Shown piece after piece: positions 1-64,000 of a stretch of 64,000 bases of DNA. Both the position numbers and the translations under genes were made by a program. Origin of the DNA: Romanomermis culicivorax (taxonomy: Eukaryota; Nematoda; Enoplea; Mermithida; Mermithidae); contig CAWUHX010000317.1 in assembly GCA_963922205.1 (NCBI GenBank), forward strand, positions 248,001 through 312,000. Direction: 5' to 3'. Position 1 is the first letter of the stretch. Each line of letters opens with the position of its first letter. A model generated the notes under the pieces. The model was not told the origin of the DNA, made no database searches, and saw only the letters and a program-made list of their open reading frames with translations.

Positions 1-633
1 AAGTCCAAGGACCCTCCCCGCTGGAAAATTCTTGCCGTGCATGTCTGCCTTTGCTGCATTGGAAAGACACTGCAATCTACTATTACTTGGTCTATTTTTG
101 TGTGGCTGACATCACGTGCTATGAAACAGACTGCCTCCGACCATACAGCACTTTCTCACAGTTTATAAGATAGGCTGTAGTCTGACAGCCGACATTTTAT
201 TTTGTTAACATTAAACTCGCAGCATCGATTTTTTTCAATCAAATTCCTGAAGTGGGAAATTTTTGTTGCGTCTCTTCTGAGGCATCCTGTTGCCCAAACG
301 ATTGCAATCGGTGAAATTTTAAGAGTGTTTCGAATCACATATTTTTATTTGTCCAATCTGAACGTTTTCAACTTTTTCTGCATCTCATTAACGGCATGTT
401 TGGTGGAATTAATCATCATTTTTGTACCAACTTTCAGAATGTGCAGACACCTGTCCCAAAACGGTAGACTAATCTGATTGAAATTTTATCGCAATGTGTT
501 GGACATTAGTAGCAACAGAAATGAAGAAAAAGATTCGGTAGCATCATATGGGAAAGTGGCCAAGTAAGGCTCTACAGCATAAAAAGTGTAAAGTAAAGGA
601 TTGGAAATTCTTTGTTATGTATGAACATAGATC
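1..633. other. no gene recognised
   Basis: Short ORFs on both strands lack domain signatures. The only notable word is at 24-47, which recurs near 58894-58918 and is listed separately. Confidence 0.5.
24..47 (+). repeat. short dispersed repeat, copy A
   Basis: The 20-mer aattcttgccgtgcatgtct lies here and again at 58899-58918 in the same orientation, with a C-rich stretch just upstream in both places. This suggests the end of an unrecognised repeat family. Confidence 0.5.
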
Positions 634-734
634 ATTGTCTTCTGCATGTAATGAATATTTGGCTACAGAAACGCCTTTTCTGAGCTGTGATATTTCAAAA
701 CACAATGAAAAATGTCTAAAAACGTAAAAATTCT
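634..734 (+). repeat. ~100-bp direct repeat, copy 1
   Basis: This segment, starting attgtcttctgcatgtaatg and ending at cgtaaaaattct, recurs at 1323-1433 with a few substitutions and a ~10-base insertion. The copies bracket about 590 bp of pyrimidine-rich DNA. Confidence 0.75.
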
Positions 735-1322
735 AAACTCCGACAAAGATCTTTAATTTTCGTCTCTGTATCATCCTTAATTTCAATAAATTTGTTCCAC
801 GCTCGTCTGGGTAAGCAGCCTGAAACTCTATATTCCACGAGTCTCCTCACCTCAACAATCTCCTTCCTTGACATTGTTCCCCTTACTCTCCTTACTCCTC
901 AGAGTGATCTCTGTCCATTGAATCACTCCTCCTTTTTACAGTTTCATAGGGTGATCTCCTTCTCTAGGAATCAATCCATCAGGACCATTATTTCTCGGAG
1001 TGTTCCCCTTTCTTGGATTCACACTTTTTCACCCCAGAATGATCTCCTTTGCTTGGTATCTCTCTTCTGGGACAACCCGTAGGCTCTTCCACAATTCCTC
1101 TTAGGAATCAGGAACCATGACGTCTATCTCCCAGACTCCTACATCCAGGGGTGGTCACTCTCCAGTGATGGGCTCTCCACACAATTGGGGGTCACTCGTT
1201 TCAGCAGGTCAACTGGTGTAGTTATCCCCTACCTACAGTACCCAGCGGCCCACATCTCCTGTGGCCAATCTTTACACCCCAACCACATGACCTTCTCCAC
1301 CAACTTCCCGGAATGTGTGACA
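735..1322. other. pyrimidine-rich stretch between direct repeats
   Basis: C/T-rich DNA in which the word tgatctcc recurs loosely near 905, 950 and 1040. No coding signature was seen. Confidence 0.4.
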
Positions 1323-1433
1323 ATTGTCTTCTGCATGTAATGAATATTTGGCTATACAGTAACGCTTTTTCTAAGCTGTGATATTTCAAAACACGTATAC
1401 AGACTGAAAAATGTCTAAAAATGTAAAAATTCT
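1323..1433 (+). repeat. ~100-bp direct repeat, copy 2
   Basis: Second copy of the repeat at 634-734, about 90 percent identical by eye apart from a short insertion near its 3' part. Confidence 0.75.
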
Positions 1434-1715
1434 GGTACCCAAAAGTAGTAAAGAGGGGGTTGTGTTTCGCAACTTGGGGGTCCACCACACACAAAACATG
1501 GGCAAATTTTTTTACCTGGCAGAGTGCCAAAAGCACTTGGGGGTCCGCCAGGGGTCCGCCTTTGGCTACCCCTGCTTATGCTTGGAGGAATAATGACATC
1601 ATTAGTGTCCTCCTCATTACATCTACTTCCTTGCTCTTTTATAATAAACCATGGTTGACTATTTATAAACAGAACTAAAACATTTGAGTTTTTCTTATAT
1701 CTATTTTATCGCCCT

Positions 1716-1935
1716 CAATTTTTTTTAAACTTACACCTATTTTTCCAAAAATTGTAGCCATTTTTTCAAAACCTGCACCAATTTTTTCAAAACTTGCACG
1801 GATTTTTTCAAATTTTCCTTCACTTCAACACATAAAAGTTGCACCAATTTTTTTTCAAAACTTGCACCGATCTTTTCAAAACTAGCTCTGATTTTTTCAA
1901 AACTTACACTGATTTTTTTTAAAACTTCATGAGTT
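1716..1935 (+). repeat. tandem repeat, ~23-25 bp unit
   Basis: About nine imperfect copies of a unit approximating attttttcaaaacttgcacc run head to tail. It looks like a small T-rich minisatellite. Confidence 0.75.
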
Positions 1936-2068
1936 TTTTTATCTTCTTACTTGCTTATGTCTTGAGTTTTTCTGAAATGTAGTTTCAAGATTGTTTTTCC
2001 AAATTAAAATTCTACAGGTTAATTGAGATCATTTTCTATTTCTACATTTATTAGATTAAAGGTCTTTT

Positions 2069-2690
2069 TCAATTATGACTCATAATGAGGGCTGATACAA
2101 ATCCTACTGACTCACCTTCAACATTGACTACTTGCAGCAGGGGTGCTAATGTATAACCTACCATCTGAGGTTGTATGATATTACAGTATATGTAAAAATA
2201 ATGTAATCCTCCATACATATCACGTGGGTGTTTATCAATAAGTTGTGTGGTTTCCTGTGAATAGTCCAGTCTTCTAATATCAATCTCTGTGAAACCAAGC
2301 ATGTACTGAAGATGTGTAGAAAGTTTAATATCTCTTGCCTTGGAATCAACCTTGATTTGGCATGCCTTCTTGTGTGCATTATAGCTTATATTAAACTTGG
2401 GGTACTCTGTCCTTTCCTGATCAGACAACTGCGATCAGACAACTGCAAATGCTCCAATGAGCTCCAATATTTTTTGATATCCTGTCAGAGGTATTTTTTC
2501 CATTTGTCTTTGCTCTAGTTCAGTATCATAGAAATGCATTTTGTTCTCTCCTGCAAAGACTTTATTCCATGTATTAGCATATAATACTTCAACTAAAGCA
2601 ACTTCCCATTCTCCCACAAGATTTATGGTTATGGGGAGATTGGTTTCAAAAACTGATGCAGTATTTGCCTCTTTTGAATTACTATATTAA
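2069..2690 (-). pseudogene. Polinton/Maverick capsid-like protein remnant
   Basis: Two minus-strand reading frames (2435-2617, then 2069-2428) together resemble an uncharacterised protein family that I associate with Polinton elements of invertebrates, probably the minor capsid (penton-like) protein. Visible motifs are GEWEVALVEV near the start and GGLHYFYIYCNIIQPQMVG followed by LAPLLQVV near the end. A frameshift near 2430 breaks it. It lies directly downstream of the protease remnant on the same strand, which supports one decayed Polinton. The capsid assignment is from recollection of the family and is less certain than the protease call. Confidence 0.5.
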
Positions 2691-2719
2691 AAAGAATTGT
2701 TTCTCCATTTTTGTAATTT

Positions 2720-3218
2720 TCACTGAACATTTGGCATATTTATAGATGTTTGATTTACTATAAAATCAAAATTGTAAATTTTTGTTTCAATATCAAAAAG
2801 TGCATTGATGAAGCCAATTACAAGTTCATCATTTCCCATGGATTTATCAACTTCTGGAAATGGAATTCCCCTGCATCGCCACAGTAGAAAAGAAATGCAC
2901 ATTTGCCCACATGTACTTGTTGAAATGTTTGGACTTGCATGCTGTTGTAAATGAAATCAGTTGAATTTGTATTGATATACTTTTCAATAATGGTTGGGAG
3001 ATAGCAACCATAGCTATCAAAATATTCACATAAGCCATGGGTGGAAAATATAGGGCAACCCAATGAGATCCAGGCTTATCACAAGGGTCTAAATTTATAA
3101 TTATTGCAGCAGGGTAAATGCTGATTTTTGGTAATAGGTTCTGTGGAAATACACCAACTTCCATCTGTTTTATTGTCTGGTCATTTTTTAGTGAGTGAAG
3201 AATTTGAATTGGGTTCAT
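2720..3218 (-). pseudogene. Polinton adenain-like cysteine protease remnant
   Basis: The minus strand encodes pieces of an adenovirus-type (Ulp1-like) cysteine protease, the enzyme thought to process Polinton virion proteins. In order they show DPCDKPGSHWVALYF with the catalytic His, EYFDSYG with the catalytic Asp, a downstream Gln, and KCAFLFYC with the presumed nucleophilic Cys. The pieces sit in three frames (2847-3218, 2818-3063, 2720-2902), so there are at least two frameshifts, near 3040 and 2900. The order and spacing of the catalytic residues fit the family. Confidence 0.7.
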
Positions 3219-3775
3219 AATTATTTAAGCATCATACTTATGAGCTGGGATGCGATCTTTATTCATAGAAACTAAATTATCGAACTATGAATATATAATA
3301 CTTTCAACACCACACTTTGGTACATCATCCCCAAAATTTTTTTGTTAATTGAGAAAATACAAACAAAATAAATGTACAAAAACAGAAGTATAATGTAATT
3401 TCTTTAATTTTTTGAGGAATTTATGTCAAGCTTTTTACCTGTATTTTTGCATTATTTTGAAAAGGTACCTATTGATTTGAAGTTATTCCATTTCTTAAGA
3501 ATGAAGGAGGCTTTTTAACACATTTTCCATTTCTTTGTTACATTTCATTGTGTTAGCTTCACTCATTGCAAAATTCAAAAAGGCCGTTAGATTGACATCT
3601 TTCTCTGCTATTCTTTTCCTATTAATGAAAGTTTTTGCTAAAATGAGTATAATATTGATTAATTTATTATGTTCTGCTTTAACCTCTGGTTCGCATCAAA
3701 TATCATTTCTGTACAAGTAAACGTCATATTTTTATCACCATTTTCATCTATAATACGTTTCAACTCTTTCCATAA
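3219..3775. other. no gene recognised; between Polinton remnant and LINE 3' end
   Basis: A/T-rich DNA without recognisable coding motifs. The LINE 3' untranslated region may lie here because the LINE reads right to left and its last coding motif is near 3776. Confidence 0.4.
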
Positions 3776-6700
3776 TCATTTTACTTCTTGAAATTCCAGA
3801 AATGTATGTAAAATATCATCATCTCCATTACACTGAAAGCAACCACTGGAATCTTTAATTCTATATTTTACTAATAAGTGTGGGGTGGTCATGATGTTAT
3901 GCAGAATTTTATATTGTATTTTTTTGCTTTTGTTATTGATACCTAATTTGTACAGCATTTTCCATGATTTAGTAAAGTCCTCATCATTTAATTCCAGTTT
4001 CACTTTCCAGTTTTCTTGTCCTCTTATTATACATTCTTTCCATTTTACAAGATATTTTTTTAGATTTTTATTTGTTTTTTTAATCATAAATAAGTGGTGT
4101 GAAATTTATCTGCCCTCTAACCAGGTCATTCTTTAATTATTGCTTTCCAGGATCTAGGAATGGAGTAGATTATTCTTGCATAATCAAACCATTTTGTGTT
4201 ACATAGTTCCCCTTTTAGATCTTTCTAACTTTTAAAAGTCCAGTCCTCCTTGAAGCAGTTGAGGAGATAATTGAATTTTGTTTCTTTGAGGTCACCTAAA
4301 TATATGGATATTCTGTTTATTCTTTGTGCAATTACATCCATCTGAGTTGTAATATTATTAATATTAGTTGTAGGTATTAATGCTATTAAGTGTTAAATCT
4401 CTTCATAGAAAGAATTTATGTGTAAACCTAATTTTTTAGAGAGAAATTATCATTTAATAAATTTCCTAGTCCACCTATTTTTTCTAGAGGTTGGAGGGCC
4501 AAGTTGTTCCATTTTCCAGGCTTCAGCAATCTTAATAGCCATTTTGTCTTCATCTGTTGTATCACAATTTCAGTATCTGGGGCCTTCATTCCACTTTTAT
4601 CATAACCTTGTATTGGGACATCATGCTTCATTTTTGGTTTATGTCCATTCCACAGAAAGTTCTTTGATAGAGTTTTTAGTTTAGTGATATTTTTTTGTCA
4701 ATGGGCAAGTTTGTCAGACTGTACAAATTTTTCAAAATAATTATGTAGTTCCATACTGCTATATTCCCATAGATGGCCAAATGTCTTGATTGCCACAATT
4801 TACATTGCTCCTTGCATTTCTCGAACTTTTCCTGAAAGTTTTCCTTGTACATTTCTTTCTTATTATATTAAAACATGATGCCTAGTATTTTACACTATTT
4901 ACTATTTCAGTGTCATTTAATTTTGCTTTTTTTGTTTCATTTTTCCTTATTCTTAATACTTGTGTTTTATTTACATTGATTTTCAAACCAGACTGGGATG
5001 TGAATTTTTGAATTAATTTCAGTTCCTCATTATAGTCATCTTTGTTTGTTGCTAATATTGTTGTATCATCAGGATACATGCAAACTTTATGTATGTGATT
5101 GTTAACTAGGAGTCTTGAGAATCTCAGGGAATTCCTTAGCATAAGCGCGATAATTTCCATGGCACAGATAAAAAGTTAAGGAGATATTGGGTACCCTTGC
5201 CTAACACCACAACATAGTTCAAAGCGTTTAGTCCTCAAACCAGCATTTATAGTTACGGCCTGTGAATTTATATATAATTATTTGTTATATGTTATAATAT
5301 TATTTCCTATGTAAAAAGCTTCTAGTGTGTTAAACATAAACTGCCTATTTAATGAATCAAAAGCTTTTTCTATATCTAGTGGTATTAGATATCCACTATC
5401 ATCTCTGTCCTCATACTATTCGATCAAGTCTAGCAAATACCTTATATTCTCACCAATATATCTACCTGGTACAAAGCCTTACTGATCTTCATGTATAATG
5501 TGTTTTAAGTTCTTTTTTATTTGTTCTGCTAAGGTTTTAGCCAATACCTTATAGTCCACATTAATTACTGATTCACCAATTTGCTAAGTTCTCCAAATCT
5601 TTTTTTGGTTTAGGAATTAAAGTCATCACACTTCTTCTTTGAGATCCAGTCAGTTTACCATTATGGAATGAAAAATTCATAGCACTCTTTCAATGAGTTT
5701 GCTAAAATATCCCAATATTTTTTATAGAACTCGACCATGAGCATATCATCTCCAGGTGACTCATATCTTTTCATGCTGTTCAATGCTTTCTTATATTCTT
5801 CCAAATTTAGCTCTTTTTCGAATTCACTTTTTTGTTCTTCTGATAGTTTTGGTAGTGACTTTATATCTTCATCATCTAGAAGGGTGCATAGGTTTAACGA
5901 CAAGTCTTTCCCTTATATAGCTTGCTAAAATAGTTGAAAGTTTCTTTGAATATATCTTTGGATTTATCCAGTTCAATGTCTTCATCAAATTTAAATTTAA
6001 CAATTGTATTCTTGCTATAATTTCTTTTCTCTATGTTCAGAAAATATTTGTTAGGTTTCTCCATACAAATGCCATCTTGTTTTTGCTCTTTCAATCATGA
6101 ATTATGCTTTTCCCTCCATCTCTTTTTGGAGTTTGTCCTTGATCTGTAGATACTCATCATACTTATCAACTGAATTTTCTAATGTGGTTTCGAATGTTTC
6201 CAGATTTAGTCTAAGTTCTGTCTCATGATTTCTCTTCAATTTTGCTCTCTCTTTTAAGTACTTCATTGTATTCCATTGCTGAAGGATCTAAGTTTTGCTC
6301 TTTACACTCTATATTTTTTTTTCTACAAGTCTCATAATGATTGTGTTAAAGTTTTCATCTTCAAATAAGAAGTTTGATTTGGGTTTTTCCATCTGTAGGC
6401 ATCTGATATTTGCAATGAATTCATATGCTCTTTGAGCTTATGGACAGACGTTTTTTTGCTATATGAAATGCTACCTCCAAGTTTGTCTGTTTTGGTGTCC
6501 ATCACTACATTCAGGTCCCCTTCAATTATTATGAGGGGAATCTTCAATATTTATGTTTTTAAGATTTATGTATATCTCATCCCAAAATTTAATCTGTTCT
6601 TTTTCTCTTATGGGGGCCTAGACATTCACTAAAACAAAGAGAGTGCCTTCAATTTTTAGTTTGAGCATCACAAATCTTCCTTCATCATCTTTGCTGATTT

Positions 6701-6968
6701 CAACTATTTCAAAATTAAATATGTTATTGAGTAAAATTGCTAATCCTCTTAAATTTGTTTCACCATGTGAGAAAAAAAGATGTTGCTTCTGCAGGCCCAT
6801 CCCCCACTGGAGGGCTAGCTGTTTTTCTATTTCCACTGAAAAATGTGTCTCTTGTAGAAAAATTATGTCAGTCTTATTTTCCTTACAATAATTCAATATT
6901 GACTTTCTCTTCACCACATTTTTTCCTCCTTTAATATTCAAAGATAGTATCCTCACATTATAAGCCAT
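3776..6968 (-). pseudogene. L1/Tx1-type LINE ORF2 remnant (endonuclease and reverse transcriptase)
   Basis: Reading right to left, the pieces give an AP-type endonuclease (6618-6968, with LSLNIKGG and DIIFLQETH), its continuation (6332-6547, with IIIEGDLNVVMD), a linker with EKPNKYFLNIEKRNY (5894-6094), reverse transcriptase (5661-5903, with SPGDDML; 4882-5160 with YPDD in place of the usual YADD), and a C-terminal region (4428-4631; 3776-4087) with a CxxC zinc-knuckle-like end. The order and motifs fit ORF2 of L1/Tx1-clade non-LTR retrotransposons, which nick target DNA and reverse-transcribe in place. Many stops and frameshifts show it is dead. ORF1 was not found. Same-strand, Polinton-like genes lie downstream (2069-3218). 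Confidence 0.8.
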
Positions 6969-6982
6969 TCACAACAAATCCA

Positions 6983-7597
6983 CTATTGTAGTATCATTAT
7001 CATATTACTTGTGTTCTGTTTATTCAAATATTTGAATGTTTCTTGGTTTTTCATAAGGCCTCCTGTAGCTAAATCTATTCTAAAATATTCTTGTTCAGAA
7101 TGAAAAATTTCAGAAAGCATAGCCAAGTAATTTCCATTTGTTGAAGCCCATATAAAATTATAAGCATGATCAAGCAAATCAGTCACATGTTTTGATGTTC
7201 TAATCAATCTCCAATAAGTCTTCACTGAATTAATAAAAATTTCCAGTATACTTAGTCAAATCTGCAGGGATACATCATCCTCTTCAATATAAACCTTCTT
7301 CTCATCTGGTTTATTAAAAATTTCTAGTTTTGGTCCATCTTCAGGTTTGATTTTAAGACAATGATTCAAGTAGTTCTTGGAAATAACACCTTTTGAAGTT
7401 TCAAAGTAAGTTATACAGTAGGTACAGTTGGTTACATTTGAATGCTCAATTTCAAGCTTAGGGGGCAATGCAAATAGCAAATTGCATGCTGGACAAAGAT
7501 ATCTAAGACCCCCATAAACAGCATTATAATGCTCAGCCAATCAATTTAGTCTTAAAAAGGCTTTTTGGCAAGTGGCACAAATATTTTTACTAGACAT
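6983..7597 (-). pseudogene. C2H2 zinc-finger-like protein, broken
   Basis: A frame starting at an ATG (7597-7595) gives CATCQKAF, then a TGA at 7543-7541, then continues in frame to 7256 with LCPACNLLF, IEH, CTYC and YLNHC. These are three Cys2-His-like finger halves in about 110 residues. A second minus-strand frame (6983-7225) follows and may be its continuation. I do not recognise the family. Its strand and position next to Polinton fragments, with the LINE between, suggest a Polinton accessory gene split by the LINE, but this is inference. Confidence 0.4.
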
Positions 7598-7640
7598 TTA
7601 GAGAGCTTGATAAAACACTTTTGGTAGAAGTATTGATCAG

Positions 7641-7795
7641 AATTCTTATTTATAAACTTTGGATAAAATCTTTATTTATGAACTTAGCATTATAAATCCT
7701 TATTTATAGACTCGGCATAAAAATTCTTATTTATAAACCTTGCCTATAAATCCTTATTTATAACCCCTGCATAAAAATCCTTATTTATAGACCAG
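7641..7795 (+). repeat. tandem repeat, ~29 bp unit
   Basis: Six imperfect units with core ccttatttataaaccttgc run in tandem, separated by ataaaaat-like spacers. Confidence 0.75.
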
Positions 7796-7850
7796 GCATG
7801 ATGAGGTCACTTTATGACATCATCAATAAAACTTATAAATAAGCCTATCT

Positions 7851-8175
7851 GTTTCTTTATAAGTAACAATGTTTCCCTAGGGAGCCAATGCTGGAACCAT
7901 GTGTATAAATTTTTGATGCAGTCATCATTTTATTATAAACAAAGGAGAAAGTAGTTGTAATCTAGACGTCATTGTTCAACTGTTTTTTTATAAATAACAA
8001 TGTGTCCCTAGTGAGCCAAAGCTGGAACATTGTTTATACGTAGTTCATGATGTCATAATTTTATTATCAATAAGGAAGAAGGTAGCTGTAGTGGGAACAT
8101 AATTATTCAACAGTTTTTTTATAAATAATAATCTGCTTATCTATAAATAGGGAGCCAATGGTGAGGCCATGTAGA
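7851..8175 (+). repeat. tandem repeat, ~130 bp unit, about 2.5 copies
   Basis: Units start near 7851, 7981 and 8112, each with ttttataaataacaatgt followed by cctagggagccaatgctgg-like sequence. They abut the 29-bp repeat on one side and the Harbinger transposase remnant on the other, so they may be subterminal repeats of one of those elements. Confidence 0.7.
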
Positions 8176-8189
8176 GGGTATGCCTGGGT

Positions 8190-9132
8190 GTGTTTAGTGC
8201 AGGCCAAGAATTAATTTTGACAGAAATTTTGACCAGGAACATTTCAAGGTTCCCTTTAACTGATGAACATGTAGCAACACTGGTTGAGACTTTACAGGAT
8301 TTTATTAAGCATCCAACTTGTCAGAGTTTTGCTTTGTCCCCAGAACAACAGATACATCTATCCATGCAGTATTTGGCCACAAATAAAAATTTTGATCGGA
8401 CTGGCGATGCACTTGGTATGGCTGGACAATTTCTGAAAAATCAGCAACAATTATTAAAAAATTGCAGATTCACCATGCATGATTGGATGTGCAGATGACA
8501 GTCATTTTAAAATTATTTGACCGATAAATGACGAAAATCAATATGTCAATTGCCACAGTGTACATTCGATCAACTATATGCTTGTTTGCAGGGCCAACTT
8601 GAGGTTTTATTACATGACCGCTGAATGGTCTGGATCCATTAATAATGCATGTATATTCCACACAGCTCATTGGCTCAAAAGTTAGAAGACAACTGGCCTC
8701 CATTAGCAGACATCATAACATCTTCGCCTTTACATTTTTTATAAACATGTAACATTTCTAAATTCCTAAAATACAGGTGCTTACATGTTGGTGGATTCTG
8801 GATATACTAGTACCAACTCTATACTTACGCCAATCCTGAATTGCTGCACCCAGCAGGAAGAACAATACAATAAAACTCACAAAAGCACCAGGCACCTTGT
8901 AGAATGTGCCATTGTCACACTAAAGCAGCAGTTTAGGTGTCTACTGGGGAAAATGCATTTCAATCCGAAATTGGTGTGTAAAGTCATTTCGTGTCGTGTT
9001 GCTTTGCATAACACGATGGTTCCAGAAAATGACTTGATGAATACAGTCCTGCACTTCCATGAACAAGGGGACATAAACCTTGATGCTGAGAATGTTCATG
9101 ATGTTAATAATTTTGTGTGTAATGGTAACTAA
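8190..9132 (+). pseudogene. PIF-Harbinger (HARBI1-like) transposase remnant
   Basis: Three segments in different frames together look like a HARBI1-type DDE nuclease, the cut-and-paste enzyme of PIF-Harbinger transposons. Segment 8190-8498 carries the helical N-terminal region with FPLTDEHVATLVETLQ and LATNKNFDRTGDALGM. Segment ~8485-8690 (shifted frame) carries GCADDSHFKII with the first catalytic Asp, and AEWSGSINNACIF. Segment 8785-9132 carries LVDSGYTST with the second Asp and RHLVECAIVTLKQQF with the Glu. The frame breaks near 8480. There are stops in the middle, and an intron-like acceptor (aaatacag) lies just before 8778. The gene is dead. Several non-autonomous Harbinger-type elements in the window could have depended on relatives of it. 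Confidence 0.8.
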
Positions 9133-9884
9133 AAAGAAGAAATAGTTTCTTAATATCATTTGAACAAAAATAAAAGTAAAACCAACATACTGCTATTAAA
9201 GTAGAAAGTAACACCCAATTCCTTCATTGCAGTTTTTGGTTCCAGTTTTGTGTTGGCCTCCGATATAATCTTTGAATGAAATTTTGTGGAAGTGTATAAT
9301 TACAAAGTAAAAGTAGAAAAGCTTAAGGCTGACGTATAGTAATCAGTAATCCTGCTGCTGGTATTCGGGTTTAAGTCCGAGCACGCGATTATCTCCAGCA
9401 AAATAATCGTGGGCTAGCGATTGGTGGTTGCAATAACCTCGGGATGATCCCGACGTCACGATTATCTGGAGCTCGAAATAATTGGGAGCTTGGACTTAAA
9501 CCCGAGCTCGAGTAGAGCAGTTGCAATAGATTTTCTAGTCTAATTCTCATCGCGAGGTCAGTTTCAGTGGTACACAAAAGTTAATCATCATCGGTAGTAG
9601 GTTTAAGTCCGAGAAAGTTGTTGTTTTTTATACTTGTCATAATGAATTTTCTACATTATCAACTAAATAATCACCAAGCGAATCGAGTTGGATTTTTTCA
9701 ACATTGTATCCAACGTTGCTAAAATGCAAATTCCGATTTTTCGGATTCAAATTTTCCTTTTTCTAAATTAAGCTTTTTGCTTTCCGATGCTAATTTTTTT
9801 GCTTGATAGAAACACTGTTTCATTCCAAAGGATCGACTTTTCACCACTTCGGCTCTTCAATCATCAAACCTATAGTCTGTTTTT

Positions 9885-10118
9885 TGTGAAATGCTTCCAA
9901 GCAGAAAACTGACACAAATCCGTACTGTTGTCAAAACCGTTCACATAGAGATCTTCCTGTAAAATTTTTTCACTCAAAAAATTCTTAAAGGTTGAGACAA
10001 TATGCTCACAAATTTCCAGTCCTATATGGTGTATTGTTTATCAGAAAATCGTGAAAATGTGAAATACTACTTGCTTTCCACTTTCATTATTTAGAAGCAT
10101 TTCAAGAAAAACAGACTG
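9885..10118 (+). repeat. dispersed ~240-bp repeat, copy A
   Basis: The segment from tatagtctgttttttgtgaa to gcatttcaagaaaaacagac recurs at 44478-44722 in the same orientation, roughly 75-80 percent identical. Shared words include aaatgcttccaa, ctatatg and aatactacttgctttcc. Confidence 0.7.
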
Positions 10119-10445
10119 TAGGCTTTCCAATGATACTTTCAATGAAACAGCGGCCAATGCAGATAAACTAGTATCAGATAAGAGACCTCCCCCAATCTCT
10201 TGGAATGCTGCTGGTGTGCTTCTATGATGGTTTGAGAATTTTCGGAGGGTAGACAAGAATCAGGCGGTCCACCACCCGTTTTCCAAACCGCTTCTTTTCC
10301 GTTCTCAAATCTTCTTTTGTACGGCTTTTCACATTTCTCAATGTGATTCTTATATCTTCCAGAGACCTATAGAAAATGGGATTTTGTGTATTGTCTTCAG
10401 CTCCGATTATATTCCAGACGTGGGACTGGTTTCATCAAAGAAATA

Positions 10446-10481
10446 TAAGCTACAGCTGGGCTGCAGCTTAAGCTGTAGCTT
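10446..10481. repeat. short hairpin
   Basis: aagctacagct and agctgtagctt are perfect reverse complements separated by about 14 bases. This is a small inverted repeat inside the MITE-like region. Confidence 0.6.
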
Positions 10482-11029
10482 AACTAGTAGCTTAACTATA
10501 TATTATACCATTCTGGTAAACATATCGAGAAGGTTAAGATGCAGCTGAGCTGTGGAAATCAAAAACTAATCGATATTCGACACAAATTTATGTCAAAGGT
10601 ACTTCTTTTCTAGGTGTTCACTTTGGAATGCGTTTTCTCCTTGAAACTACTCGAAATTTAAGTGGGAACAACAGACATACCAACAGCAAACAGAAAAACA
10701 AACAAACAAAACAATTTTTTCACCAACTTTTGTTTACTTTTCCGCGAGCTCGGACTTAAACCTGAGCATTAGTTAATCACGAGCCCGATTTTTTTATTGC
10801 AACCCGAGAAAGATGAAACTGAGCTCCCGATTAGCTAATTCTCAGCATTAAAGACTTAATACCGAGCTCGTGATGATCCTCAGCATTAGTTATTGCAACC
10901 AGCCCCTGATCCTTAATCCTGAGTTCCTGACCCGATAAGGATCAGGAAAGGATAGGACCTGGTAATGTTGTCCTTAACGTCCCCAAATTTAAGGATCGGG
11001 ACGACTACATGACAAATATTTTACAGTAA

Positions 11030-13057
11030 AGGCCCTGTCATACTTCGCCATGCAGTAACGCGCGGCGCCGCGCAGTGCCAGTTGTCCTATTCATACTAAC
11101 AGGCGGCGCTGCGTGGTGCCGGGCGGTGGCTTGTCATACTTCGCCGCACGGTACCGCGGGGCGCCGTACGGCGCTGCTTTTTTACTTTTGGATTTTGCTC
11201 TTCTCAAAAAATGTGAATTGCTCGTGTCGATAAATGCAAAATACGAAAAATGCGAAAAAGATGAAAAATACGAAAAAAATCGAAAAATAAAAAGCGCAAA
11301 AGAAAAATAAAAATCAATCAAAATAAAAATTACTGCTGAGAAATATCAATTTATATAAATTGATTTTGAAAAATTGAATATATATGTACACGATTATTCA
11401 TTTACATATGTGCTTACATGATCCAGATCTGATCTGGGTCCGGTCGGACCTGCTGTAGGACCCAGATTCAAAGTGGATCCATCTCCTTTTCCTTGTATTC
11501 GGGAAATCGGGACGTTCAGGAAATAGAGACGGGTGTATCCCCATTCCCCGAATGTCCCTTTTCCCCCAATGTCCAGATTCCCCGAAAGTCCCTTCTCCCC
11601 GAAAGTCCCGTTTCCCGGTAGAATGCTATAAATCAAACACTGATTTTCCCTTTTCCCCGAACGTACCTATTTCCCGAAAGTATCGAATCCCGTTTCCCCG
11701 AAAACAGAAAAAGGCTATTTTTAGATTGCACTTTGTAAATTGAAAATTTTTCCATAGAAAACATTGTAAATTGTAGGTATAAAAAATTAAAATTGAAAGT
11801 TGCTGACTTTAGATTACGTGCAACTTACAAATCTGGGTAATTTTAAAAGTATTATTGTGTGTAAACAGCTTCACAAACTTTTTTCACAATACGACAACTT
11901 TTACTTTGATTTCGTAACTATTATTTTGATTTCACAACTTTTACCTTGATTTCAAAACTTCTACTTTATTTCACAATTTTTACTTTTTGAAAAATGACCA
12001 CTTTTACTGAATTTCTGTTTGTACAGTTATCATAAATGCTAGGGGCATAAAATTAGACCCTTATAACGAAGACAAGCAGGGCATTCTAATGCAGTAATCC
12101 GCGTTATAAAAGCTCCATCCGTTCAAAATTTATGAAAGTCAGCACCGGTCGCCTTTTTTTGGCTACCTGTACGATACCTGTACGGCTACTGTACAGTATG
12201 ATCGGAATCTGGTCGGATCTGCTGTTCAGGATCTTGATACAGCTCCGACGACTGCAGCTCTCTAGATCTGGATCATGATTTGACGAAACAATTTTTTAAG
12301 ATCCGGATTCGATTTGGTCGAAAAAAGTGGATCCGTCCTTTTCGGGTAATCGGGAAGTTCGGGGAATAGGTATTAATGCATTGTTCAAGGAAAAGGGAAT
12401 TTTATTCATTATTCGGGGAATCGGGATCTTCGGAGAATAGGGACTTTTGGGGAATCGGGACGTTCGGGGAATAAGGACACAATCATAGAGACTAATGCAT
12501 TTTTCGGGGAAATAAAAAATTTATTCATTATTCGGGGAATCGGGATCTACGGGGAGTATGAACTTTCGGACTATTGGGATATTTGCAAAAAAGGGACGTT
12601 GGGGGAATAAGGACTCAATCGAAAAGGAGTACACTTGTTGTAGGAACATGTTTACACCTACTTTGCATATTCATAATTTTTACACATTATAATGTCTTCA
12701 TTGCAAATTGAGTGATCAACTTCTTAGTAAATCTTCATTGAAAATTAAGTAATCAATTTGGTAAAATAATTTGACGTGTCAGAATTCACCATTCAAGTGA
12801 AAAATCTGATTCAACTACATGTATAGATGTCACAGTATGCAACAATATGTTACAACAACAGTATGCTGCAACTTTAGAACACATAACTTGTTCGAAAATT
12901 TCGGTCCAGTTGAAACTTGATGGCGGCGCCGCGCGGCGCCGCAAAAATAACAAAAACCTATTCATACTTCAAAGGTGGTACTGCGCGGTACCATGTGGCG
13001 CGGCTTTTTAGTATGGACAGAACAACTGGCGCCGCGCGGTACCGCGCGGTGAAGTAT
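11030..13057. mobile_element. non-autonomous Harbinger-type element, 2.0 kb
   Basis: Terminal inverted repeats aggccctgtcatacttc (from 11030) and its reverse complement (ending 13057) are each flanked by TAA (11027-11029 and 13058-13060), the 3-bp target duplication typical of PIF-Harbinger. Just inside each end is an unusual GC-rich palindromic block (gcgcggcgccgcgcag near 11060; ggcggcgccgcgcggc near 12920). The interior has arrays of a ccccgaaagtccc-like word on one side (11510-11700) and its complement on the other (12340-12610), so the element could fold into a giant hairpin. It has no transposase gene. Confidence 0.8.
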
Positions 13058-13259
13058 GACAGGGCCTTAAGATTAAATATTGAGATGCGTAAGTTGTATA
13101 AATAAAGACGACCAGACAGTAGATTTTATACAGTCTATTGATCTTGTACATTATATTGATTATTTTTTTGTTTGCGTTCACGTTGAACATGTTTACATAC
13201 ATGTGTTTACATTACTTTGTTTACGGTGTTTTTTGTTTATTTGTCATATTTTAATTCCC

Positions 13260-13720
13260 CCTTAATTAATTTTTTTTAATTTTTTAATTTTAATTTTTTA
13301 ATTTGAATTATTTTCTTTTTAATTTTTTAAACTTTAAATTTTTCAAGTTTAAATTTTTTAATTTAAAATTTTTTAATTATAAATTTTTTAATTTAAAATT
13401 TTTTAATTTTAAATTTTTTAATTTTAAATTTTTTAATTTTAAATTTTTCAATTTTAAATTTTAAATTTTCCAATTTTAAACTTTAATTGTTTAAATTTTA
13501 AGTTTTAAAGATTTTAAATTTTAAATTTTTTTCAAATTTAAATTTTAAATTTTGTTCAATTTTAAATTTGAAATATTTTTAATTTGAAATATTTTTAATT
13601 TTAAATTTTTTTAATTTTAAATTTTTTTAATTTTGAATTTTTTTAATTGTAAATTTTAAAATTTTTTAATTCTAAATTTATTTTTAATTAATAAAGTTTG
13701 ACATTAAAATTAATTAATTT
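13260..13720. repeat. A/T low-complexity tract
   Basis: About 450 bp built almost entirely of taattttaaattttt-like words, a degenerate simple repeat. No gene. Confidence 0.85.
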
Positions 13721-14401
13721 TTCAGAAAGTTAATTATTTAATAAATAAAAACGCTGGAATCAATCAACAAAACCAGCAAATCTACCATTTTGTTGTAAAC
13801 AAATATGGCTACAGTATTACTACGCGCTGTAGTTGCAAAGTATTGCACTTGCGTAAAGTGCGCATATTTCACCCAAAAACATGAAAAATCTATTTTTTTG
13901 ACTACTGTATCTTATCTGGTAGCAAATTCTTAGTTTTTACTAATTCCACTTCATTTTACATTCCAACTACCGGAATAGTATTTACTGTAGCATGTAGCTT
14001 TCCCGATCCCTAAAAAGTACGGAAGGCTTGTACTTTTTTCCTGACGTCAGGAAAGCCATCCTTTCCTGATCAGGAAGACATCAGGAACACCATTCCTTAT
14101 CAGGTTGGGAATGCTGTCCGGATCCTGATTTCAGGATTATGGATTGCATCAGGATCGAAAATTCAGGGAACGAGCTTTCCTGACTCAGGAAAGGCCATTT
14201 TTTAAGGATCCGGATCACTATACATCAGCCTTTACTACTACTTTCGGAAATCATAGCATTCCCACTCTGTGCTTTACCAGACCATCCATGTGTTTGATGT
14301 CATCTAATGAAAAACATATACCACTCTTCCATTAGAATTTTCTCAATAACTGTCTGTACAGTTTTAATAAAAATATAGTAATCAAAAGCTCTTGTGATGC
14401 T
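13721..14401. other. no gene; opposed tcaggaaag words near 14040-14215
   Basis: Words such as cctgacgtcagg, cctgatcagg and tcctgactcagga recur, and related sequence (aaggatcaggaaagg) lies at 10935-10955. This suggests an older inverted-repeat element interrupted by the 2.0 kb Harbinger-type element and the A/T tract. Ends were not defined. Confidence 0.35.
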
Positions 14402-14843
14402 CTACAATCGTAACAGAACAGATTTAAATGAAATTTTGTCTGAAAATATTGTCTCCCTCATCAAACTGCAGATGGAGATCTGGCTGTTGGATTCCGCGCT
14501 GGGGCACAAATTACTGTCATTCTCCAAGTTTTTTACAACAGTGCGCTGCCATGTGTTTATTGCTTTTTCATTTCCTCCTTCATCATTGTTATATTTTACT
14601 TCTATGCCCCCAGAAGCACCAGTTCTCCTTTTTGCATCCCATTTTCGTACTGTGTATTGACCGATATTTGGCCACACAGTGTCTCACAGATATTTCCAAC
14701 TTTTGGGGTGCCATATTGAAACTGTGCAACTCAATACAATTCTTGTCAATAGTCTGCCATGCTGCCGATTTGTCCTCTTTTGTCAGACTACTTAAAAAAG
14801 AACCAAATAGAATACACTTCTTTTCCAGGATAAAATCAAGCAA
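14402..14843 (-). pseudogene. Myb/SANT-like DNA-binding protein remnant
   Basis: Two overlapping minus-strand frames (14589-14843, then 14402-14677) give SSLTKEDKSAAWQTI, then ISVRHCVAKY, then VRKWDAKRRTGASGG. This matches the layout of Myb/SANT-like (trihelix-type) proteins: an acidic helix, an AW.xI helix, and a Kw...KkrTG tail. Such proteins are commonly the second gene of PIF-Harbinger elements, where they aid end recognition. A frameshift near 14650 breaks it. The pairing with Harbinger elements nearby is inference. Confidence 0.5.
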
Positions 14844-15540
14844 CTGATATCATGGTGACTTGTTCAGGGTACAAATTATTTGTTTAAACTAAAATAATTG
14901 GCTGCAAAAATGAAGAAAATCGCACATTTAATGCATGTGTCAATTGTTAAAACCAATGTTGATAACCATTTATTTAAACATCGAACACAAATCTATAATT
15001 TAGAAATATCTAAAACCCAAAATCTCTTGAACAGTTATCAATCAGAGATAACTATGGTTATTACCAAAAATAGCAGACTGAGAACATACTATCACGTGCC
15101 GACCAATTTTCCCAAACATCACGTGATTCCCATCATGCTGATATTTTATGTTTTTCGCCACTTTTTATTTCACAGTTACTTACTTTTATTTCATTCCTTT
15201 CATTATGTTTCACATGCATTTTTGTGTGACGTTTTTGTCGTATTTTGTTGTTTTCCTTTTCGCACATAGGCTGCAATATGACCCTTTAATTGAAACTTCC
15301 ACTAAACGAGCTCTACAAGCATATGGTCATAATTGGTGCATCACGTGCACCTCTTATCAGTAAAACTAGCGACATTTTTGTGATGCAAAATGGCTAGTCA
15401 AGAAGTTTTCATTAAAGACGTTTATACGTTTAGCATATGCATGAAACTCACTCCCAATGCTAAATGTATTTGAACTGGAAAATGTCTATGTGACCATAGG
15501 CATCTTCTGCACCATTTTCCTCAGCAGAAGTTAGCTTGGG
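14844..15540. other. no gene recognised
   Basis: A/T-rich DNA; plus-strand ORFs near 14898-15363 lack domain signatures. Confidence 0.4.
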
Positions 15541-15559
15541 CCTCGTAAGCTCCGCCCAG

Positions 15560-15920
15560 GTCATACTGCATGCCCATGTGGCCCCTTAAAAAGGCCTGTT
15601 TTGTTAGTTTTTCACTCATTCTCTGGGTTCAGTGCTCATGTTCAGTTTTGTCTTTAGCTCGTGTCTGCCACCTTACTTCATTTTAATAAATTTTAATATT
15701 TGTGTTCCTCTTGTGTTCGTATGAGCAACCTGTCGCCTATCTTGTGCCAGGTCTCCGTGCATACCCACTGGTTAACTAAGAAAAGAGTCACCCCTACCTC
15801 CTATGTGCGTTTGTCGAGGAACCGAGTTGATCAACCCTCCTGTTCATCAACCAGAATCGGAAATCAGGACCCATCGCCCTTCATGGAATCATATTTTGAG
15901 AAGCAGGACTAGGTAGGTCT
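15560..15920 (+). other. possible LTR or promoter-polyA region
   Basis: ccttaaaaaggcctg could be a TATA-like box, followed about 100 bp later by ttttaataaattttaa with an AATAAA-type signal, a layout seen in LTRs. A possible primer-binding word tggttaactaag lies at 15769. No second copy was found, so this is speculative. It could be the 5' LTR of the decayed element at 22593-26349. Confidence 0.2.
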
Positions 15921-15949
15921 TCTCAGGTGATTATTGTTGTTGAGGGCCT

Positions 15950-16760
15950 ATTTTGGGGAACCCTTTCTTAAGTCAGTTTTCCCTTGAGTTTCCACTCAGT
16001 TAAAAGGGCTCTTGTTCCCATCGGGTTAGGGCTAAAAAGGGGCTCTTTTGGTTAACAATCAGGTCCCCAAATCAAGTCATTTTTCGGATGACCTTGTCCA
16101 TCTTTCATACTGAATGGGAGCAGGGAATTGTCGTCCCTAACCTGGCCGTGTTGTCCATTACTCTACAGCAGCACCCCAGGACAGCACCAGAGTACCCTAT
16201 AGGCCTTCCTATAGGCAATACTAGCCCATTTAGGTTCCCCAAGTGAGAAAGCAATGGGCCACCCAATGGGGTCACAGCATGTCACTCACTGTGACATGGC
16301 CATATTTTTCTATCAATATGGCACGGATTTTCCATCAATGTGACAGATCACGTTATCACATAATGTGACATGGCCCCACTTATCACTTAACCTGGCATGG
16401 CGAGGCTGGAAAATCGAACTTAAGCCTGGCTAATCACCCTTGAGTCAGAAAACCCACTATTTGAGTGGAGAAACCTCCCTTAAATCAGGTGAATCGTTTT
16501 TTAAGTTGGAAAACTCTCCCTTAAAACAGGTTCTAGCCCTCATATGAGTCGGAAACCTCCCGTAAGGCAGGTATACTGCCTCTTAAGTCGGAAAATGGCC
16601 CCTATGTTGGAGAATATCGCCAGCTTAAGCTGGAAAACATCCCTTAAGTCGAGTTAAATTACTGCAAGCTGGAAATAGCCCTTAGGAGTGATAAATTGAT
16701 TTATGTGTATATTTTATGGCCCTTATGTGTTGTATCACCCTTAAGTTCAATAAATTCCCC
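15950..16760 (+). repeat. degenerate repeat with cccttaagtcggaaa core
   Basis: The word cttaagtcggaaaa and variants recur at roughly 25-30 base spacing, most clearly from 16395 to 16690 (for example near 16415, 16435, 16500 and 16575). An old minisatellite; no gene. Confidence 0.5.
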
Positions 16761-17067
16761 AGTGTTGAGTTTCCACAGAGTTGTGCCCCCAGAGTCGAGT
16801 TATATACATAGAGTAGTCTGACTAAACCTCCTCTGCATTCTCAATTCCTCCATTCTTTTTGTAAATTTTTCCCCATCTTCTTTTTCTCTGCTTTTTCTCC
16901 TTCACTCTCCTTGTGTTCTGGGTGGTATACTGTACCGTCTTAGCACTGGATCAGTTACAGTATGCCTGTTTTAAATACATACTCTAAAAATAGTATACCT
17001 GTGTGCATGTACTTGAGTATCACATTTCCTGACGTCTACTGCCCCTGAGCTATGCATGGTTAACAAT

Positions 17068-17076
17068 CACTTGATA
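17068..17076 (+). repeat. target-site duplication, left copy
   Basis: CACTTGATA here and at 19352-19360 flank the MULE exactly. Nine bases is the usual duplication length for MULE insertions. Confidence 0.85.
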
Positions 17077-17082
17077 TGGGTC

Positions 17083-17256
17083 TACGACAATTGGGTGAAA
17101 GACAATTGGGTAAACGACAATTGGGTGAATGACAATTGGGTGAATGACAATTGGGTGAACGACAACTGGGTGAATGCGACAATTGGGTGAATGCGACAAT
17201 TGGGTGAACGACAGTTGGGTGAAAGACAATTGGGTGAATGCGGCAATTGGGTGAAA
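17083..17256 (-). repeat. MULE left terminal array
   Basis: About eleven copies of gacaattgggtgaa(t/c), some extended to gaatgcg, run in tandem. They are in inverse orientation to the array at 19109-19345. Confidence 0.9.
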
Positions 17257-17390
17257 ATCATGAACAAACAGTAGGAATTAGGCAAATGTGCAAGAAAATG
17301 TTTGTAGGCACTATGATGTACAATGTGATAATTTTTATTCCATGCTCAGCCAAAATTGTCAATTTATTCATCAAAAAATGAGGTGAAAAA

Positions 17391-18890
17391 TCAAAATGAC
17401 AAATTGTGGGCTATTCCACGTAAAAATTGAATTCTATCAGTTTCATAAAATTTGAGTACAATATTTTTTATACGGTGGTCAAGATCAACATATTTCTTTT
17501 TCCGTAATTCCACATGGCCTGCCAGTAATTGTTCAACCCATCATGTGAATACAGCCTCTTCAACCTGTAAAGCAGATATAAAACGCCAAATTGTTGGATG
17601 ATCACAACAGATTGAAGAATGAAACCGCCGATGCCAAGCTTCGACAGCATTGTTTGATCGAGGCAAATCGTTTATCACTTGATTATAATTGTTCCAAAAC
17701 GCCAGAGGGAACAGGCGCTCACGAACTCTGTTCCTACAAATGCGACCAATATAATTGTCTTCAAAATAATCGATTAGTGGGCGGCAATCATCTGGTAAAT
17801 GGTCGACTAAGTCATCAAAAGCGGTGTGTACTTGTTCGACAGGGATAAATGATAAAGCTGGAATCATCCTAATGCAGATTGAAAATTCTGCATCATTTGC
17901 ATAACGTTCCTGCAAGCTATGCTCTTGCACACGATGATAAATATTTTGACACATATGGAATAAACAGCCATGAATAACTGCATTGGGGAAAATTGCCTCA
18001 AAAGCATTTATCGAAGCTAACTCAAAGTCACAAAGAATGGCTGTTGGGTTTAAATCAGGCTGCAAATCTACCAAAACTCGAAGAAACCTTGCATAAGTTT
18101 GGTTTTGCTTATTGGGCATAAGACCGTACACAAGAGGAATACATTGTCCATTGACATATGCATGAATAGTATAGAGCTGGTAGAAAAGTTTGGGGGACAC
18201 TTTGAATGTCCCATCAGCATACCAGTTTGTAGAATTAAGCAAAATTTTGAAATTGTTCGCTGTGGAAAAAATTAAAATCTGATTTTGTCCAGGTCCAGAA
18301 TCATACTGTAGAAAGTTGTCACCCGATTTAGTTAGCTTATATTCTGGAGGAATTTCAAGTGATGCCAAATCATGTGGCTGTGCTGGGAATTTTGAAGTTC
18401 GTTGCCGTTGAATCATTCGTTTTAATGAAGAAGTGGTTGGAAGGTGTACTGCTGCTGCTACTGTAATGTTTGTCGTCTTATTATGTACAATTGTTTTGGT
18501 AGTTTCCTATAAAGCAAAAAACTATCCGAAAATTGGTTTTTCGACGTTTTTTAGAATTTTTGATAAACTTAGCTGTAAAACGACTGAGGCTACTCCTAAG
18601 GCTATTCCTCTACCCCATACATACCTGAGTATCAGTAGCCTGTGTTCTGGCGATTTCCAAGGCTTTCAAAACGTGAAGATGAGTTGCATCTGGGGCCTGA
18701 GTGTGCTCTGACCACGTGGTAACATGACCTCCAGCTTGACAATTAACTGACGAAATAGCGCGGGCCTTGCAAAATCGTTTTTTCTTGCATTGCCAGTATA
18801 CCATAGTATCGTGATTTTTTCACAGACGTAAGCCTAACCATTGTAGAGTAGCTTTCGTTTGCCTCTCTCGCTAATTGTAAATTCAGCCAT
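17391..18890 (-). pseudogene. MULE transposase with FLYWCH zinc finger
   Basis: The gene starts at ATG 18890-18888 with MAEFTISERGKRKLLYNG, the start of a FLYWCH finger. The finger continues in a shifted frame with VYWQCKKKRFCKAR and a later His pair (18610-18804). A probable intron (gtatgt ... cattacag, about 18466-18624) leads into the DDE domain (17541-18416), which shows WYADGTFK with the first Asp, ILCDFELASINAFEAIFP with the second, GCLFHMCQNIY, and NNAVEAWHRRFHS. After a TGA at 17543-17541 the frame continues with WVEQLLAGHVELRKKKY to the real stop at 17391. Lesions are TAG at 18836-18834, a frameshift near 18805 and that TGA. Transposases of this type cut out and reinsert the element in the nucleus. 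Confidence 0.88.
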
Positions 18891-19108
18891 TTGACAGTAG
18901 CACCAAAATATTCAACTATGAATTCCAATGTCTGTACATACATATATATACTGATATGTGTTCTTTGTTGCTTTATATGTTCTTTGTTTCCTTGTATACT
19001 TTTGTCACCCATTGTTATCACCTTCTTTTTCTATCAGACCTACTATATTTCTGTCCACCTACATGCTACTATTTTCTGTCCACCTGCATGCTGCTGTTTT
19101 TTATTATT

Positions 19109-19345
19109 TTCACCCAATTGTCATATTCACCCAATTGTCGTAGTCACGCAATTGTCTCTCACCCATCTGTCGTTCACCCAATTGTCGCATTCACCCAATT
19201 GTCGCGTTCACCCAATTGTCGTTCACCCATCTGTTGTTCACCCAATTGTCCCATTCACCCAATTGTCGCGTTCACCCAATTGTCATTCACCCAATTGTCG
19301 TTCACCCAACTGTCATCCACCCAATTGTCTTTCACCCAATTGTTG
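19109..19345 (+). repeat. MULE right terminal array
   Basis: About sixteen copies of ttcacccaattgtcg, some with an extra cgtt or cat, run in tandem. The spacers are not unique, so this is not a CRISPR array. Confidence 0.9.
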
Positions 19346-19360
19346 GGATCCCACTTGATA

Positions 19361-19944
19361 CAGCACATTCCTCCACACTTGACTCTGGATGTCACATGTG
19401 GCTGTGATCAGATTATCTGTTTACAGTACCAGTGTCAATATTTTTATATTTTCTTATCTCTGCCAGGCATTGGCTGAGTTGCTCACTTTTCCAGTCTAAA
19501 ATAAATTCAACTGTACTGTTGACACATTTAACATGCGTGCATATCAGAATCACACTTCTTATCTCTTCTGTCTCAAACTTTTTTTATTTATTTTACTTTC
19601 TCTTCTTTCTGCCATCTGTGCATCATGTGTGACAACAAATAATCAATTAATTTTCCTTCTCTTTCCCTACTCAATAAATAAATCTTTTCATATCTCAAAA
19701 ACTACTTTCTTTCCTTTATATCAGGAAAAAAAATTTTTTTTTATTTCCCTTCTCTATACTAAATCAAATCTTCCCACTCCAAAAAAATCGTTTTTCTTCC
19801 AGGTCACACAGGTATTACAGTTTGGTATCTTTCAGTAAGTCTCTTCTCTTTTGTCATCCACTTACTGTAAGGTCTCTTCTTCTTCTCTTCTGTGGGTTGT
19901 TGCAAGGAGGTGATGATTCGCGAGTCATAACCACTGACTTCAGC
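19361..19944. other. pyrimidine-rich DNA, no gene
   Basis: T/C-rich sequence. The plus-strand frames running through it are low-complexity artefacts. Confidence 0.5.
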
Positions 19945-20770
19945 AATGAAAACATCACATGTTGTTGTTTCTAGGTGGTTAGTCTTACAGACCCTGCCTC
20001 TGACGTCCGCAACTGACTCATTTGCTGCTGTTGCATTAAGGTAGTCTACCCAATGTGTCCTACCTTTGACGTCAGCAATGGCTGCATCACATAGATCATC
20101 AATATCCTGCCCCTGGCGCTAGCAACAGCTGCATCCCTTGCTGTTGCCTTAAGGAGTGAGTGGCCTCAGAGGCTCTACCTCTAACATCAGCAATGGTAAC
20201 ATAACATGTTGCCTTTATGGGTTGGTGATGTTAGAGCACCTTCCCTCTGATGTGTGCAACAGCAGAGGCTCATGTTGTTGCATCAGGACTGGTTGGTTTA
20301 CAGACCTCCTTCTTTGACATCAGCAACAGCAACACCATGTGTTGTTGTTCTGAAATGTGTGGCCTTACAAACCCTACATCTGATGTCTGCAACAACGGCA
20401 TCTCATGTCATTGCTGTGGGGTGGTTGATACTCAGCTCCCCCCTTGAGGTCAGCAAGGGTGATATTATGTGTTACCATAAGGGAGTTGTTGGCTTCAGAG
20501 CCCTATCCCTGATGTCTGCAATGATAATGTTTCATGTTCTCATGTCAGAATTGAGGTTTTACAACCCTATTCTGACCTTCGCAATGGCAACATTTTGTGT
20601 TACTGAAGTGGTTTGATGGCTGCAGGCCCCTACCCCTGATGTTTGCAACTGCCACATGAGACTTTGGCAGTCACATCCCAGTTGCCTGTGGTCAGCACCA
20701 AGGTGATGTGTTGGTTTATACCCCGCCTTTGATGTCAGCACCCCGTTACTGTTGGTTTTCAAGGCTGCCA
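19945..20770 (+). repeat. diverged minisatellite, ~65 bp unit, about 12-13 copies
   Basis: The repeated core approximates ctctgatgtcagcaacagc followed by catgttgttgtt and a ggttggtttcagag-like end. Units begin near 19948, 20000, 20060, 20110, 20175, 20240, 20305 and so on to 20770. Copies differ at about a third of positions. Apparent ORFs here are by-products of the repeat. Confidence 0.75.
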
Positions 20771-22592
20771 CTTGAGTTGTAGGTGGTTGTTAGAATATGA
20801 TCCTATCACCTACAGCTCTTGTCAAAGGGTTGAAGTTTGTGTGTAACTGATGCCTGGGAAACATCAGTCAAGATGGGAACTCAACCTGAGATGCTTTTAG
20901 TCCGTGATACTGATCAGGTTGTCCACCCAGGTAGCAACACTGTTGATCAGCACATTACTGCCTTAAAGCTTTAACTGCAGGTTGGAATGAGTTACACTTG
21001 GCCTCAGCTGGGTTGGTTGCTTCACTAATGTGAATGTTAGGCATTTGCAGTCAGTACTGCCTGTGTCTGACATCTGCAAGGATCTGGCAACCTTCTTGTA
21101 AATTTCTTATCTAAATTTATCACTTTTCTCTCATCTTTTCCGAGCTTTCACAAAAAGATCTTCTTTAGTGTCCCTGCCATAGTGGTTCCCAAGGAGCCAC
21201 TGCATAGCCTCCAGTTGGGCCTAGAGTGTAAATGACCCCTTGTAATACTTCTTTCACTCAAACACCTTTGTTAGCTGGCCTAATGATGTCCACACTAGAG
21301 TCGCACATAATCCTGAGTCCACCTCTGTTGGTTGTCCATATAGCATAATAAGCGGCAAGTCCGCCTCAGCGAAAGTGTTAAGAGTCCACCTCAACACAAT
21401 ACTGAGTCCACCTCAGCACTCTACACTCACTGATGAAAGTCACGGGGACACCTTGTACCCCTTTCCCTAGATGCTTTGAGTCTGCCTCAAACCATCTGGA
21501 GGAAGCTGGGCGAGTCCCACCTCCATTTATTTTGACAGCTGGGCCAAGGACCCCCATGTCACCCCTTTACTGACTGAGTGTGTCAGAGTAGCACCTTAGT
21601 ACAACATGCTCTTGCCTCTACTGGTGACCTACCAAGTCTCATTGCAACACAGTGATGGGCATCCTGGCCACTAGCTGTATATAATGCTCCTGGAGAGTGC
21701 CCATTCTGTTCAAAACATGAGCTGTCATTTTGGGCATGGTTGTAAAGTTTTTGTGAATGTCCTCCTCTACAGAACCTCCTGTGCTGTCCATCTCACTGCA
21801 CAGAGATGGTGATTGCTCCTATTGAGTGAGGCTGATTACGTAACAATGCAGCCCCTTTTCATAACCAGATGTGTAAATTAATTCTGTCCTTATTTATCTC
21901 TATCTTAAGTTTACTTTAAGTTGTCCACTTTTACTTATCTTCTAAGCCACTTCATGCACTACTCCTAGTGAGTAGGACTGTGCTGGCTACAAGTCCGCCC
22001 CTACCCAAGGTTTTGTAAACTAGTACCTATAGTTCAACTTCCAGATAAAATCCATTTTGAGTGGGTTTTAACATCTCAATGAGTCACCTTGTTTTCGGCT
22101 GGGAAACCACCATCTTGTTTGAAATTCTCATATTTTTTACTGAAATTACCAGGCCCAGGCCCCATTTCTCAAATTCACTCTGTCAGAATCAGTTCCCCAA
22201 ACACTAGGCTACACGTATGAGCACACACTTGATCAGATAAATCCCTTTCTGTGTCAACCTAATTTACATCTGTTGGGTTTTGAGTGCTACAAACTTGTTC
22301 TTCTCTAGCCCCATTATCATGTAGCCCCTAGTCTTTGTTATCAAAGAAGAACTAGCCGCTTAACACCTCAAAAGGCAGTGGCAAAAGCAGTCAAGGAATT
22401 CATGAGCTTCTTTGCTGCAAATTCTGAAAAGTAATACTTACTCTTTTGTGCAAAATAGAGACACCAAGACATTCCTGCCATCTCAGCACTAAGTCTACAC
22501 GGACCAGTGAGCCTCTCTCTATTTAATTTGATAAGATAGCTTCACAAGCTTGTAGATCAGTCCTAGGCACCCTATGGGAGGATGAGTTAGAC
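20771..22592. other. gene-free region upstream of decayed gag-env element
   Basis: No coding signature. Between 21300 and 21510 the word gagtccacctcagcac recurs about six times, a further decayed minisatellite. The region may be the long leader of the element that starts at 22593. Confidence 0.4.
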
Positions 22593-23672
22593 ATGAAGTT
22601 GGAAGTTGATCTCCCATCACAGATCAAGAACAAGGTACAAGCAGTATTTGAGAATGCCCTCGGACCTCTTAACCAAAAGTTAAAGGCAATGAGTGGTCAG
22701 AGGCACCCTCCTATTTCCAGCTTCATAGCCCCTCCTACCTTTTTGGGTGCTTTTGGTGAATCTATAATCGATTTTATATCTCACTTGACCCGTTTCTTTA
22801 CACTTCAAGGTGTAAGCAAAACAGATCACACATATAAAATCGTGTTTTTGGAGTCTTGCTTTAGGGGTCCTGCTCTTGCTTCCTACTGGGACATTAGCAG
22901 TGGTACTCCATAGCCTACACGCTATGAAGAGTTTATGACTTTTCTACAGAAAGACTTTCAGGTAGGGCTTGACTCAGATCTGCATCAGCAGCTGATCCAA
23001 GATTGCCTGCAGAAGCCAACTGAGTCAGCAATAGTCTACCTTGAGCACCTCAAGAAATTATCCAGGGTGGCTTATCGGGATCTTGCGACTGATGTCAGAG
23101 ATTCTATTATAAAACCTATCTTCCTGAGGGGACTGAGACCAGTCCTCCAAGATAGTATGAAGTTCAGAGAGTTTACAACTCTTGAAGAGACTCTCAAAGC
23201 AGCCTGCTACGCAGAATCCCAGATTTTTGTGGATGAGATTCAGTATACTGCACCATCTAATGCTGTTTTCTCTTCAGAACAAAAACTAGCCTGATTCAAT
23301 CCCCTCATGCCGATCCAAAAGAGCAATGCTCAACCATTGTCATTGACTCAGTTGAACAAAATCAGGTCATTACAACAGGAAATGGCGAGGCTCACAGCCA
23401 ACATTGCGAAGCTAATGGCCAAGCAACAATTGCCAGCTACGCGAAATCTGATGCTGCCTATACATCTGTCGGGGCAAGTCCAGAATGTTGGCAACTGCCC
23501 ATCGGGGGCACATCTTCTGATGTGCTCCTTCCCTGGACCTTGCATGCATAGCAACGCCGACTGTTGGGCCCAATGTTCCAACAGCGCCGTCCCTAGCAAC
23601 ACCACCACAGCCAACACCAATTATTGTTATTTTTGTCCAACAGGAGTGTACCCAACTGAACGATGCGACTAG
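22593..23672 (+). pseudogene. Gag remnant of element 1
   Basis: One reading frame interrupted by TAG (22911-22913) and TGA (23292-23294). It resembles retrotransposon Gag capsid, with PPTFLGAFGESIIDFISHL, DLATDVRDSIIKPIFLRGL and TLEETLKAACYAESQIF. All three align with Gag of the other two elements. A coiled-coil-like stretch (QQEMARLTANIAKLMAKQQ) follows. After it are zinc-knuckle-like motifs: one has Tyr in place of His (CYFCPTGVYPTERC, about 23626-23670), and a second follows an in-frame TAG as CLHCHQIGVHRANAC (about 23677-23720). Gag packages the RNA and builds the particle. Confidence 0.8.
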
Positions 23673-23726
23673 CCCTGCCTGCATTGCCATCAAATAGGAG
23701 TGCACAGAGCCAATGCTTGCCTGCAT

Positions 23727-25060
23727 CGCGGTCAGACAAATTCTGGTGAGAATGACTATGATGACTCAGGTTACTCTCCCCATGGGACAAATGCTTACAC
23801 TCCGGGATATGCTTATCCACCTCGTAATGGGATGGGGAACCAATATTGGCAGCCCTTACATCGAAATACTGTCATTGGGGCCACCGACAGTCTTCCTCAC
23901 CCAGATCCGCTCGATCTGGATGATTAAGTGCTTGCTGAACACCTGGTGGATCCTTCACAACAGTGTTATCCTGTCTGTGTAATCAGTATTGGGTTTTTAG
24001 CATCACCAGCGGTTTCTGCATAGGTGATTTCACCTGCCTTACCACCACCACTGCCGAGATATGGGACACCAGTTGTCCTACACCCATTCACCACACTGAT
24101 GAGGATTGGCAACCTCAACATTATCATGTCATACTGTCGGAATGAAACAATAACTGCTGGTCAATCTCCTGCAATTGTAGGAGCATTACCGGCACCTTCC
24201 GCCCGTTTCCCTGCCCAAGGAACCCCACCTAGCATTCCTACAGATTCAGCACTGAAGGTCATCAGTCAAATGGAATCGATGAATCTGATAGGTATACTAC
24301 CATCTTTTTTTAACATTTCAGGTCTGCAAACTGGAAATCTTCATAGGTCTATGAATTCAATGATTTCTCATTTACAGATTCATCGTCCATCACTGAGCTG
24401 ATGCAGGTTGTCTGGTGAGAATACCTGGCCAAGAAATACCTGCACCTACCTTGGGCACTGCTCAACAAGCTGTTCAAAGTCCAGATGCTGACCGCCGTTG
24501 ATGTTGTGCTTACTGCACCCCTGGCGTTGGGAGTATTGGGACCCGAGGTCGCTCGAGAGCCCTCAAGTTCATTGCCAACAGCATTATCCAGGCATCCCCT
24601 GTCGATAAGTATCTGTTGGATGGGGAACTATCGTTGCCGGCAGTCGACTCCATCTGCCACGCTGTCGAAAAGGCCTGTTGGATCCCTTCAAACGCTGTGC
24701 GCAATCACCTAGCAACTGCCTCCATTCCCCACGACCAGTTTCCCAACCAAAGAGGTCAATGCTGTCGGAGAAATGCTGGGTCTAGTTGACAACAATGTCA
24801 GCATCATCCATGGTTGCTATTCCCATCATCCACCCTCCTGCAGTCACCCAAGATTGGCATCCTTCGCGAAATCCACCGGTCCGGGGGCCTGGTCCTCGAC
24901 TTCCCTGGCGAGGAGCCAATATCGTTCAACAGCCATGATAAGGAAATTTAACACCACCCACCAGGCCGATACTGTGAATTTTGGTGAAAATTTACAGATA
25001 ACATTTGTAAATTTAGTTTATGCGATAAAATGGGCCTTTGTAACATTACTGTTCTTATGA
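23727..25060 (+). pseudogene. Gag-env linker remnant of element 1
   Basis: Frames shift repeatedly and little is recognisable. The end of the stretch (about 25000-25060) encodes a hydrophobic segment, AIKWAFVTLLFL, followed by a TGA and then the env ectodomain start. It therefore matches the internal signal segment that precedes env in the other two elements. Confidence 0.45.
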
Positions 25061-26349
25061 ATGAGCTCTGCAGTACCTGCCACTCAGTACCAATTTTGTG
25101 GGCTTTCAAGAAGTGGTCACCCATGGGAGCTACCTCAAAAAATAGAGTGTAAACCACCAAAATCTTCATGGAGTCCACGACCCATGAATGTCACAGTATA
25201 TGTTCCTAGTTCTAATCCAATCACAATCTCAGCGTGGAAATGCACATTGGGTAATGGCAAAGTCTGCACCAACACTGGTTTCTTTGGATCTAGGGGCATC
25301 ACTACAGACGTCATTACCACTCAGCTAGTGCCTGCGGCTTGCACATTAGCACATCCCACTAAGATGTTTGGTTTACAAAAGCTTGTTGGTATCTACCCTG
25401 GCTTTTATAGCACAAACCAAACATTGGAAGTGATGTACAAATGGTGCTGCAGTGACATCTGCAAGAGAGTGACTAACCTCTTCATGGAAGAGGGACAAAT
25501 CACTTCTTGGGTCTGCATCTGTATCAGGGAACCATGTCATCATTGATAATCTGCAGGTTTCTCTCAAGATCTCGGGAAACTCCAGCGCCTTCCAATTGTG
25601 TCTCGAACTATGTTCAACCACAATTTAGATGGATCAGGGTCTTCTATGCATCCAGGCGAGATTTAATCTGACCCAGAATATGTTCAGTTTGGCGAATGAC
25701 TCATGTCATGACCCTGTCAATGCTAAGCTGAACTATTTGGCCCAACAGATCAAGGAGTAAGAAATTAAAAATTCTGGATTCATGTGGCTTGAGCTTTGCT
25801 CTCACACTCAATGCTACCTTGATCTGACCTGGCAGCTGCTTTGCTTTGACCCTACCTTGGGTGCCCGGGCATTCCTTCAGAGCATTCCTTCAATGACCTG
25901 ACAGCAGAATTCACAGGCGATGTGCTGATGATATGGCTGTACCAAAGGGTCAATGCCACGTTTGTTTACCACTCGTACTGGGTGGGAAACATCTGCTACA
26001 AGTATCTTCCTGTGCAGGTTGGTGGTACCATTTATTTTTCCACCCCCCTGGCCCATACCTACTCAAAACTAGCCCAATAGTGCCGTGTGATCACCACGTT
26101 ACAGGGATTTTCCAAAATGGTTCGGGCTGGTTTACTGAGTCTGCCACAGTCCATGTGAGACACATCCCACTGGAACTCTTCTGGAAACAGTGCTTTAGCA
26201 TCACCAACTTTGATGCTCCTGCGCTATTCCACAACCAATTGGTAATGACCCCTTCAAGTTTTGCTTTCTTTAAACAGTACATTTACAAGACTGAGCAAAT
26301 TGAAGCAGCATCGTGCATTTTGTCCTTTTCATGGCATCAGCTACAGTAA
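25061..26349 (+). pseudogene. envelope-like glycoprotein remnant of element 1
   Basis: Frame 25061-25546 carries YQFCGLSRSGHPWELP, CTNTGFFGSRGI, STNQTLEVMYKWCCSDIC and MEEGQITSW. All have counterparts in the env of the elements at 31.8-40.7 and 45.4-54.8 kb. After several frameshifts (about 25546-25930, with LDLTWQLLCFDPTLGARAFLQ visible near 25817-25880), frame 25933-26349 carries FDAPALFHNQL and FFKQYIYKTEQIE. The membrane anchor is missing. The protein would have been a surface glycoprotein; it is dead here. Confidence 0.75.
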
Positions 26350-26513
26350 AATTTTTCTATAAGAAAATTATATGCACATGATTTTAAATGTAATGAAATG
26401 GTAAACCTATAGCATTCTAACTCCTGACCAATTCAAAACTCCTGCCTCTCACACTAGCTGAAAAATAGTGAGGGAGGCATATTATAGTCATTTTCAGAAC
26501 TATAAACAAACCT

Positions 26514-26893
26514 GGGGTTGGTTGCACTAACTTAATATGAGGATAATCTCAACATCAGATTAAATTGATGATCCTGAGGTTGAGCTAATCGCAATGTCCG
26601 AATTATTTTCTTCCACTGCACAAACAACAGTCATTCTGGAATTGACTAATACTGAGGTTTAAATTTGAGTTTGGGAATCACAGAAATTTTTATATTTATT
26701 TGCTTTAAAGATGAGAAAATTATGCGAAAATGTTTGTGCAACCCAACAGCTCGAGCTAGGGATAATCTCCACATTGAGCTCATTATAATCCTGATGATAT
26801 CCAAAATATACCAAACTTGAGATAAAACCGAATCACCTTTTTGTTTGAGATTACCTTAAGCTCGAGCTCAGACCCCTTTAGTGCAACTGGGCC
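26514..26893. mobile_element. MITE, ~380 bp
   Basis: gttgcactaa at the left (about 26521) faces ttagtgcaac at the right (about 26877-26886). Inward are opposed ctcgag, gaggataatctc and gagattacctt-like words. The left end resembles the inward-reading right end of the element at 9410-10906. A target duplication was not clear. Confidence 0.6.
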
Positions 26894-28099
26894 TTCGTTA
26901 CAGTCATTGGGCACCAATCTGTGAACGGGAGAACAGGGTTAAGCATAGAAAAATGCTATTGATTCAGCTGTGCCTATATTAGGGGTGTGCACCAAATCCC
27001 GTACCCAGTTCTCCAGGACTCTACTGGCACTCCCACAACAATGGTACGACTTTTTTGAAAGCAACACAGGAGCGATAAGGATGGGTGAAATTGCTTCCCA
27101 TTTGCCATCCCGCAAAAAGTGCTCTTTCTGCATTTTCAGTTTAAACTGTGAATGATGCTATTTTGCTATATAGACTATATTTGCTATATAGAGCTTGTTT
27201 ATAGCTTGTAATCAGTAGAACTTATGGACTGAATTCCATACAATATGTTATTTAAAATGAGTGAATAAAACGTATCCTGCACAATCGATTTAGTTCTCAG
27301 AAGACTCTATGCTGTAGCTTTTTTTCTAAAAAAGCTGAGTGGGATTTTATATGCCACTTTCCCACAGTTGATTCCTTTTATTGACATCAAATTCAGCAAA
27401 AAGTTTAACACAGTTGGAAGCACACATGTGTGAGGAGACATGAGGGTACAAACTACCCCAAAGGTTTTTAAACTGAAAAATTTATGAAAAAAAATTTTTT
27501 CGTCAACTTTTTTTGAATTTTTTGTCTCAAAATAACACCACAAAACCAAGATCAACCCCTGTACCAAGATCCAAACCAAGATCAACCCCTGTACCCTCCA
27601 AAAAATTTCAGGGATGCACATGTTTGGTTGGAGGGCATTTCTTCACATTTGAAATCATGTGCATATAATTTTCATATAGAAAAATTTTACTGCAGTTGAT
27701 GCCAGGGGAATGACAAAATGCACGATGCTGCAAAATATACTTTTTCACAGACATGGAAAAATTTTTTGAGAAAGAATGAAAATCCAATATAAAGAAAGTG
27801 ATTTTTTCCAACTTTAACCCAAGTTCTCAAAAATCTAGTCCATTTCTTTTTCTAGCATGGCGACTATCGAAGCAAGTATATTCTTCTTTTTTCTGTCCCA
27901 TCAGAGAATTTTCTAATCAACTAGTTCGCCTCTTTTTAGTGGGCCTCAATTATGCACGAAAACCTCTATAGAAGCACATTGAAGTTTCAAATTTGGTCAT
28001 CTTCACATCAAAAAACAATGAAAAACAATCTTCAAGCCACGAATTCTCACTTTCAGAAAAAGTAAAAGATGTGTAAACTGCATAGTACTTAAAACACGT
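26894..28099. other. no gene recognised
   Basis: A/T-rich DNA. At about 27541-27597 a 28-bp unit around aagatcaacccctgtacc is duplicated in tandem. ORFs lack signatures. Confidence 0.4.
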
Positions 28100-29010
28100 T
28101 GTGAACAGACTGAAAAATGACCATATCTATTGAATTCCCCATGGCCTAGAATACCTCAACCCAAAAAATCGCAGAAATACCTTTGGTTACAGAAATGACT
28201 ATTTTTTTTTGTAAACTGACTGCCTTCATTGAATGCCCCATGGTCAGGAACATCTTCCCTCAAAAATCGCAGGAATATATATGCTTACACTCAATATAAT
28301 TTTGTGTGTAAAATGATCAAATTCATTGCATTCCCCGTGATCAAAAACCCCTTTCGAAGAAAAATTTTACACCCGGGATAATTTTTGGCATAAAGTGGCA
28401 TTCATTAAATTCTCTATGGTCGAAAGCCCCTTCCACAAAAAAATCACGAAAATATGCTCGTTTACACCCCAGATAGTATTTTGTGTAAAGTGACACATCC
28501 ATTGAATTCTTCCCAGTCGAATACCCCTTCCACCAAAAAATCACAAATATACGCTTGTTTACACCCGGGATAGATTTTGTGTAAAATGATCGCATTCATC
28601 AAATTCCCCGTGGTCGAAAACCCCTTCCACCGAAAAAACACGAAAATACGTTTGTTTACATCCGCGATAAGTTTTTGTCTAAAGTGATCACATTCATCAA
28701 AGTCCCCATGGTCGAAAACCCTTCCACCAAAAAAATCATGAAAATACGCTTGTTTACAACCAGGATTTTTTGTGTAAAGTGGTCGCGTTCATTGAATTCC
28801 CGTGGTCGAAAATCGCCTTCACAAAAAAATTACGGAAATACGCTTGTTTACATCCGAGATAATTTTTTTGTGTAAAATGACACATCTATTGAATTTCCTG
28901 CAGTCGAAAACTCCCTCCACTGAAAAATCACGGAAATACGCTTGTTAACACCTGGGATAATTTTTCGTGTAAAGTGACCACGTCCATCAAATTCCAAATG
29001 GTCGAAAACC
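28100..29010 (+). repeat. satellite-like tandem repeat, ~90 bp unit, about 10 copies
   Basis: Each unit contains cattgaattccccatggtcg, then aaaaccccttccacc, then aaaaaatcacgaaaatacgc, then ttgtttacacccgggataat and tttttgtgtaaagtgatc. Copies run from about 28100 to 29010 with about 15-20 percent divergence. The ORFs here reflect the 90-bp periodicity. Confidence 0.85.
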
Positions 29011-30390
29011 TTAACAACCCAAAAATCCCAATATGGCTGCCGGTTCAATTGAAACTGCAAAAAGTTAATAGGGCATTATGCTGCAAAGAATTATTTTTTT
29101 GAAGCCGTAAGTTTATAACGAAATTGAGGAATTTGGCATTTTCCGGCACTTTGGACCACCATATAATTGAATTGAGGCCATACTTTAAAAAAATGAAAAA
29201 TCGCATTTGAGATTGCACCCCCAAGGTGCTTAGGCCGAAGTATGGAGCTTGGATATACGGCACATCCATTGTGGAGCATAGTGGGACATGGGGACGCTTA
29301 AAAAGTGCGTTTTTTGCATGTTTTTGGGGCCCCGCCCAGCAGCACTTGCAGATAGAGGCGAAATGACAAAAGGCACCCCATACTTTGCCCCTATGCCCGA
29401 AATTATGAAAAAAAACCCCGAAGGTTCTGGCTCTTACCATTTTAGCTCTAGGGCAGGGGGGGGGACAAAATTGACGCTATCGCACCACCTATGATATCTC
29501 ATTTATTCTTGATCAGTATGGTGAGTGTCAGACCATGATTTACAAACTATGAGGAAGCCATGATCATTGCATTCTACTCAGAAAGAAGGGAAACGATAGA
29601 GCAGCAACTACACCTAGAGTAATGAAATAAACGTCTTTCATTGAAACTCACTAGAACAGCAGAGTAAAAGCATCGTCTGACAAATTCCTCTCTCCCATAT
29701 TCCAAGGTTACCAGGAAAAACCAGCTTTTAAGTGAACGTCAGTTTTCAGTTTTAGACTTTGATCTTCAGTCGGAAAACTGGGCCAACCAAAATAGCCTAC
29801 TACAGCATGCGCCACGGCTAAAGACAATCGTTTATTGATTCAGTTATTTACTCAGCTAATGGGCTAACGGGCTAATGAACAAAATATACATTTTAATTGT
29901 CAATCATGCACATATGTACATATATGATAACTTCGTGTATTTTTTTTGTCATATTTGTATATTTTTAAATATGCTAATGAAACGCATTGTACATTTAGCA
30001 CATGGCCAAAGGAAAAGCAACACATGATTTTTATTTGCAAGAGTTTGCACAACGACTTGTTTCTTCTGTTTCTTCCTCTTCATGATATTTCATAAGTCGA
30101 GTTGTGGGATGACACACACCGGTAAGTTCGCTATACATTCCAGGTTATTTTGAGTGCCGCACAAGTAACCTATAAAGTTTGAGCGATCGAGGTCAATAAC
30201 ACAGATGTTGAAACTTCTCATTATTACTAGTTGGCTTTTTTCGCTTTATACATGCCAAATGAAACAACCGCTAAGCAGGTGTCTGTTGAAATACACAATG
30301 GAGCACACAATTTGTATATTGCATGTTGCCTCTGAAAATCTCTAAAGACCATGGACAGGATAAAATTTGAGATATGAAGTTATCTCAGAA
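29011..30390. other. no gene recognised
   Basis: Mixed-composition DNA. The minus-strand frame at 29045-29440 has no recognisable motif. Near 29840-29885 gctaatgggctaac words resemble the minisatellite at 42540-42850. Confidence 0.4.
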
Positions 30391-30742
30391 TTCACAGTTT
30401 TCAAACTGTAATTTCAAAGTTTTTTTGCCTGGTACCAAACTTTTTTCCACGATCAAAATTTTTTTCGTCGTAGAACCAAAATTTTTATGCCAAAAGATGC
30501 AGCACATTGAGACATGCCAGAAAACGGAGTTTCAGAGCACTAAAGTAATTTTTGAGTGAGATATTCGAAAGAAAATTCGGCTTTCAAACTGTAATTTCAA
30601 TATTTTTTTGCCTGGTACCAAATATTTCTTTGGGATCAAAATTTTTTTCGTCCTACAACCAAAATTTTTATGCCAAAAGACGCAGCACATTGAAAAATGC
30701 CAGAAAATGGAGTTTCAGAGCACCAAAGTGATTTTTGAGTGG
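30391..30742 (+). repeat. tandem duplication, ~170 bp unit, two copies
   Basis: Copies 30391-30558 and 30575-30742 share ttcaaactgtaatttcaa, tttttttgcctggtaccaaa, atgccaaaaga and cagagcac, and are over 90 percent identical. The second copy abuts the transposase fragment at 30744. Confidence 0.85.
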
Positions 30743-30743
30743 A

Positions 30744-30807
30744 ATTCGTGACTGAGGATGGCGTTCATACAAATACCATAGAAGGCTTGTGGGGACTCGT
30801 CAAACAG
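30744..30807 (+). pseudogene. ISXO2/Merlin-like transposase fragment, left part
   Basis: The frame EFVTEDGVHTNTIEGLWGLVKQ matches the conserved end of the ISXO2-type DDE domain, with the HTNTIEG...W..lK signature seen in Merlin-superfamily transposases. The upstream part of the gene is gone. The fragment is cut at the 8-bp TCAAACAG (30800-30807) and resumes at 42174. Confidence 0.65.
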
Positions 30808-31803
30808 GGTTGGTGCCAGATCTGCTACCTAGTGCACATCCGCTACCTAGTGCACAACGGCTACCTAATGCATATCTGCTACCATAGTCAGATCCACCAC
30901 CTAGTGCACATCCCCTACTTTCTGCTGAGGTATATAAGTAACACGTTAAGGCCAGTTCACTTGGCGACATTTTGCACAACATATACCCGACATACATGTC
31001 GCGACATAACGAGCATGACATAAGCCCGACATATAAGTGACATACACCTGACATACAGTTTGCTCTTTCGCTCAGCCGGCTATTTTGGCCGACCAACATT
31101 TTTTACCATTTGTGTGCTTGGTGCGCATAATCGTGACAGGCGCAAAAAAGCTCATCATCCAAAAGTAAAGAAAGACCAAAAATAGCAACAGACTTTCTTT
31201 TGGACATTGAAAAATAATACTGAGATGGAGAATGTCGCGGCATATGTCATAGCATATGTCACACATTATGTTACCTTATATGTCGCGCGTGTGAACGTCT
31301 TAAGCCGTAGGCAAACTTAGCCACAACGGGCGAAAAAATGTGCGGCCCACACACTTTTTTGCGGTTTCCAAAAATTGCGGCCCGCAGGTCACCCGCAACT
31401 GGAAAAAAATTTTGTGGGTGGCAACCCGCAACCGCATTGCGGTTTATGGACCCGCAAAGAGTTCTCGAGTGGAGTACTTTTTGCGGTTCTGGTAGCCGCA
31501 TCTGATACAGTATATGCCGTTTTGCGCTGGATAACAATGAATACCTGATTATTATCAACTAGAAAACTCAATTTTTTCCAGAATTTGCTTTGTCCACCGT
31601 TTTTTTCTGCAAAGGAGTCTTCTGAGAAAAGAAAATTAGGAATGAGGAAAAAAATTTATGCAAGGTTCTCATTGTCGAAAACATTTTGGGGAATCGAAAA
31701 CTGAAAAGATGTATTTTGGTGAACATTGGAAGATTATAAACACTGTTTTTCCCACCGGCTTTTTCGTCAAATGGCGATAGGAGTAAAATTTTTTTTGCCA
31801 ATT

Positions 31804-32345
31804 TGTAATGTCGAGACAGTGACCAAAAGGTTAGCAAAAATAAAGTTTAATAACCAAAAAAAATATAGATACAAAAAAAGATTTAACCTGACAGCTTCAG
31901 TATACATTTGGAATTCGTAAACGTGATTGGCGCCATAATAAATGAGTACAAGTAAAATGAATTAAAACGCGAATGAACAGATATAAAAAAAAGCAATATT
32001 CTACGGTGTTCGGTATGCGAGATCCAATCGAGAGAAAGAGAATGAGCTAACAAATGCGGGTTTATAAGGAGTTGGGAAAGTTGTTTACGAGTTTTAGGCC
32101 AACTGATAAGTTGATAAAGTTGTCTGGGTTTTATTGCACGATTTTTCTGTGGAAGGTTTGTGTCGGTATGTTTTGGTAATGATATTGTTTAGCTTATTGT
32201 AAGTTCATGTTTGTTTTGACTAAAGTTGGTAATTTGGTACTTGGATGAGCCTGGCATAGAAAGTTACATAAACAAAACTAATAAACATAAAAGTTACAAA
32301 AGAGTAAATAAACAAAATCGTATTGAAATGGGGGTTTTCCTGACA
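31804..32345 (-). repeat. 3' LTR of element 2
   Basis: About 542 bp, starting tgtaatgtcgagacagtgac and ending ggttttcctgaca on the plus strand. A TATAAA-like box (minus strand, 32066-32061) lies in mid-LTR. It is nearly identical to 40164-40704. Confidence 0.95.
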
Positions 32346-32378
32346 TGGCCGTCCTTTAAAGGTTGAACGTCCTCGTTC
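32346..32378 (-). promoter_or_regulatory. polypurine tract region of element 2
   Basis: Just inside the 3' LTR the minus strand reads aaaggacggcca, a weak plus-strand primer tract. It is preceded by gaacgaggacgttcaac (32378-32362), a 17-mer also found at the same place in element 3 (53820-53836). Its gaacg and cgttc arms are complementary. Confidence 0.55.
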
Positions 32379-34848
32379 GACATGGATTGACACGAAGATT
32401 ATAATGGCGACCATCTTGATTTTGAACATCTTCTTGCGATAGGCTTTCTTTTTGAACGATTTTCGAGTCCACTTGTTGTCGCCGACGATTATGTGGGCGA
32501 GTTCGGTTCACATGTAACGTTTCTTTTCCTTGTGGAATATCGCGATTTTCAATTATTACATTTGGATACAATACTTGGATGATCTTGTAGGGTCCTTCAA
32601 AGATGGGTTGCAATTTTTTTGCCTGGTTTTTCCTTACTATTTGGGATTCTTTCCATATCATGTCTCCAGCTTTGTACGAAACATTGTTTTTGTTTTTGTT
32701 ATAGTTTGTGGCATATTGATCCTGAGATTTTTGTATTTGATCTTGTATAATTGTTAAAGCGCTTGCAAAATGCTTTTGGACTTCAATATGATAGCTGTCA
32801 ATGTCAATGTAATGAAGGGGTGGATTGAAGCTTAATGCTGCATCAATAGGTAATTGGGGTATTCTACCATATATTAGTTCAAAGGGTGAATGATTTGTGG
32901 ATGCATTTGTGTGAATGTTTGTGGCGAAAACAGCATAGGGTAAATGTTGATCCCAATTCGAATGATTGTTTGATTGGATGTACATGCGCATCCGGGTGAT
33001 TAATGTTTGATTAGCACGTTCCACTTCACCATTAGCAATTGGGTGATATGCAGACGTGTGAATTTTCTTTGTATGGAATAAGTTTAGAATTTCTGTCATT
33101 AAATTTGATGTGAAATCGGATCCACGATCAGACTGAAGTATTTCCAGTGCACCGTGTCTGCAAACTATTTTTGTAATGAAAAGTTCTGCGATTGTTTTTG
33201 CCGTAATGTCTGCAGTAGCGAACGCTTCTAGGTACTTGGTAAAATAATCAATAAAAACGACTATGAATCGATGGCCATTTTCTGTAATAGGCAATGGACC
33301 CATACAATCTACAGCTATTCGGTTAAATGGGCCTGATACGGGGATTGGTTTGAGGGTGGCTTTAATTTTCCTGCGCATTGCTTTGTTTTTCTGACAAAGA
33401 CTGCAAGTACTGCAATATTCAGAAATGTCTTTTTGTAATGTTTTCCAAAAGTATCGTTTATTTATGAGTTGTATTGTTTTCTTTGTCCCAAAATGACCGA
33501 CAAGCTCGTCATCATGATGTGCACTGATTATCAAGTTAATTAATGAATTTGGGACAACCAATTTGACCAAAGAATTTTCGATTTTGAATAGAATGCCATT
33601 TTGTAGTTTGTAATCTGAGAAATTGTGGTTTGATGTTTTATTTTGTAAGGCATCAAAAATTTGTTTCAAATTTTGATCTTCTTTTTGAAGAGCTTGCATA
33701 TTAAATTCGTTTTCAATGGTTTCAAAGGATATTGGGTTAATTGATTGATTTGGATAGCAGATCAAATCAGTTTCGATGTCAAAACTTTGTTTAGCGGACA
33801 CGTCTGGTAGCCTAGAGAAAGCATCCGCATTAAGATGCTGTGTACCTTTTCGTGGAACTATATTAAGCTTTGTTTCAGCTACCGCTAAGCCCCATCTCGC
33901 AATTCGGGCTGAAGGGTTTGTTTTTTCTAGAACAGCTTTTACGGCCGTGTGATCCGTTTGAACAGTAACTTCATGTTGATGGAGGTAGGGTCTAAAATAC
34001 TTGATGAATTCAACAACGGCTAAAGTTTCAAGCTCTGTGATTGGATAATTCTTTTCAGATGGCTTTAATGTTCGACTTCCAAAAGCCACAGGGTGTTCCA
34101 TTTTATCATCCGCAATTTGACTGAGAACAGCACCAATTCCGTCTTTTGATGCATCCATTTGCAAGAGGAAAGGTCTAGAAAAATCCGGGTGTTTTAGAAT
34201 AGGTGGATTAATTAATTTAGTTTTTAGTAAATCAAATGCTTTTTGTTGTGGTTCGCCCCATGTGAATTTGATGCCCTTCTTTAAAAGATATGTGAGAGGT
34301 TGAGATTTTTGGGCACAATTAGCAATGAATTTTCTATAGTATGATATGAGGCCAAGGAATGACTTTACATCTTTGACATTTTCAGGTCTCTTGATATTTT
34401 GGACAGCTTGTAGTTTCATATTGTCTGGGCTAATCCCATTAGCCAAAATTTCATAGCCTAGATATTTGACTTCGGGATATGCAAATTTGCATTTGTCTAA
34501 GCAAAGTTTCATTTTACCATTTTGTAAACGATTTAGGATTGCTTGCAATCGTTGTAGCATTTGATCGAATGTTTTACCGAACACTAGAATGTCATCTAGG
34601 TACACTAAGCAAGACGTCCACTGTAATCCTGAGAGTAAAATGTCCATGAGCCGCTGAAACGTTGCAGGCGCATTACATAGACCAAAAGGAAGATAGTTAA
34701 ATTCATATAGTCCTGTTGGTGTCATGAAAGCTGTTTTTTCACGATCAGATTCTTTGATTGGAATGGACCAATAAGCGTTAGCTTGGTCCAAAGTGGTAAA
34801 ATGCTTCATGCCGTTTAATGTGTCAAGGATGTCATCAATACGCGGCAA
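32356..34848 (-). CDS. pol: Pol of element 2: reverse transcriptase, RNase H, integrase
   Basis: 830 codons downstream of the TGA at 34948-34950 and in frame with the upstream ORF; the first ATG is at 34848, but reverse transcriptase starts earlier. Order: reverse transcriptase with LPFGLCNAPATFQ and the active-site YLDD (about residues 83-86); RNase H with QMDASKDGIGAVLSQ, ELETLAVVEF and TDHTAVKAVL; integrase with an HHCC finger (GHFGTKKTIQ ... CSTCSLCQ), the catalytic Asp in VDCMGPLP, Asp in QSDRGSDF and Glu in GEVERANQTL; and a C-terminal GPY-like module, FEGPYKIIQVLYP. All catalytic residues I expect are present. It copies the RNA into DNA and integrates it. The stop codon abuts the polypurine tract. 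Confidence 0.93.
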   Translation of the reverse strand: MPRIDDILDTLNGMKHFTTLDQANAYWSIPIKESDREKTAFMTPTGLYEFNYLPFGLCNAPATFQRLMDILLSGLQWTSCLVYLDDILVFGKTFDQMLQRLQAILNRLQNGKMKLCLDKCKFAYPEVKYLGYEILANGISPDNMKLQAVQNIKRPENVKDVKSFLGLISYYRKFIANCAQKSQPLTYLLKKGIKFTWGEPQQKAFDLLKTKLINPPILKHPDFSRPFLLQMDASKDGIGAVLSQIADDKMEHPVAFGSRTLKPSEKNYPITELETLAVVEFIKYFRPYLHQHEVTVQTDHTAVKAVLEKTNPSARIARWGLAVAETKLNIVPRKGTQHLNADAFSRLPDVSAKQSFDIETDLICYPNQSINPISFETIENEFNMQALQKEDQNLKQIFDALQNKTSNHNFSDYKLQNGILFKIENSLVKLVVPNSLINLIISAHHDDELVGHFGTKKTIQLINKRYFWKTLQKDISEYCSTCSLCQKNKAMRRKIKATLKPIPVSGPFNRIAVDCMGPLPITENGHRFIVVFIDYFTKYLEAFATADITAKTIAELFITKIVCRHGALEILQSDRGSDFTSNLMTEILNLFHTKKIHTSAYHPIANGEVERANQTLITRMRMYIQSNNHSNWDQHLPYAVFATNIHTNASTNHSPFELIYGRIPQLPIDAALSFNPPLHYIDIDSYHIEVQKHFASALTIIQDQIQKSQDQYATNYNKNKNNVSYKAGDMIWKESQIVRKNQAKKLQPIFEGPYKIIQVLYPNVIIENRDIPQGKETLHVNRTRPHNRRRQQVDSKIVQKESLSQEDVQNQDGRHYNLRVNPCRTRTFNL

Positions 34849-34947
34849 AGGGTAAACATCCTTCTTTGTAGCTTGATTTAGTGCTCGAAAATCTATGCAT
34901 AATCTAAGGCCACGGCCTTTCTTTGGGACAAGAACACTATTGGTTGA

Positions 34948-37900
34948 TCAAGGGGAATTACTTTTGCTTATGATATTTTTAGTTTCAAGAGCTTTGACTT
35001 CATCCGTAATAATTTGTTTTTCTTTGGGGGAAGTTCGAAATGGAAATTTTCGAATGGGTTTATGATTTTCAGTTTCAATCGAGTGTTCCACACAAGTTGT
35101 TTTGCCTGTGTCTTTTTCGTCAAAGGCGTATAAGGCAGGAAATGTAACAAGTAGATTAATCAACTTATCTTTGTCAACAGGGTTGATGGAAGGAAAGATG
35201 TTCACATTTTTCGTGATCCATTCATGTGTAACAACGTTGGAGTATTTGAGTTGATTTTGTTGATCATTTAAATTTATTGAACTGATATTTTGATCGGGAA
35301 GATAGCATCTTATTTGACCAATTGTTGAGCCTGAATAAAGTTTTACTTTAAACGGATGTATATTAATGAGTTGAATAGGTATCCGTCCGTTAATAACTTT
35401 ACTAATCGACGATGCAAAATAAACTTTTACAGTTTTCATGATTTTGGGTTCAAACAATACATCAGCTGGTATTGATGCATATTGTTGTGAAACTGGCGCA
35501 GATATTATGGTACACGATCTTGGTGGTATAGAAATGTGTTCATCGATCTGAATGTCACATCGGCTAGAAGGTGGTACATATGGCATTCCTTCACATGGAA
35601 TTGGTTCTTCTTTCAACCGAATGAAAGAATTTTTCCAGTTGAATTCTGTAGTGCAAAATCGTGAAAAGAAATTTGTGCCAAGTATGAGGTCGGAAGTGCA
35701 GTCTTCTTGTATATGGACAAGAATAGTTTCTTCGACGTCATGTGATGTAATGGTTATGTAAACTGCACCAAAAAGATTTATTATACCACCATTGGCTGCA
35801 ATTGGTCTTGCAGATGTTGGTAAAATTCGAAGGGTTGATAGTTGTTGCGCCATTTTGACATCCATTAGTGAGTAAACAGCTCCTGTATCTAACAGAGCTT
35901 TTGCCTTAATTTCATGGTTTTTTTTGAAGTAAGTGTGCGGAGTTCGTTTAGGTTGATCAAAGTGGCAAGCAACATTTTCATCTTCAATGTTAATGGTGTC
36001 TCTCTTTTTGTTGTACCGGATTTTTAGTTTAGGTTTTCGGTTGAAAATTGAATGTTTTTGTTGGTTTTTATGCTTTCGCTTTGACAATTGGATTAAAGTT
36101 TGCATAAAACTAGATTGTTGGGTTGAATTATCTTCATTATCGTTTCTCTGGTTTGTTCTTTTTCTTTGACAATAAAGAAAACCCAAGTATGTGAAATATC
36201 CGATTGCTAAAAAAATGCAAAGCATGATTATGATATTCAGTACCAATTGCAAGGGTGCTTTGAGAAAACTATCAAAGAAGCTTGTGAATGCTTGACCTTC
36301 GACCTGGATTATATGTTCAAAAGAATGACCAATGCCGTCCGCTGCCGTTTTTATTCCAGTTCCCGCACCAGTGAGGGCATTATAAACGACATCTGATTGA
36401 AGTGAAAGGCCAGCAGTGTAATTGACAACGTTATTCAGTACAGTTTCAAGTTTATGTGTTTTATATAAGTATTGTCTGAAAAATGCAAAATTTGTAGTGG
36501 TTCGAGCCAGTTTATCATGAAAAACTGATGGTGTATCAAATTGAAACATTTGATGCTGATATTTCCACATCAGTTGAATTGGAACATAGCTTACATGGAT
36601 AGGACCATTTTGTGTAACCCACTGTGTTCCTTTTCTGAATACGTTAATCGGCTGATGAGCACAATCAACCACTGGGCTATATTCAGTCAGATCAGTGCTA
36701 CCTGGGCTGACGAACATTGTGATATTATTGATCAAGACTGGGAGATATTTATAGCAAGTTTGACCGATTTTGTAATCATGATACACTTTTGTGGGCGTGA
36801 TTTTCTTGCATGGCCACACAGTAATCACTTCGCCAGTAAAATCAGCTATAATGTCTTGCCGTTGCAGTAAAGCTCTGATACCCAAAGTGGGATCAAAGAG
36901 GATTAACTGCCAGATAATGTCTAGATGTTTTTGAGCGTATCTGCATAGTTCTAACCAAACATAGCGAAAATTATCAATTTCATTTCGTGTAATTTTGTAT
37001 TCCAGATAATTTAATTTTGAATTGATAGGATCATATTCTTGATCTTCAAAATTTGCATTTGGTTTCGTGTCGAATGGTGAGCCGTCATTTATTTTAATGA
37101 CAACACCTTGATGTGTAAAAAGAGCACTGTTGATTTCCGGGCATGGTTTGTAGGCTGATTTTATTTTGAAAGCACCTTGAATTTCGTCTACTATGAAGTA
37201 TTTTCCACTAAATTTTGCTTGATAATCACTTTTGAAGACCATCGGGCAAACGTGCATAAAATTTGTCTGGTTCCAGATAGTAGTGCTATCATCATTTATG
37301 CATTGTCCAGCATTGGGGACACATCCGCCTAGGTCGCCTAGATCACTTGTGACAGAGTTTCCATCCCAAGAGGCGATTTGACCCTGTTCAATGATAAAAT
37401 TTTGAACTGTAGTGCAGTAATCTTTACAACACCAAGTATAGTCAACATTCAATGATCGATTGGTTGACCATAAACCGTCATGCATTTTTACAAGTTTCTC
37501 TTCTAGATAAGTTTTTGATTCAAGGGTTTCACGACATTGTCTTGGTGTGACGTGATTTACTATAAGCTTGTCAGTTACGATTCCTTTTGAGCCAAAAAAA
37601 CCCATGTTAGTGCAAATGGTGCGGCTTCTCAAAGAACATTTGAAAGCTTTTGAGTAGACAGGTTCACTTCTTGGAATAAAAAGCGAAATATTGACAAGAT
37701 GTGGTTGATTTATTTTTGTTGGAGATTTGCATGATACTATCTTAGGAATTTCTAGTGCATGTCCTGATTTTGATGAACCACAGATTTGATATTCACTTAA
37801 CGTGGATGTAGGTGTGCAAAATAATGTCAAAATTGTAAGACATATAAAAATAAATGATGAACATTTATCACTAATAAATGATTTCGATAAATGTTGATCG

Positions 37901-39936
37901 AATTTTTGATTAAATGTGGGTGATTTGGTTAGAGATGCTGCCGTTGGTTGGAGCTTCGAAAAAGATTGATACACGCGAACAAATCGATTTTCCTGATTAA
38001 GCTGAAATGCATTTGTTAATGAATGATCCAAGAATAATTTGTAACTTGATTTTGTTGGCTTACTATTCGTGATAACGTCAGCTAATTGAGTTTTCAGCAA
38101 TGACGCGTACTTGTTTAGCTTTTCCTTTATTGTAGGATCATTTTCCTGTTCATTTTCGATTTCGATTGCGTTTAATGCAAATGTGAGCTTATCTACGGCG
38201 AGTTGATGGCTATCAATTTTTTGTTCGGCCATTTCAATGTCAGCCATCGGAGCAGGTGGCATGTCCGTCCGTTTAGCATCGCTGTTTTCTTGTGTCACTT
38301 GAGATTTGCCGCTGCCGTGCATCGGGCAAACAACACAAATGCAAAGTGGTCTGTCTAAAAAACCAGACTGATGTTCATCATACTGGATAGTGGAAGCAAA
38401 GTTAGTAGAAATAACTTGATCAAAATTTTGTGCATTGTTATTAGGATTAGGATAAAATAATGAAAGATTATCCTCAGAAAAATCAAGTGAAGTAGAATTG
38501 CTTTGGTTGGGATCTTGAAAAACATTGTTTTGATTTTGATTTCTTGATCGGTTTTGAGTATTCCCTTGTTGGTTCTGTCTATTTTGAACATTTCTGTCAA
38601 AAGTGTGATAGGTATGATTACGATTGTTCTGGAAATTACGATTTTGAGTACCGTTATTCCTTTGTTGAGAAATATTACGATTTTGAGCAGGGTTTTGTTG
38701 AGAAGTGTCGTGATTTGGGTATGAACGATCATTACTTTGATGTGAAAATCCAGAACATTGCGGTTGTGTGCGGCAAGTTATCGTTTTATGCCCGGTCCTA
38801 CCGCAAATATGGCATGGTGAGCGACAGGCTGCAGCCAAATGTCCAAATCGATTGCAAATGTTGCAATAAATTGTTCTTCGATTTTGAATACCTGTCTGAT
38901 TAGTCGCATTATTGTAACAGTAATTTGTAGTTTGTGTATCACGCGAATCAAGCGTTTGTTGTAATTGTGTGACCATTTCTTCAAGTTTTTTAAGTTTTTG
39001 ATCTTGCGCTAAAGAACAAACAGTATTAGGGTTATAGTTGTACAGATCTTCACGCATAATTTGTGATTCTGCATAGATTGCAGCTTTAGTAGCATCAGAT
39101 AAGCTTGTGAATTCACCGTATTTCACAGCATCATGTATAGGCGCTTTTAAGCTTCGTAAGAAAATTGGTTTAATTATGCTGTCTTTCGCCTGGGAATTTA
39201 AAGTTGTATATGCAAAATTCGCTAATTTTTTGAGTGCTTCATAATATTCAAGAACGGTCTCATTTTGGCGTTGCTTACGATCAAAAATGATTTGTTGGTG
39301 TATGTAACTATCTCGATCATCAGGATAGTTTGTTAAAAGTGACTGCTTGTAGCCGTTATAAGTTGCAGGAGCATTTACACTGTGTTTAGGATGATGAAAA
39401 GATGCAAGAGCAGCATTTGCTAAATTAGCCTCCAAATATGCTATTTTGTATTCTTCGTCCGTGTCAGGAATGTTTTGGAGCCGCATGAATTGTTCAAAAC
39501 GTTCAAACCACTCTGATAAGTTTTCCCCTAAAACACCTGAAAAAGGCAAAGGTGGCCGAAGTGTTAGCATTGGTGTAAAGCGGACAGCACGTTTTATTTC
39601 ATTGGCCTGGTCAGCTATGTCCAGATTTTCGACCTGTTGTGTAATGCGACGTAGTTGTTGATTTATTGGATCTGTTAAAGTTCTGAAAGTTTCTTGAATA
39701 GTTCTTTCTAACTTATCTGCATCAAGAGTGGGCATTTTCGGGTTTAGTTCGTTTAGTAATGCTTGTGATCTAAGACGATAATAATTGCGATTTGATTGTC
39801 TTGATTTTTCGATAATATCGTTGTACTCGTCAAATAAAGTAGGTAAGTTTGGTTGATTACTGTCGTTCGGATCAGAGCTTCCACTTGAAGAAGCCACAAT
39901 GAAAAATAAAAGCTGTAAGCTCAAAAGCTTATGCAA
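34948..39936 (-). CDS. gag: Gag-Env-Pro polyprotein of element 2
   Basis: 1,662 codons. Residues 1-20 are hydrophobic and signal-like (MHKLLSLQLLFFIVASSSGS). Gag capsid runs about 115-300. Two CCHC zinc knuckles are at 358-371 and 375-388, followed by an Asn/Gln-rich linker. A hydrophobic internal signal segment is at about 692-712. The envelope-like ectodomain is about 715-1228 and the membrane anchor about 1229-1255, followed by a basic tail. A retropepsin-type protease has LLDTGAVYSLMD (about 1348-1359) and DLILGTNFF. The start of reverse transcriptase follows, and the frame ends at TGA 34950-34948 inside the conserved SNSP-W motif, where element 3 has TGG. Without that stop the frame runs on into pol. 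Families are inferred from motifs; the env family is unidentified. Confidence 0.9.
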   Translation of the reverse strand: MHKLLSLQLLFFIVASSSGSSDPNDSNQPNLPTLFDEYNDIIEKSRQSNRNYYRLRSQALLNELNPKMPTLDADKLERTIQETFRTLTDPINQQLRRITQQVENLDIADQANEIKRAVRFTPMLTLRPPLPFSGVLGENLSEWFERFEQFMRLQNIPDTDEEYKIAYLEANLANAALASFHHPKHSVNAPATYNGYKQSLLTNYPDDRDSYIHQQIIFDRKQRQNETVLEYYEALKKLANFAYTTLNSQAKDSIIKPIFLRSLKAPIHDAVKYGEFTSLSDATKAAIYAESQIMREDLYNYNPNTVCSLAQDQKLKKLEEMVTQLQQTLDSRDTQTTNYCYNNATNQTGIQNRRTIYCNICNRFGHLAAACRSPCHICGRTGHKTITCRTQPQCSGFSHQSNDRSYPNHDTSQQNPAQNRNISQQRNNGTQNRNFQNNRNHTYHTFDRNVQNRQNQQGNTQNRSRNQNQNNVFQDPNQSNSTSLDFSEDNLSLFYPNPNNNAQNFDQVISTNFASTIQYDEHQSGFLDRPLCICVVCPMHGSGKSQVTQENSDAKRTDMPPAPMADIEMAEQKIDSHQLAVDKLTFALNAIEIENEQENDPTIKEKLNKYASLLKTQLADVITNSKPTKSSYKLFLDHSLTNAFQLNQENRFVRVYQSFSKLQPTAASLTKSPTFNQKFDQHLSKSFISDKCSSFIFICLTILTLFCTPTSTLSEYQICGSSKSGHALEIPKIVSCKSPTKINQPHLVNISLFIPRSEPVYSKAFKCSLRSRTICTNMGFFGSKGIVTDKLIVNHVTPRQCRETLESKTYLEEKLVKMHDGLWSTNRSLNVDYTWCCKDYCTTVQNFIIEQGQIASWDGNSVTSDLGDLGGCVPNAGQCINDDSTTIWNQTNFMHVCPMVFKSDYQAKFSGKYFIVDEIQGAFKIKSAYKPCPEINSALFTHQGVVIKINDGSPFDTKPNANFEDQEYDPINSKLNYLEYKITRNEIDNFRYVWLELCRYAQKHLDIIWQLILFDPTLGIRALLQRQDIIADFTGEVITVWPCKKITPTKVYHDYKIGQTCYKYLPVLINNITMFVSPGSTDLTEYSPVVDCAHQPINVFRKGTQWVTQNGPIHVSYVPIQLMWKYQHQMFQFDTPSVFHDKLARTTTNFAFFRQYLYKTHKLETVLNNVVNYTAGLSLQSDVVYNALTGAGTGIKTAADGIGHSFEHIIQVEGQAFTSFFDSFLKAPLQLVLNIIIMLCIFLAIGYFTYLGFLYCQRKRTNQRNDNEDNSTQQSSFMQTLIQLSKRKHKNQQKHSIFNRKPKLKIRYNKKRDTINIEDENVACHFDQPKRTPHTYFKKNHEIKAKALLDTGAVYSLMDVKMAQQLSTLRILPTSARPIAANGGIINLFGAVYITITSHDVEETILVHIQEDCTSDLILGTNFFSRFCTTEFNWKNSFIRLKEEPIPCEGMPYVPPSSRCDIQIDEHISIPPRSCTIISAPVSQQYASIPADVLFEPKIMKTVKVYFASSISKVINGRIPIQLINIHPFKVKLYSGSTIGQIRCYLPDQNISSINLNDQQNQLKYSNVVTHEWITKNVNIFPSINPVDKDKLINLLVTFPALYAFDEKDTGKTTCVEHSIETENHKPIRKFPFRTSPKEKQIITDEVKALETKNIISKSNSP
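36157..37869 (-). other. env: envelope-like glycoprotein domain within the element 2 polyprotein
   Basis: About 570 residues (polyprotein 690-1260) with the plan of a type I viral fusion or attachment glycoprotein: a signal segment, a Cys-rich ectodomain, then an anchor. Motifs conserved with elements 1 and 3 are CTNMGFFGSKGI, DYTWCCKDYC, EQGQIASWDG, LGDLGGC, IWNQTNF, FDPTLGIRALLQRQDIIADF, WPCK, FDTPSVFHDKLA and FRQYLYKTHKLE. Potential N-glycosylation sites include NRS, NQT, NIT and NYT. A Gly/Ala-rich stretch of about 40 residues precedes the anchor. I cannot assign a fusion class. Negative-strand RNA virus glycoproteins of the chuvirus type are one candidate, because such proteins are known to have been captured by arthropod retroelements. 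Confidence 0.75.
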
Positions 39937-40142
39937 AAAAAAACAATAAAATAATGTATGAAAGTTAGCTTCTACGCTTTGTGAATACGGTCTTCCTTAC
40001 GTGAAAGTATAGAAAAAGACCGTGCAGTAGAAATAACTAAAAGAAACGCAAATAAAAGAAATGCAAGTGAGGCGCTGATAACGTATAAAGTTTTTGGGCC
40101 TGTGTGATAACCCCAAAAATACAATACAAAAATAAGCAGTAT

Positions 40143-40163
40143 TCTTCCAAAGCCTCGCCAATT
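40143..40163 (-). promoter_or_regulatory. primer-binding site of element 2
   Basis: Directly after the 5' LTR the minus strand reads aat and then tggcgaggctttggaag. TGG pairs with a tRNA 3' CCA. The tRNA identity was not determined. Confidence 0.65.
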
Positions 40164-40704
40164 TGTAATGTCGAGACAGTGACCAAAAGGTTAGCAAAAA
40201 TAAAGTTTAATAACCAAAAAAAATATAGATACAAAAAAAGATTTAACCTGACAGCTTCGGTATACGTTTGGAATTCGTAAACGTGATTGGCGCCATAATA
40301 AATGAGTACAAGTAAAATGAATTAAAACGCGAATGAACAGATATAAAAAAAGCAATATTCTACGGTGTTCGGTATGCGAGATCCAATCGAGAGAAAGAGA
40401 ATGAGCTAACAAATGCGGGTTTATAAGGAGTTTGGAAAGTTGTTTACGAGTTTTAGGCCAACTGATAAGTTGATAAAGTTGTCTGGGTTTTATTGCACGA
40501 TTTTTCTGTGGAAGGTTTGTGTCGGTATGTTTTGGTAATGATATTGTTTAGCTTATTGTAAGTTCATGTTTGTTTTGACTAAAGTTGGTAATTTGGTACT
40601 TGGATGAGCCTGGCATAGAAAGTTACATAAACAAAACTAATAAACATAAAAGTTACAAAAGAGTAAATAAACAAAATCGTATTGAAATGGGGGTTTTCCT
40701 GACA
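40164..40704 (-). repeat. 5' LTR of element 2
   Basis: About 541 bp. It differs from the 3' LTR by about three substitutions and one base in an A-run. It starts minus-strand transcription of the element. Confidence 0.95.
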
Positions 40705-41224
40705 AATTTTCTCAGTCTTTTTTCCCTTAAAAATGCTTATAGACGGTTTATTTTAGTGTTTTTAAGCTTTTAGAACATGAAGTTTTTAGAGCGGTTGATT
40801 TTTTCCACATGAGAACTGGACCCCAAATTTTTTTCCTCATTTTCCAAAAATTTTCCCCATTTTTAAAAACGTTTATAATGTGCCTACGGATGCTTTTCCA
40901 TGCAATTAGGAGCATACCCAAGCATTTTGACGCTTTTGGATTCGGAAACCTACAACCTTGCATCTCTCAAGTAATTTCCGGTTCGAAATTGCGGTTAACT
41001 ATGCTTACAATTGCGGTTTTCCGGTTCCGCATTTTTGCGGAACCGCACAAAAGTATGCCTTTGTGAGAGCCGCAACTGACCCGCAATTGCGGGCCGCAAA
41101 ATTTGCGGCTGCAAAAAAACCGGTCACGTATGCCTACGGCTTTAATATTGCGACATTTTTGGAAAAAGCATAAATGTCCCAACATGTATGTCAGGAGAAA
41201 TGTTGCTGAGTGAACCGGGCTTTA

Positions 41225-42069
41225 CATTTACTTTTTGCATTGAAAAACCCAGGCAGGATTTCATTACGGAAGAATGTACAGTATACATTTACAAATTATT
41301 AGGCTCACTTAATTTTTTTACCAATTAGATGGCGCATGTATCGTGAAAATTAAAAATTTCATTCATTAAAAATTGGGAAATATGTGGTTACAACCGATGT
41401 GACTCAAAATTTTCAATTTGCCCCGTATTTTTTGAAGTAAATGCAAGAAATTGTGTTCTGCCAAATGTGTGCCATGAACCCTAGTGAGATGCAGGGGTTT
41501 GTTATACTAAACCCAGGGTTATCCATATAATTTTCGATAGAAATGGGATAATTGCCATGTATCCACATTTGCTGAATATAATCAGTCCTTGGTCTACTCA
41601 GGAGGTATATTCAACAATAGTTTTTTTTAATTTTGAACTCCAAATGATAAAATATTTGAAAATAATTAAAAAAAGTATTTGAAAAGGATTAAAAAACAAA
41701 ACGAAAACGATATTTTTATCACCCGGATTGGTACAGGTGAAGAATGAAAAAACGTCGGTCTAGGCTGATTGTTCTGTTACTGGAGGTGCTTGTGTGGTCA
41801 CTTTATTATGTAAATAAGAATTTTTCACCTATAAGAATGTGGTTGCCTGGACATTTTTATCATTTCATTACGTATCTTTACTCATTAGTGACTTATCTTT
41901 AGGTAGACTCTCTGTAGTATTACGTTTTTTAACCATTCTTGTGGTTCCATTAAAGTGGCAAACAAAATATTTTTTACCATGCAGAACGCCTACCATACTC
42001 TATTTTCTTTTATTCTTTTGTCTTCAGAAAACGCTTATCATAACAATTGCAAAACCTTTTTTACATTTT
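41225..42069. other. interior of nest level 1, no gene
   Basis: A/T-rich DNA between the level 2 insertion and the right arm of level 1. The plus-strand frames at 41839-42114 have no recognised motif. Confidence 0.45.
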
Positions 42070-42173
42070 TGCTGTCTAGTAGCGGATCTGACTATGGTAG
42101 CAGATGTGTACTAGGTGGCAGTCATGCACTAGGTAGTGGATGTGCAGTAGGTAGCAGATCTGCTACCCAATCA

Positions 42174-42314
42174 TCAAACAGATCGAGAATGCAGGGATTA
42201 AAAACAATGGAACGCTTAGCTACTCACTTGGACGAATTTTCATTTTGTCAAAATTATAAACATAATAATGATTCCATTCGGAAATTTTTTGCAAACTCAT
42301 TAACAGACTTATGA
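42174..42314 (+). pseudogene. ISXO2/Merlin-like transposase fragment, right part
   Basis: After the TCAAACAG duplicate the frame gives MERLATHLDEFSFCQNY and ends at 42314. This matches the hLDEF.fr.n end of ISXO2-type transposases and continues the fragment at 30744-30807. A small frameshift separates the halves even when the insert is ignored. Confidence 0.6.
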
Positions 42315-42539
42315 TTTTATGTACACTAAAATGCTTGTTTTACATTGTGCCAGAATTTTTTTATTTTTCCTAAATTTTTTGTGATTTTTTCTTTGTCTTC
42401 GAAAACAGTTATTTGATTGTGTGGATTATAGGAATATCTAGATTATTGGAATCAGGTAATTATGCACTGTATGATTCTAACTCTTTACTTTCTATTGGCG
42501 GCCTTTTCTATTGGCAATATTAATGATTCAGCCTATTTT

Positions 42540-42850
42540 AGAACATTAGCCACAGTAGCCCATGCGCCAGACACATTATTTATAACACAATGCATTAGCC
42601 ACATCAGCCCATTGGCCCACGGGCCACATTAGACCATGGCCACATTAGCTCATTATCCACATTAGCCTATTGGCCACATCAGCCCGTTGGCCACATTAGC
42701 CCAGGCCACATTAGCTCATTAGCCACATTAGCCCATTGGCTACATTAGCCCATTGGCCACATCAGCCCATTGGCCACATTAGCCAGATTAGCCTATTGGC
42801 CACATTAGACAGATTAGCCCATTGGCCCACTCAGTCACATTGGCTTAATT
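42540..42850 (+). repeat. minisatellite, ~17-22 bp unit
   Basis: At least fifteen imperfect copies of cacattagcccattggc, alternating with cacatcagcccattggc, run in tandem. Confidence 0.9.
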
Positions 42851-43312
42851 CATAAGCACATTTAGCCTAATAACCAAGCTAATATTTTTGAATCTGTATA
42901 CAAAACACAGTAGTGGGCTATTCAGGTTAGGCCGGAAAACTGATTGTGGCAGATGGCTTAAAATCGCAGCAGTGACTTTATGAATACTTTGACATGCTGT
43001 TGGTTGACTAATTGTTTTTGTCACCGATCATCATTTGAAAGGTTTGATAGGAATAGTACGGTAAAGCAATGCAAACTTGCAAAATCATAGGAATAGCTCA
43101 ATTTCTCTGAGTCAGACAATCACCACGAATCAATTTAGTAATGTTCTATACACCTTGATGATCAAACAAAATCTTTGCACGAGTTTCCTATGAGACGAAG
43201 CTAAGGGATCTCACATATCTCGAAAAACGTTTTCCTTTATCAATGCTCTTTAATATTCCACACTGAAATTTAAAAAAGCCATCATTTCAATGAAAAATTT
43301 TGGTCTAAATAC
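42851..43312. other. no gene recognised
   Basis: A/T-rich DNA without recognisable features. Confidence 0.4.
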
Positions 43313-43341
43313 ATTTAGCCTGCTAGAGTAGCAGGCTAAAT
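43313..43341. repeat. perfect hairpin, 13-bp arms
   Basis: atttagcctgcta and tagcaggctaaat are separated by gag. Related sequence (ttttggtcta) lies on both sides, so this may be the fold-back centre of a small repeat. Confidence 0.8.
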
Positions 43342-43597
43342 TTTTGGTCTATAAGTCGACCAATTTATACTGACTTTTAGACCTTTTATGAATACCGTTT
43401 TTTCCAAATTTTGGTCTATAGACTTCAGCCATTCTATCAATACAGCCCCTGTCCTCGTCTCATTTCCGGGCTCGCTACGCTTTTGGCGTATACTATAGCC
43501 AGCGCACGCACCATCATTGTTGATTTCCGTGATGAAATCTGTACGAGTTTTCTGGTTAGAATAATAGAGATAAAACAACTGCAGATTTAACACACTT

Positions 43598-43813
43598 TCT
43601 ACAGTCCAGCGCACAAACAATGCCGCGTTTGTGTTTGAAATTCAAACACTTCTCAAACAATCGGACAAACTTTGCTCAAACGATTCTCAAACAGCACAAA
43701 CAGTGTTTGAAGCAATTTTGTTTGTCATTTGTTTGAAAAGTGTTTTAAAAATGTTTGTGACTCTTTCTCGAAGTGTTTGTGGATTGTTTGTGGATTGTTT
43801 GAGGCGCCAATAA
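43598..43813 (+). repeat. caaaca-rich dispersed repeat, copy A
   Basis: Starts acagtccagcgcacaaacaa and contains many caaaca and tgtttg words in both orientations, including gtgtttgaaattcaaacac. A related copy in opposite orientation lies at 55480-55645. Probably a MITE family. Confidence 0.6.
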
Positions 43814-44477
43814 ATAAAAGAAAAACAACTGGTGGCGCGTGTCATAAGTTGACAAGAAGATTAATGAACCTGGGAGTGTGTTGTAGGTTGAATTTGTGTG
43901 TTGCGTTCCTTTATTGAAAAACAAAGATTTATTTACTGTAAAATTATTGTTATACACAAATAGAATGGCCCAACTGTGCGTTACTGTATTTTTATGTGAA
44001 GATTCGATATCTATCATACATGTGTACCTGCAGAAAAACATCCAGATATCCAAGAATTTGAAATGAAAAATTTCCAGCAAAGTTTCATACTGTAATTAAT
44101 AAAAGATTCACTTAACTGATTCTGGAATGCATTGAAGAAAAGTGAAAAAATCGGTGGCTTATTTTTGAAAATTAGTAAAATACAGAAGGAAATTTGAAGT
44201 TCAGGACAATGTTGGGCCACCCCTACAAAAAAGGAGCCAACAATAATCACAATCGAAAACGAAAATGCGATTCTCAACGAAAATTCCGAAATCAGGGAAA
44301 CAAATGGCCACATGACAGAGCCAGGTAACTGCGAGTTTAAAAATGACACTGTATAATTTTTATTCTTCCACTTATTTTTATTCTTCCACTATTGCTCACA
44401 GTTCAATTTTAGTGCATATGAGGCAAACTTTTATTGTGAAAAGCTAACAGAAAACATGTGAAGCACAACAAATATTC
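43814..44477. other. no gene recognised
   Basis: No coding motif found on either strand. Confidence 0.4.
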
Positions 44478-44722
44478 TATAGTCGGTTTTTTATAAAATG
44501 CTTCCAAATAGAAAAGTGACACAAGTCAGTACTGTCATTAAGATTGTTTACATAGAGCTCCCCCAAAATTTTTCACTCGAAAAGTTAAGGGTTAGGTCAT
44601 TAAGCCCATAAATTTTCAGCCCTATATGATACATTGTTTATTAGCAAATCGGGAAAATCTAAAATACTACTTGCTTTCCTCTTTCATTATTTAGATGCAT
44701 TTCGAGAAAAACAAACTAAAGT
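44478..44722 (+). repeat. dispersed ~240-bp repeat, copy B
   Basis: Matches 9885-10118 in the same orientation with numerous substitutions and small indels. Confidence 0.7.
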
Positions 44723-45437
44723 AATTTGATGCAGGAAATTCGAAAAATTTAGTAAAACATGGCAGTGTTCTAATATTCTGTGAGCTGAATTAATGCAGAG
44801 ATTAGCAGTATAGCTTACTTTGCATATAACGGGACTGTATATTAAATTATCAATAAATTCAGAGGAGATACTGCTATTTTCTATGACGATATACGCACAG
44901 AGAAAAATAAGGCAGTAAACAGTTTCTGACTGGATTTCTCATTGGCTTGTAAGAAAAAAGGCATCTTCTAAAGCAAGTTATCAATTTGGATAGAATTGCT
45001 CAGGCATCATTGATGCTAACTTGAAAAAATGGATTTAGTATAAATGTAATCAATGTTCTCTGGTCAATGAAGGAAAAAATAATGAGAAAAAATTAAGTGA
45101 AGAACAATGCAACAAAAAATGAAGTTATCATAAAGTTTGGCAGTTTATACTCACAATTTAGTCTTTCCTAAAAAATTAGATTTTTGACTCACAAAATAAA
45201 ATTGTCTTAAAAAATTCGTTGGATAATCGCAACATGAAAATGTGGTTGTGCACATGAAAAATTATAAAGATGGTGAAGTAGAGAATAGCCCATAAAGAAG
45301 TAGAGAATAGCCCACAGATTTAGTAGGGCAGACTGGACGAAAAATGTGTGGAAAAAATAACGATTGTGATAAACCTGGATTGCAATAATGTGCATTAGGT
45401 TTTTTCTCTACAAAAAATATTTTTTTATTTTCTGGCA
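44723..45437. other. no gene recognised; left flank of element 3
   Basis: A/T-rich DNA. A 22-bp unit around gtagagaatagccca is duplicated at about 45278-45320. If the BEN exon at 54807 has upstream exons, the intron would pass through here. Confidence 0.4.
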
Positions 45438-45441
45438 TAAT

Positions 45442-46356
45442 TGTAATGTACCTGCTAAAGCAGTACTGTAAATATATAGCACACTGTATGTGATAAACAT
45501 TTATTAAATATTATTCATTTTCGTATTTTATCGTCTCAAGGGTGTCTGGGATTCACACCCAAACATTCCTATAAATATACGTGAAGTACTTCATTTTGAT
45601 CCATTCACACCCCAGTAGCCCAATTAAGATGCCCCAATTAATTTGCACAAACGGCAGCTGGTCCCCTAGAACCTACACTAAACTACACATTCCACAGCTA
45701 CTGTAATCCCCCCTAAAAATCGTAAACAACACCTGCACACAGTAAAATACGTAAAAGCCCCACCAGACAGTAGTCTCAAGTGTAACGGTAGTGGCGGCCC
45801 CACAAAACATGTGTATACAGAGAAACAGATACAGGAAGCATGCACAGAAGCACAGAGGTGTGGCCAAGGCCATCGTAGAAAGCAAGCGAAGCACGAAAAG
45901 CATACAGTACCAGGAAAGCATTAGGAAGGCATAACTGAGTAAGCATAAATGCGAAGCAGGAAGCGACGATTGGCGGAAGAAGATGGACAGAAGCACGACC
46001 TCCGGTGACGTCCAGGGAGTGGCCAAAAACGTCATATAAAAAGAGAAGCAAAGCGTGATTTTATTATTATTGGTTAGAGTTTTTGGATTTTCAAATTGGT
46101 TGTTTTAAAACCGCACTCGTCCCCGTTTTTATATTTTCAAGCGGCCATTTTTACGAAAGCATTTAAACCGAGGCCCCGTTCATTCTTTGCAAGCAAACGC
46201 GACGTTCATTTTTGTTTATTCGACGAATCAAGCGATTGTCAAACCCACCGTAATCGTATTATCGTCTCGCCCGCACCCCCATTCTGTTATAGCCATTCCG
46301 GCCGTAACGTCCATTTCGGTTAAAGTAAAGTGCTTCACACAAATCTGGTCCTCACA
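45442..46356 (+). repeat. 5' LTR of element 3
   Basis: 915 bp, beginning tgtaatgtacctgctaaagc and ending ctggtcctcaca. A TATAAAAAG box is at 46035-46043. Confidence 0.95.
46035..46043 (+). promoter_or_regulatory. TATA box in element 3 5' LTR
   Basis: TATAAAAAG about 320 bp before the LTR end. It is kept in the 3' LTR at 54447-54455. Confidence 0.6.
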
Positions 46357-46361
46357 TATTT

Positions 46362-46379
46362 TGGTGACCGTACCATACC
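46362..46379 (+). promoter_or_regulatory. primer-binding site of element 3
   Basis: Five bases after the LTR, tggtgaccgtaccatacc begins with the TGG expected to pair with a tRNA 3' CCA. It differs from the element 2 primer site. Confidence 0.7.
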
Positions 46380-46497
46380 GTTAACCACTGGAACTCTCTG
46401 CCCCCAATTAGGTGTACTCTTATCCGGGCATTTAGAAGCATTAGATAATACAGTAGTAATCATTTCCTACAGTAAGACAGTATTCGTAGAAAGCAAA

Positions 46498-49098
46498 ATG
46501 GAAATCCCCTCCAACGAAACATTAAGCAATACATTTAAACGAATACAGCGGAAAGCAAAAATTGAAGCATTTAAGCAGAAATCCCAGCGTAAACCAAGAA
46601 TGACCCACCAAACACAAGATCATTTAGGAGAAATCGTTAGAGAACAGATAAACGATTTATTTTCAGGACATTTTCGTACCCTACACACACAATTGAATCA
46701 GAATACAGTAAACCCTACCCTAATAGACGATCTAAGAACAGCAAACATTCGTAATAACATGGCAAATAATTTCTATGCAAAACCTACAGTATTCACGGGC
46801 GGCGCAACCCAACATTTTGGTGAATGGAATAAACGTTTAGAACAATTCATGGCACTTCAAGGCATGAAAGATACAGACGTACAGTTAAAGTTGGCATGTT
46901 TAGAAATTCATTTAGGAGGAGCTGCGTTAGCAAAATTCAAAAGTTTAGCCAATTCCGAAAACCCTCCCCACACATATGAGCAGTATAAAGTCGCATTACA
47001 GGCATTTTTCCCAAACAATAGAGATAATGAGCTGCATCAACAATTTTTACGCGAAAGAAAACAAAAGCGATCAGAAGCAGTAACTGAATTCTTATTCGAC
47101 CTAGAACATCTCGCAACCCTCGCCTACCCTAACTTTAACACAGACGCAAGAGAAATGATCATAAAACCCCTCTTTGTAGAAGGCATGCAAAACGAAATCA
47201 GGGAAGCAATTAAATATAGACAGTTTGCAACTTTAAAAGAAATGTCAGATGGAGTAGCTTACATTGAACAGCAAATCCTTCGAAATGAGTTAAAATCTAA
47301 CGCCCTTCCCTTTATACCCCCAAAACCCGAACCCATCTTTTCCCTAACCAAAACTACAGACCAACAGGGTCTTTTGCATCAGTTAGAACAACAAGTAAAA
47401 GATTTACAATTGCAGATCAAACAAAAACCTCAAGCCCCACAACAGAGTAACTACAACAGTTTTAGTAACAACACTTTAAGCAGGAATAATGCTTATAGGA
47501 ACAATACCACCCCTAGGCAACCCACATGCTTCCAGTGTGGACAACTCCGACACGTAGCTTGTAATTGTAAATCAGTGGGCACCCGGAAATCATGTGAAAT
47601 TTGTTTTCGTAATAACCACAGTACACATGATTGTAAAAGCCGATGCACCCACTGTTCCCAAACAGGACATAGATCTGATAACTGCCTTTCAAAACCCTAC
47701 TCAAATTTTCAATGTTTTCTATGCAAGCAGAGAGGTCATACAAGTAGGTACTGTCCGAATCAACAGAGTCGTAATATTCAAAATTGCATTGAGTACAGGC
47801 AACCCCTACCCCTCATGGACATTGATGACCCCCCATTTTATTCAAAATTACCCGCCATAACTAACAGCCCTCAGACTACTTTAGGAACAATTATGCCCAC
47901 TACCCACTGCCGTAGTGACGAATATGTCCTCGACCTGGACGTACCCGATTGGTGCGCCATGTCACCACCCCCCAAGCCCGAAGCAGCCAAAGTTGAAAAA
48001 TCGCCGCCCACCATACCGGCGGACTACAAAATCCAGCGGAAACAGGAAAACAAGTCGCCCATCGCCCCCGAGACACCCTCCAAACCCGGCCGCAACTTAT
48101 TGTCCCTTTTACACAGCCTGACCCCCGAACTCTACCAATTCCGCCCCCGCCAAACACTGCTACCGACCCCAACAAGTAAGCAAGTCCAAACCCCATCCCA
48201 TGACTCAACTTCTAAAGTTTTACAGACTGTTCAGATTGCAAACCAGCCACCCCCTCAGCCCAAAACTGAAGAACACCAAAAGCGGCCATGCCAAACCAGC
48301 CAGAACGAAAATAAACAGTGCCCCGTTGCCTCCACTAAAACACTATATTGGCCATTGTATTGTATATTTTTATGCATAATAATCCTCACATCGTGTAGTG
48401 CCCAATTTCAGATGTGTGGAACTTCATTGAGCGGTCACTCAGTCAGCATACCAAAACTTGTATCACAAATGCCCCCTTCCACAGTAGACAAACCCGTACA
48501 GACATTCCGAAAAATCTATATCCCCTCCACTAAACCTCACATAACAGACGCATACAAATGCAGTGTTCGTAAACGCAAAATTTGTACTAATACAGGATTT
48601 TTTGGATCAAAAGGTATTGCCTTCCACCAAACAGAAATGCAAAATCTAACCCCACATGTTTGTAAGGCAATCATTATAGACAAAGAACACAACCGTCAAA
48701 AATTATACGAAACCCAACCAGGATTTTGGTCAACAAATAACTCCTTAAGGGTAGAATACACATGGTGTTGTACAGACCATTGTACCTCGGTCACTAACGT
48801 CATCATAGAAATAGGACAAATAGCATCTTGGAATGGAAAATCTATGACAGGTACATTAGGTGACCTGGGGTCATGCAAACCGACATCAGGTCATTGTGTC
48901 ACAGCCGACAGATCCATTATCTGGAATGAAACAGCATTTGAAAACTTATGCCCTTTTGAATACAAAAACACACACCCCATCAAACTCACACAAACCCACA
49001 TGATAATAGAAGAACTACAAGATGCATTCTCGGTTAAAAATACACTCTTTTCGAACCCCAACTGCCCAGAAATTCAAGACAGCATTCTAACTGAATAA
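46498..49098 (+). pseudogene. gag: Gag and N-terminal envelope of element 3
   Basis: The frame is open from 46330, but the ATG at 46498 (MEIPSNETLSNTF) is the likelier start because the earlier one lies at the LTR edge. Gag shows GGATQHFGEWNKRLEQFM and DAREMIIKPLFVEGM. Four regular CCHC knuckles follow: CFQCGQLRHVACNC, CEICFRNNHSTHDC, CTHCSQTGHRSDNC and CFLCKQRGHTSRYC (about 47527-47755). Next is a Pro-rich linker, a signal segment (YCIFLCIIILTSCSA, about 48358-48402), and the env ectodomain with CTNTGFFGSKGI, YTWCCTDHC and LGDLGSC. It ends at TAA 49096-49098 inside env, where elements 1 and 2 continue. Confidence 0.88.
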
Positions 49099-50890
49099 AG
49101 CATTATTGTACAATTATTTAAAAGCACCCCATATCGTAACACATTTTTAACCCCAAAAACCAACGAAACTCATACTACACTATACGATTTTGATAATTTT
49201 GAACCCATTAACGTGAAACTAAATTATCTAGCAGACAAAATCCAGGAGTTCGGAATTCAAAATTTCAAAAACATATAGAGTGAATTATGCAGACAGGCAC
49301 GGCATCACCTTGATCTCGTATGGCAAATTTTGCGCCTTGATGCAACCCTTGGAGCGCGTGCATTTCTACAGAGAAACGACATAATAGCAGAATTCACAGG
49401 AGAAGCCCTCACCCTCTGGCCCTGTAAACAAGTAAACACATCCAAAGTCTTCTACAGCCACAAAATTAATCAGAACATGTTACAAACTTTTACCCATTCT
49501 CGTAGGAAGCGAACTCATGTTTTCCAATCCAGGAGGCAGCGATTTGACCCCTTTCTCACAAACCGTCGACTGCAATCACATGCATGTAGCTCTTTACAAA
49601 CAGAATAATACACGGGTCAGTGAAACAGGATCCCCGCATGTCACAAATTTACCTTTAGAAATCGTCAGGAACCAAAATTTCTCCCTTTTCCATTTTAACA
49701 CACCCGCAATTTTTCATGATCAACTTGCAACAATTTCGACAAACTTACTCTTTTTGAAACAATACATTTATAAAACTCACACACTTGAAAATGTTGTTGA
49801 AAAACTCGTCAATTACACCGCCCAAATGTCCCTTAACTCATATACAGTTTACAATATGATCTCAGGCAGTGGCCAAGCAATCGGAAACACCCTCTCTGGC
49901 GCCGGTCAAGGCATAGAACATGTAATAACTGGTACCACCCAAAGCCTCACAGACGGATTTAATAATTTAACCAAAGGAGCCCTGCAAATCATTATTAATC
50001 TAGCCGTTATTACTGTAGTTATTGCAGGCGTCTTTTACCCTTTTCTCATTCTTCGAAAATATTTCCCTTCTCCAAAGCATCATGCCACAAATGAACATGC
50101 GTACGAAACACCATCACACAACAGACGTTTACATGAGACTATTCCCCCATCATTCGGTCATGCTCTCTCAGAATTAGCTAATGGTCGTGGGGCACAAATG
50201 CAGCAGAAATACGTCCTTGTGGATATCGATACCCCCAGAACTCCTGCAATCGAACTCATTAATCAAATTCACCAAGCTGGATCAAACAAGCCACCCCAAA
50301 ATTTTCCCGAGAAACATACCCCTCATATTCCTATCACACTTAACGGCAAACTAATCACAAAGGGCATGATTGACACTGGTGCAGTCTACTCACTCATTGA
50401 TTCCGGAATCGCTCAAATTTTGCAGTTAGACATGAAACCCCTGCTAGTCCAAGCAAAAGCAGCAAATAATCTCCCAATTCACTTTGTGTGGACCACTTTT
50501 GTCACAGTGACAGCCCAAACAATTCAGGAAACAATAATGGTCCATGTCCAAAAAGATTGCACAGCAGACATCCTTCTAGGCAAAAACTTTCTCAGTCGAT
50601 TTTCGGAATATACTATCAACAATGAGAAATCCCAGGTCAAATTCGGCAATGTCATACTACCCTGTGATGGCCTAGAATATAGCCCCCTTTCGACTCATGG
50701 TGGAACCTATCTAGATGAGAAATTAGAATTACCACCCTGTACAGTAACCGAATTCACTGTCCCCTTGCCGAAATCGTACCTACAAGTTAAAAGCTCGAGT
50801 TTACTCCGAAACCCAAACAGAACCCCAAAGTTCATTTTGCAGCTTGTGTCTCTGAAAACCAAAACAGTCGCATACGCATATCGGTCTTAA
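49099..50890 (+). pseudogene. env: C-terminal envelope and protease of element 3
   Basis: After the TAA the same frame continues to a TAG near 49277, then with RARAFLQ-type env sequence and WPCKQVN to a frameshift near 49473. The new frame runs to 50890. It carries SNPGGSDLTPF, FNTPAIFHDQLA and KQYIYKTHTLENVVEKL, a Gly-rich stretch, and a membrane anchor (about 49985-50070, LAVITVVIAGVFYPFLIL). The protease has MIDTGAVYSLID and DILLGKNFLSRF. A frameshift near 50828 ends it. Confidence 0.82.
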
Positions 50891-52322
50891 ACACACAAGA
50901 CACAGCTCAAATTCTTTACCCCCGAACATGCATTGCTACAGTCTCCTGTTACATCCCAAAACAAAATGCCCCCGCTAACGTAACCCCCTCCACGCAAAAC
51001 CAGCCCAACCGTTTTGATACATTCATATGGTTAAAAGAAAATGTTAATTTAACCTCCAGTGACCTCACAGAAACCGAGAAAACTCAACTTCTACGCGCCC
51101 TCTCGAAGTATCCTACATTATATGCTAAATCGAAAATGGATGTAGGTAGAACCACCCTCGTTTCACATACAATTGACACCAATGGCTCCCAACCTGTACG
51201 CAGGCACCTTTATCGGACTTCCCCAAAAGAAAAGCAAATCATACAAGCAGAAGTTAAGCAACTCGCAGCAGCAGGTGTCATAAGCCAGAGCAATTCTCCA
51301 TGGTGTACCAATACAGTTTTAGTCCCCAAAAAAGATGGAGGCCATCGTTTATGCATTGATTTTAGAGGCCTCAATAAAGTAACCAAAAAAGATACCTATC
51401 CCTTGCCCCGCATAGACGAAATTCTAGACACCCTACGTGGAATGAAATATTTTACGTCCCTTGACCAATCCAATGCATATTATTCCATTCCTATAGCACA
51501 AGCAGACAGAGAAAAAACCGCCTTTAATTGTTCAGCCAGCCAATATCAGTTTAACTACCTCCCCTTTGGCCTCACCAACGCCCCAGCCACATTCCAAAGG
51601 TTAATGGATGTTATCCTCTCGGGATTGCAATGGAACACATGCCTTGTATATCTCGACGATGTTTTGGTATTCGCAGACTCCCATGCCCAAATGCTGGAAC
51701 GTTTAGACACTATTCTTGCCCGATTCTCACAAGCAGGCCTTAAACTAAACATACAAAAATGCAAATTCTGCCAGCCCCAAGTCCAATACTTAGGCCATGT
51801 CATTTCTCAGCAAGGCATTTCACCAGACCCCAACAAGGTGCAGTCCATTTATGACATACCCACACCCAAAAGCTCAAAAGAAGTCAAGTCATTCCTTGGC
51901 CTACCCTCGCATTATCGTAGATTCATCCTGAATTGCTCCCAAATTTCAAGCCCCCTCACAGCCCTACTCAAAAAGAATTCGGAATTTTCCTGGGGCCCGA
52001 ACAGCAAAACGCATTCACTAAACTCAAAGAGTTGCTCATTCATGCCCCAATACTGCAGCATCCCGATTTCACAAAACCGTTCATTTTGCAAACTGACGCC
52101 TCCAAACTCGGAATCCGAGCCATTCTCAGTCAGCTAGACAGCAAAGGTCAGGATCGCCCCATTGCTTTTGGGAGCCGCACATTGAAACCCACAGAACGCA
52201 ACTACCCAATAACTGAATTGGAAACCCTTGCAGTAGTTGAGTTTGTCAAGTATTTCCGCCCCTACCTTTTCCAGCAACATGTTATTGTACACACTGACCA
52301 TACAGCAGTTCAGGCAGTCTAA
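50891..52322 (+). pseudogene. pol: reverse transcriptase and RNase H start of element 3
   Basis: The frame open from about 50830 to 52137 gives the protease-RT linker and reverse transcriptase with SNSPWCTNTVLVPKKDGG, LPFGLTNAPATFQRLMD and YLDDVLVFA. A frameshift near 51995 moves RNase H (QTDASKLGIRAILSQ, ELETLAVVEF, HTDHTAVQAV) into another frame, which ends at a TAA near 52320. Trp of SNSPW is TGG here; the corresponding codon in element 2 is TGA. Confidence 0.88.
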
Positions 52323-53821
52323 CAAAAGGAAAACCCGTCCCCTCACATTGCCCGTTTGGGATTAGCCCTCTCCGGTATTCAACTCGACATTCGACTTAAG
52401 AAAGGCACTGCTAACCGCAACGCAGATGCTGTTTCTCGATTCCCCTCACAGAAAGCGAAGCAATCCTTTGATATTGAGCAATTAGAAACCCGCCCTGAAA
52501 TATCCATCATCAATTTGGTTCTTGAAGCTGAAGCAACTGAACAAGAAGAGCAACAGAAAAACTTCGCCGAACTCCAATGCACTGATCCAACTGTCAAATG
52601 TATTTTAGCAAAAATCGCCCAAAAACACCCCCTTACTCTGATCAAATTCCCAGTGCATCACAACATCCTCTTTCGTATAATCAACAAGCAGGCAAAACTA
52701 TACATTCCCAAATCACAAGTCCAGCATCTCATTGCCTCCCATCATGACAGCAAATTCACAGGTCATTTTGCTGCCAGGAAAACTTTACACTTGCTCAGAC
52801 AAAAATATTTTTGGCCCCAAATGAGCCATGATATCCAATGTTACTGCAAAACTTGTCACCCATGCCAGACACAAAAAGCCCTCCGGGACAAAGTACATGC
52901 GAATCTAGTACCCATCCAGCCGACTGGCCCATTTGACAGAGTCCGTGTTGATTGCATGGGGCCGTTACCCCTCACTGAAGACGGCAACCGATTCATTGTC
53001 CTTTTCATTGATTATTTCACAAAGTATGTAGAGGCATTCCCGACCCTTGACATCACTGCAGCCACTATTGCCAAGTTATTCGTAACCAAACTTGTTTGCC
53101 GTCATTGTCTCCAAAAATTATCCATTGTGATTGTGGCTCCGATTTTGTATCCGATTTCTTTTCACGAATCACTAGCTTATGCAATACTCAGAAAATTCAT
53201 ACCATGCCGTACCATCCCATTGCTAATGGAGAAGTTGAGCATTGCAAAAAAACTCTAGCCACCCGTATCCGCATGTATATCAATTCAAATCACACTGATT
53301 GGGATACTTATCTCCCCTATGCCGTTTTCTCGATCAACATTCATAAGAATGATAGCACCTCGTATTCCCCATTTGAATTGCTCCACGGTAGACAGGCTAA
53401 TCTTCCATCAGAGGCAGCCTTAAATTTTTTCCCCACGTCCTACATGGTTGATTTAGATGATTATGCCCTTCGTGTAAAATCACATTTTACAGAAGCACTC
53501 TCAACCGTGCAGAAAAGTTTACAAAAAGCCCAAGACCACTATACCTGTCAGTATAACAAGCATGCTCAGAACATACATTACAAGGCAGGTGATCTTATTC
53601 TTTACAAAAACCATTCGTGTAATCAAGGGTTGACTCCCAAATTCCTCCCTCGCCAAAACGGGCCCTATACAGTTACAAATTTCATGTACCCCAATGTTAC
53701 ACTCAAACACCCCCATAAGAATATCACATTTACAGTACATGTAAACGAGACAACCCCTTTCTACCCTCGGAAAGCACCTATCGAATCTGCACCCACCCCT
53801 CCTCAACCTCGAAAGCCTTGA
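52323..53821 (+). pseudogene. pol: RNase H end and integrase of element 3
   Basis: The frame 52356-53258 carries NADAVSRFP (end of RNase H), the integrase HHCC finger (GHFAARKTLHLL ... CKTCHPCQ) and VDCMGPLPLTEDGNRF with the first catalytic Asp. A frameshift near 53105 moves the rest into 53096-53821, with HCDCGSDF (Asp), NGEVEHCKKTL (Glu) and NGPYTVTNFMYP. The stop TGA is at 53819-53821, just before the polypurine tract. Confidence 0.88.
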
Positions 53822-53852
53822 ACGAGGACGTTCAACTCCAGAAGGAGGGAAA
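53820..53852 (+). promoter_or_regulatory. polypurine tract region of element 3
   Basis: agaaggagggaa (about 53840-53852) directly precedes the 3' LTR. Upstream is gaacgaggacgttcaac (53820-53836), identical over 17 bases to element 2. Here it is non-coding, while in element 2 it is within pol. Confidence 0.75.
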
Positions 53853-54767
53853 TGTAACGTACCTGCCAAAGCAGTACTGTAAATATATAACATACTGTAT
53901 GTGATAAACATTTATTAAATATTATTCATTTTCGTATTTTATTGTCTCAAGGGTGTCTGGGATTCACACCCAAACATTCCTATTAAATTACGTGAAGTAC
54001 TTTATTTTGATCTGTTCACACCCCAGTAGCCCAATTAAGATGCCCCAATTAATTTGCACAAATGGCAGCAGGTCCCCTAGAACCTACACTAAACTACACA
54101 TTCCACAGCTACCGTAATCCCCCGTAAAAATCGTAAACAACACCTGCACACAGTAAAATACGTAAAAGCCCCACCAGACAGTAGTCTCAAGTGTAACGGT
54201 AGCGGCGGCCCCACAAAACATGTGTATACAGAGAAACTGATACAGGAAGCATGCACAGAAGCACAGATATGTGGCCAAGGCCACCGTAGAAAGCAAGCGA
54301 AGCACGAAAAGCATACAGTACCAGGAAAGCATTAGGAAGGCGTAACTAAGTAAGCATAAAAAGCGAAGCAGGAAGCGACGATTGGCGGAAGAAGATGGAC
54401 AGAAGCACGACCTCCCGCGACGCCCAGGGAGTGGCCAAAAACGTCGTATAAAAAGAGAAGCAAAGCATGATTTTATTATTATTGGTTAGAGTTTTTGGAT
54501 TTTCGAATTCGTCGTTTTAAAACCGCGCTCGTCCCCGTTTTTATATTTGCAAGCGGCCATTTTTACAAAGCATTTAAACCAAGGCCCCGTTCATTATTTG
54601 CAAGCAAAGGCGACATTCATTTTTGTTTATTCGACGAATCAAGCGATCGTCGAACCCACCGTAATCGTATTATCCTCTCACCGGCGCCCCCATTCCGTTA
54701 TAGCCGTTCCCGCCGTAACGTCCATTTTGGTTAAAGTAAAGTGCATCACACAAATCTGGTCGTCACA
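53853..54767 (+). repeat. 3' LTR of element 3
   Basis: 915 bp, beginning tgtaacgtacctgccaaagc and ending ctggtcgtcaca. About 50 differences from the 5' LTR. Confidence 0.95.
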
Positions 54768-54806
54768 TAATCAAAGGTTTCTATTATTCGACCCGAAAAT
54801 TTTCAG

Positions 54807-55189
54807 AGATCAATAGACTGACGGATTCTTTGTCCAGCTCAAACCTGACAATGGTGAATGACATTTTCTTGGAAAAAGTCAAGGGGATACCCACTGAGCT
54901 GTACATGAATAGCAGCGTTGTCAATGCCTTACAGCAGGTGGCTCGTAGTGGATCGAATTTTGTCCAGATTGTGTTGAAAGAGTTGTTCACCAATGAAGAA
55001 AGGCATTGAGCGACCATCAGCGTCGTCAATTGTTTTCGAAAGCTTGACCCGAAAAAAATCGACTGGTTAATAAAAATTGTTTTTTTTAAATATCCAGTTG
55101 AACCTGGAAAAACGGCTTCATCTGAATGGAGTTCGATTCGGAACACTATCGATACTCACATGAGGCATTCTTACAAACGTTCACATTAA
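54807..55189 (+). pseudogene. BEN-domain terminal exon
   Basis: A splice acceptor (gaaaattttcag, ending 54806) leads into a frame with VNALQQVARSGSNFVQIVLK, ELFTNEERH, then TGA (55007-55009), then in-frame ATISVVNCFRKLDPKKIDWL, a SSEW motif and an ID...R-like end, stopping at TAA 55187-55189. This looks like a BEN domain, found in DNA-binding repressors. The TGA splits the domain core, so either the copy is dead or the TGA arose from a CGA. The 3' LTR of element 3 ends 39 bp before this exon. Upstream exons were not found. Confidence 0.6.
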
Positions 55190-55479
55190 ATTTTTTTTTT
55201 TGATTTTTCACCAATAAATTCGCCTGCAAACATCTTTTTTTGTGTTCGTTCAATAATTACTATATTTTTCTGATTGATAATATAAAAAAATAAAGTATGA
55301 AGTACACTTTGCTGAGTGGGAATTTCCAGCAGAAAATTCTCTACATTGTGTACCTATAGATATAGTAAGATGCACAGAAGTGGTTTCGAACGCTTTCCTG
55401 CCTATGGTAAATATAAGCTTTTCCAATGATTTATGACACACAGGCGACATTTATATGCTTTTCGGCTAGACTATAAAGG
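55190..55479. other. no gene; 3' flank of BEN exon
   Basis: A/T-rich DNA. A plus-strand polyadenylation-like aataaa lies near 55202 and 55287. Confidence 0.4.
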
Positions 55480-55645
55480 ACAAACATGGTTTGAGAAATG
55501 TTTGTGAATTGTTTGAGCCATGACTGGCGAGTGTTTGAGAATATTTTTTCGTCTTCAAACCTTTCTCAAACAAAGCTCAAACAATCCACAAACTGTTCGT
55601 GTTTGAAGTTTGTAGGCGTTGTTTGTGCATCGGACTGTATCTTCT
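55480..55645 (-). repeat. caaaca-rich dispersed repeat, copy B
   Basis: On the minus strand this begins acagtccgatgcacaaacaa, matching the start of copy A at 43598. It ends about 180 bp on with many caaaca words. Confidence 0.6.
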
Positions 55646-56333
55646 CTACCACTAATCGACTCGGATACCGATGTTCATACAACGACCAATAACCTGCGCA
55701 AAGGTTGCACAGTACAACTGTCTCGACGAGATTATCGAGAAAACCATATGGGGAATTATTTCACCGTGCGGCGCCCTTGGGCGCCATCTTTTTCGTATGA
55801 TCCTCTCAGAAACGTAGTTTACAGACTGTTTGCGTGAACATGTGTTTCACCGTCAAATAAAAATCAATGATGTTCAAACAACCGTTTCAAATGTCTTTGT
55901 AACGAAATCCACTGCACAAAATTTTCTTTTATATTCAATTCATTTCGATGATCGACGCAACGATCCCAAAAAAGTAAGTTCAATACGGAAAAACTAGTAG
56001 TGGGCTTATTACTGTAATTGGTGAAAAAAAAATTTTTCATCAGTGAGCAGCAAACAGAAAAGTCGAATAGTTCCTTCAATAACCTGGTCAAGTGGTAAAA
56101 ATTTCTTGAGAAGCAGTTACACAATTCTGTTCAAATCGAGAGTCGATAAGCATGATGGTTTTTGAATCCTTCTCACTCCCATGAAGAAATTTAGCCTTTC
56201 TCTACAGTGTAAAACCTTTATCAGGTAAAATTTGCGTACATTATGTAACTGAATGTACTTTTTTGGCTGTCGCCGCACCTATCATTTCGAATTAAATGGG
56301 CCATTTTACAGTGAATCACGATAAACGAATACG
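55646..56333. other. intergenic, between convergent BEN exon and exportin-4
   Basis: No coding signature. gcggcgcccttgggcgcc near 55771 is a short palindrome. The exportin-4 3' untranslated region probably lies in the upper part, since the gene reads right to left and stops at 56334. Confidence 0.45.
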
Positions 56334-59300
56334 CTAACTATAACATAGTGTTCCTTGTATGTTGTCGAGGAAGGTTTCGAATCGATCTCTAAACGATAAT
56401 CGTTCCTTTCTGTATTGTTGCGCTTTTAGGCCGTGTACGGAGTGCGGCAAAAGTTTACCAAAAGATTCAACCAGACTTCGCTGAGTCGACTGGTCGTGAT
56501 GAGTGTAGATCAATTGTTGAACGAAATTCTGATACAATGCCTGATAAAAATATGCAAATTTTGATTTCAGAAGATTCGAAAAAATCGAAGCAGCTTTTGT
56601 TCCTAACGCGTTGAGAAATTTACTTCAAAGTAAATGCTACCTTTAATTATTTATGAATTTAACTGGAATACTTGCAGAAATATGCGAACAAACGAATCAT
56701 TAATCAGACCTTTTTTAAGCATCATTTTAATCATTAAAATTCCGTTATTCAAGTATTATAAAAAAATATACAAAAACGGAACGCTGCAGTAGGTGAATCC
56801 GAAATTTTCGAGGAACAGAAAAATACTTACCTCATTGAGACATATGAGAGCGAAAAGACAGGCCGTTGAATCATGCAACAGATCAATTTGACTGCTGCAT
56901 TTCAAACTTGTTTCAAAGACGATCTATAACAACATAAGTTACTGCGAAGATTAGCCGACCAATAAAACAACGAGAATAAATTTTGTTCAGCTAAATGAGA
57001 AAACTTTGCTTGCAATTTTCTTTAGAATTTTTGAAAACGGTATTCCAACTATTCAATATGGCTACTTTAACGCTTTCACCTTTATAAAATGGCCCAAATC
57101 CATTTTCACATTAACGACTACGTCGTCACTGAGATTATGAGCGAACGAAGCCAGCACTTGCAAAATGTCCAAACACGATTTAACAGTGTCGTTTCCGTAA
57201 CTAAATAAAAAACAGGACTCGAAAATTGCAGTCGTCGCCAAAATGACGAATTGAGTACTCGAAACTCAAGCCTCGTTCTATCAGCAGTAAAGTGTTCCGT
57301 CGAAATTCGGACGAGTAACCTATCACTGACGATGGGTACAATTGGCACAGCGAAGTGATCAAGCGAAAAAGTTGAGAACAAATGGATGGATACTTGAGAA
57401 AATCGTCTTTCATCAAAGGTAGAACGGTTTCCAGACCATTGATGACTACAACGGGTACGTTTATAGCAGAACTAAGGCTTCCTATGAAAGGGAAGAAAAC
57501 GCGATTTTTGCATTGAAACAGACAAGCCGAGTATATTATTTTATTGCAGAGACTACATATTCGTTTTAAAAATGAAAAAGATCAAATTATAGGTTTAAGG
57601 AAGTTTATATCATAGAATTTAATGACTTGAAGCTAAATTTTTTGAATTTTTTCACATTTGCGAAGGAAAGTTTTGTATTCATACGAGCAAAATCATGCGT
57701 ATTATAGAACACTCGACAACCCACGATAACCTGAATGATGTTACCTTAACCACTTTTACCCGTAGGACTTCTTTACTCTAAAATTTGCATAAATGTGCTA
57801 AACAATCGAAAGTTTATATATACCCAATCTCAGGAATGGGGAAAGTTTGCAAGATGCTGAGACTTGCGTTAGACAGTGAATGCTAAATTAATACCCAATC
57901 GAATAGTGTTCACCTCTATCAGACGAAATTAGTTTTGAAGTTTGATGAAGTTCAAGATTCACAAATCGGAATTGGCCCAGATCAGATTGCCTTCACGTGA
58001 GAAACTTTTCTGATGCCAGTAGTACTCAACAAATTCGACTTCTCACTAGTCCGTATTTGTTATAACTTCCGAACACATTGTAAGCTTCTGAGCAAACAAG
58101 GCCTATGAACAAGCGTAGCATACTTGGGTTGTTGTGGACTATCGATTGCAATGATTTCGCGCGCATAATTACAAAACGTTTCCCTATTGGCTCCAAAATC
58201 CAAAATTTTGGATATTGAATACTGTCGATCAGCGAAATATATTTTTTAACTACTCTAACAGTCGTCAAACAAATATATACAGAGTGAAAATCAGCGGTAA
58301 TTAGCTTTCGAACAGCAGCAGGGCCCAATTTCTCAGTCGTGTGTTCAAGCAGTCACTTCTAAAGCATCATTTATACATGCCTTTTTCGACGGAACGGAAC
58401 GGATCGCCAACAGCTTGAAACGTTCAGTCTAAAAATCCACTTCAAATCGGAAAGGATAACGGCAATTTTCTAAAAAATGACCGACGGTAGCCCCCAACCG
58501 AAAATTTCTCTTTCGTTCGGTAACATTGTGTCGATCACATTCCATTCCGTTCCGTTCCATCGAAAAAAGCAAGTATAAATGAAAATGACCCTTAACATAG
58601 AAGATGGACATGTAATACGCGATTGCTCAGACAATGTTCACTTTCTAAACTAAACGCATGTGGTTTTTCAGTAGGCTTTTTTAGTCATTTAAGGGACTTT
58701 CTAGGCATACATGCACATAGGGGTGTCAGGGGAGGTAAACCCTCCGAACCTCTCCCTGGCCTGGAAAAACTCGTCAAACGCCCTCCCTGAACTTCTTCGG
58801 ATACAGTTTTTTTTGACATTTTTGATGCATATTTTGTATGAAAAGCATGCTTGTGGACCTTTTGCTTACCCATAACCCCCCCCCCCTCCCCCTGAAAAAT
58901 TCTTGCCGTGCATGTCTGGACCTGGACCTCTAAAAATTTGGAAATGGCTCCTAAAATCTTAGGTCTAGGAGCCATTTTGGCTCCTAAAATTTTCACTAAT
59001 TTATTTATATTTTAGTGAATTATAGTTATTTTCATTCAATTCTAGATTTAAAGTAAGTGTAAGTGTTTTACAGCTCTAAAATCATGAAACACCGAAAATT
59101 TTCCGGCGCTTCCCGCCGGATTTTATTCAATAATTTTCGGATTAGTCTATTCACTGTTTTTCTACAAACCAAACTTTCTGGGGAAAAAAAATTTCGAAAA
59201 AGGAAAAATATGGGAATTCGACAAGGAAAAAATGAATTTCTAGAGAGGTCAGAGTTGATTTTAAATATGGAGCCGGTTTGAATTAATAATCATAATGGAG

Positions 59301-62300
59301 GTGATTTTCATAAATTTGAAGTTTAATTTGGATTTTTTCAAACTCATGAAAGAATGAAAATATATTTTAATTTATAAACTGATATATAAATGTTTTCGAA
59401 GCTTATGTTTATTGAATAAGTTATTCTTAAAATGATTTTCCAGCATTTTAAAGTGTCAGAATCTAGAAAAATTTTCGTTGCGTAGTGTCGGAAAGATATA
59501 GGAAACAATAGAAGAATAAGAGCAGATGCTACATTTTCAAAATCCTATACTTTTGTGCACGAAGGAAATGAGCTCAAGTGCTATCTTGGAAGAAGATTTG
59601 TGCAAAAATAAACGAAATATCGTGTTTCTTGCATAAAAAAATTTTCTTTGCACTTCTTGGCTGACCTTTGTACATGTAGAAGGAATCCAGTAACCAAAAA
59701 ACGCTGGTTGGAAATAGAGTTTTCAACAGTAATTTTTTGAACACGTATCAACTAATAGAATATCCATATAATTTAATTGTATACGTTCTACAGTGTTACA
59801 AACCCATTTTTCTATATTCTTCAAGTAAAAATTGTTGGCTCCCAAAATTTCAACTTGGGCCGTAAAAATTTAGGTCTAGCAGCCATTTGGCTCTTGGTTT
59901 TCAGACCAAAAAGCTTGTTTCTAAGTCATACGTGTCTAAAAGTTGGACGTGAAATACGTGTCAAGAAGTTAGACAACTATCAGCATGATGAAAGTAAATC
60001 AGTAAAACGCGGAAAGGTGTATATGTCTAAAGATTCATCCTTTTTCGACGGAACGTGGCTCGGTTGGAAGTTACCGTCGGTCGTTTTCGGCAAAATTGCA
60101 GTTATTCTTTCCGACCGAAAGTTGATTTTCAGGCTGAACGTTTCAAGCTGTTCTTTTTCCGATGAAACGGATCGTCAACAGCTTGAAACGTTCAGCTTAA
60201 TAATCCATTTTTGGTCGGGAAGAATAACTGCAAGTTTGCAGAAAACGACCGATGGTAACCTCCAACCGAACCGACCGAACGAAAATTTCCCTTCTGTTCA
60301 GTTACGTTCCGTCAAATGCATTCCGTTCCGTCGATAGGCAAGTATAAATGCGCCCTTAAGTTCCAACTTTTTCGAGTAACTAATTTTTTGAGCGATTTCC
60401 AAAAACAAGATTCCCGGTTTCTTCCCAGTAGTTGAAAAAGCTTTTTTCCGATAGGTTTCGGTATGATTTTTCAGTAAATGTAACAAAGTACGTAAAAATT
60501 TAAGACGCAAAAAAGAATCAGAAAAGAGCAAGACTTAAATTTTATATATTTCAAGAACATACGAGGATGATAAAATAAAATAAAAATCACAATGTAATTG
60601 AAGGACGATACACATATTCATGTTTTTTAGTTTCACTAATATGATTATCGATTGTATTGATGAAATTAAATTGGAACATTTTCATGCTTCCACAGTCACT
60701 AATTTACTAAAAATGAAGAAGAACAAGATCAGATAATGATAAATTTGATTTCCCGATCAAAATGACATTAACGATGATCAGGAAATTCCTATGAAAATTT
60801 CACAGAAGCAGTAAAATTATTGTGAAAATACGATAAAACGTTCATTAAATTTTGAATTTTTCAAGAAATTTGAGATTTTTCCCGGTCGCTATGAACCATG
60901 TTTAATGATTTTTCTTGACTGAGGGTTAGTAATGACAGGCTCAATCGATCGACCTTCCATTGAAGTCACAAGAGATTTTTGGAGGTTAAAAAATGAACGA
61001 CTCAAAAAGGCAAAGAGCTAAAGAAAAGCGACTCTTTTATTGGATTGACCAGTAAACATTAATGTTAATCCCACACAAACCCTAAAAATGTATAAAGTAG
61101 AAGTTAGAACTAGGTGCATATAACTGTATGTGATTAAATTAGATGCATCGAATTTTTTTTGGACCAGGCAAAAGGCGTTTAACTGAATGTGAAAACAGGC
61201 TCTGAGACCCGTTTCTGAACAGTGTCTTAGGACGTAACTGTGTCTCAAGACACAACTTTTCCATTATAAAGTCATGTCTTAAGACATAGCAATGTCTTGA
61301 GACACTGCTAAGAAACGGTCCGCAGAAGTAAAAAAATTTTCTAGGGTGGCAAGAAAATACGAACAGAACAGTTTTTTAATAAGAAAAACACTTTTATGGC
61401 TAACACTAAACGGCGAGACAAAATTTTTCTATTGATATTTTATACTTCAAAAAAATGGATTTTCCCAAAGAATAAGCATATAGTTAGTTAGTTATAGAAG
61501 CCCAGAATAAGGGTTGTCCCGGGCAGACATTTTAGCCGGGGCAGACATATAGCGTTCTAACATATGCGTCACCAATGGTATCATACTTCACGGAAAAATT
61601 TTCAAGGCGATTCTTTTTTTCATTTATTGTCAGCTATGATAATGCATTGATTGATAGGTTTGAAAGGGTTTGAGTAGACACAAAAATTTAATTTTTAGGA
61701 TAACTGTCACTACTAAGTATCAAGAAACTCATTCTTTTCCCAACGAAACTGCATTGCACACAAACCTGGACACTTCTATCGATTCATCTGCAGGGTTTTT
61801 TAGCATGGTGCTAATGAAACCAGAGCATTGCTAATGGAAATTTTTGGTCGTTAGCACGCATGCTAATGACTAGAAGGGAGAAATTTTTGACAAAGGTTCG
61901 AGAAGAAAGTTAAAGATATCACAAAAAAACAATGGTACGATTTCGGAAAAAAATCAATACACAATCTGTATTGAAGTTGAAGTGCAGTTCCAGATACAAT
62001 GGAAACATGTGAACTTTTATCCAAACAGAACGTGAATTTATTGATTCCTAACAGTACTACTGTTAACAGGGCCGTGCGCAGGATTTTTTCATGGGGGGGG
62101 GCGGACTAAATTTTTTAACTGAATAGCCCCAGAAATTGTTGATACACTGTTTGCATGCTGCCTCAATGGGGGGGGGGCGGCCGCCCCTCGCCCCCCCTTG
62201 TGCACGGCCCTGACTGTTAAACTAACTACTTGACATATTCTAAACTTCAATTCCATAATAAATCGAGCTTCTTGTCCTATCGGAACTACTAGTTTTGTGT

Positions 62301-63818
62301 AGTCTTACCCCGAACCGGCGATGCCTAGCCCCGGTCCGGAGCCGGGGTCTGGGACAACCCTACCGAGAATATTACATTTCTCAAGAAGCATATAAACATG
62401 ATAAATACCTTGTGCCGCCAAGCCGACTGTCGTCGAATTCGAACGGCTCCCTAAGACCATGAAAACTTCTCTCGACAAGAGGTTAGTCAAAATTTGTAGA
62501 AACAGGTGTAAATCGGAAAGTTTTTCTTCGTCGTACATTGCGGAAGCTGTTCTATATTTTACGACGTTATCGACGGCGTACGTTCTAAGCATGTTTAGAA
62601 TGCATCTATGGAATATTTCAGCCCCATTCTGTAGAATAGAATAGAAAAATTAAGCACAAATGATTAAAAGAATATTGTTCAATATTCAAAAAGCGCAGGT
62701 TGAAAATTTTTCCAATTTGAACAAACTAAACCTATAATTTGGATCGAAATGAACATAAACTTTTTTTATCTTTCGAAATCCTTATAAATGGAAGAAATAC
62801 CTGATCACCGATGTAATTTGGCAGCTTTTCTGTGACATCTGCGAATAACTGTAAAACAGCGTCGACAATCGGTTGATCATTTTTGTATAGATGTAGTAAA
62901 TTAATGGACGAATTTAGCACAGGCATAAAATAATCTAGATAGAAAAAGAGTCCCGAGGAACACTTCACCACGCTTAACGATCCTCATATATCTCCGAAAC
63001 TGAAGGTTTTCGCAATGTCTGAAACTGTGCCATTTGTTCGATCCTAAATCCATTTCAGTGCTGAACTACAGTACATTTTCAGGTTGTAGCCGTGCTGTTT
63101 TAGGTAAAGAAAACAACAAAAATTTAGACCTTGAACGTTAAGCAGTCACAAATCCTGCACTGAAAGTCTCAGCTGCACAAAAGTTATAACATTGGAACTT
63201 ACGAAATAAAGCTTTAGCATCCTTTGATCCTATTCCTTGCAACAATCCACTGAAACAATCCAATACATCCAACAAGTCTGACGTCGTAAAATTGTTGGGC
63301 GTTGATATGTTACTATTCTTCATTAGAATATTGATCATATATTCATAACGGGCTTTTAAAGGACACAAAATCTAAAAGAGAAGTTTTCAAATGCAAAAAG
63401 ATCAGGTTTATAAATAGAATACCAACCAAATCGTTCAAATTCTGACGGCAATTTGAAACATCCTTTTCGACAGAGGAACAAATCTTCACCATACATTTGA
63501 GCAAATCTTTTCTGGCAGCGGGGCAAAGACGAGCCATGTCTACATCGCTGATACGTTTAACAACGGTGCTATTCTTGGATAATTCATCCAATCTAATAAG
63601 TCAACAAATATCTTCCAAGCTCGTGTACGTATTTAAAGAATTCTAACCAACTTGTTATCAGTCTCCAAAAATGTCAGTAACATCAATGAAGCTTCTTTGT
63701 TCAAATTTATCTCACTATTCCAGCAAGTCAATATGACGAAAAATCTTTCCAATACGAAATCGACTATAATCGAAGATAACGCAGCCCTTGTTTGGAACGT
63801 TTGTTTGAGGGTGCACAG
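56334..63818 (-). CDS. XPO4: exportin-4, C-terminal half, spliced (5' part beyond window)
   Basis: Nine exons with matching phases: 63818-63652, 63592-63427, 63371-63203, 62934-62801, 62628-62409, 57481-57259, 57200-57080, 56923-56831 and 56540-56334 (stop TAG). A further small exon at 64000-63972 is tentative. Key segments are ILTCWNSEINLNKEASLML, VDAVLQLFADVTEKLPNYI, DLHLFLQILTNLLSREVF, LPLMKDDFLKYPSICSQLF, SCLDILQVLASFAHN and RFETFLDNIQGTLC. They match, in order and length, the helical repeat C-terminal half of exportin-4 as I know the family. Exportin-4 is a RanGTP-dependent karyopherin that exports eIF5A and SMAD3 and carries some factors into the nucleus. There are no in-frame stops, so the gene looks functional. 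The upstream border of the first listed exon is uncertain because its phase does not fit the edge exon. Confidence 0.87.
58363..58592. mobile_element. Harbinger-type MITE, 230 bp, copy 1
   Basis: Inverted ends share catttatac, tgc..tttttcga and ggaacggaacgg and are flanked by TAA (58360-58362 and 58593-58595). The interior contains cagcttgaaacgttcag, shared with copy 2. Confidence 0.75.
58894..58918 (+). repeat. short dispersed repeat, copy B
   Basis: Matches 24-47 over about 24 bases, preceded here by a long C-run with two T interruptions. Confidence 0.5.
60031..60356. mobile_element. Harbinger-type MITE, 326 bp, copy 2
   Basis: Flanked by TAA (60028-60030 and 60357-60359). It shares tttttcgacggaacg, the palindromic pair gctgaacgtttcaagctg and cagcttgaaacgttcagc, and the right end ggcaagtataaatg with copy 1. 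The left end lacks about nine bases of the terminal repeat. Confidence 0.75.
61198..61330. repeat. 130-bp hairpin, probable MITE
   Basis: gacccgtttctgaacagtgt at the left pairs with the reverse complement of acactgctaagaaacggtcc at the right. tgtcttaagaca-type words recur between. Confidence 0.65.
61510..62361. mobile_element. possible ~850-bp inverted-repeat element
   Basis: agggttgtcccgggcagac (61510-61528) faces ctgggacaaccct (62349-62361), with agccgggg words just inside both ends. The flanks cagaata and gagaata are similar, but the spacing is not exact. The hAT MITE at 62067-62212 would be nested in it. Confidence 0.4.
62067..62212. mobile_element. hAT-type MITE, 146 bp
   Basis: Terminal repeats cagggccgtgcgca and tgtgcacggccctg are near-perfect inverses. 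The 8-bp duplication ACTGTTAA flanks it (62059-62066 and 62213-62220), as hAT insertion makes. The interior has G-runs and C-runs (up to 10) near both ends. Confidence 0.9.
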
Positions 63819-64000
63819 CTATAATGATGACTGAAAGTATATGTTTGCATTGCAATCTAAGCAAATAACAAGGAAAGATCTTCAGATGTAGATCTCAAAT
63901 ATTTACATCCTGTATTGCACTCCATAGTCTATAGGCATGCGAGTAATGTTAAATTAATCATTTTAACTCACAGGAAAGATTTACATAATGGTCCACAGAA

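Follow-up and report, generated by a model that had tools for sequence, protein, structure and literature searches.

The window analysed here, a 64,000-nt stretch of a Romanomermis culicivorax contig, is repeat-rich, with three elements (E1, E2 and E3) within about 32 kb; tRNA and Rfam scans of it returned no matches. The features of E2, all on the minus strand, are:

31804..40704, minus: whole LTR element, with a 4-bp target duplication (AATT)
40164..40704, minus: 5' LTR, sense strand TGTCAGG...ACATTACA
31804..32345, minus: 3' LTR, from comparison of the LTR pair
34948..39996, minus: 1,682-aa ORF with gag, env, protease and the start of the reverse transcriptase (RT) in a single frame; the first Met is residue 88
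38773..38865, minus: two CCHC zinc knuckles at the nucleocapsid end of gag (pattern match)
37798..37878, minus: internal signal segment preceding env, residues 707-733 (hydropathy)
36259..37797, minus: env ectodomain, class III-type fusion glycoprotein by similarity (PF24664), 16 Cys (Pfam, PDB profiles)
36196..36258, minus: env transmembrane anchor, followed by basic residues (hydropathy)
35659..35913, minus: aspartic protease (Pfam PF13975, E 3.8e-5, below the curated cutoff; DTG motif)
34948..34950, minus: in-frame TGA interrupting RT, with the frame open beyond it (frame scan)
32356..34947, minus: 863-aa ORF with RT, RNase H and integrase, in the gag-env frame (Pfam; rve match below cutoff)

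The E2 LTRs are 99.3% identical across 542 aligned positions and have TG...CA ends. AATT flanks both of their outer edges; since the inner edge of the 5' LTR also reads AATTGGC, this target-duplication match may in part be coincidental. From 39996 to 32347 (7.65 kb), the frame contains two stops, the TGA at 34950-34948 and a terminal stop at 32358, and it encodes, in this order, gag, signal segment, glycoprotein, membrane anchor, protease, RT, RNase H and integrase. Pfam placed Monjiviricetes_fusion at residues 991-1259 of the 1,682-aa ORF, followed by the aspartic protease at 1362-1446 (the latter below its cutoff), and RVT_1, RNase H and integrase domains in the next ORF with the frame unchanged. 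The two CCHC knuckles, at residues 378 and 395, lie upstream of env. The features of E3 and of E1 are as follows:

45442..54767, plus: E3, whole LTR element, with a 4-bp target duplication (TAAT)
45442..46356, plus: E3 5' LTR, 94.5% identical to the 3' LTR
53853..54767, plus: E3 3' LTR, from comparison of the LTR pair
46324..49098, plus: E3 gag (four CCHC knuckles), signal segment and N-terminal part of env in a single ORF
49096..49438, plus: E3 middle part of env, not continuous, with stops at 49096 and 49276 and a change of frame
49436..50890, plus: E3 C-terminal part of env with transmembrane anchor, and DTG protease, in a single ORF
50791..52137, plus: E3 RT (Pfam)
51993..53788, plus: E3 RNase H and integrase pieces, frame-broken
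22581..23288, plus: E1 gag capsid remnant (tblastn E 2e-35; Retrotrans_gag E 0.028, below cutoff)
25040..26310, plus: E1 env remnant, broken (tblastn E 4e-51)

E3 has the same order as E2, but its pieces are separated by stops and frame changes. The initial annotation had claimed the order gag-env-protease-RT-RNase H-integrase for both elements, and Pfam and frame scanning confirm it, in a single frame in E2; two corrections are that E2 lies on the minus strand and that E3 is damaged. E1 had been read as gag followed by the same env, which holds by tblastn, although the two ORF pieces of its env have no Pfam match; as a tblastn search 3' of this env also found no protease or pol, E1 backs only half of the order. 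The LTRs of E2 and E3, described as unrelated, are largely so, except for a 19-nt match (E 4e-4) and a common 17-nt motif directly before the 3' LTR.

The same order was found in three database proteins from other sources, P0009, P0010 and P0011, with lengths of 2293, 2294 and 2338 aa and 32–37% identity in env; the contigs behind P0009, P0010 and P0011 measure 8.8, 9.5 and 7.9 kb. In these protein sequences, which are possibly joined gene models, PF24664 follows the end of gag and precedes the protease in one chain, and RVT_1, RT_RNaseH(_2), Integrase_H2C2 and rve follow one another in E2 as well as in all three (the protease and rve of E2 being below cutoffs). Thus, the arrangement is not peculiar to the window, and the earlier statement that the order is kept across diverged elements now extends to these polyproteins. 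Both the gag/env and the env/protease junctions are in frame in every element showing both (5/5: E2, E3 and P0009-P0011), with 25-45% identity between groups in gag and env. In these five, the signal segment is preceded by its nearest in-frame Met at a distance of 45-127 residues, against 3 residues in P0012, a protein in which a BEL/Pao-like integrase end is joined to a homologous env, 35% identical to that of E2 and located downstream. Searching with env recovered P0012 as its sole match, with named exogenous viruses absent. The ranking of database proteins was inflated by the scores of two-element gene models, and P0011 was missing from the ranked list. No pattern match in the contig collections was confirmed, either with env alignment A1 (0 of 50 in viral contigs, 0 of 57 in genome contigs) or with E2 pol (0 of 11 in viral contigs).

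In profile searches the insert resembles class III fusion glycoproteins, in agreement with its initial annotation as a glycoprotein. The E2 env matches PF24664 (Monjiviricetes_fusion) with E 9.8e-16, passing the curated cutoff; Monjiviricetes are negative-strand RNA viruses, chu-like ones included. In a PDB profile search, herpesvirus gB accounted for 31 of 35 matches, 9 of them with E < 0.01 (best E 5.1e-4), and phmmer with the E2 env alone gave zero PDB matches to E 1. PF12259, the F-type env, is absent by Pfam from E2, E3 and P0009-P0011, which carry PF24664 instead; the N-terminal part of the E3 env alone has no Pfam env match. The predicted structure (mean pLDDT 41.8, pTM 0.22) is too poor for a fold search. 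The ectodomain has 16 Cys in each of E2, P0009, P0010 and P0011, and, in the translated parts scanned (with the E3 pieces P0006 and P0007 left out), hydrophobic segments occur only before env and at its end, the exception being E2 residues 16-34, upstream of the first Met. Within 26 residues from the anchor end there are 4 (E2), 8 (P0009), 3 (P0010) and 8 (P0011) K/R; in P0010 the 3 K/R face 4 D/E, against the expected topology. N-glycosylation sequons per 100 aa number 0.88-1.07 in env, 0.00-1.79 in gag and 0.28-1.23 in pol, and, not being enriched in env, are no help for topology. Differences between E2 and E3 at codon positions 1, 2 and 3 are 0.41, 0.31 and 0.65 in the N-terminal part of env, 0.47, 0.31 and 0.69 in gag, and 0.48, 0.28 and 0.65 in protease; env is under protein-level constraint, in a pattern resembling that of gag and protease.

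With regard to known systems, the pol order PR-RT-RNase H-integrase with gypsy-type domains, and the TG...CA LTRs with duplications of 4 bp each in E2 and E3 (4-6 bp in Metaviridae/Ty3-gypsy), agree with Metaviridae/Ty3-gypsy. In a tree built without named-clade references, the RT groups among gypsy-type proteins. The PF24664 and gB matches point to a chuvirus-type class III glycoprotein at the level of family. Retroviridae carry env after pol, in contrast to its place before the protease here. Errantiviruses and insect endogenous retroviruses likewise combine a Ty3/gypsy pol with a captured viral fusion protein; however, in the accessible descriptions of errantiviruses this is an F-type (baculovirus) env located after the integrase and made by splicing, whereas here a PF24664 env precedes the protease. 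The aphid gene model P0085 (gag-PR-RT-RH-IN-Baculo_F, then a second RT) exemplifies that usual errantivirus-like order. Anakin, a mosquito BEL/Pao element that has captured a glycoprotein of chu-like, class III type, is similar in its env but has, according to the available part of its description (PMC7642597), a BEL/Pao pol, unlike the Ty3/gypsy pol of E2-type elements; P0012 looks Anakin-like, with an env that follows the integrase end. Endogenous glycoproteins derived from Jingchuvirales are often flanked by gypsy fragments in arthropods, and the accessible text of this 2023 survey states no clear evidence for capture by Gypsy or Copia (PMC10084718); the glycoprotein type is the same, but the env described here forms an in-frame part of gypsy-type elements. 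Gypsy elements carrying type III fusion glycoproteins are nevertheless already known, as the available part of PMC13172572 indicates, and a meeting report, as far as its account goes, credits Chary and Hayashi (eLife 2025) with env-carrying gypsy elements across Metazoa, beyond insects.

We consider it probable, at about two in three, that these are Ty3/gypsy-type (Metaviridae-like) endogenous retroelements with a class III-type glycoprotein in frame at the gag-pol junction, expressed as one polyprotein. The genomic RNA would be translated into a single Gag-Env-Pol polyprotein, of which gag would be synthesised in the cytosol until the internal signal segment directs the chain to the ER. Env would then be threaded into the lumen, its N-terminus freed by signal peptidase, and the anchor would act as a stop-transfer, leaving protease, RT, RNase H and integrase to be synthesised in the cytosol; the element's own protease would then sever two links, that between Env and Pol and that between Gag and the signal segment. 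Entry protein and enzymes would in this way be supplied in fixed proportions, with no env splice needed. The likely function is infection, from cell to cell or of the germline, by an enveloped particle. Flavivirus and alphavirus polyproteins follow the same topological logic (cytosolic capsid, internal signal, lumenal glycoprotein, cytosolic downstream parts) and serve as a working analogy with no claim of common descent, as here the genome is a reverse-transcribing LTR element.

Whether this order arose once was addressed with RT trees. From 130 proteins, 7 were excluded beforehand (P0001, P0003, P0004, P0006, P0007, P0008 and P0012), an RT stretch was obtained from 123/123 of the remainder, and 3 short ones were dropped, leaving 120 rows, many of them two-element gene models for which the best RT per model was used. 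Thinning at 68% identity left 28 rows, and removal of three flagged as long (P0025, P0053, P0056) and two nearly so (P0048, P0121) gave a final tree of 23. A repeated origin, in which Ty3/gypsy and BEL/Pao elements swapped homologous env genes that came to lie at the gag-pol junction on independent occasions, is a tentative but serious alternative: the five env-upstream elements form one clade in 0/200 bootstrap trees of RT-RNase H, env position requires three changes on the best RT tree, the common ancestor of the five spans 21 tips in the 120-row FastTree, and the BEL/Pao-like P0012 carries the related env described above. Conversely, constraining the five to one clade gives a tree that the AU test does not reject (p = 0.101), alignments of gag pieces from all five exceed those of shuffled sequences, P0009 and P0010 pair firmly in both RT and env trees, and E2 and E3 do so in RT (100/99), with 88/90 in env and 46/21 once E1 is added to the env tree. 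A single origin, proposed in the initial annotation as one ancestral insertion, is therefore neither shown nor rejected. This alternative is about origin, and is compatible with the polyprotein mechanism.

A less likely alternative keeps the same anatomy and invokes splicing: an env mRNA would join the leader or gag start to an env exon, and a second splice would remove env and restore gag-pol, env being then a facultative exon or intron. Drosophila errantiviruses do produce env by splicing from a variety of exons upstream of it, which in one subclade means from inside gag (PMC12992720, in its accessible part), and in-frame junctions would fit an optional exon too; yet a separately spliced env would have no need of both junctions being in frame, as they are in 5/5 elements. 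One polyprotein is accordingly the preferred mechanism over a spliced env mRNA, and appears the best candidate from the reading frames. That the insert is some other membrane or matrix-like gag domain is very improbable: it adjoins gag, its structure model is of low confidence, and the E1 env pieces and the E3 N-part lack a Pfam env match, but the PF24664 and gB profile matches, on which this candidate was rejected, together with the signal, anchor and 16 Cys, argue against it. Least probable of all is a misassembly, or a chimera formed by insertions lying inside or beside one another, which a window so dense in repeats might invite, but E2 and E3 are bracketed by LTRs and target duplications, and the assembly chimera was rejected on the recurrence of the order in P0009-P0011, from other contigs.

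The initial annotation knew of no described lineage with this order, and we likewise found no description of gag-env-pol in the open-access literature, a scope outside which lies the most relevant work, that of Chary and Hayashi. As far as searched within that scope, what appears new is the position of env and its single frame, and not the type III glycoprotein in gypsy. In the remaining examples with a visible order, env comes after pol; these are P0085, P0012 and literature-described elements as far as their accessible descriptions extend. The usual place of env is the end of the coding region, and a mid-frame env suggests a different route from retroelement to virus.

Capture of an env makes a retrotransposon into a virus, and we know of no retrovirus, errantivirus or BEL/Pao element with a single Gag-Env-Pol genome plan. 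That env has stayed in frame between gag and pol despite deep divergence suggests that a second arrangement can be stable. From it follow the prediction of a polyprotein threaded through the membrane and the question of whether the envelope of an LTR element can be produced with no mRNA dedicated to it. On balance, it is slightly more likely than not that there is an old and widespread lineage of reverse-transcribing animal viruses whose fusion glycoprotein is produced as the central part of a Gag-Env-Pol polyprotein by means of an internal signal peptide. If true, the assembly of enveloped particles would be coupled to insertion into the ER, and the env splice would be dispensed with.

The order gag, env, protease and pol, proposed in the initial annotation for LTR retroelements of the window, was borne out: it occupies one frame in the second of three elements (E2), persists broken in the third (E3), and recurs in three database polyproteins (P0009, P0010 and P0011). 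For the first element (E1), gag followed by env was recovered by tblastn with E2 pieces, with E1 env pieces lacking a Pfam match; no protease or pol was found downstream of E1 env by that search.

Features of the three elements
31804-32345 and 40164-40704, minus strand: E2 LTRs, 99.3% identical, TG...CA ends, AATT on the outer sides of both
39996 to 34951, minus strand: E2 first ORF, a single open frame of 1,682 aa; two CCHC knuckles (residues 378 and 395) mark the gag end, followed by PF24664 (Monjiviricetes_fusion; residues 991-1259, hmmscan E 9.8e-16) and an aspartic protease with an LLDTGA motif (residues 1362-1446, hmmscan score under the Pfam curated cutoff)
34950-34948, minus strand: in-frame TGA ending this ORF
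down to 32356, minus strand: E2 second ORF, 863 aa, resuming the frame of the first, with RVT_1, RNase H, Integrase_H2C2 and rve (hmmscan; rve score under the Pfam curated cutoff)
45442-46356 and 53853-54767, plus strand: E3 LTRs, 94.5% identical, TSD TAAT
46324-49098, plus strand: single ORF with E3 gag (four CCHC knuckles), signal segment and env N-terminal part
49096 and 49276, plus strand: stop codons in the E3 env middle
49436-50890, plus strand: single ORF with the E3 env C-terminal part, including the anchor, and a DTG protease
22581-23288: E1 gag
25040-26310: E1 env

Across 7.65 kb, the E2 gag-to-integrase frame contains two stops in all, the second being its natural end. E3, whose protease match exceeds the Pfam curated cutoff unlike that of E2, shifts frame twice, ahead of the env C-terminal part and then ahead of RT; given these changes and the broken env middle, we read E3 as a copy of this gene plan that is older and has broken down. 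Identity between E2 and E3 is 41% for gag capsid and 45% for the N-terminal part of env, and between E2 and the env pieces of E1 it is 38-41%; the three are accordingly classed as separate families, in agreement with the earlier proposal that diverged elements keep the order. A 17-nt motif, GAACGAGGACGTTCAAC, is common to E2 (32362-32378, minus) and E3 (53820-53836, plus) immediately upstream of the 3' LTR, apart from which their LTRs and primer-binding regions differ.

Tandem arrays lie between E1 and E2 (28106-29027, unit of approximately 97 bp) and between E2 and E3 (42621-42829, degenerate, 17 bp, GGCCACATTAGCCCATT-like). Elsewhere, a MULE transposase domain (17541-18506, minus, E 5.5e-16) is flanked by long inverted GACAATTGGGTGAA-type repeat arrays (17102-17255 / 19190-19343) and may belong to a Mutator-like element whose ends are repetitive; a DDE_Tnp_4 transposase fragment (8770-9132, plus, E 7.2e-13) is presumably Harbinger-like; and an Exo_endo_phos domain (6618-6968, minus, E 8.3e-6), with same-strand ORFs beyond it (3776-5912, minus) resembling non-LTR RT pieces by eye, is probably a decayed LINE.

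The envelope-like nature of the insert was likewise upheld. PF24664 scored above its curated cutoff in E2, P0009-P0011 and P0012, a database protein with a homologous env, and narrowly in the E3 C-terminal part (27.3 versus 27). A five-env profile matched 35 distinct PDB sequences (E up to 10), 31 of them herpesvirus glycoprotein B (gB): 30 by name, and one labelled ORF8, which we take to be a gB. Nine of these had E <0.01 (best 5.1e-4), being related and hence not independent. The ectodomains of E2, P0009, P0010 and P0011 each contain 16 cysteines, and the AlphaFold2 model of env was poor. A class III fusion glycoprotein is the likeliest identity of the insert, and its Pfam family would suggest descent from chuviruses in particular. 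Differences between E2 and E3 at codon positions 1/2/3 (0.41, 0.31, 0.65 in env N; 0.46, 0.31, 0.59 in env C) resemble those of gag and protease, which points to similar protein-level constraint on env.

A search scored by E2 env, limited to proteins with lengths 0.55-1.75 times that of the ORF, matched 3 of 2,836 candidates: P0009 (2,293 aa, 35% env identity to E2), P0010 (2,294 aa, 37%) and P0011 (2,338 aa, 32%). By hmmscan at the protein level, the order along each single chain is PF24664, retroviral protease, RVT_1, RNase H, integrase (in P0010, residues 737-892, 1070-1166, 1394-1554, 1617-1744 and 1852-2024, respectively); upstream of env, a zinc knuckle scored in P0009 and P0011, and P0010 shows a CCHC motif at 335. 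Among the five env-upstream elements, every pairing of gag capsid pieces and of env pieces aligned above 30 shuffles each, and so did integrase in the four elements compared (all but E3); protease alignments were weaker, with E3 versus P0009/P0010 within the shuffled range. The order is therefore not peculiar to the window and is common to diverged proteins from other sources. Among the best 120 of 7,922 RT relatives (query P0010 included), only P0009 and P0010 carried PF24664.

On RT-RNase H trees, E2+E3 and P0009+P0010 were firm pairs, and the five elements were monophyletic in 0/200 bootstrap trees, with constraint to one clade not rejected (AU p = 0.101; 23 rows). In a 120-row FastTree, their common ancestor spans 21 tips, of which 16 lie outside the five. 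On the env tree, the pairing of P0009 with P0010 was firm, E2+E3 (88/90) fell to 46/21 with E1 added, deeper branches were weak and P0012 lay on a long branch. The order may have arisen through a single insertion followed by env losses, or through several insertions.

Regarding expression, both the gag/env and env/protease junctions are in frame in 5/5 elements. In E2, P0009-P0011 and E3 other than its pieces P0006 and P0007, hydrophobic segments were found only directly before env and at its end, except for one upstream of the E2 first Met. The nearest upstream in-frame Met lies 118 (E2), 127 (E3), 58 (P0009), 45 (P0010) and 50 (P0011) residues from the signal segment, in contrast to 3 in P0012. 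Counted from the end of the anchor, a stretch of 26 residues contains 4, 8, 3 and 8 K/R and 3, 2, 4 and 1 D/E in E2, P0009, P0010 and P0011, respectively. Sequon density was of no help for topology, as the env range (0.88-1.07 per 100 aa) overlaps gag (0.00-1.79) and pol (0.28-1.23). The simplest reading, a well-motivated hypothesis, is that a single Gag-Env-Pol polyprotein would be translated with its gag and pol parts cytosolic and its env part inside the ER, and that signal peptidase together with the element's own protease would process it. The main rival is that env would be made by splicing, as described for Drosophila errantiviruses (PMC12992720).

An env-only search matched 1 of 2,751 candidates, P0012 (739 aa, 35% identity). 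Its N-terminal residues match DUF5641 (E 0.015, under its cutoff), a domain that we take as the end of a BEL/Pao integrase; directly behind it come signal, PF24664 glycoprotein and anchor. A BEL/Pao element thus seems to carry a homologous env too, there placed after pol, which suggests that env genes have been exchanged between Ty3/gypsy and BEL/Pao lineages. The aphid gene model P0085 serves as a contrast: its order is gag-PR-RT-RH-IN-Baculo_F, and a second RT comes after.

In agreement with the initial annotation, the open-access literature covered, which leaves out one key paper, yielded no account of an env placed between gag and protease; the papers matching a direct wording of this order all concerned HIV. 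PMC7642597 describes Anakin, a BEL/Pao element carrying a chuvirus glycoprotein; PMC10084718 reports no clear capture by Gypsy, and PMC12440569 names known env captures. The gag-env-protease-pol arrangement is real, and, as far as searched, these env-bearing Ty3/gypsy elements are a known kind of element with a new genome plan.
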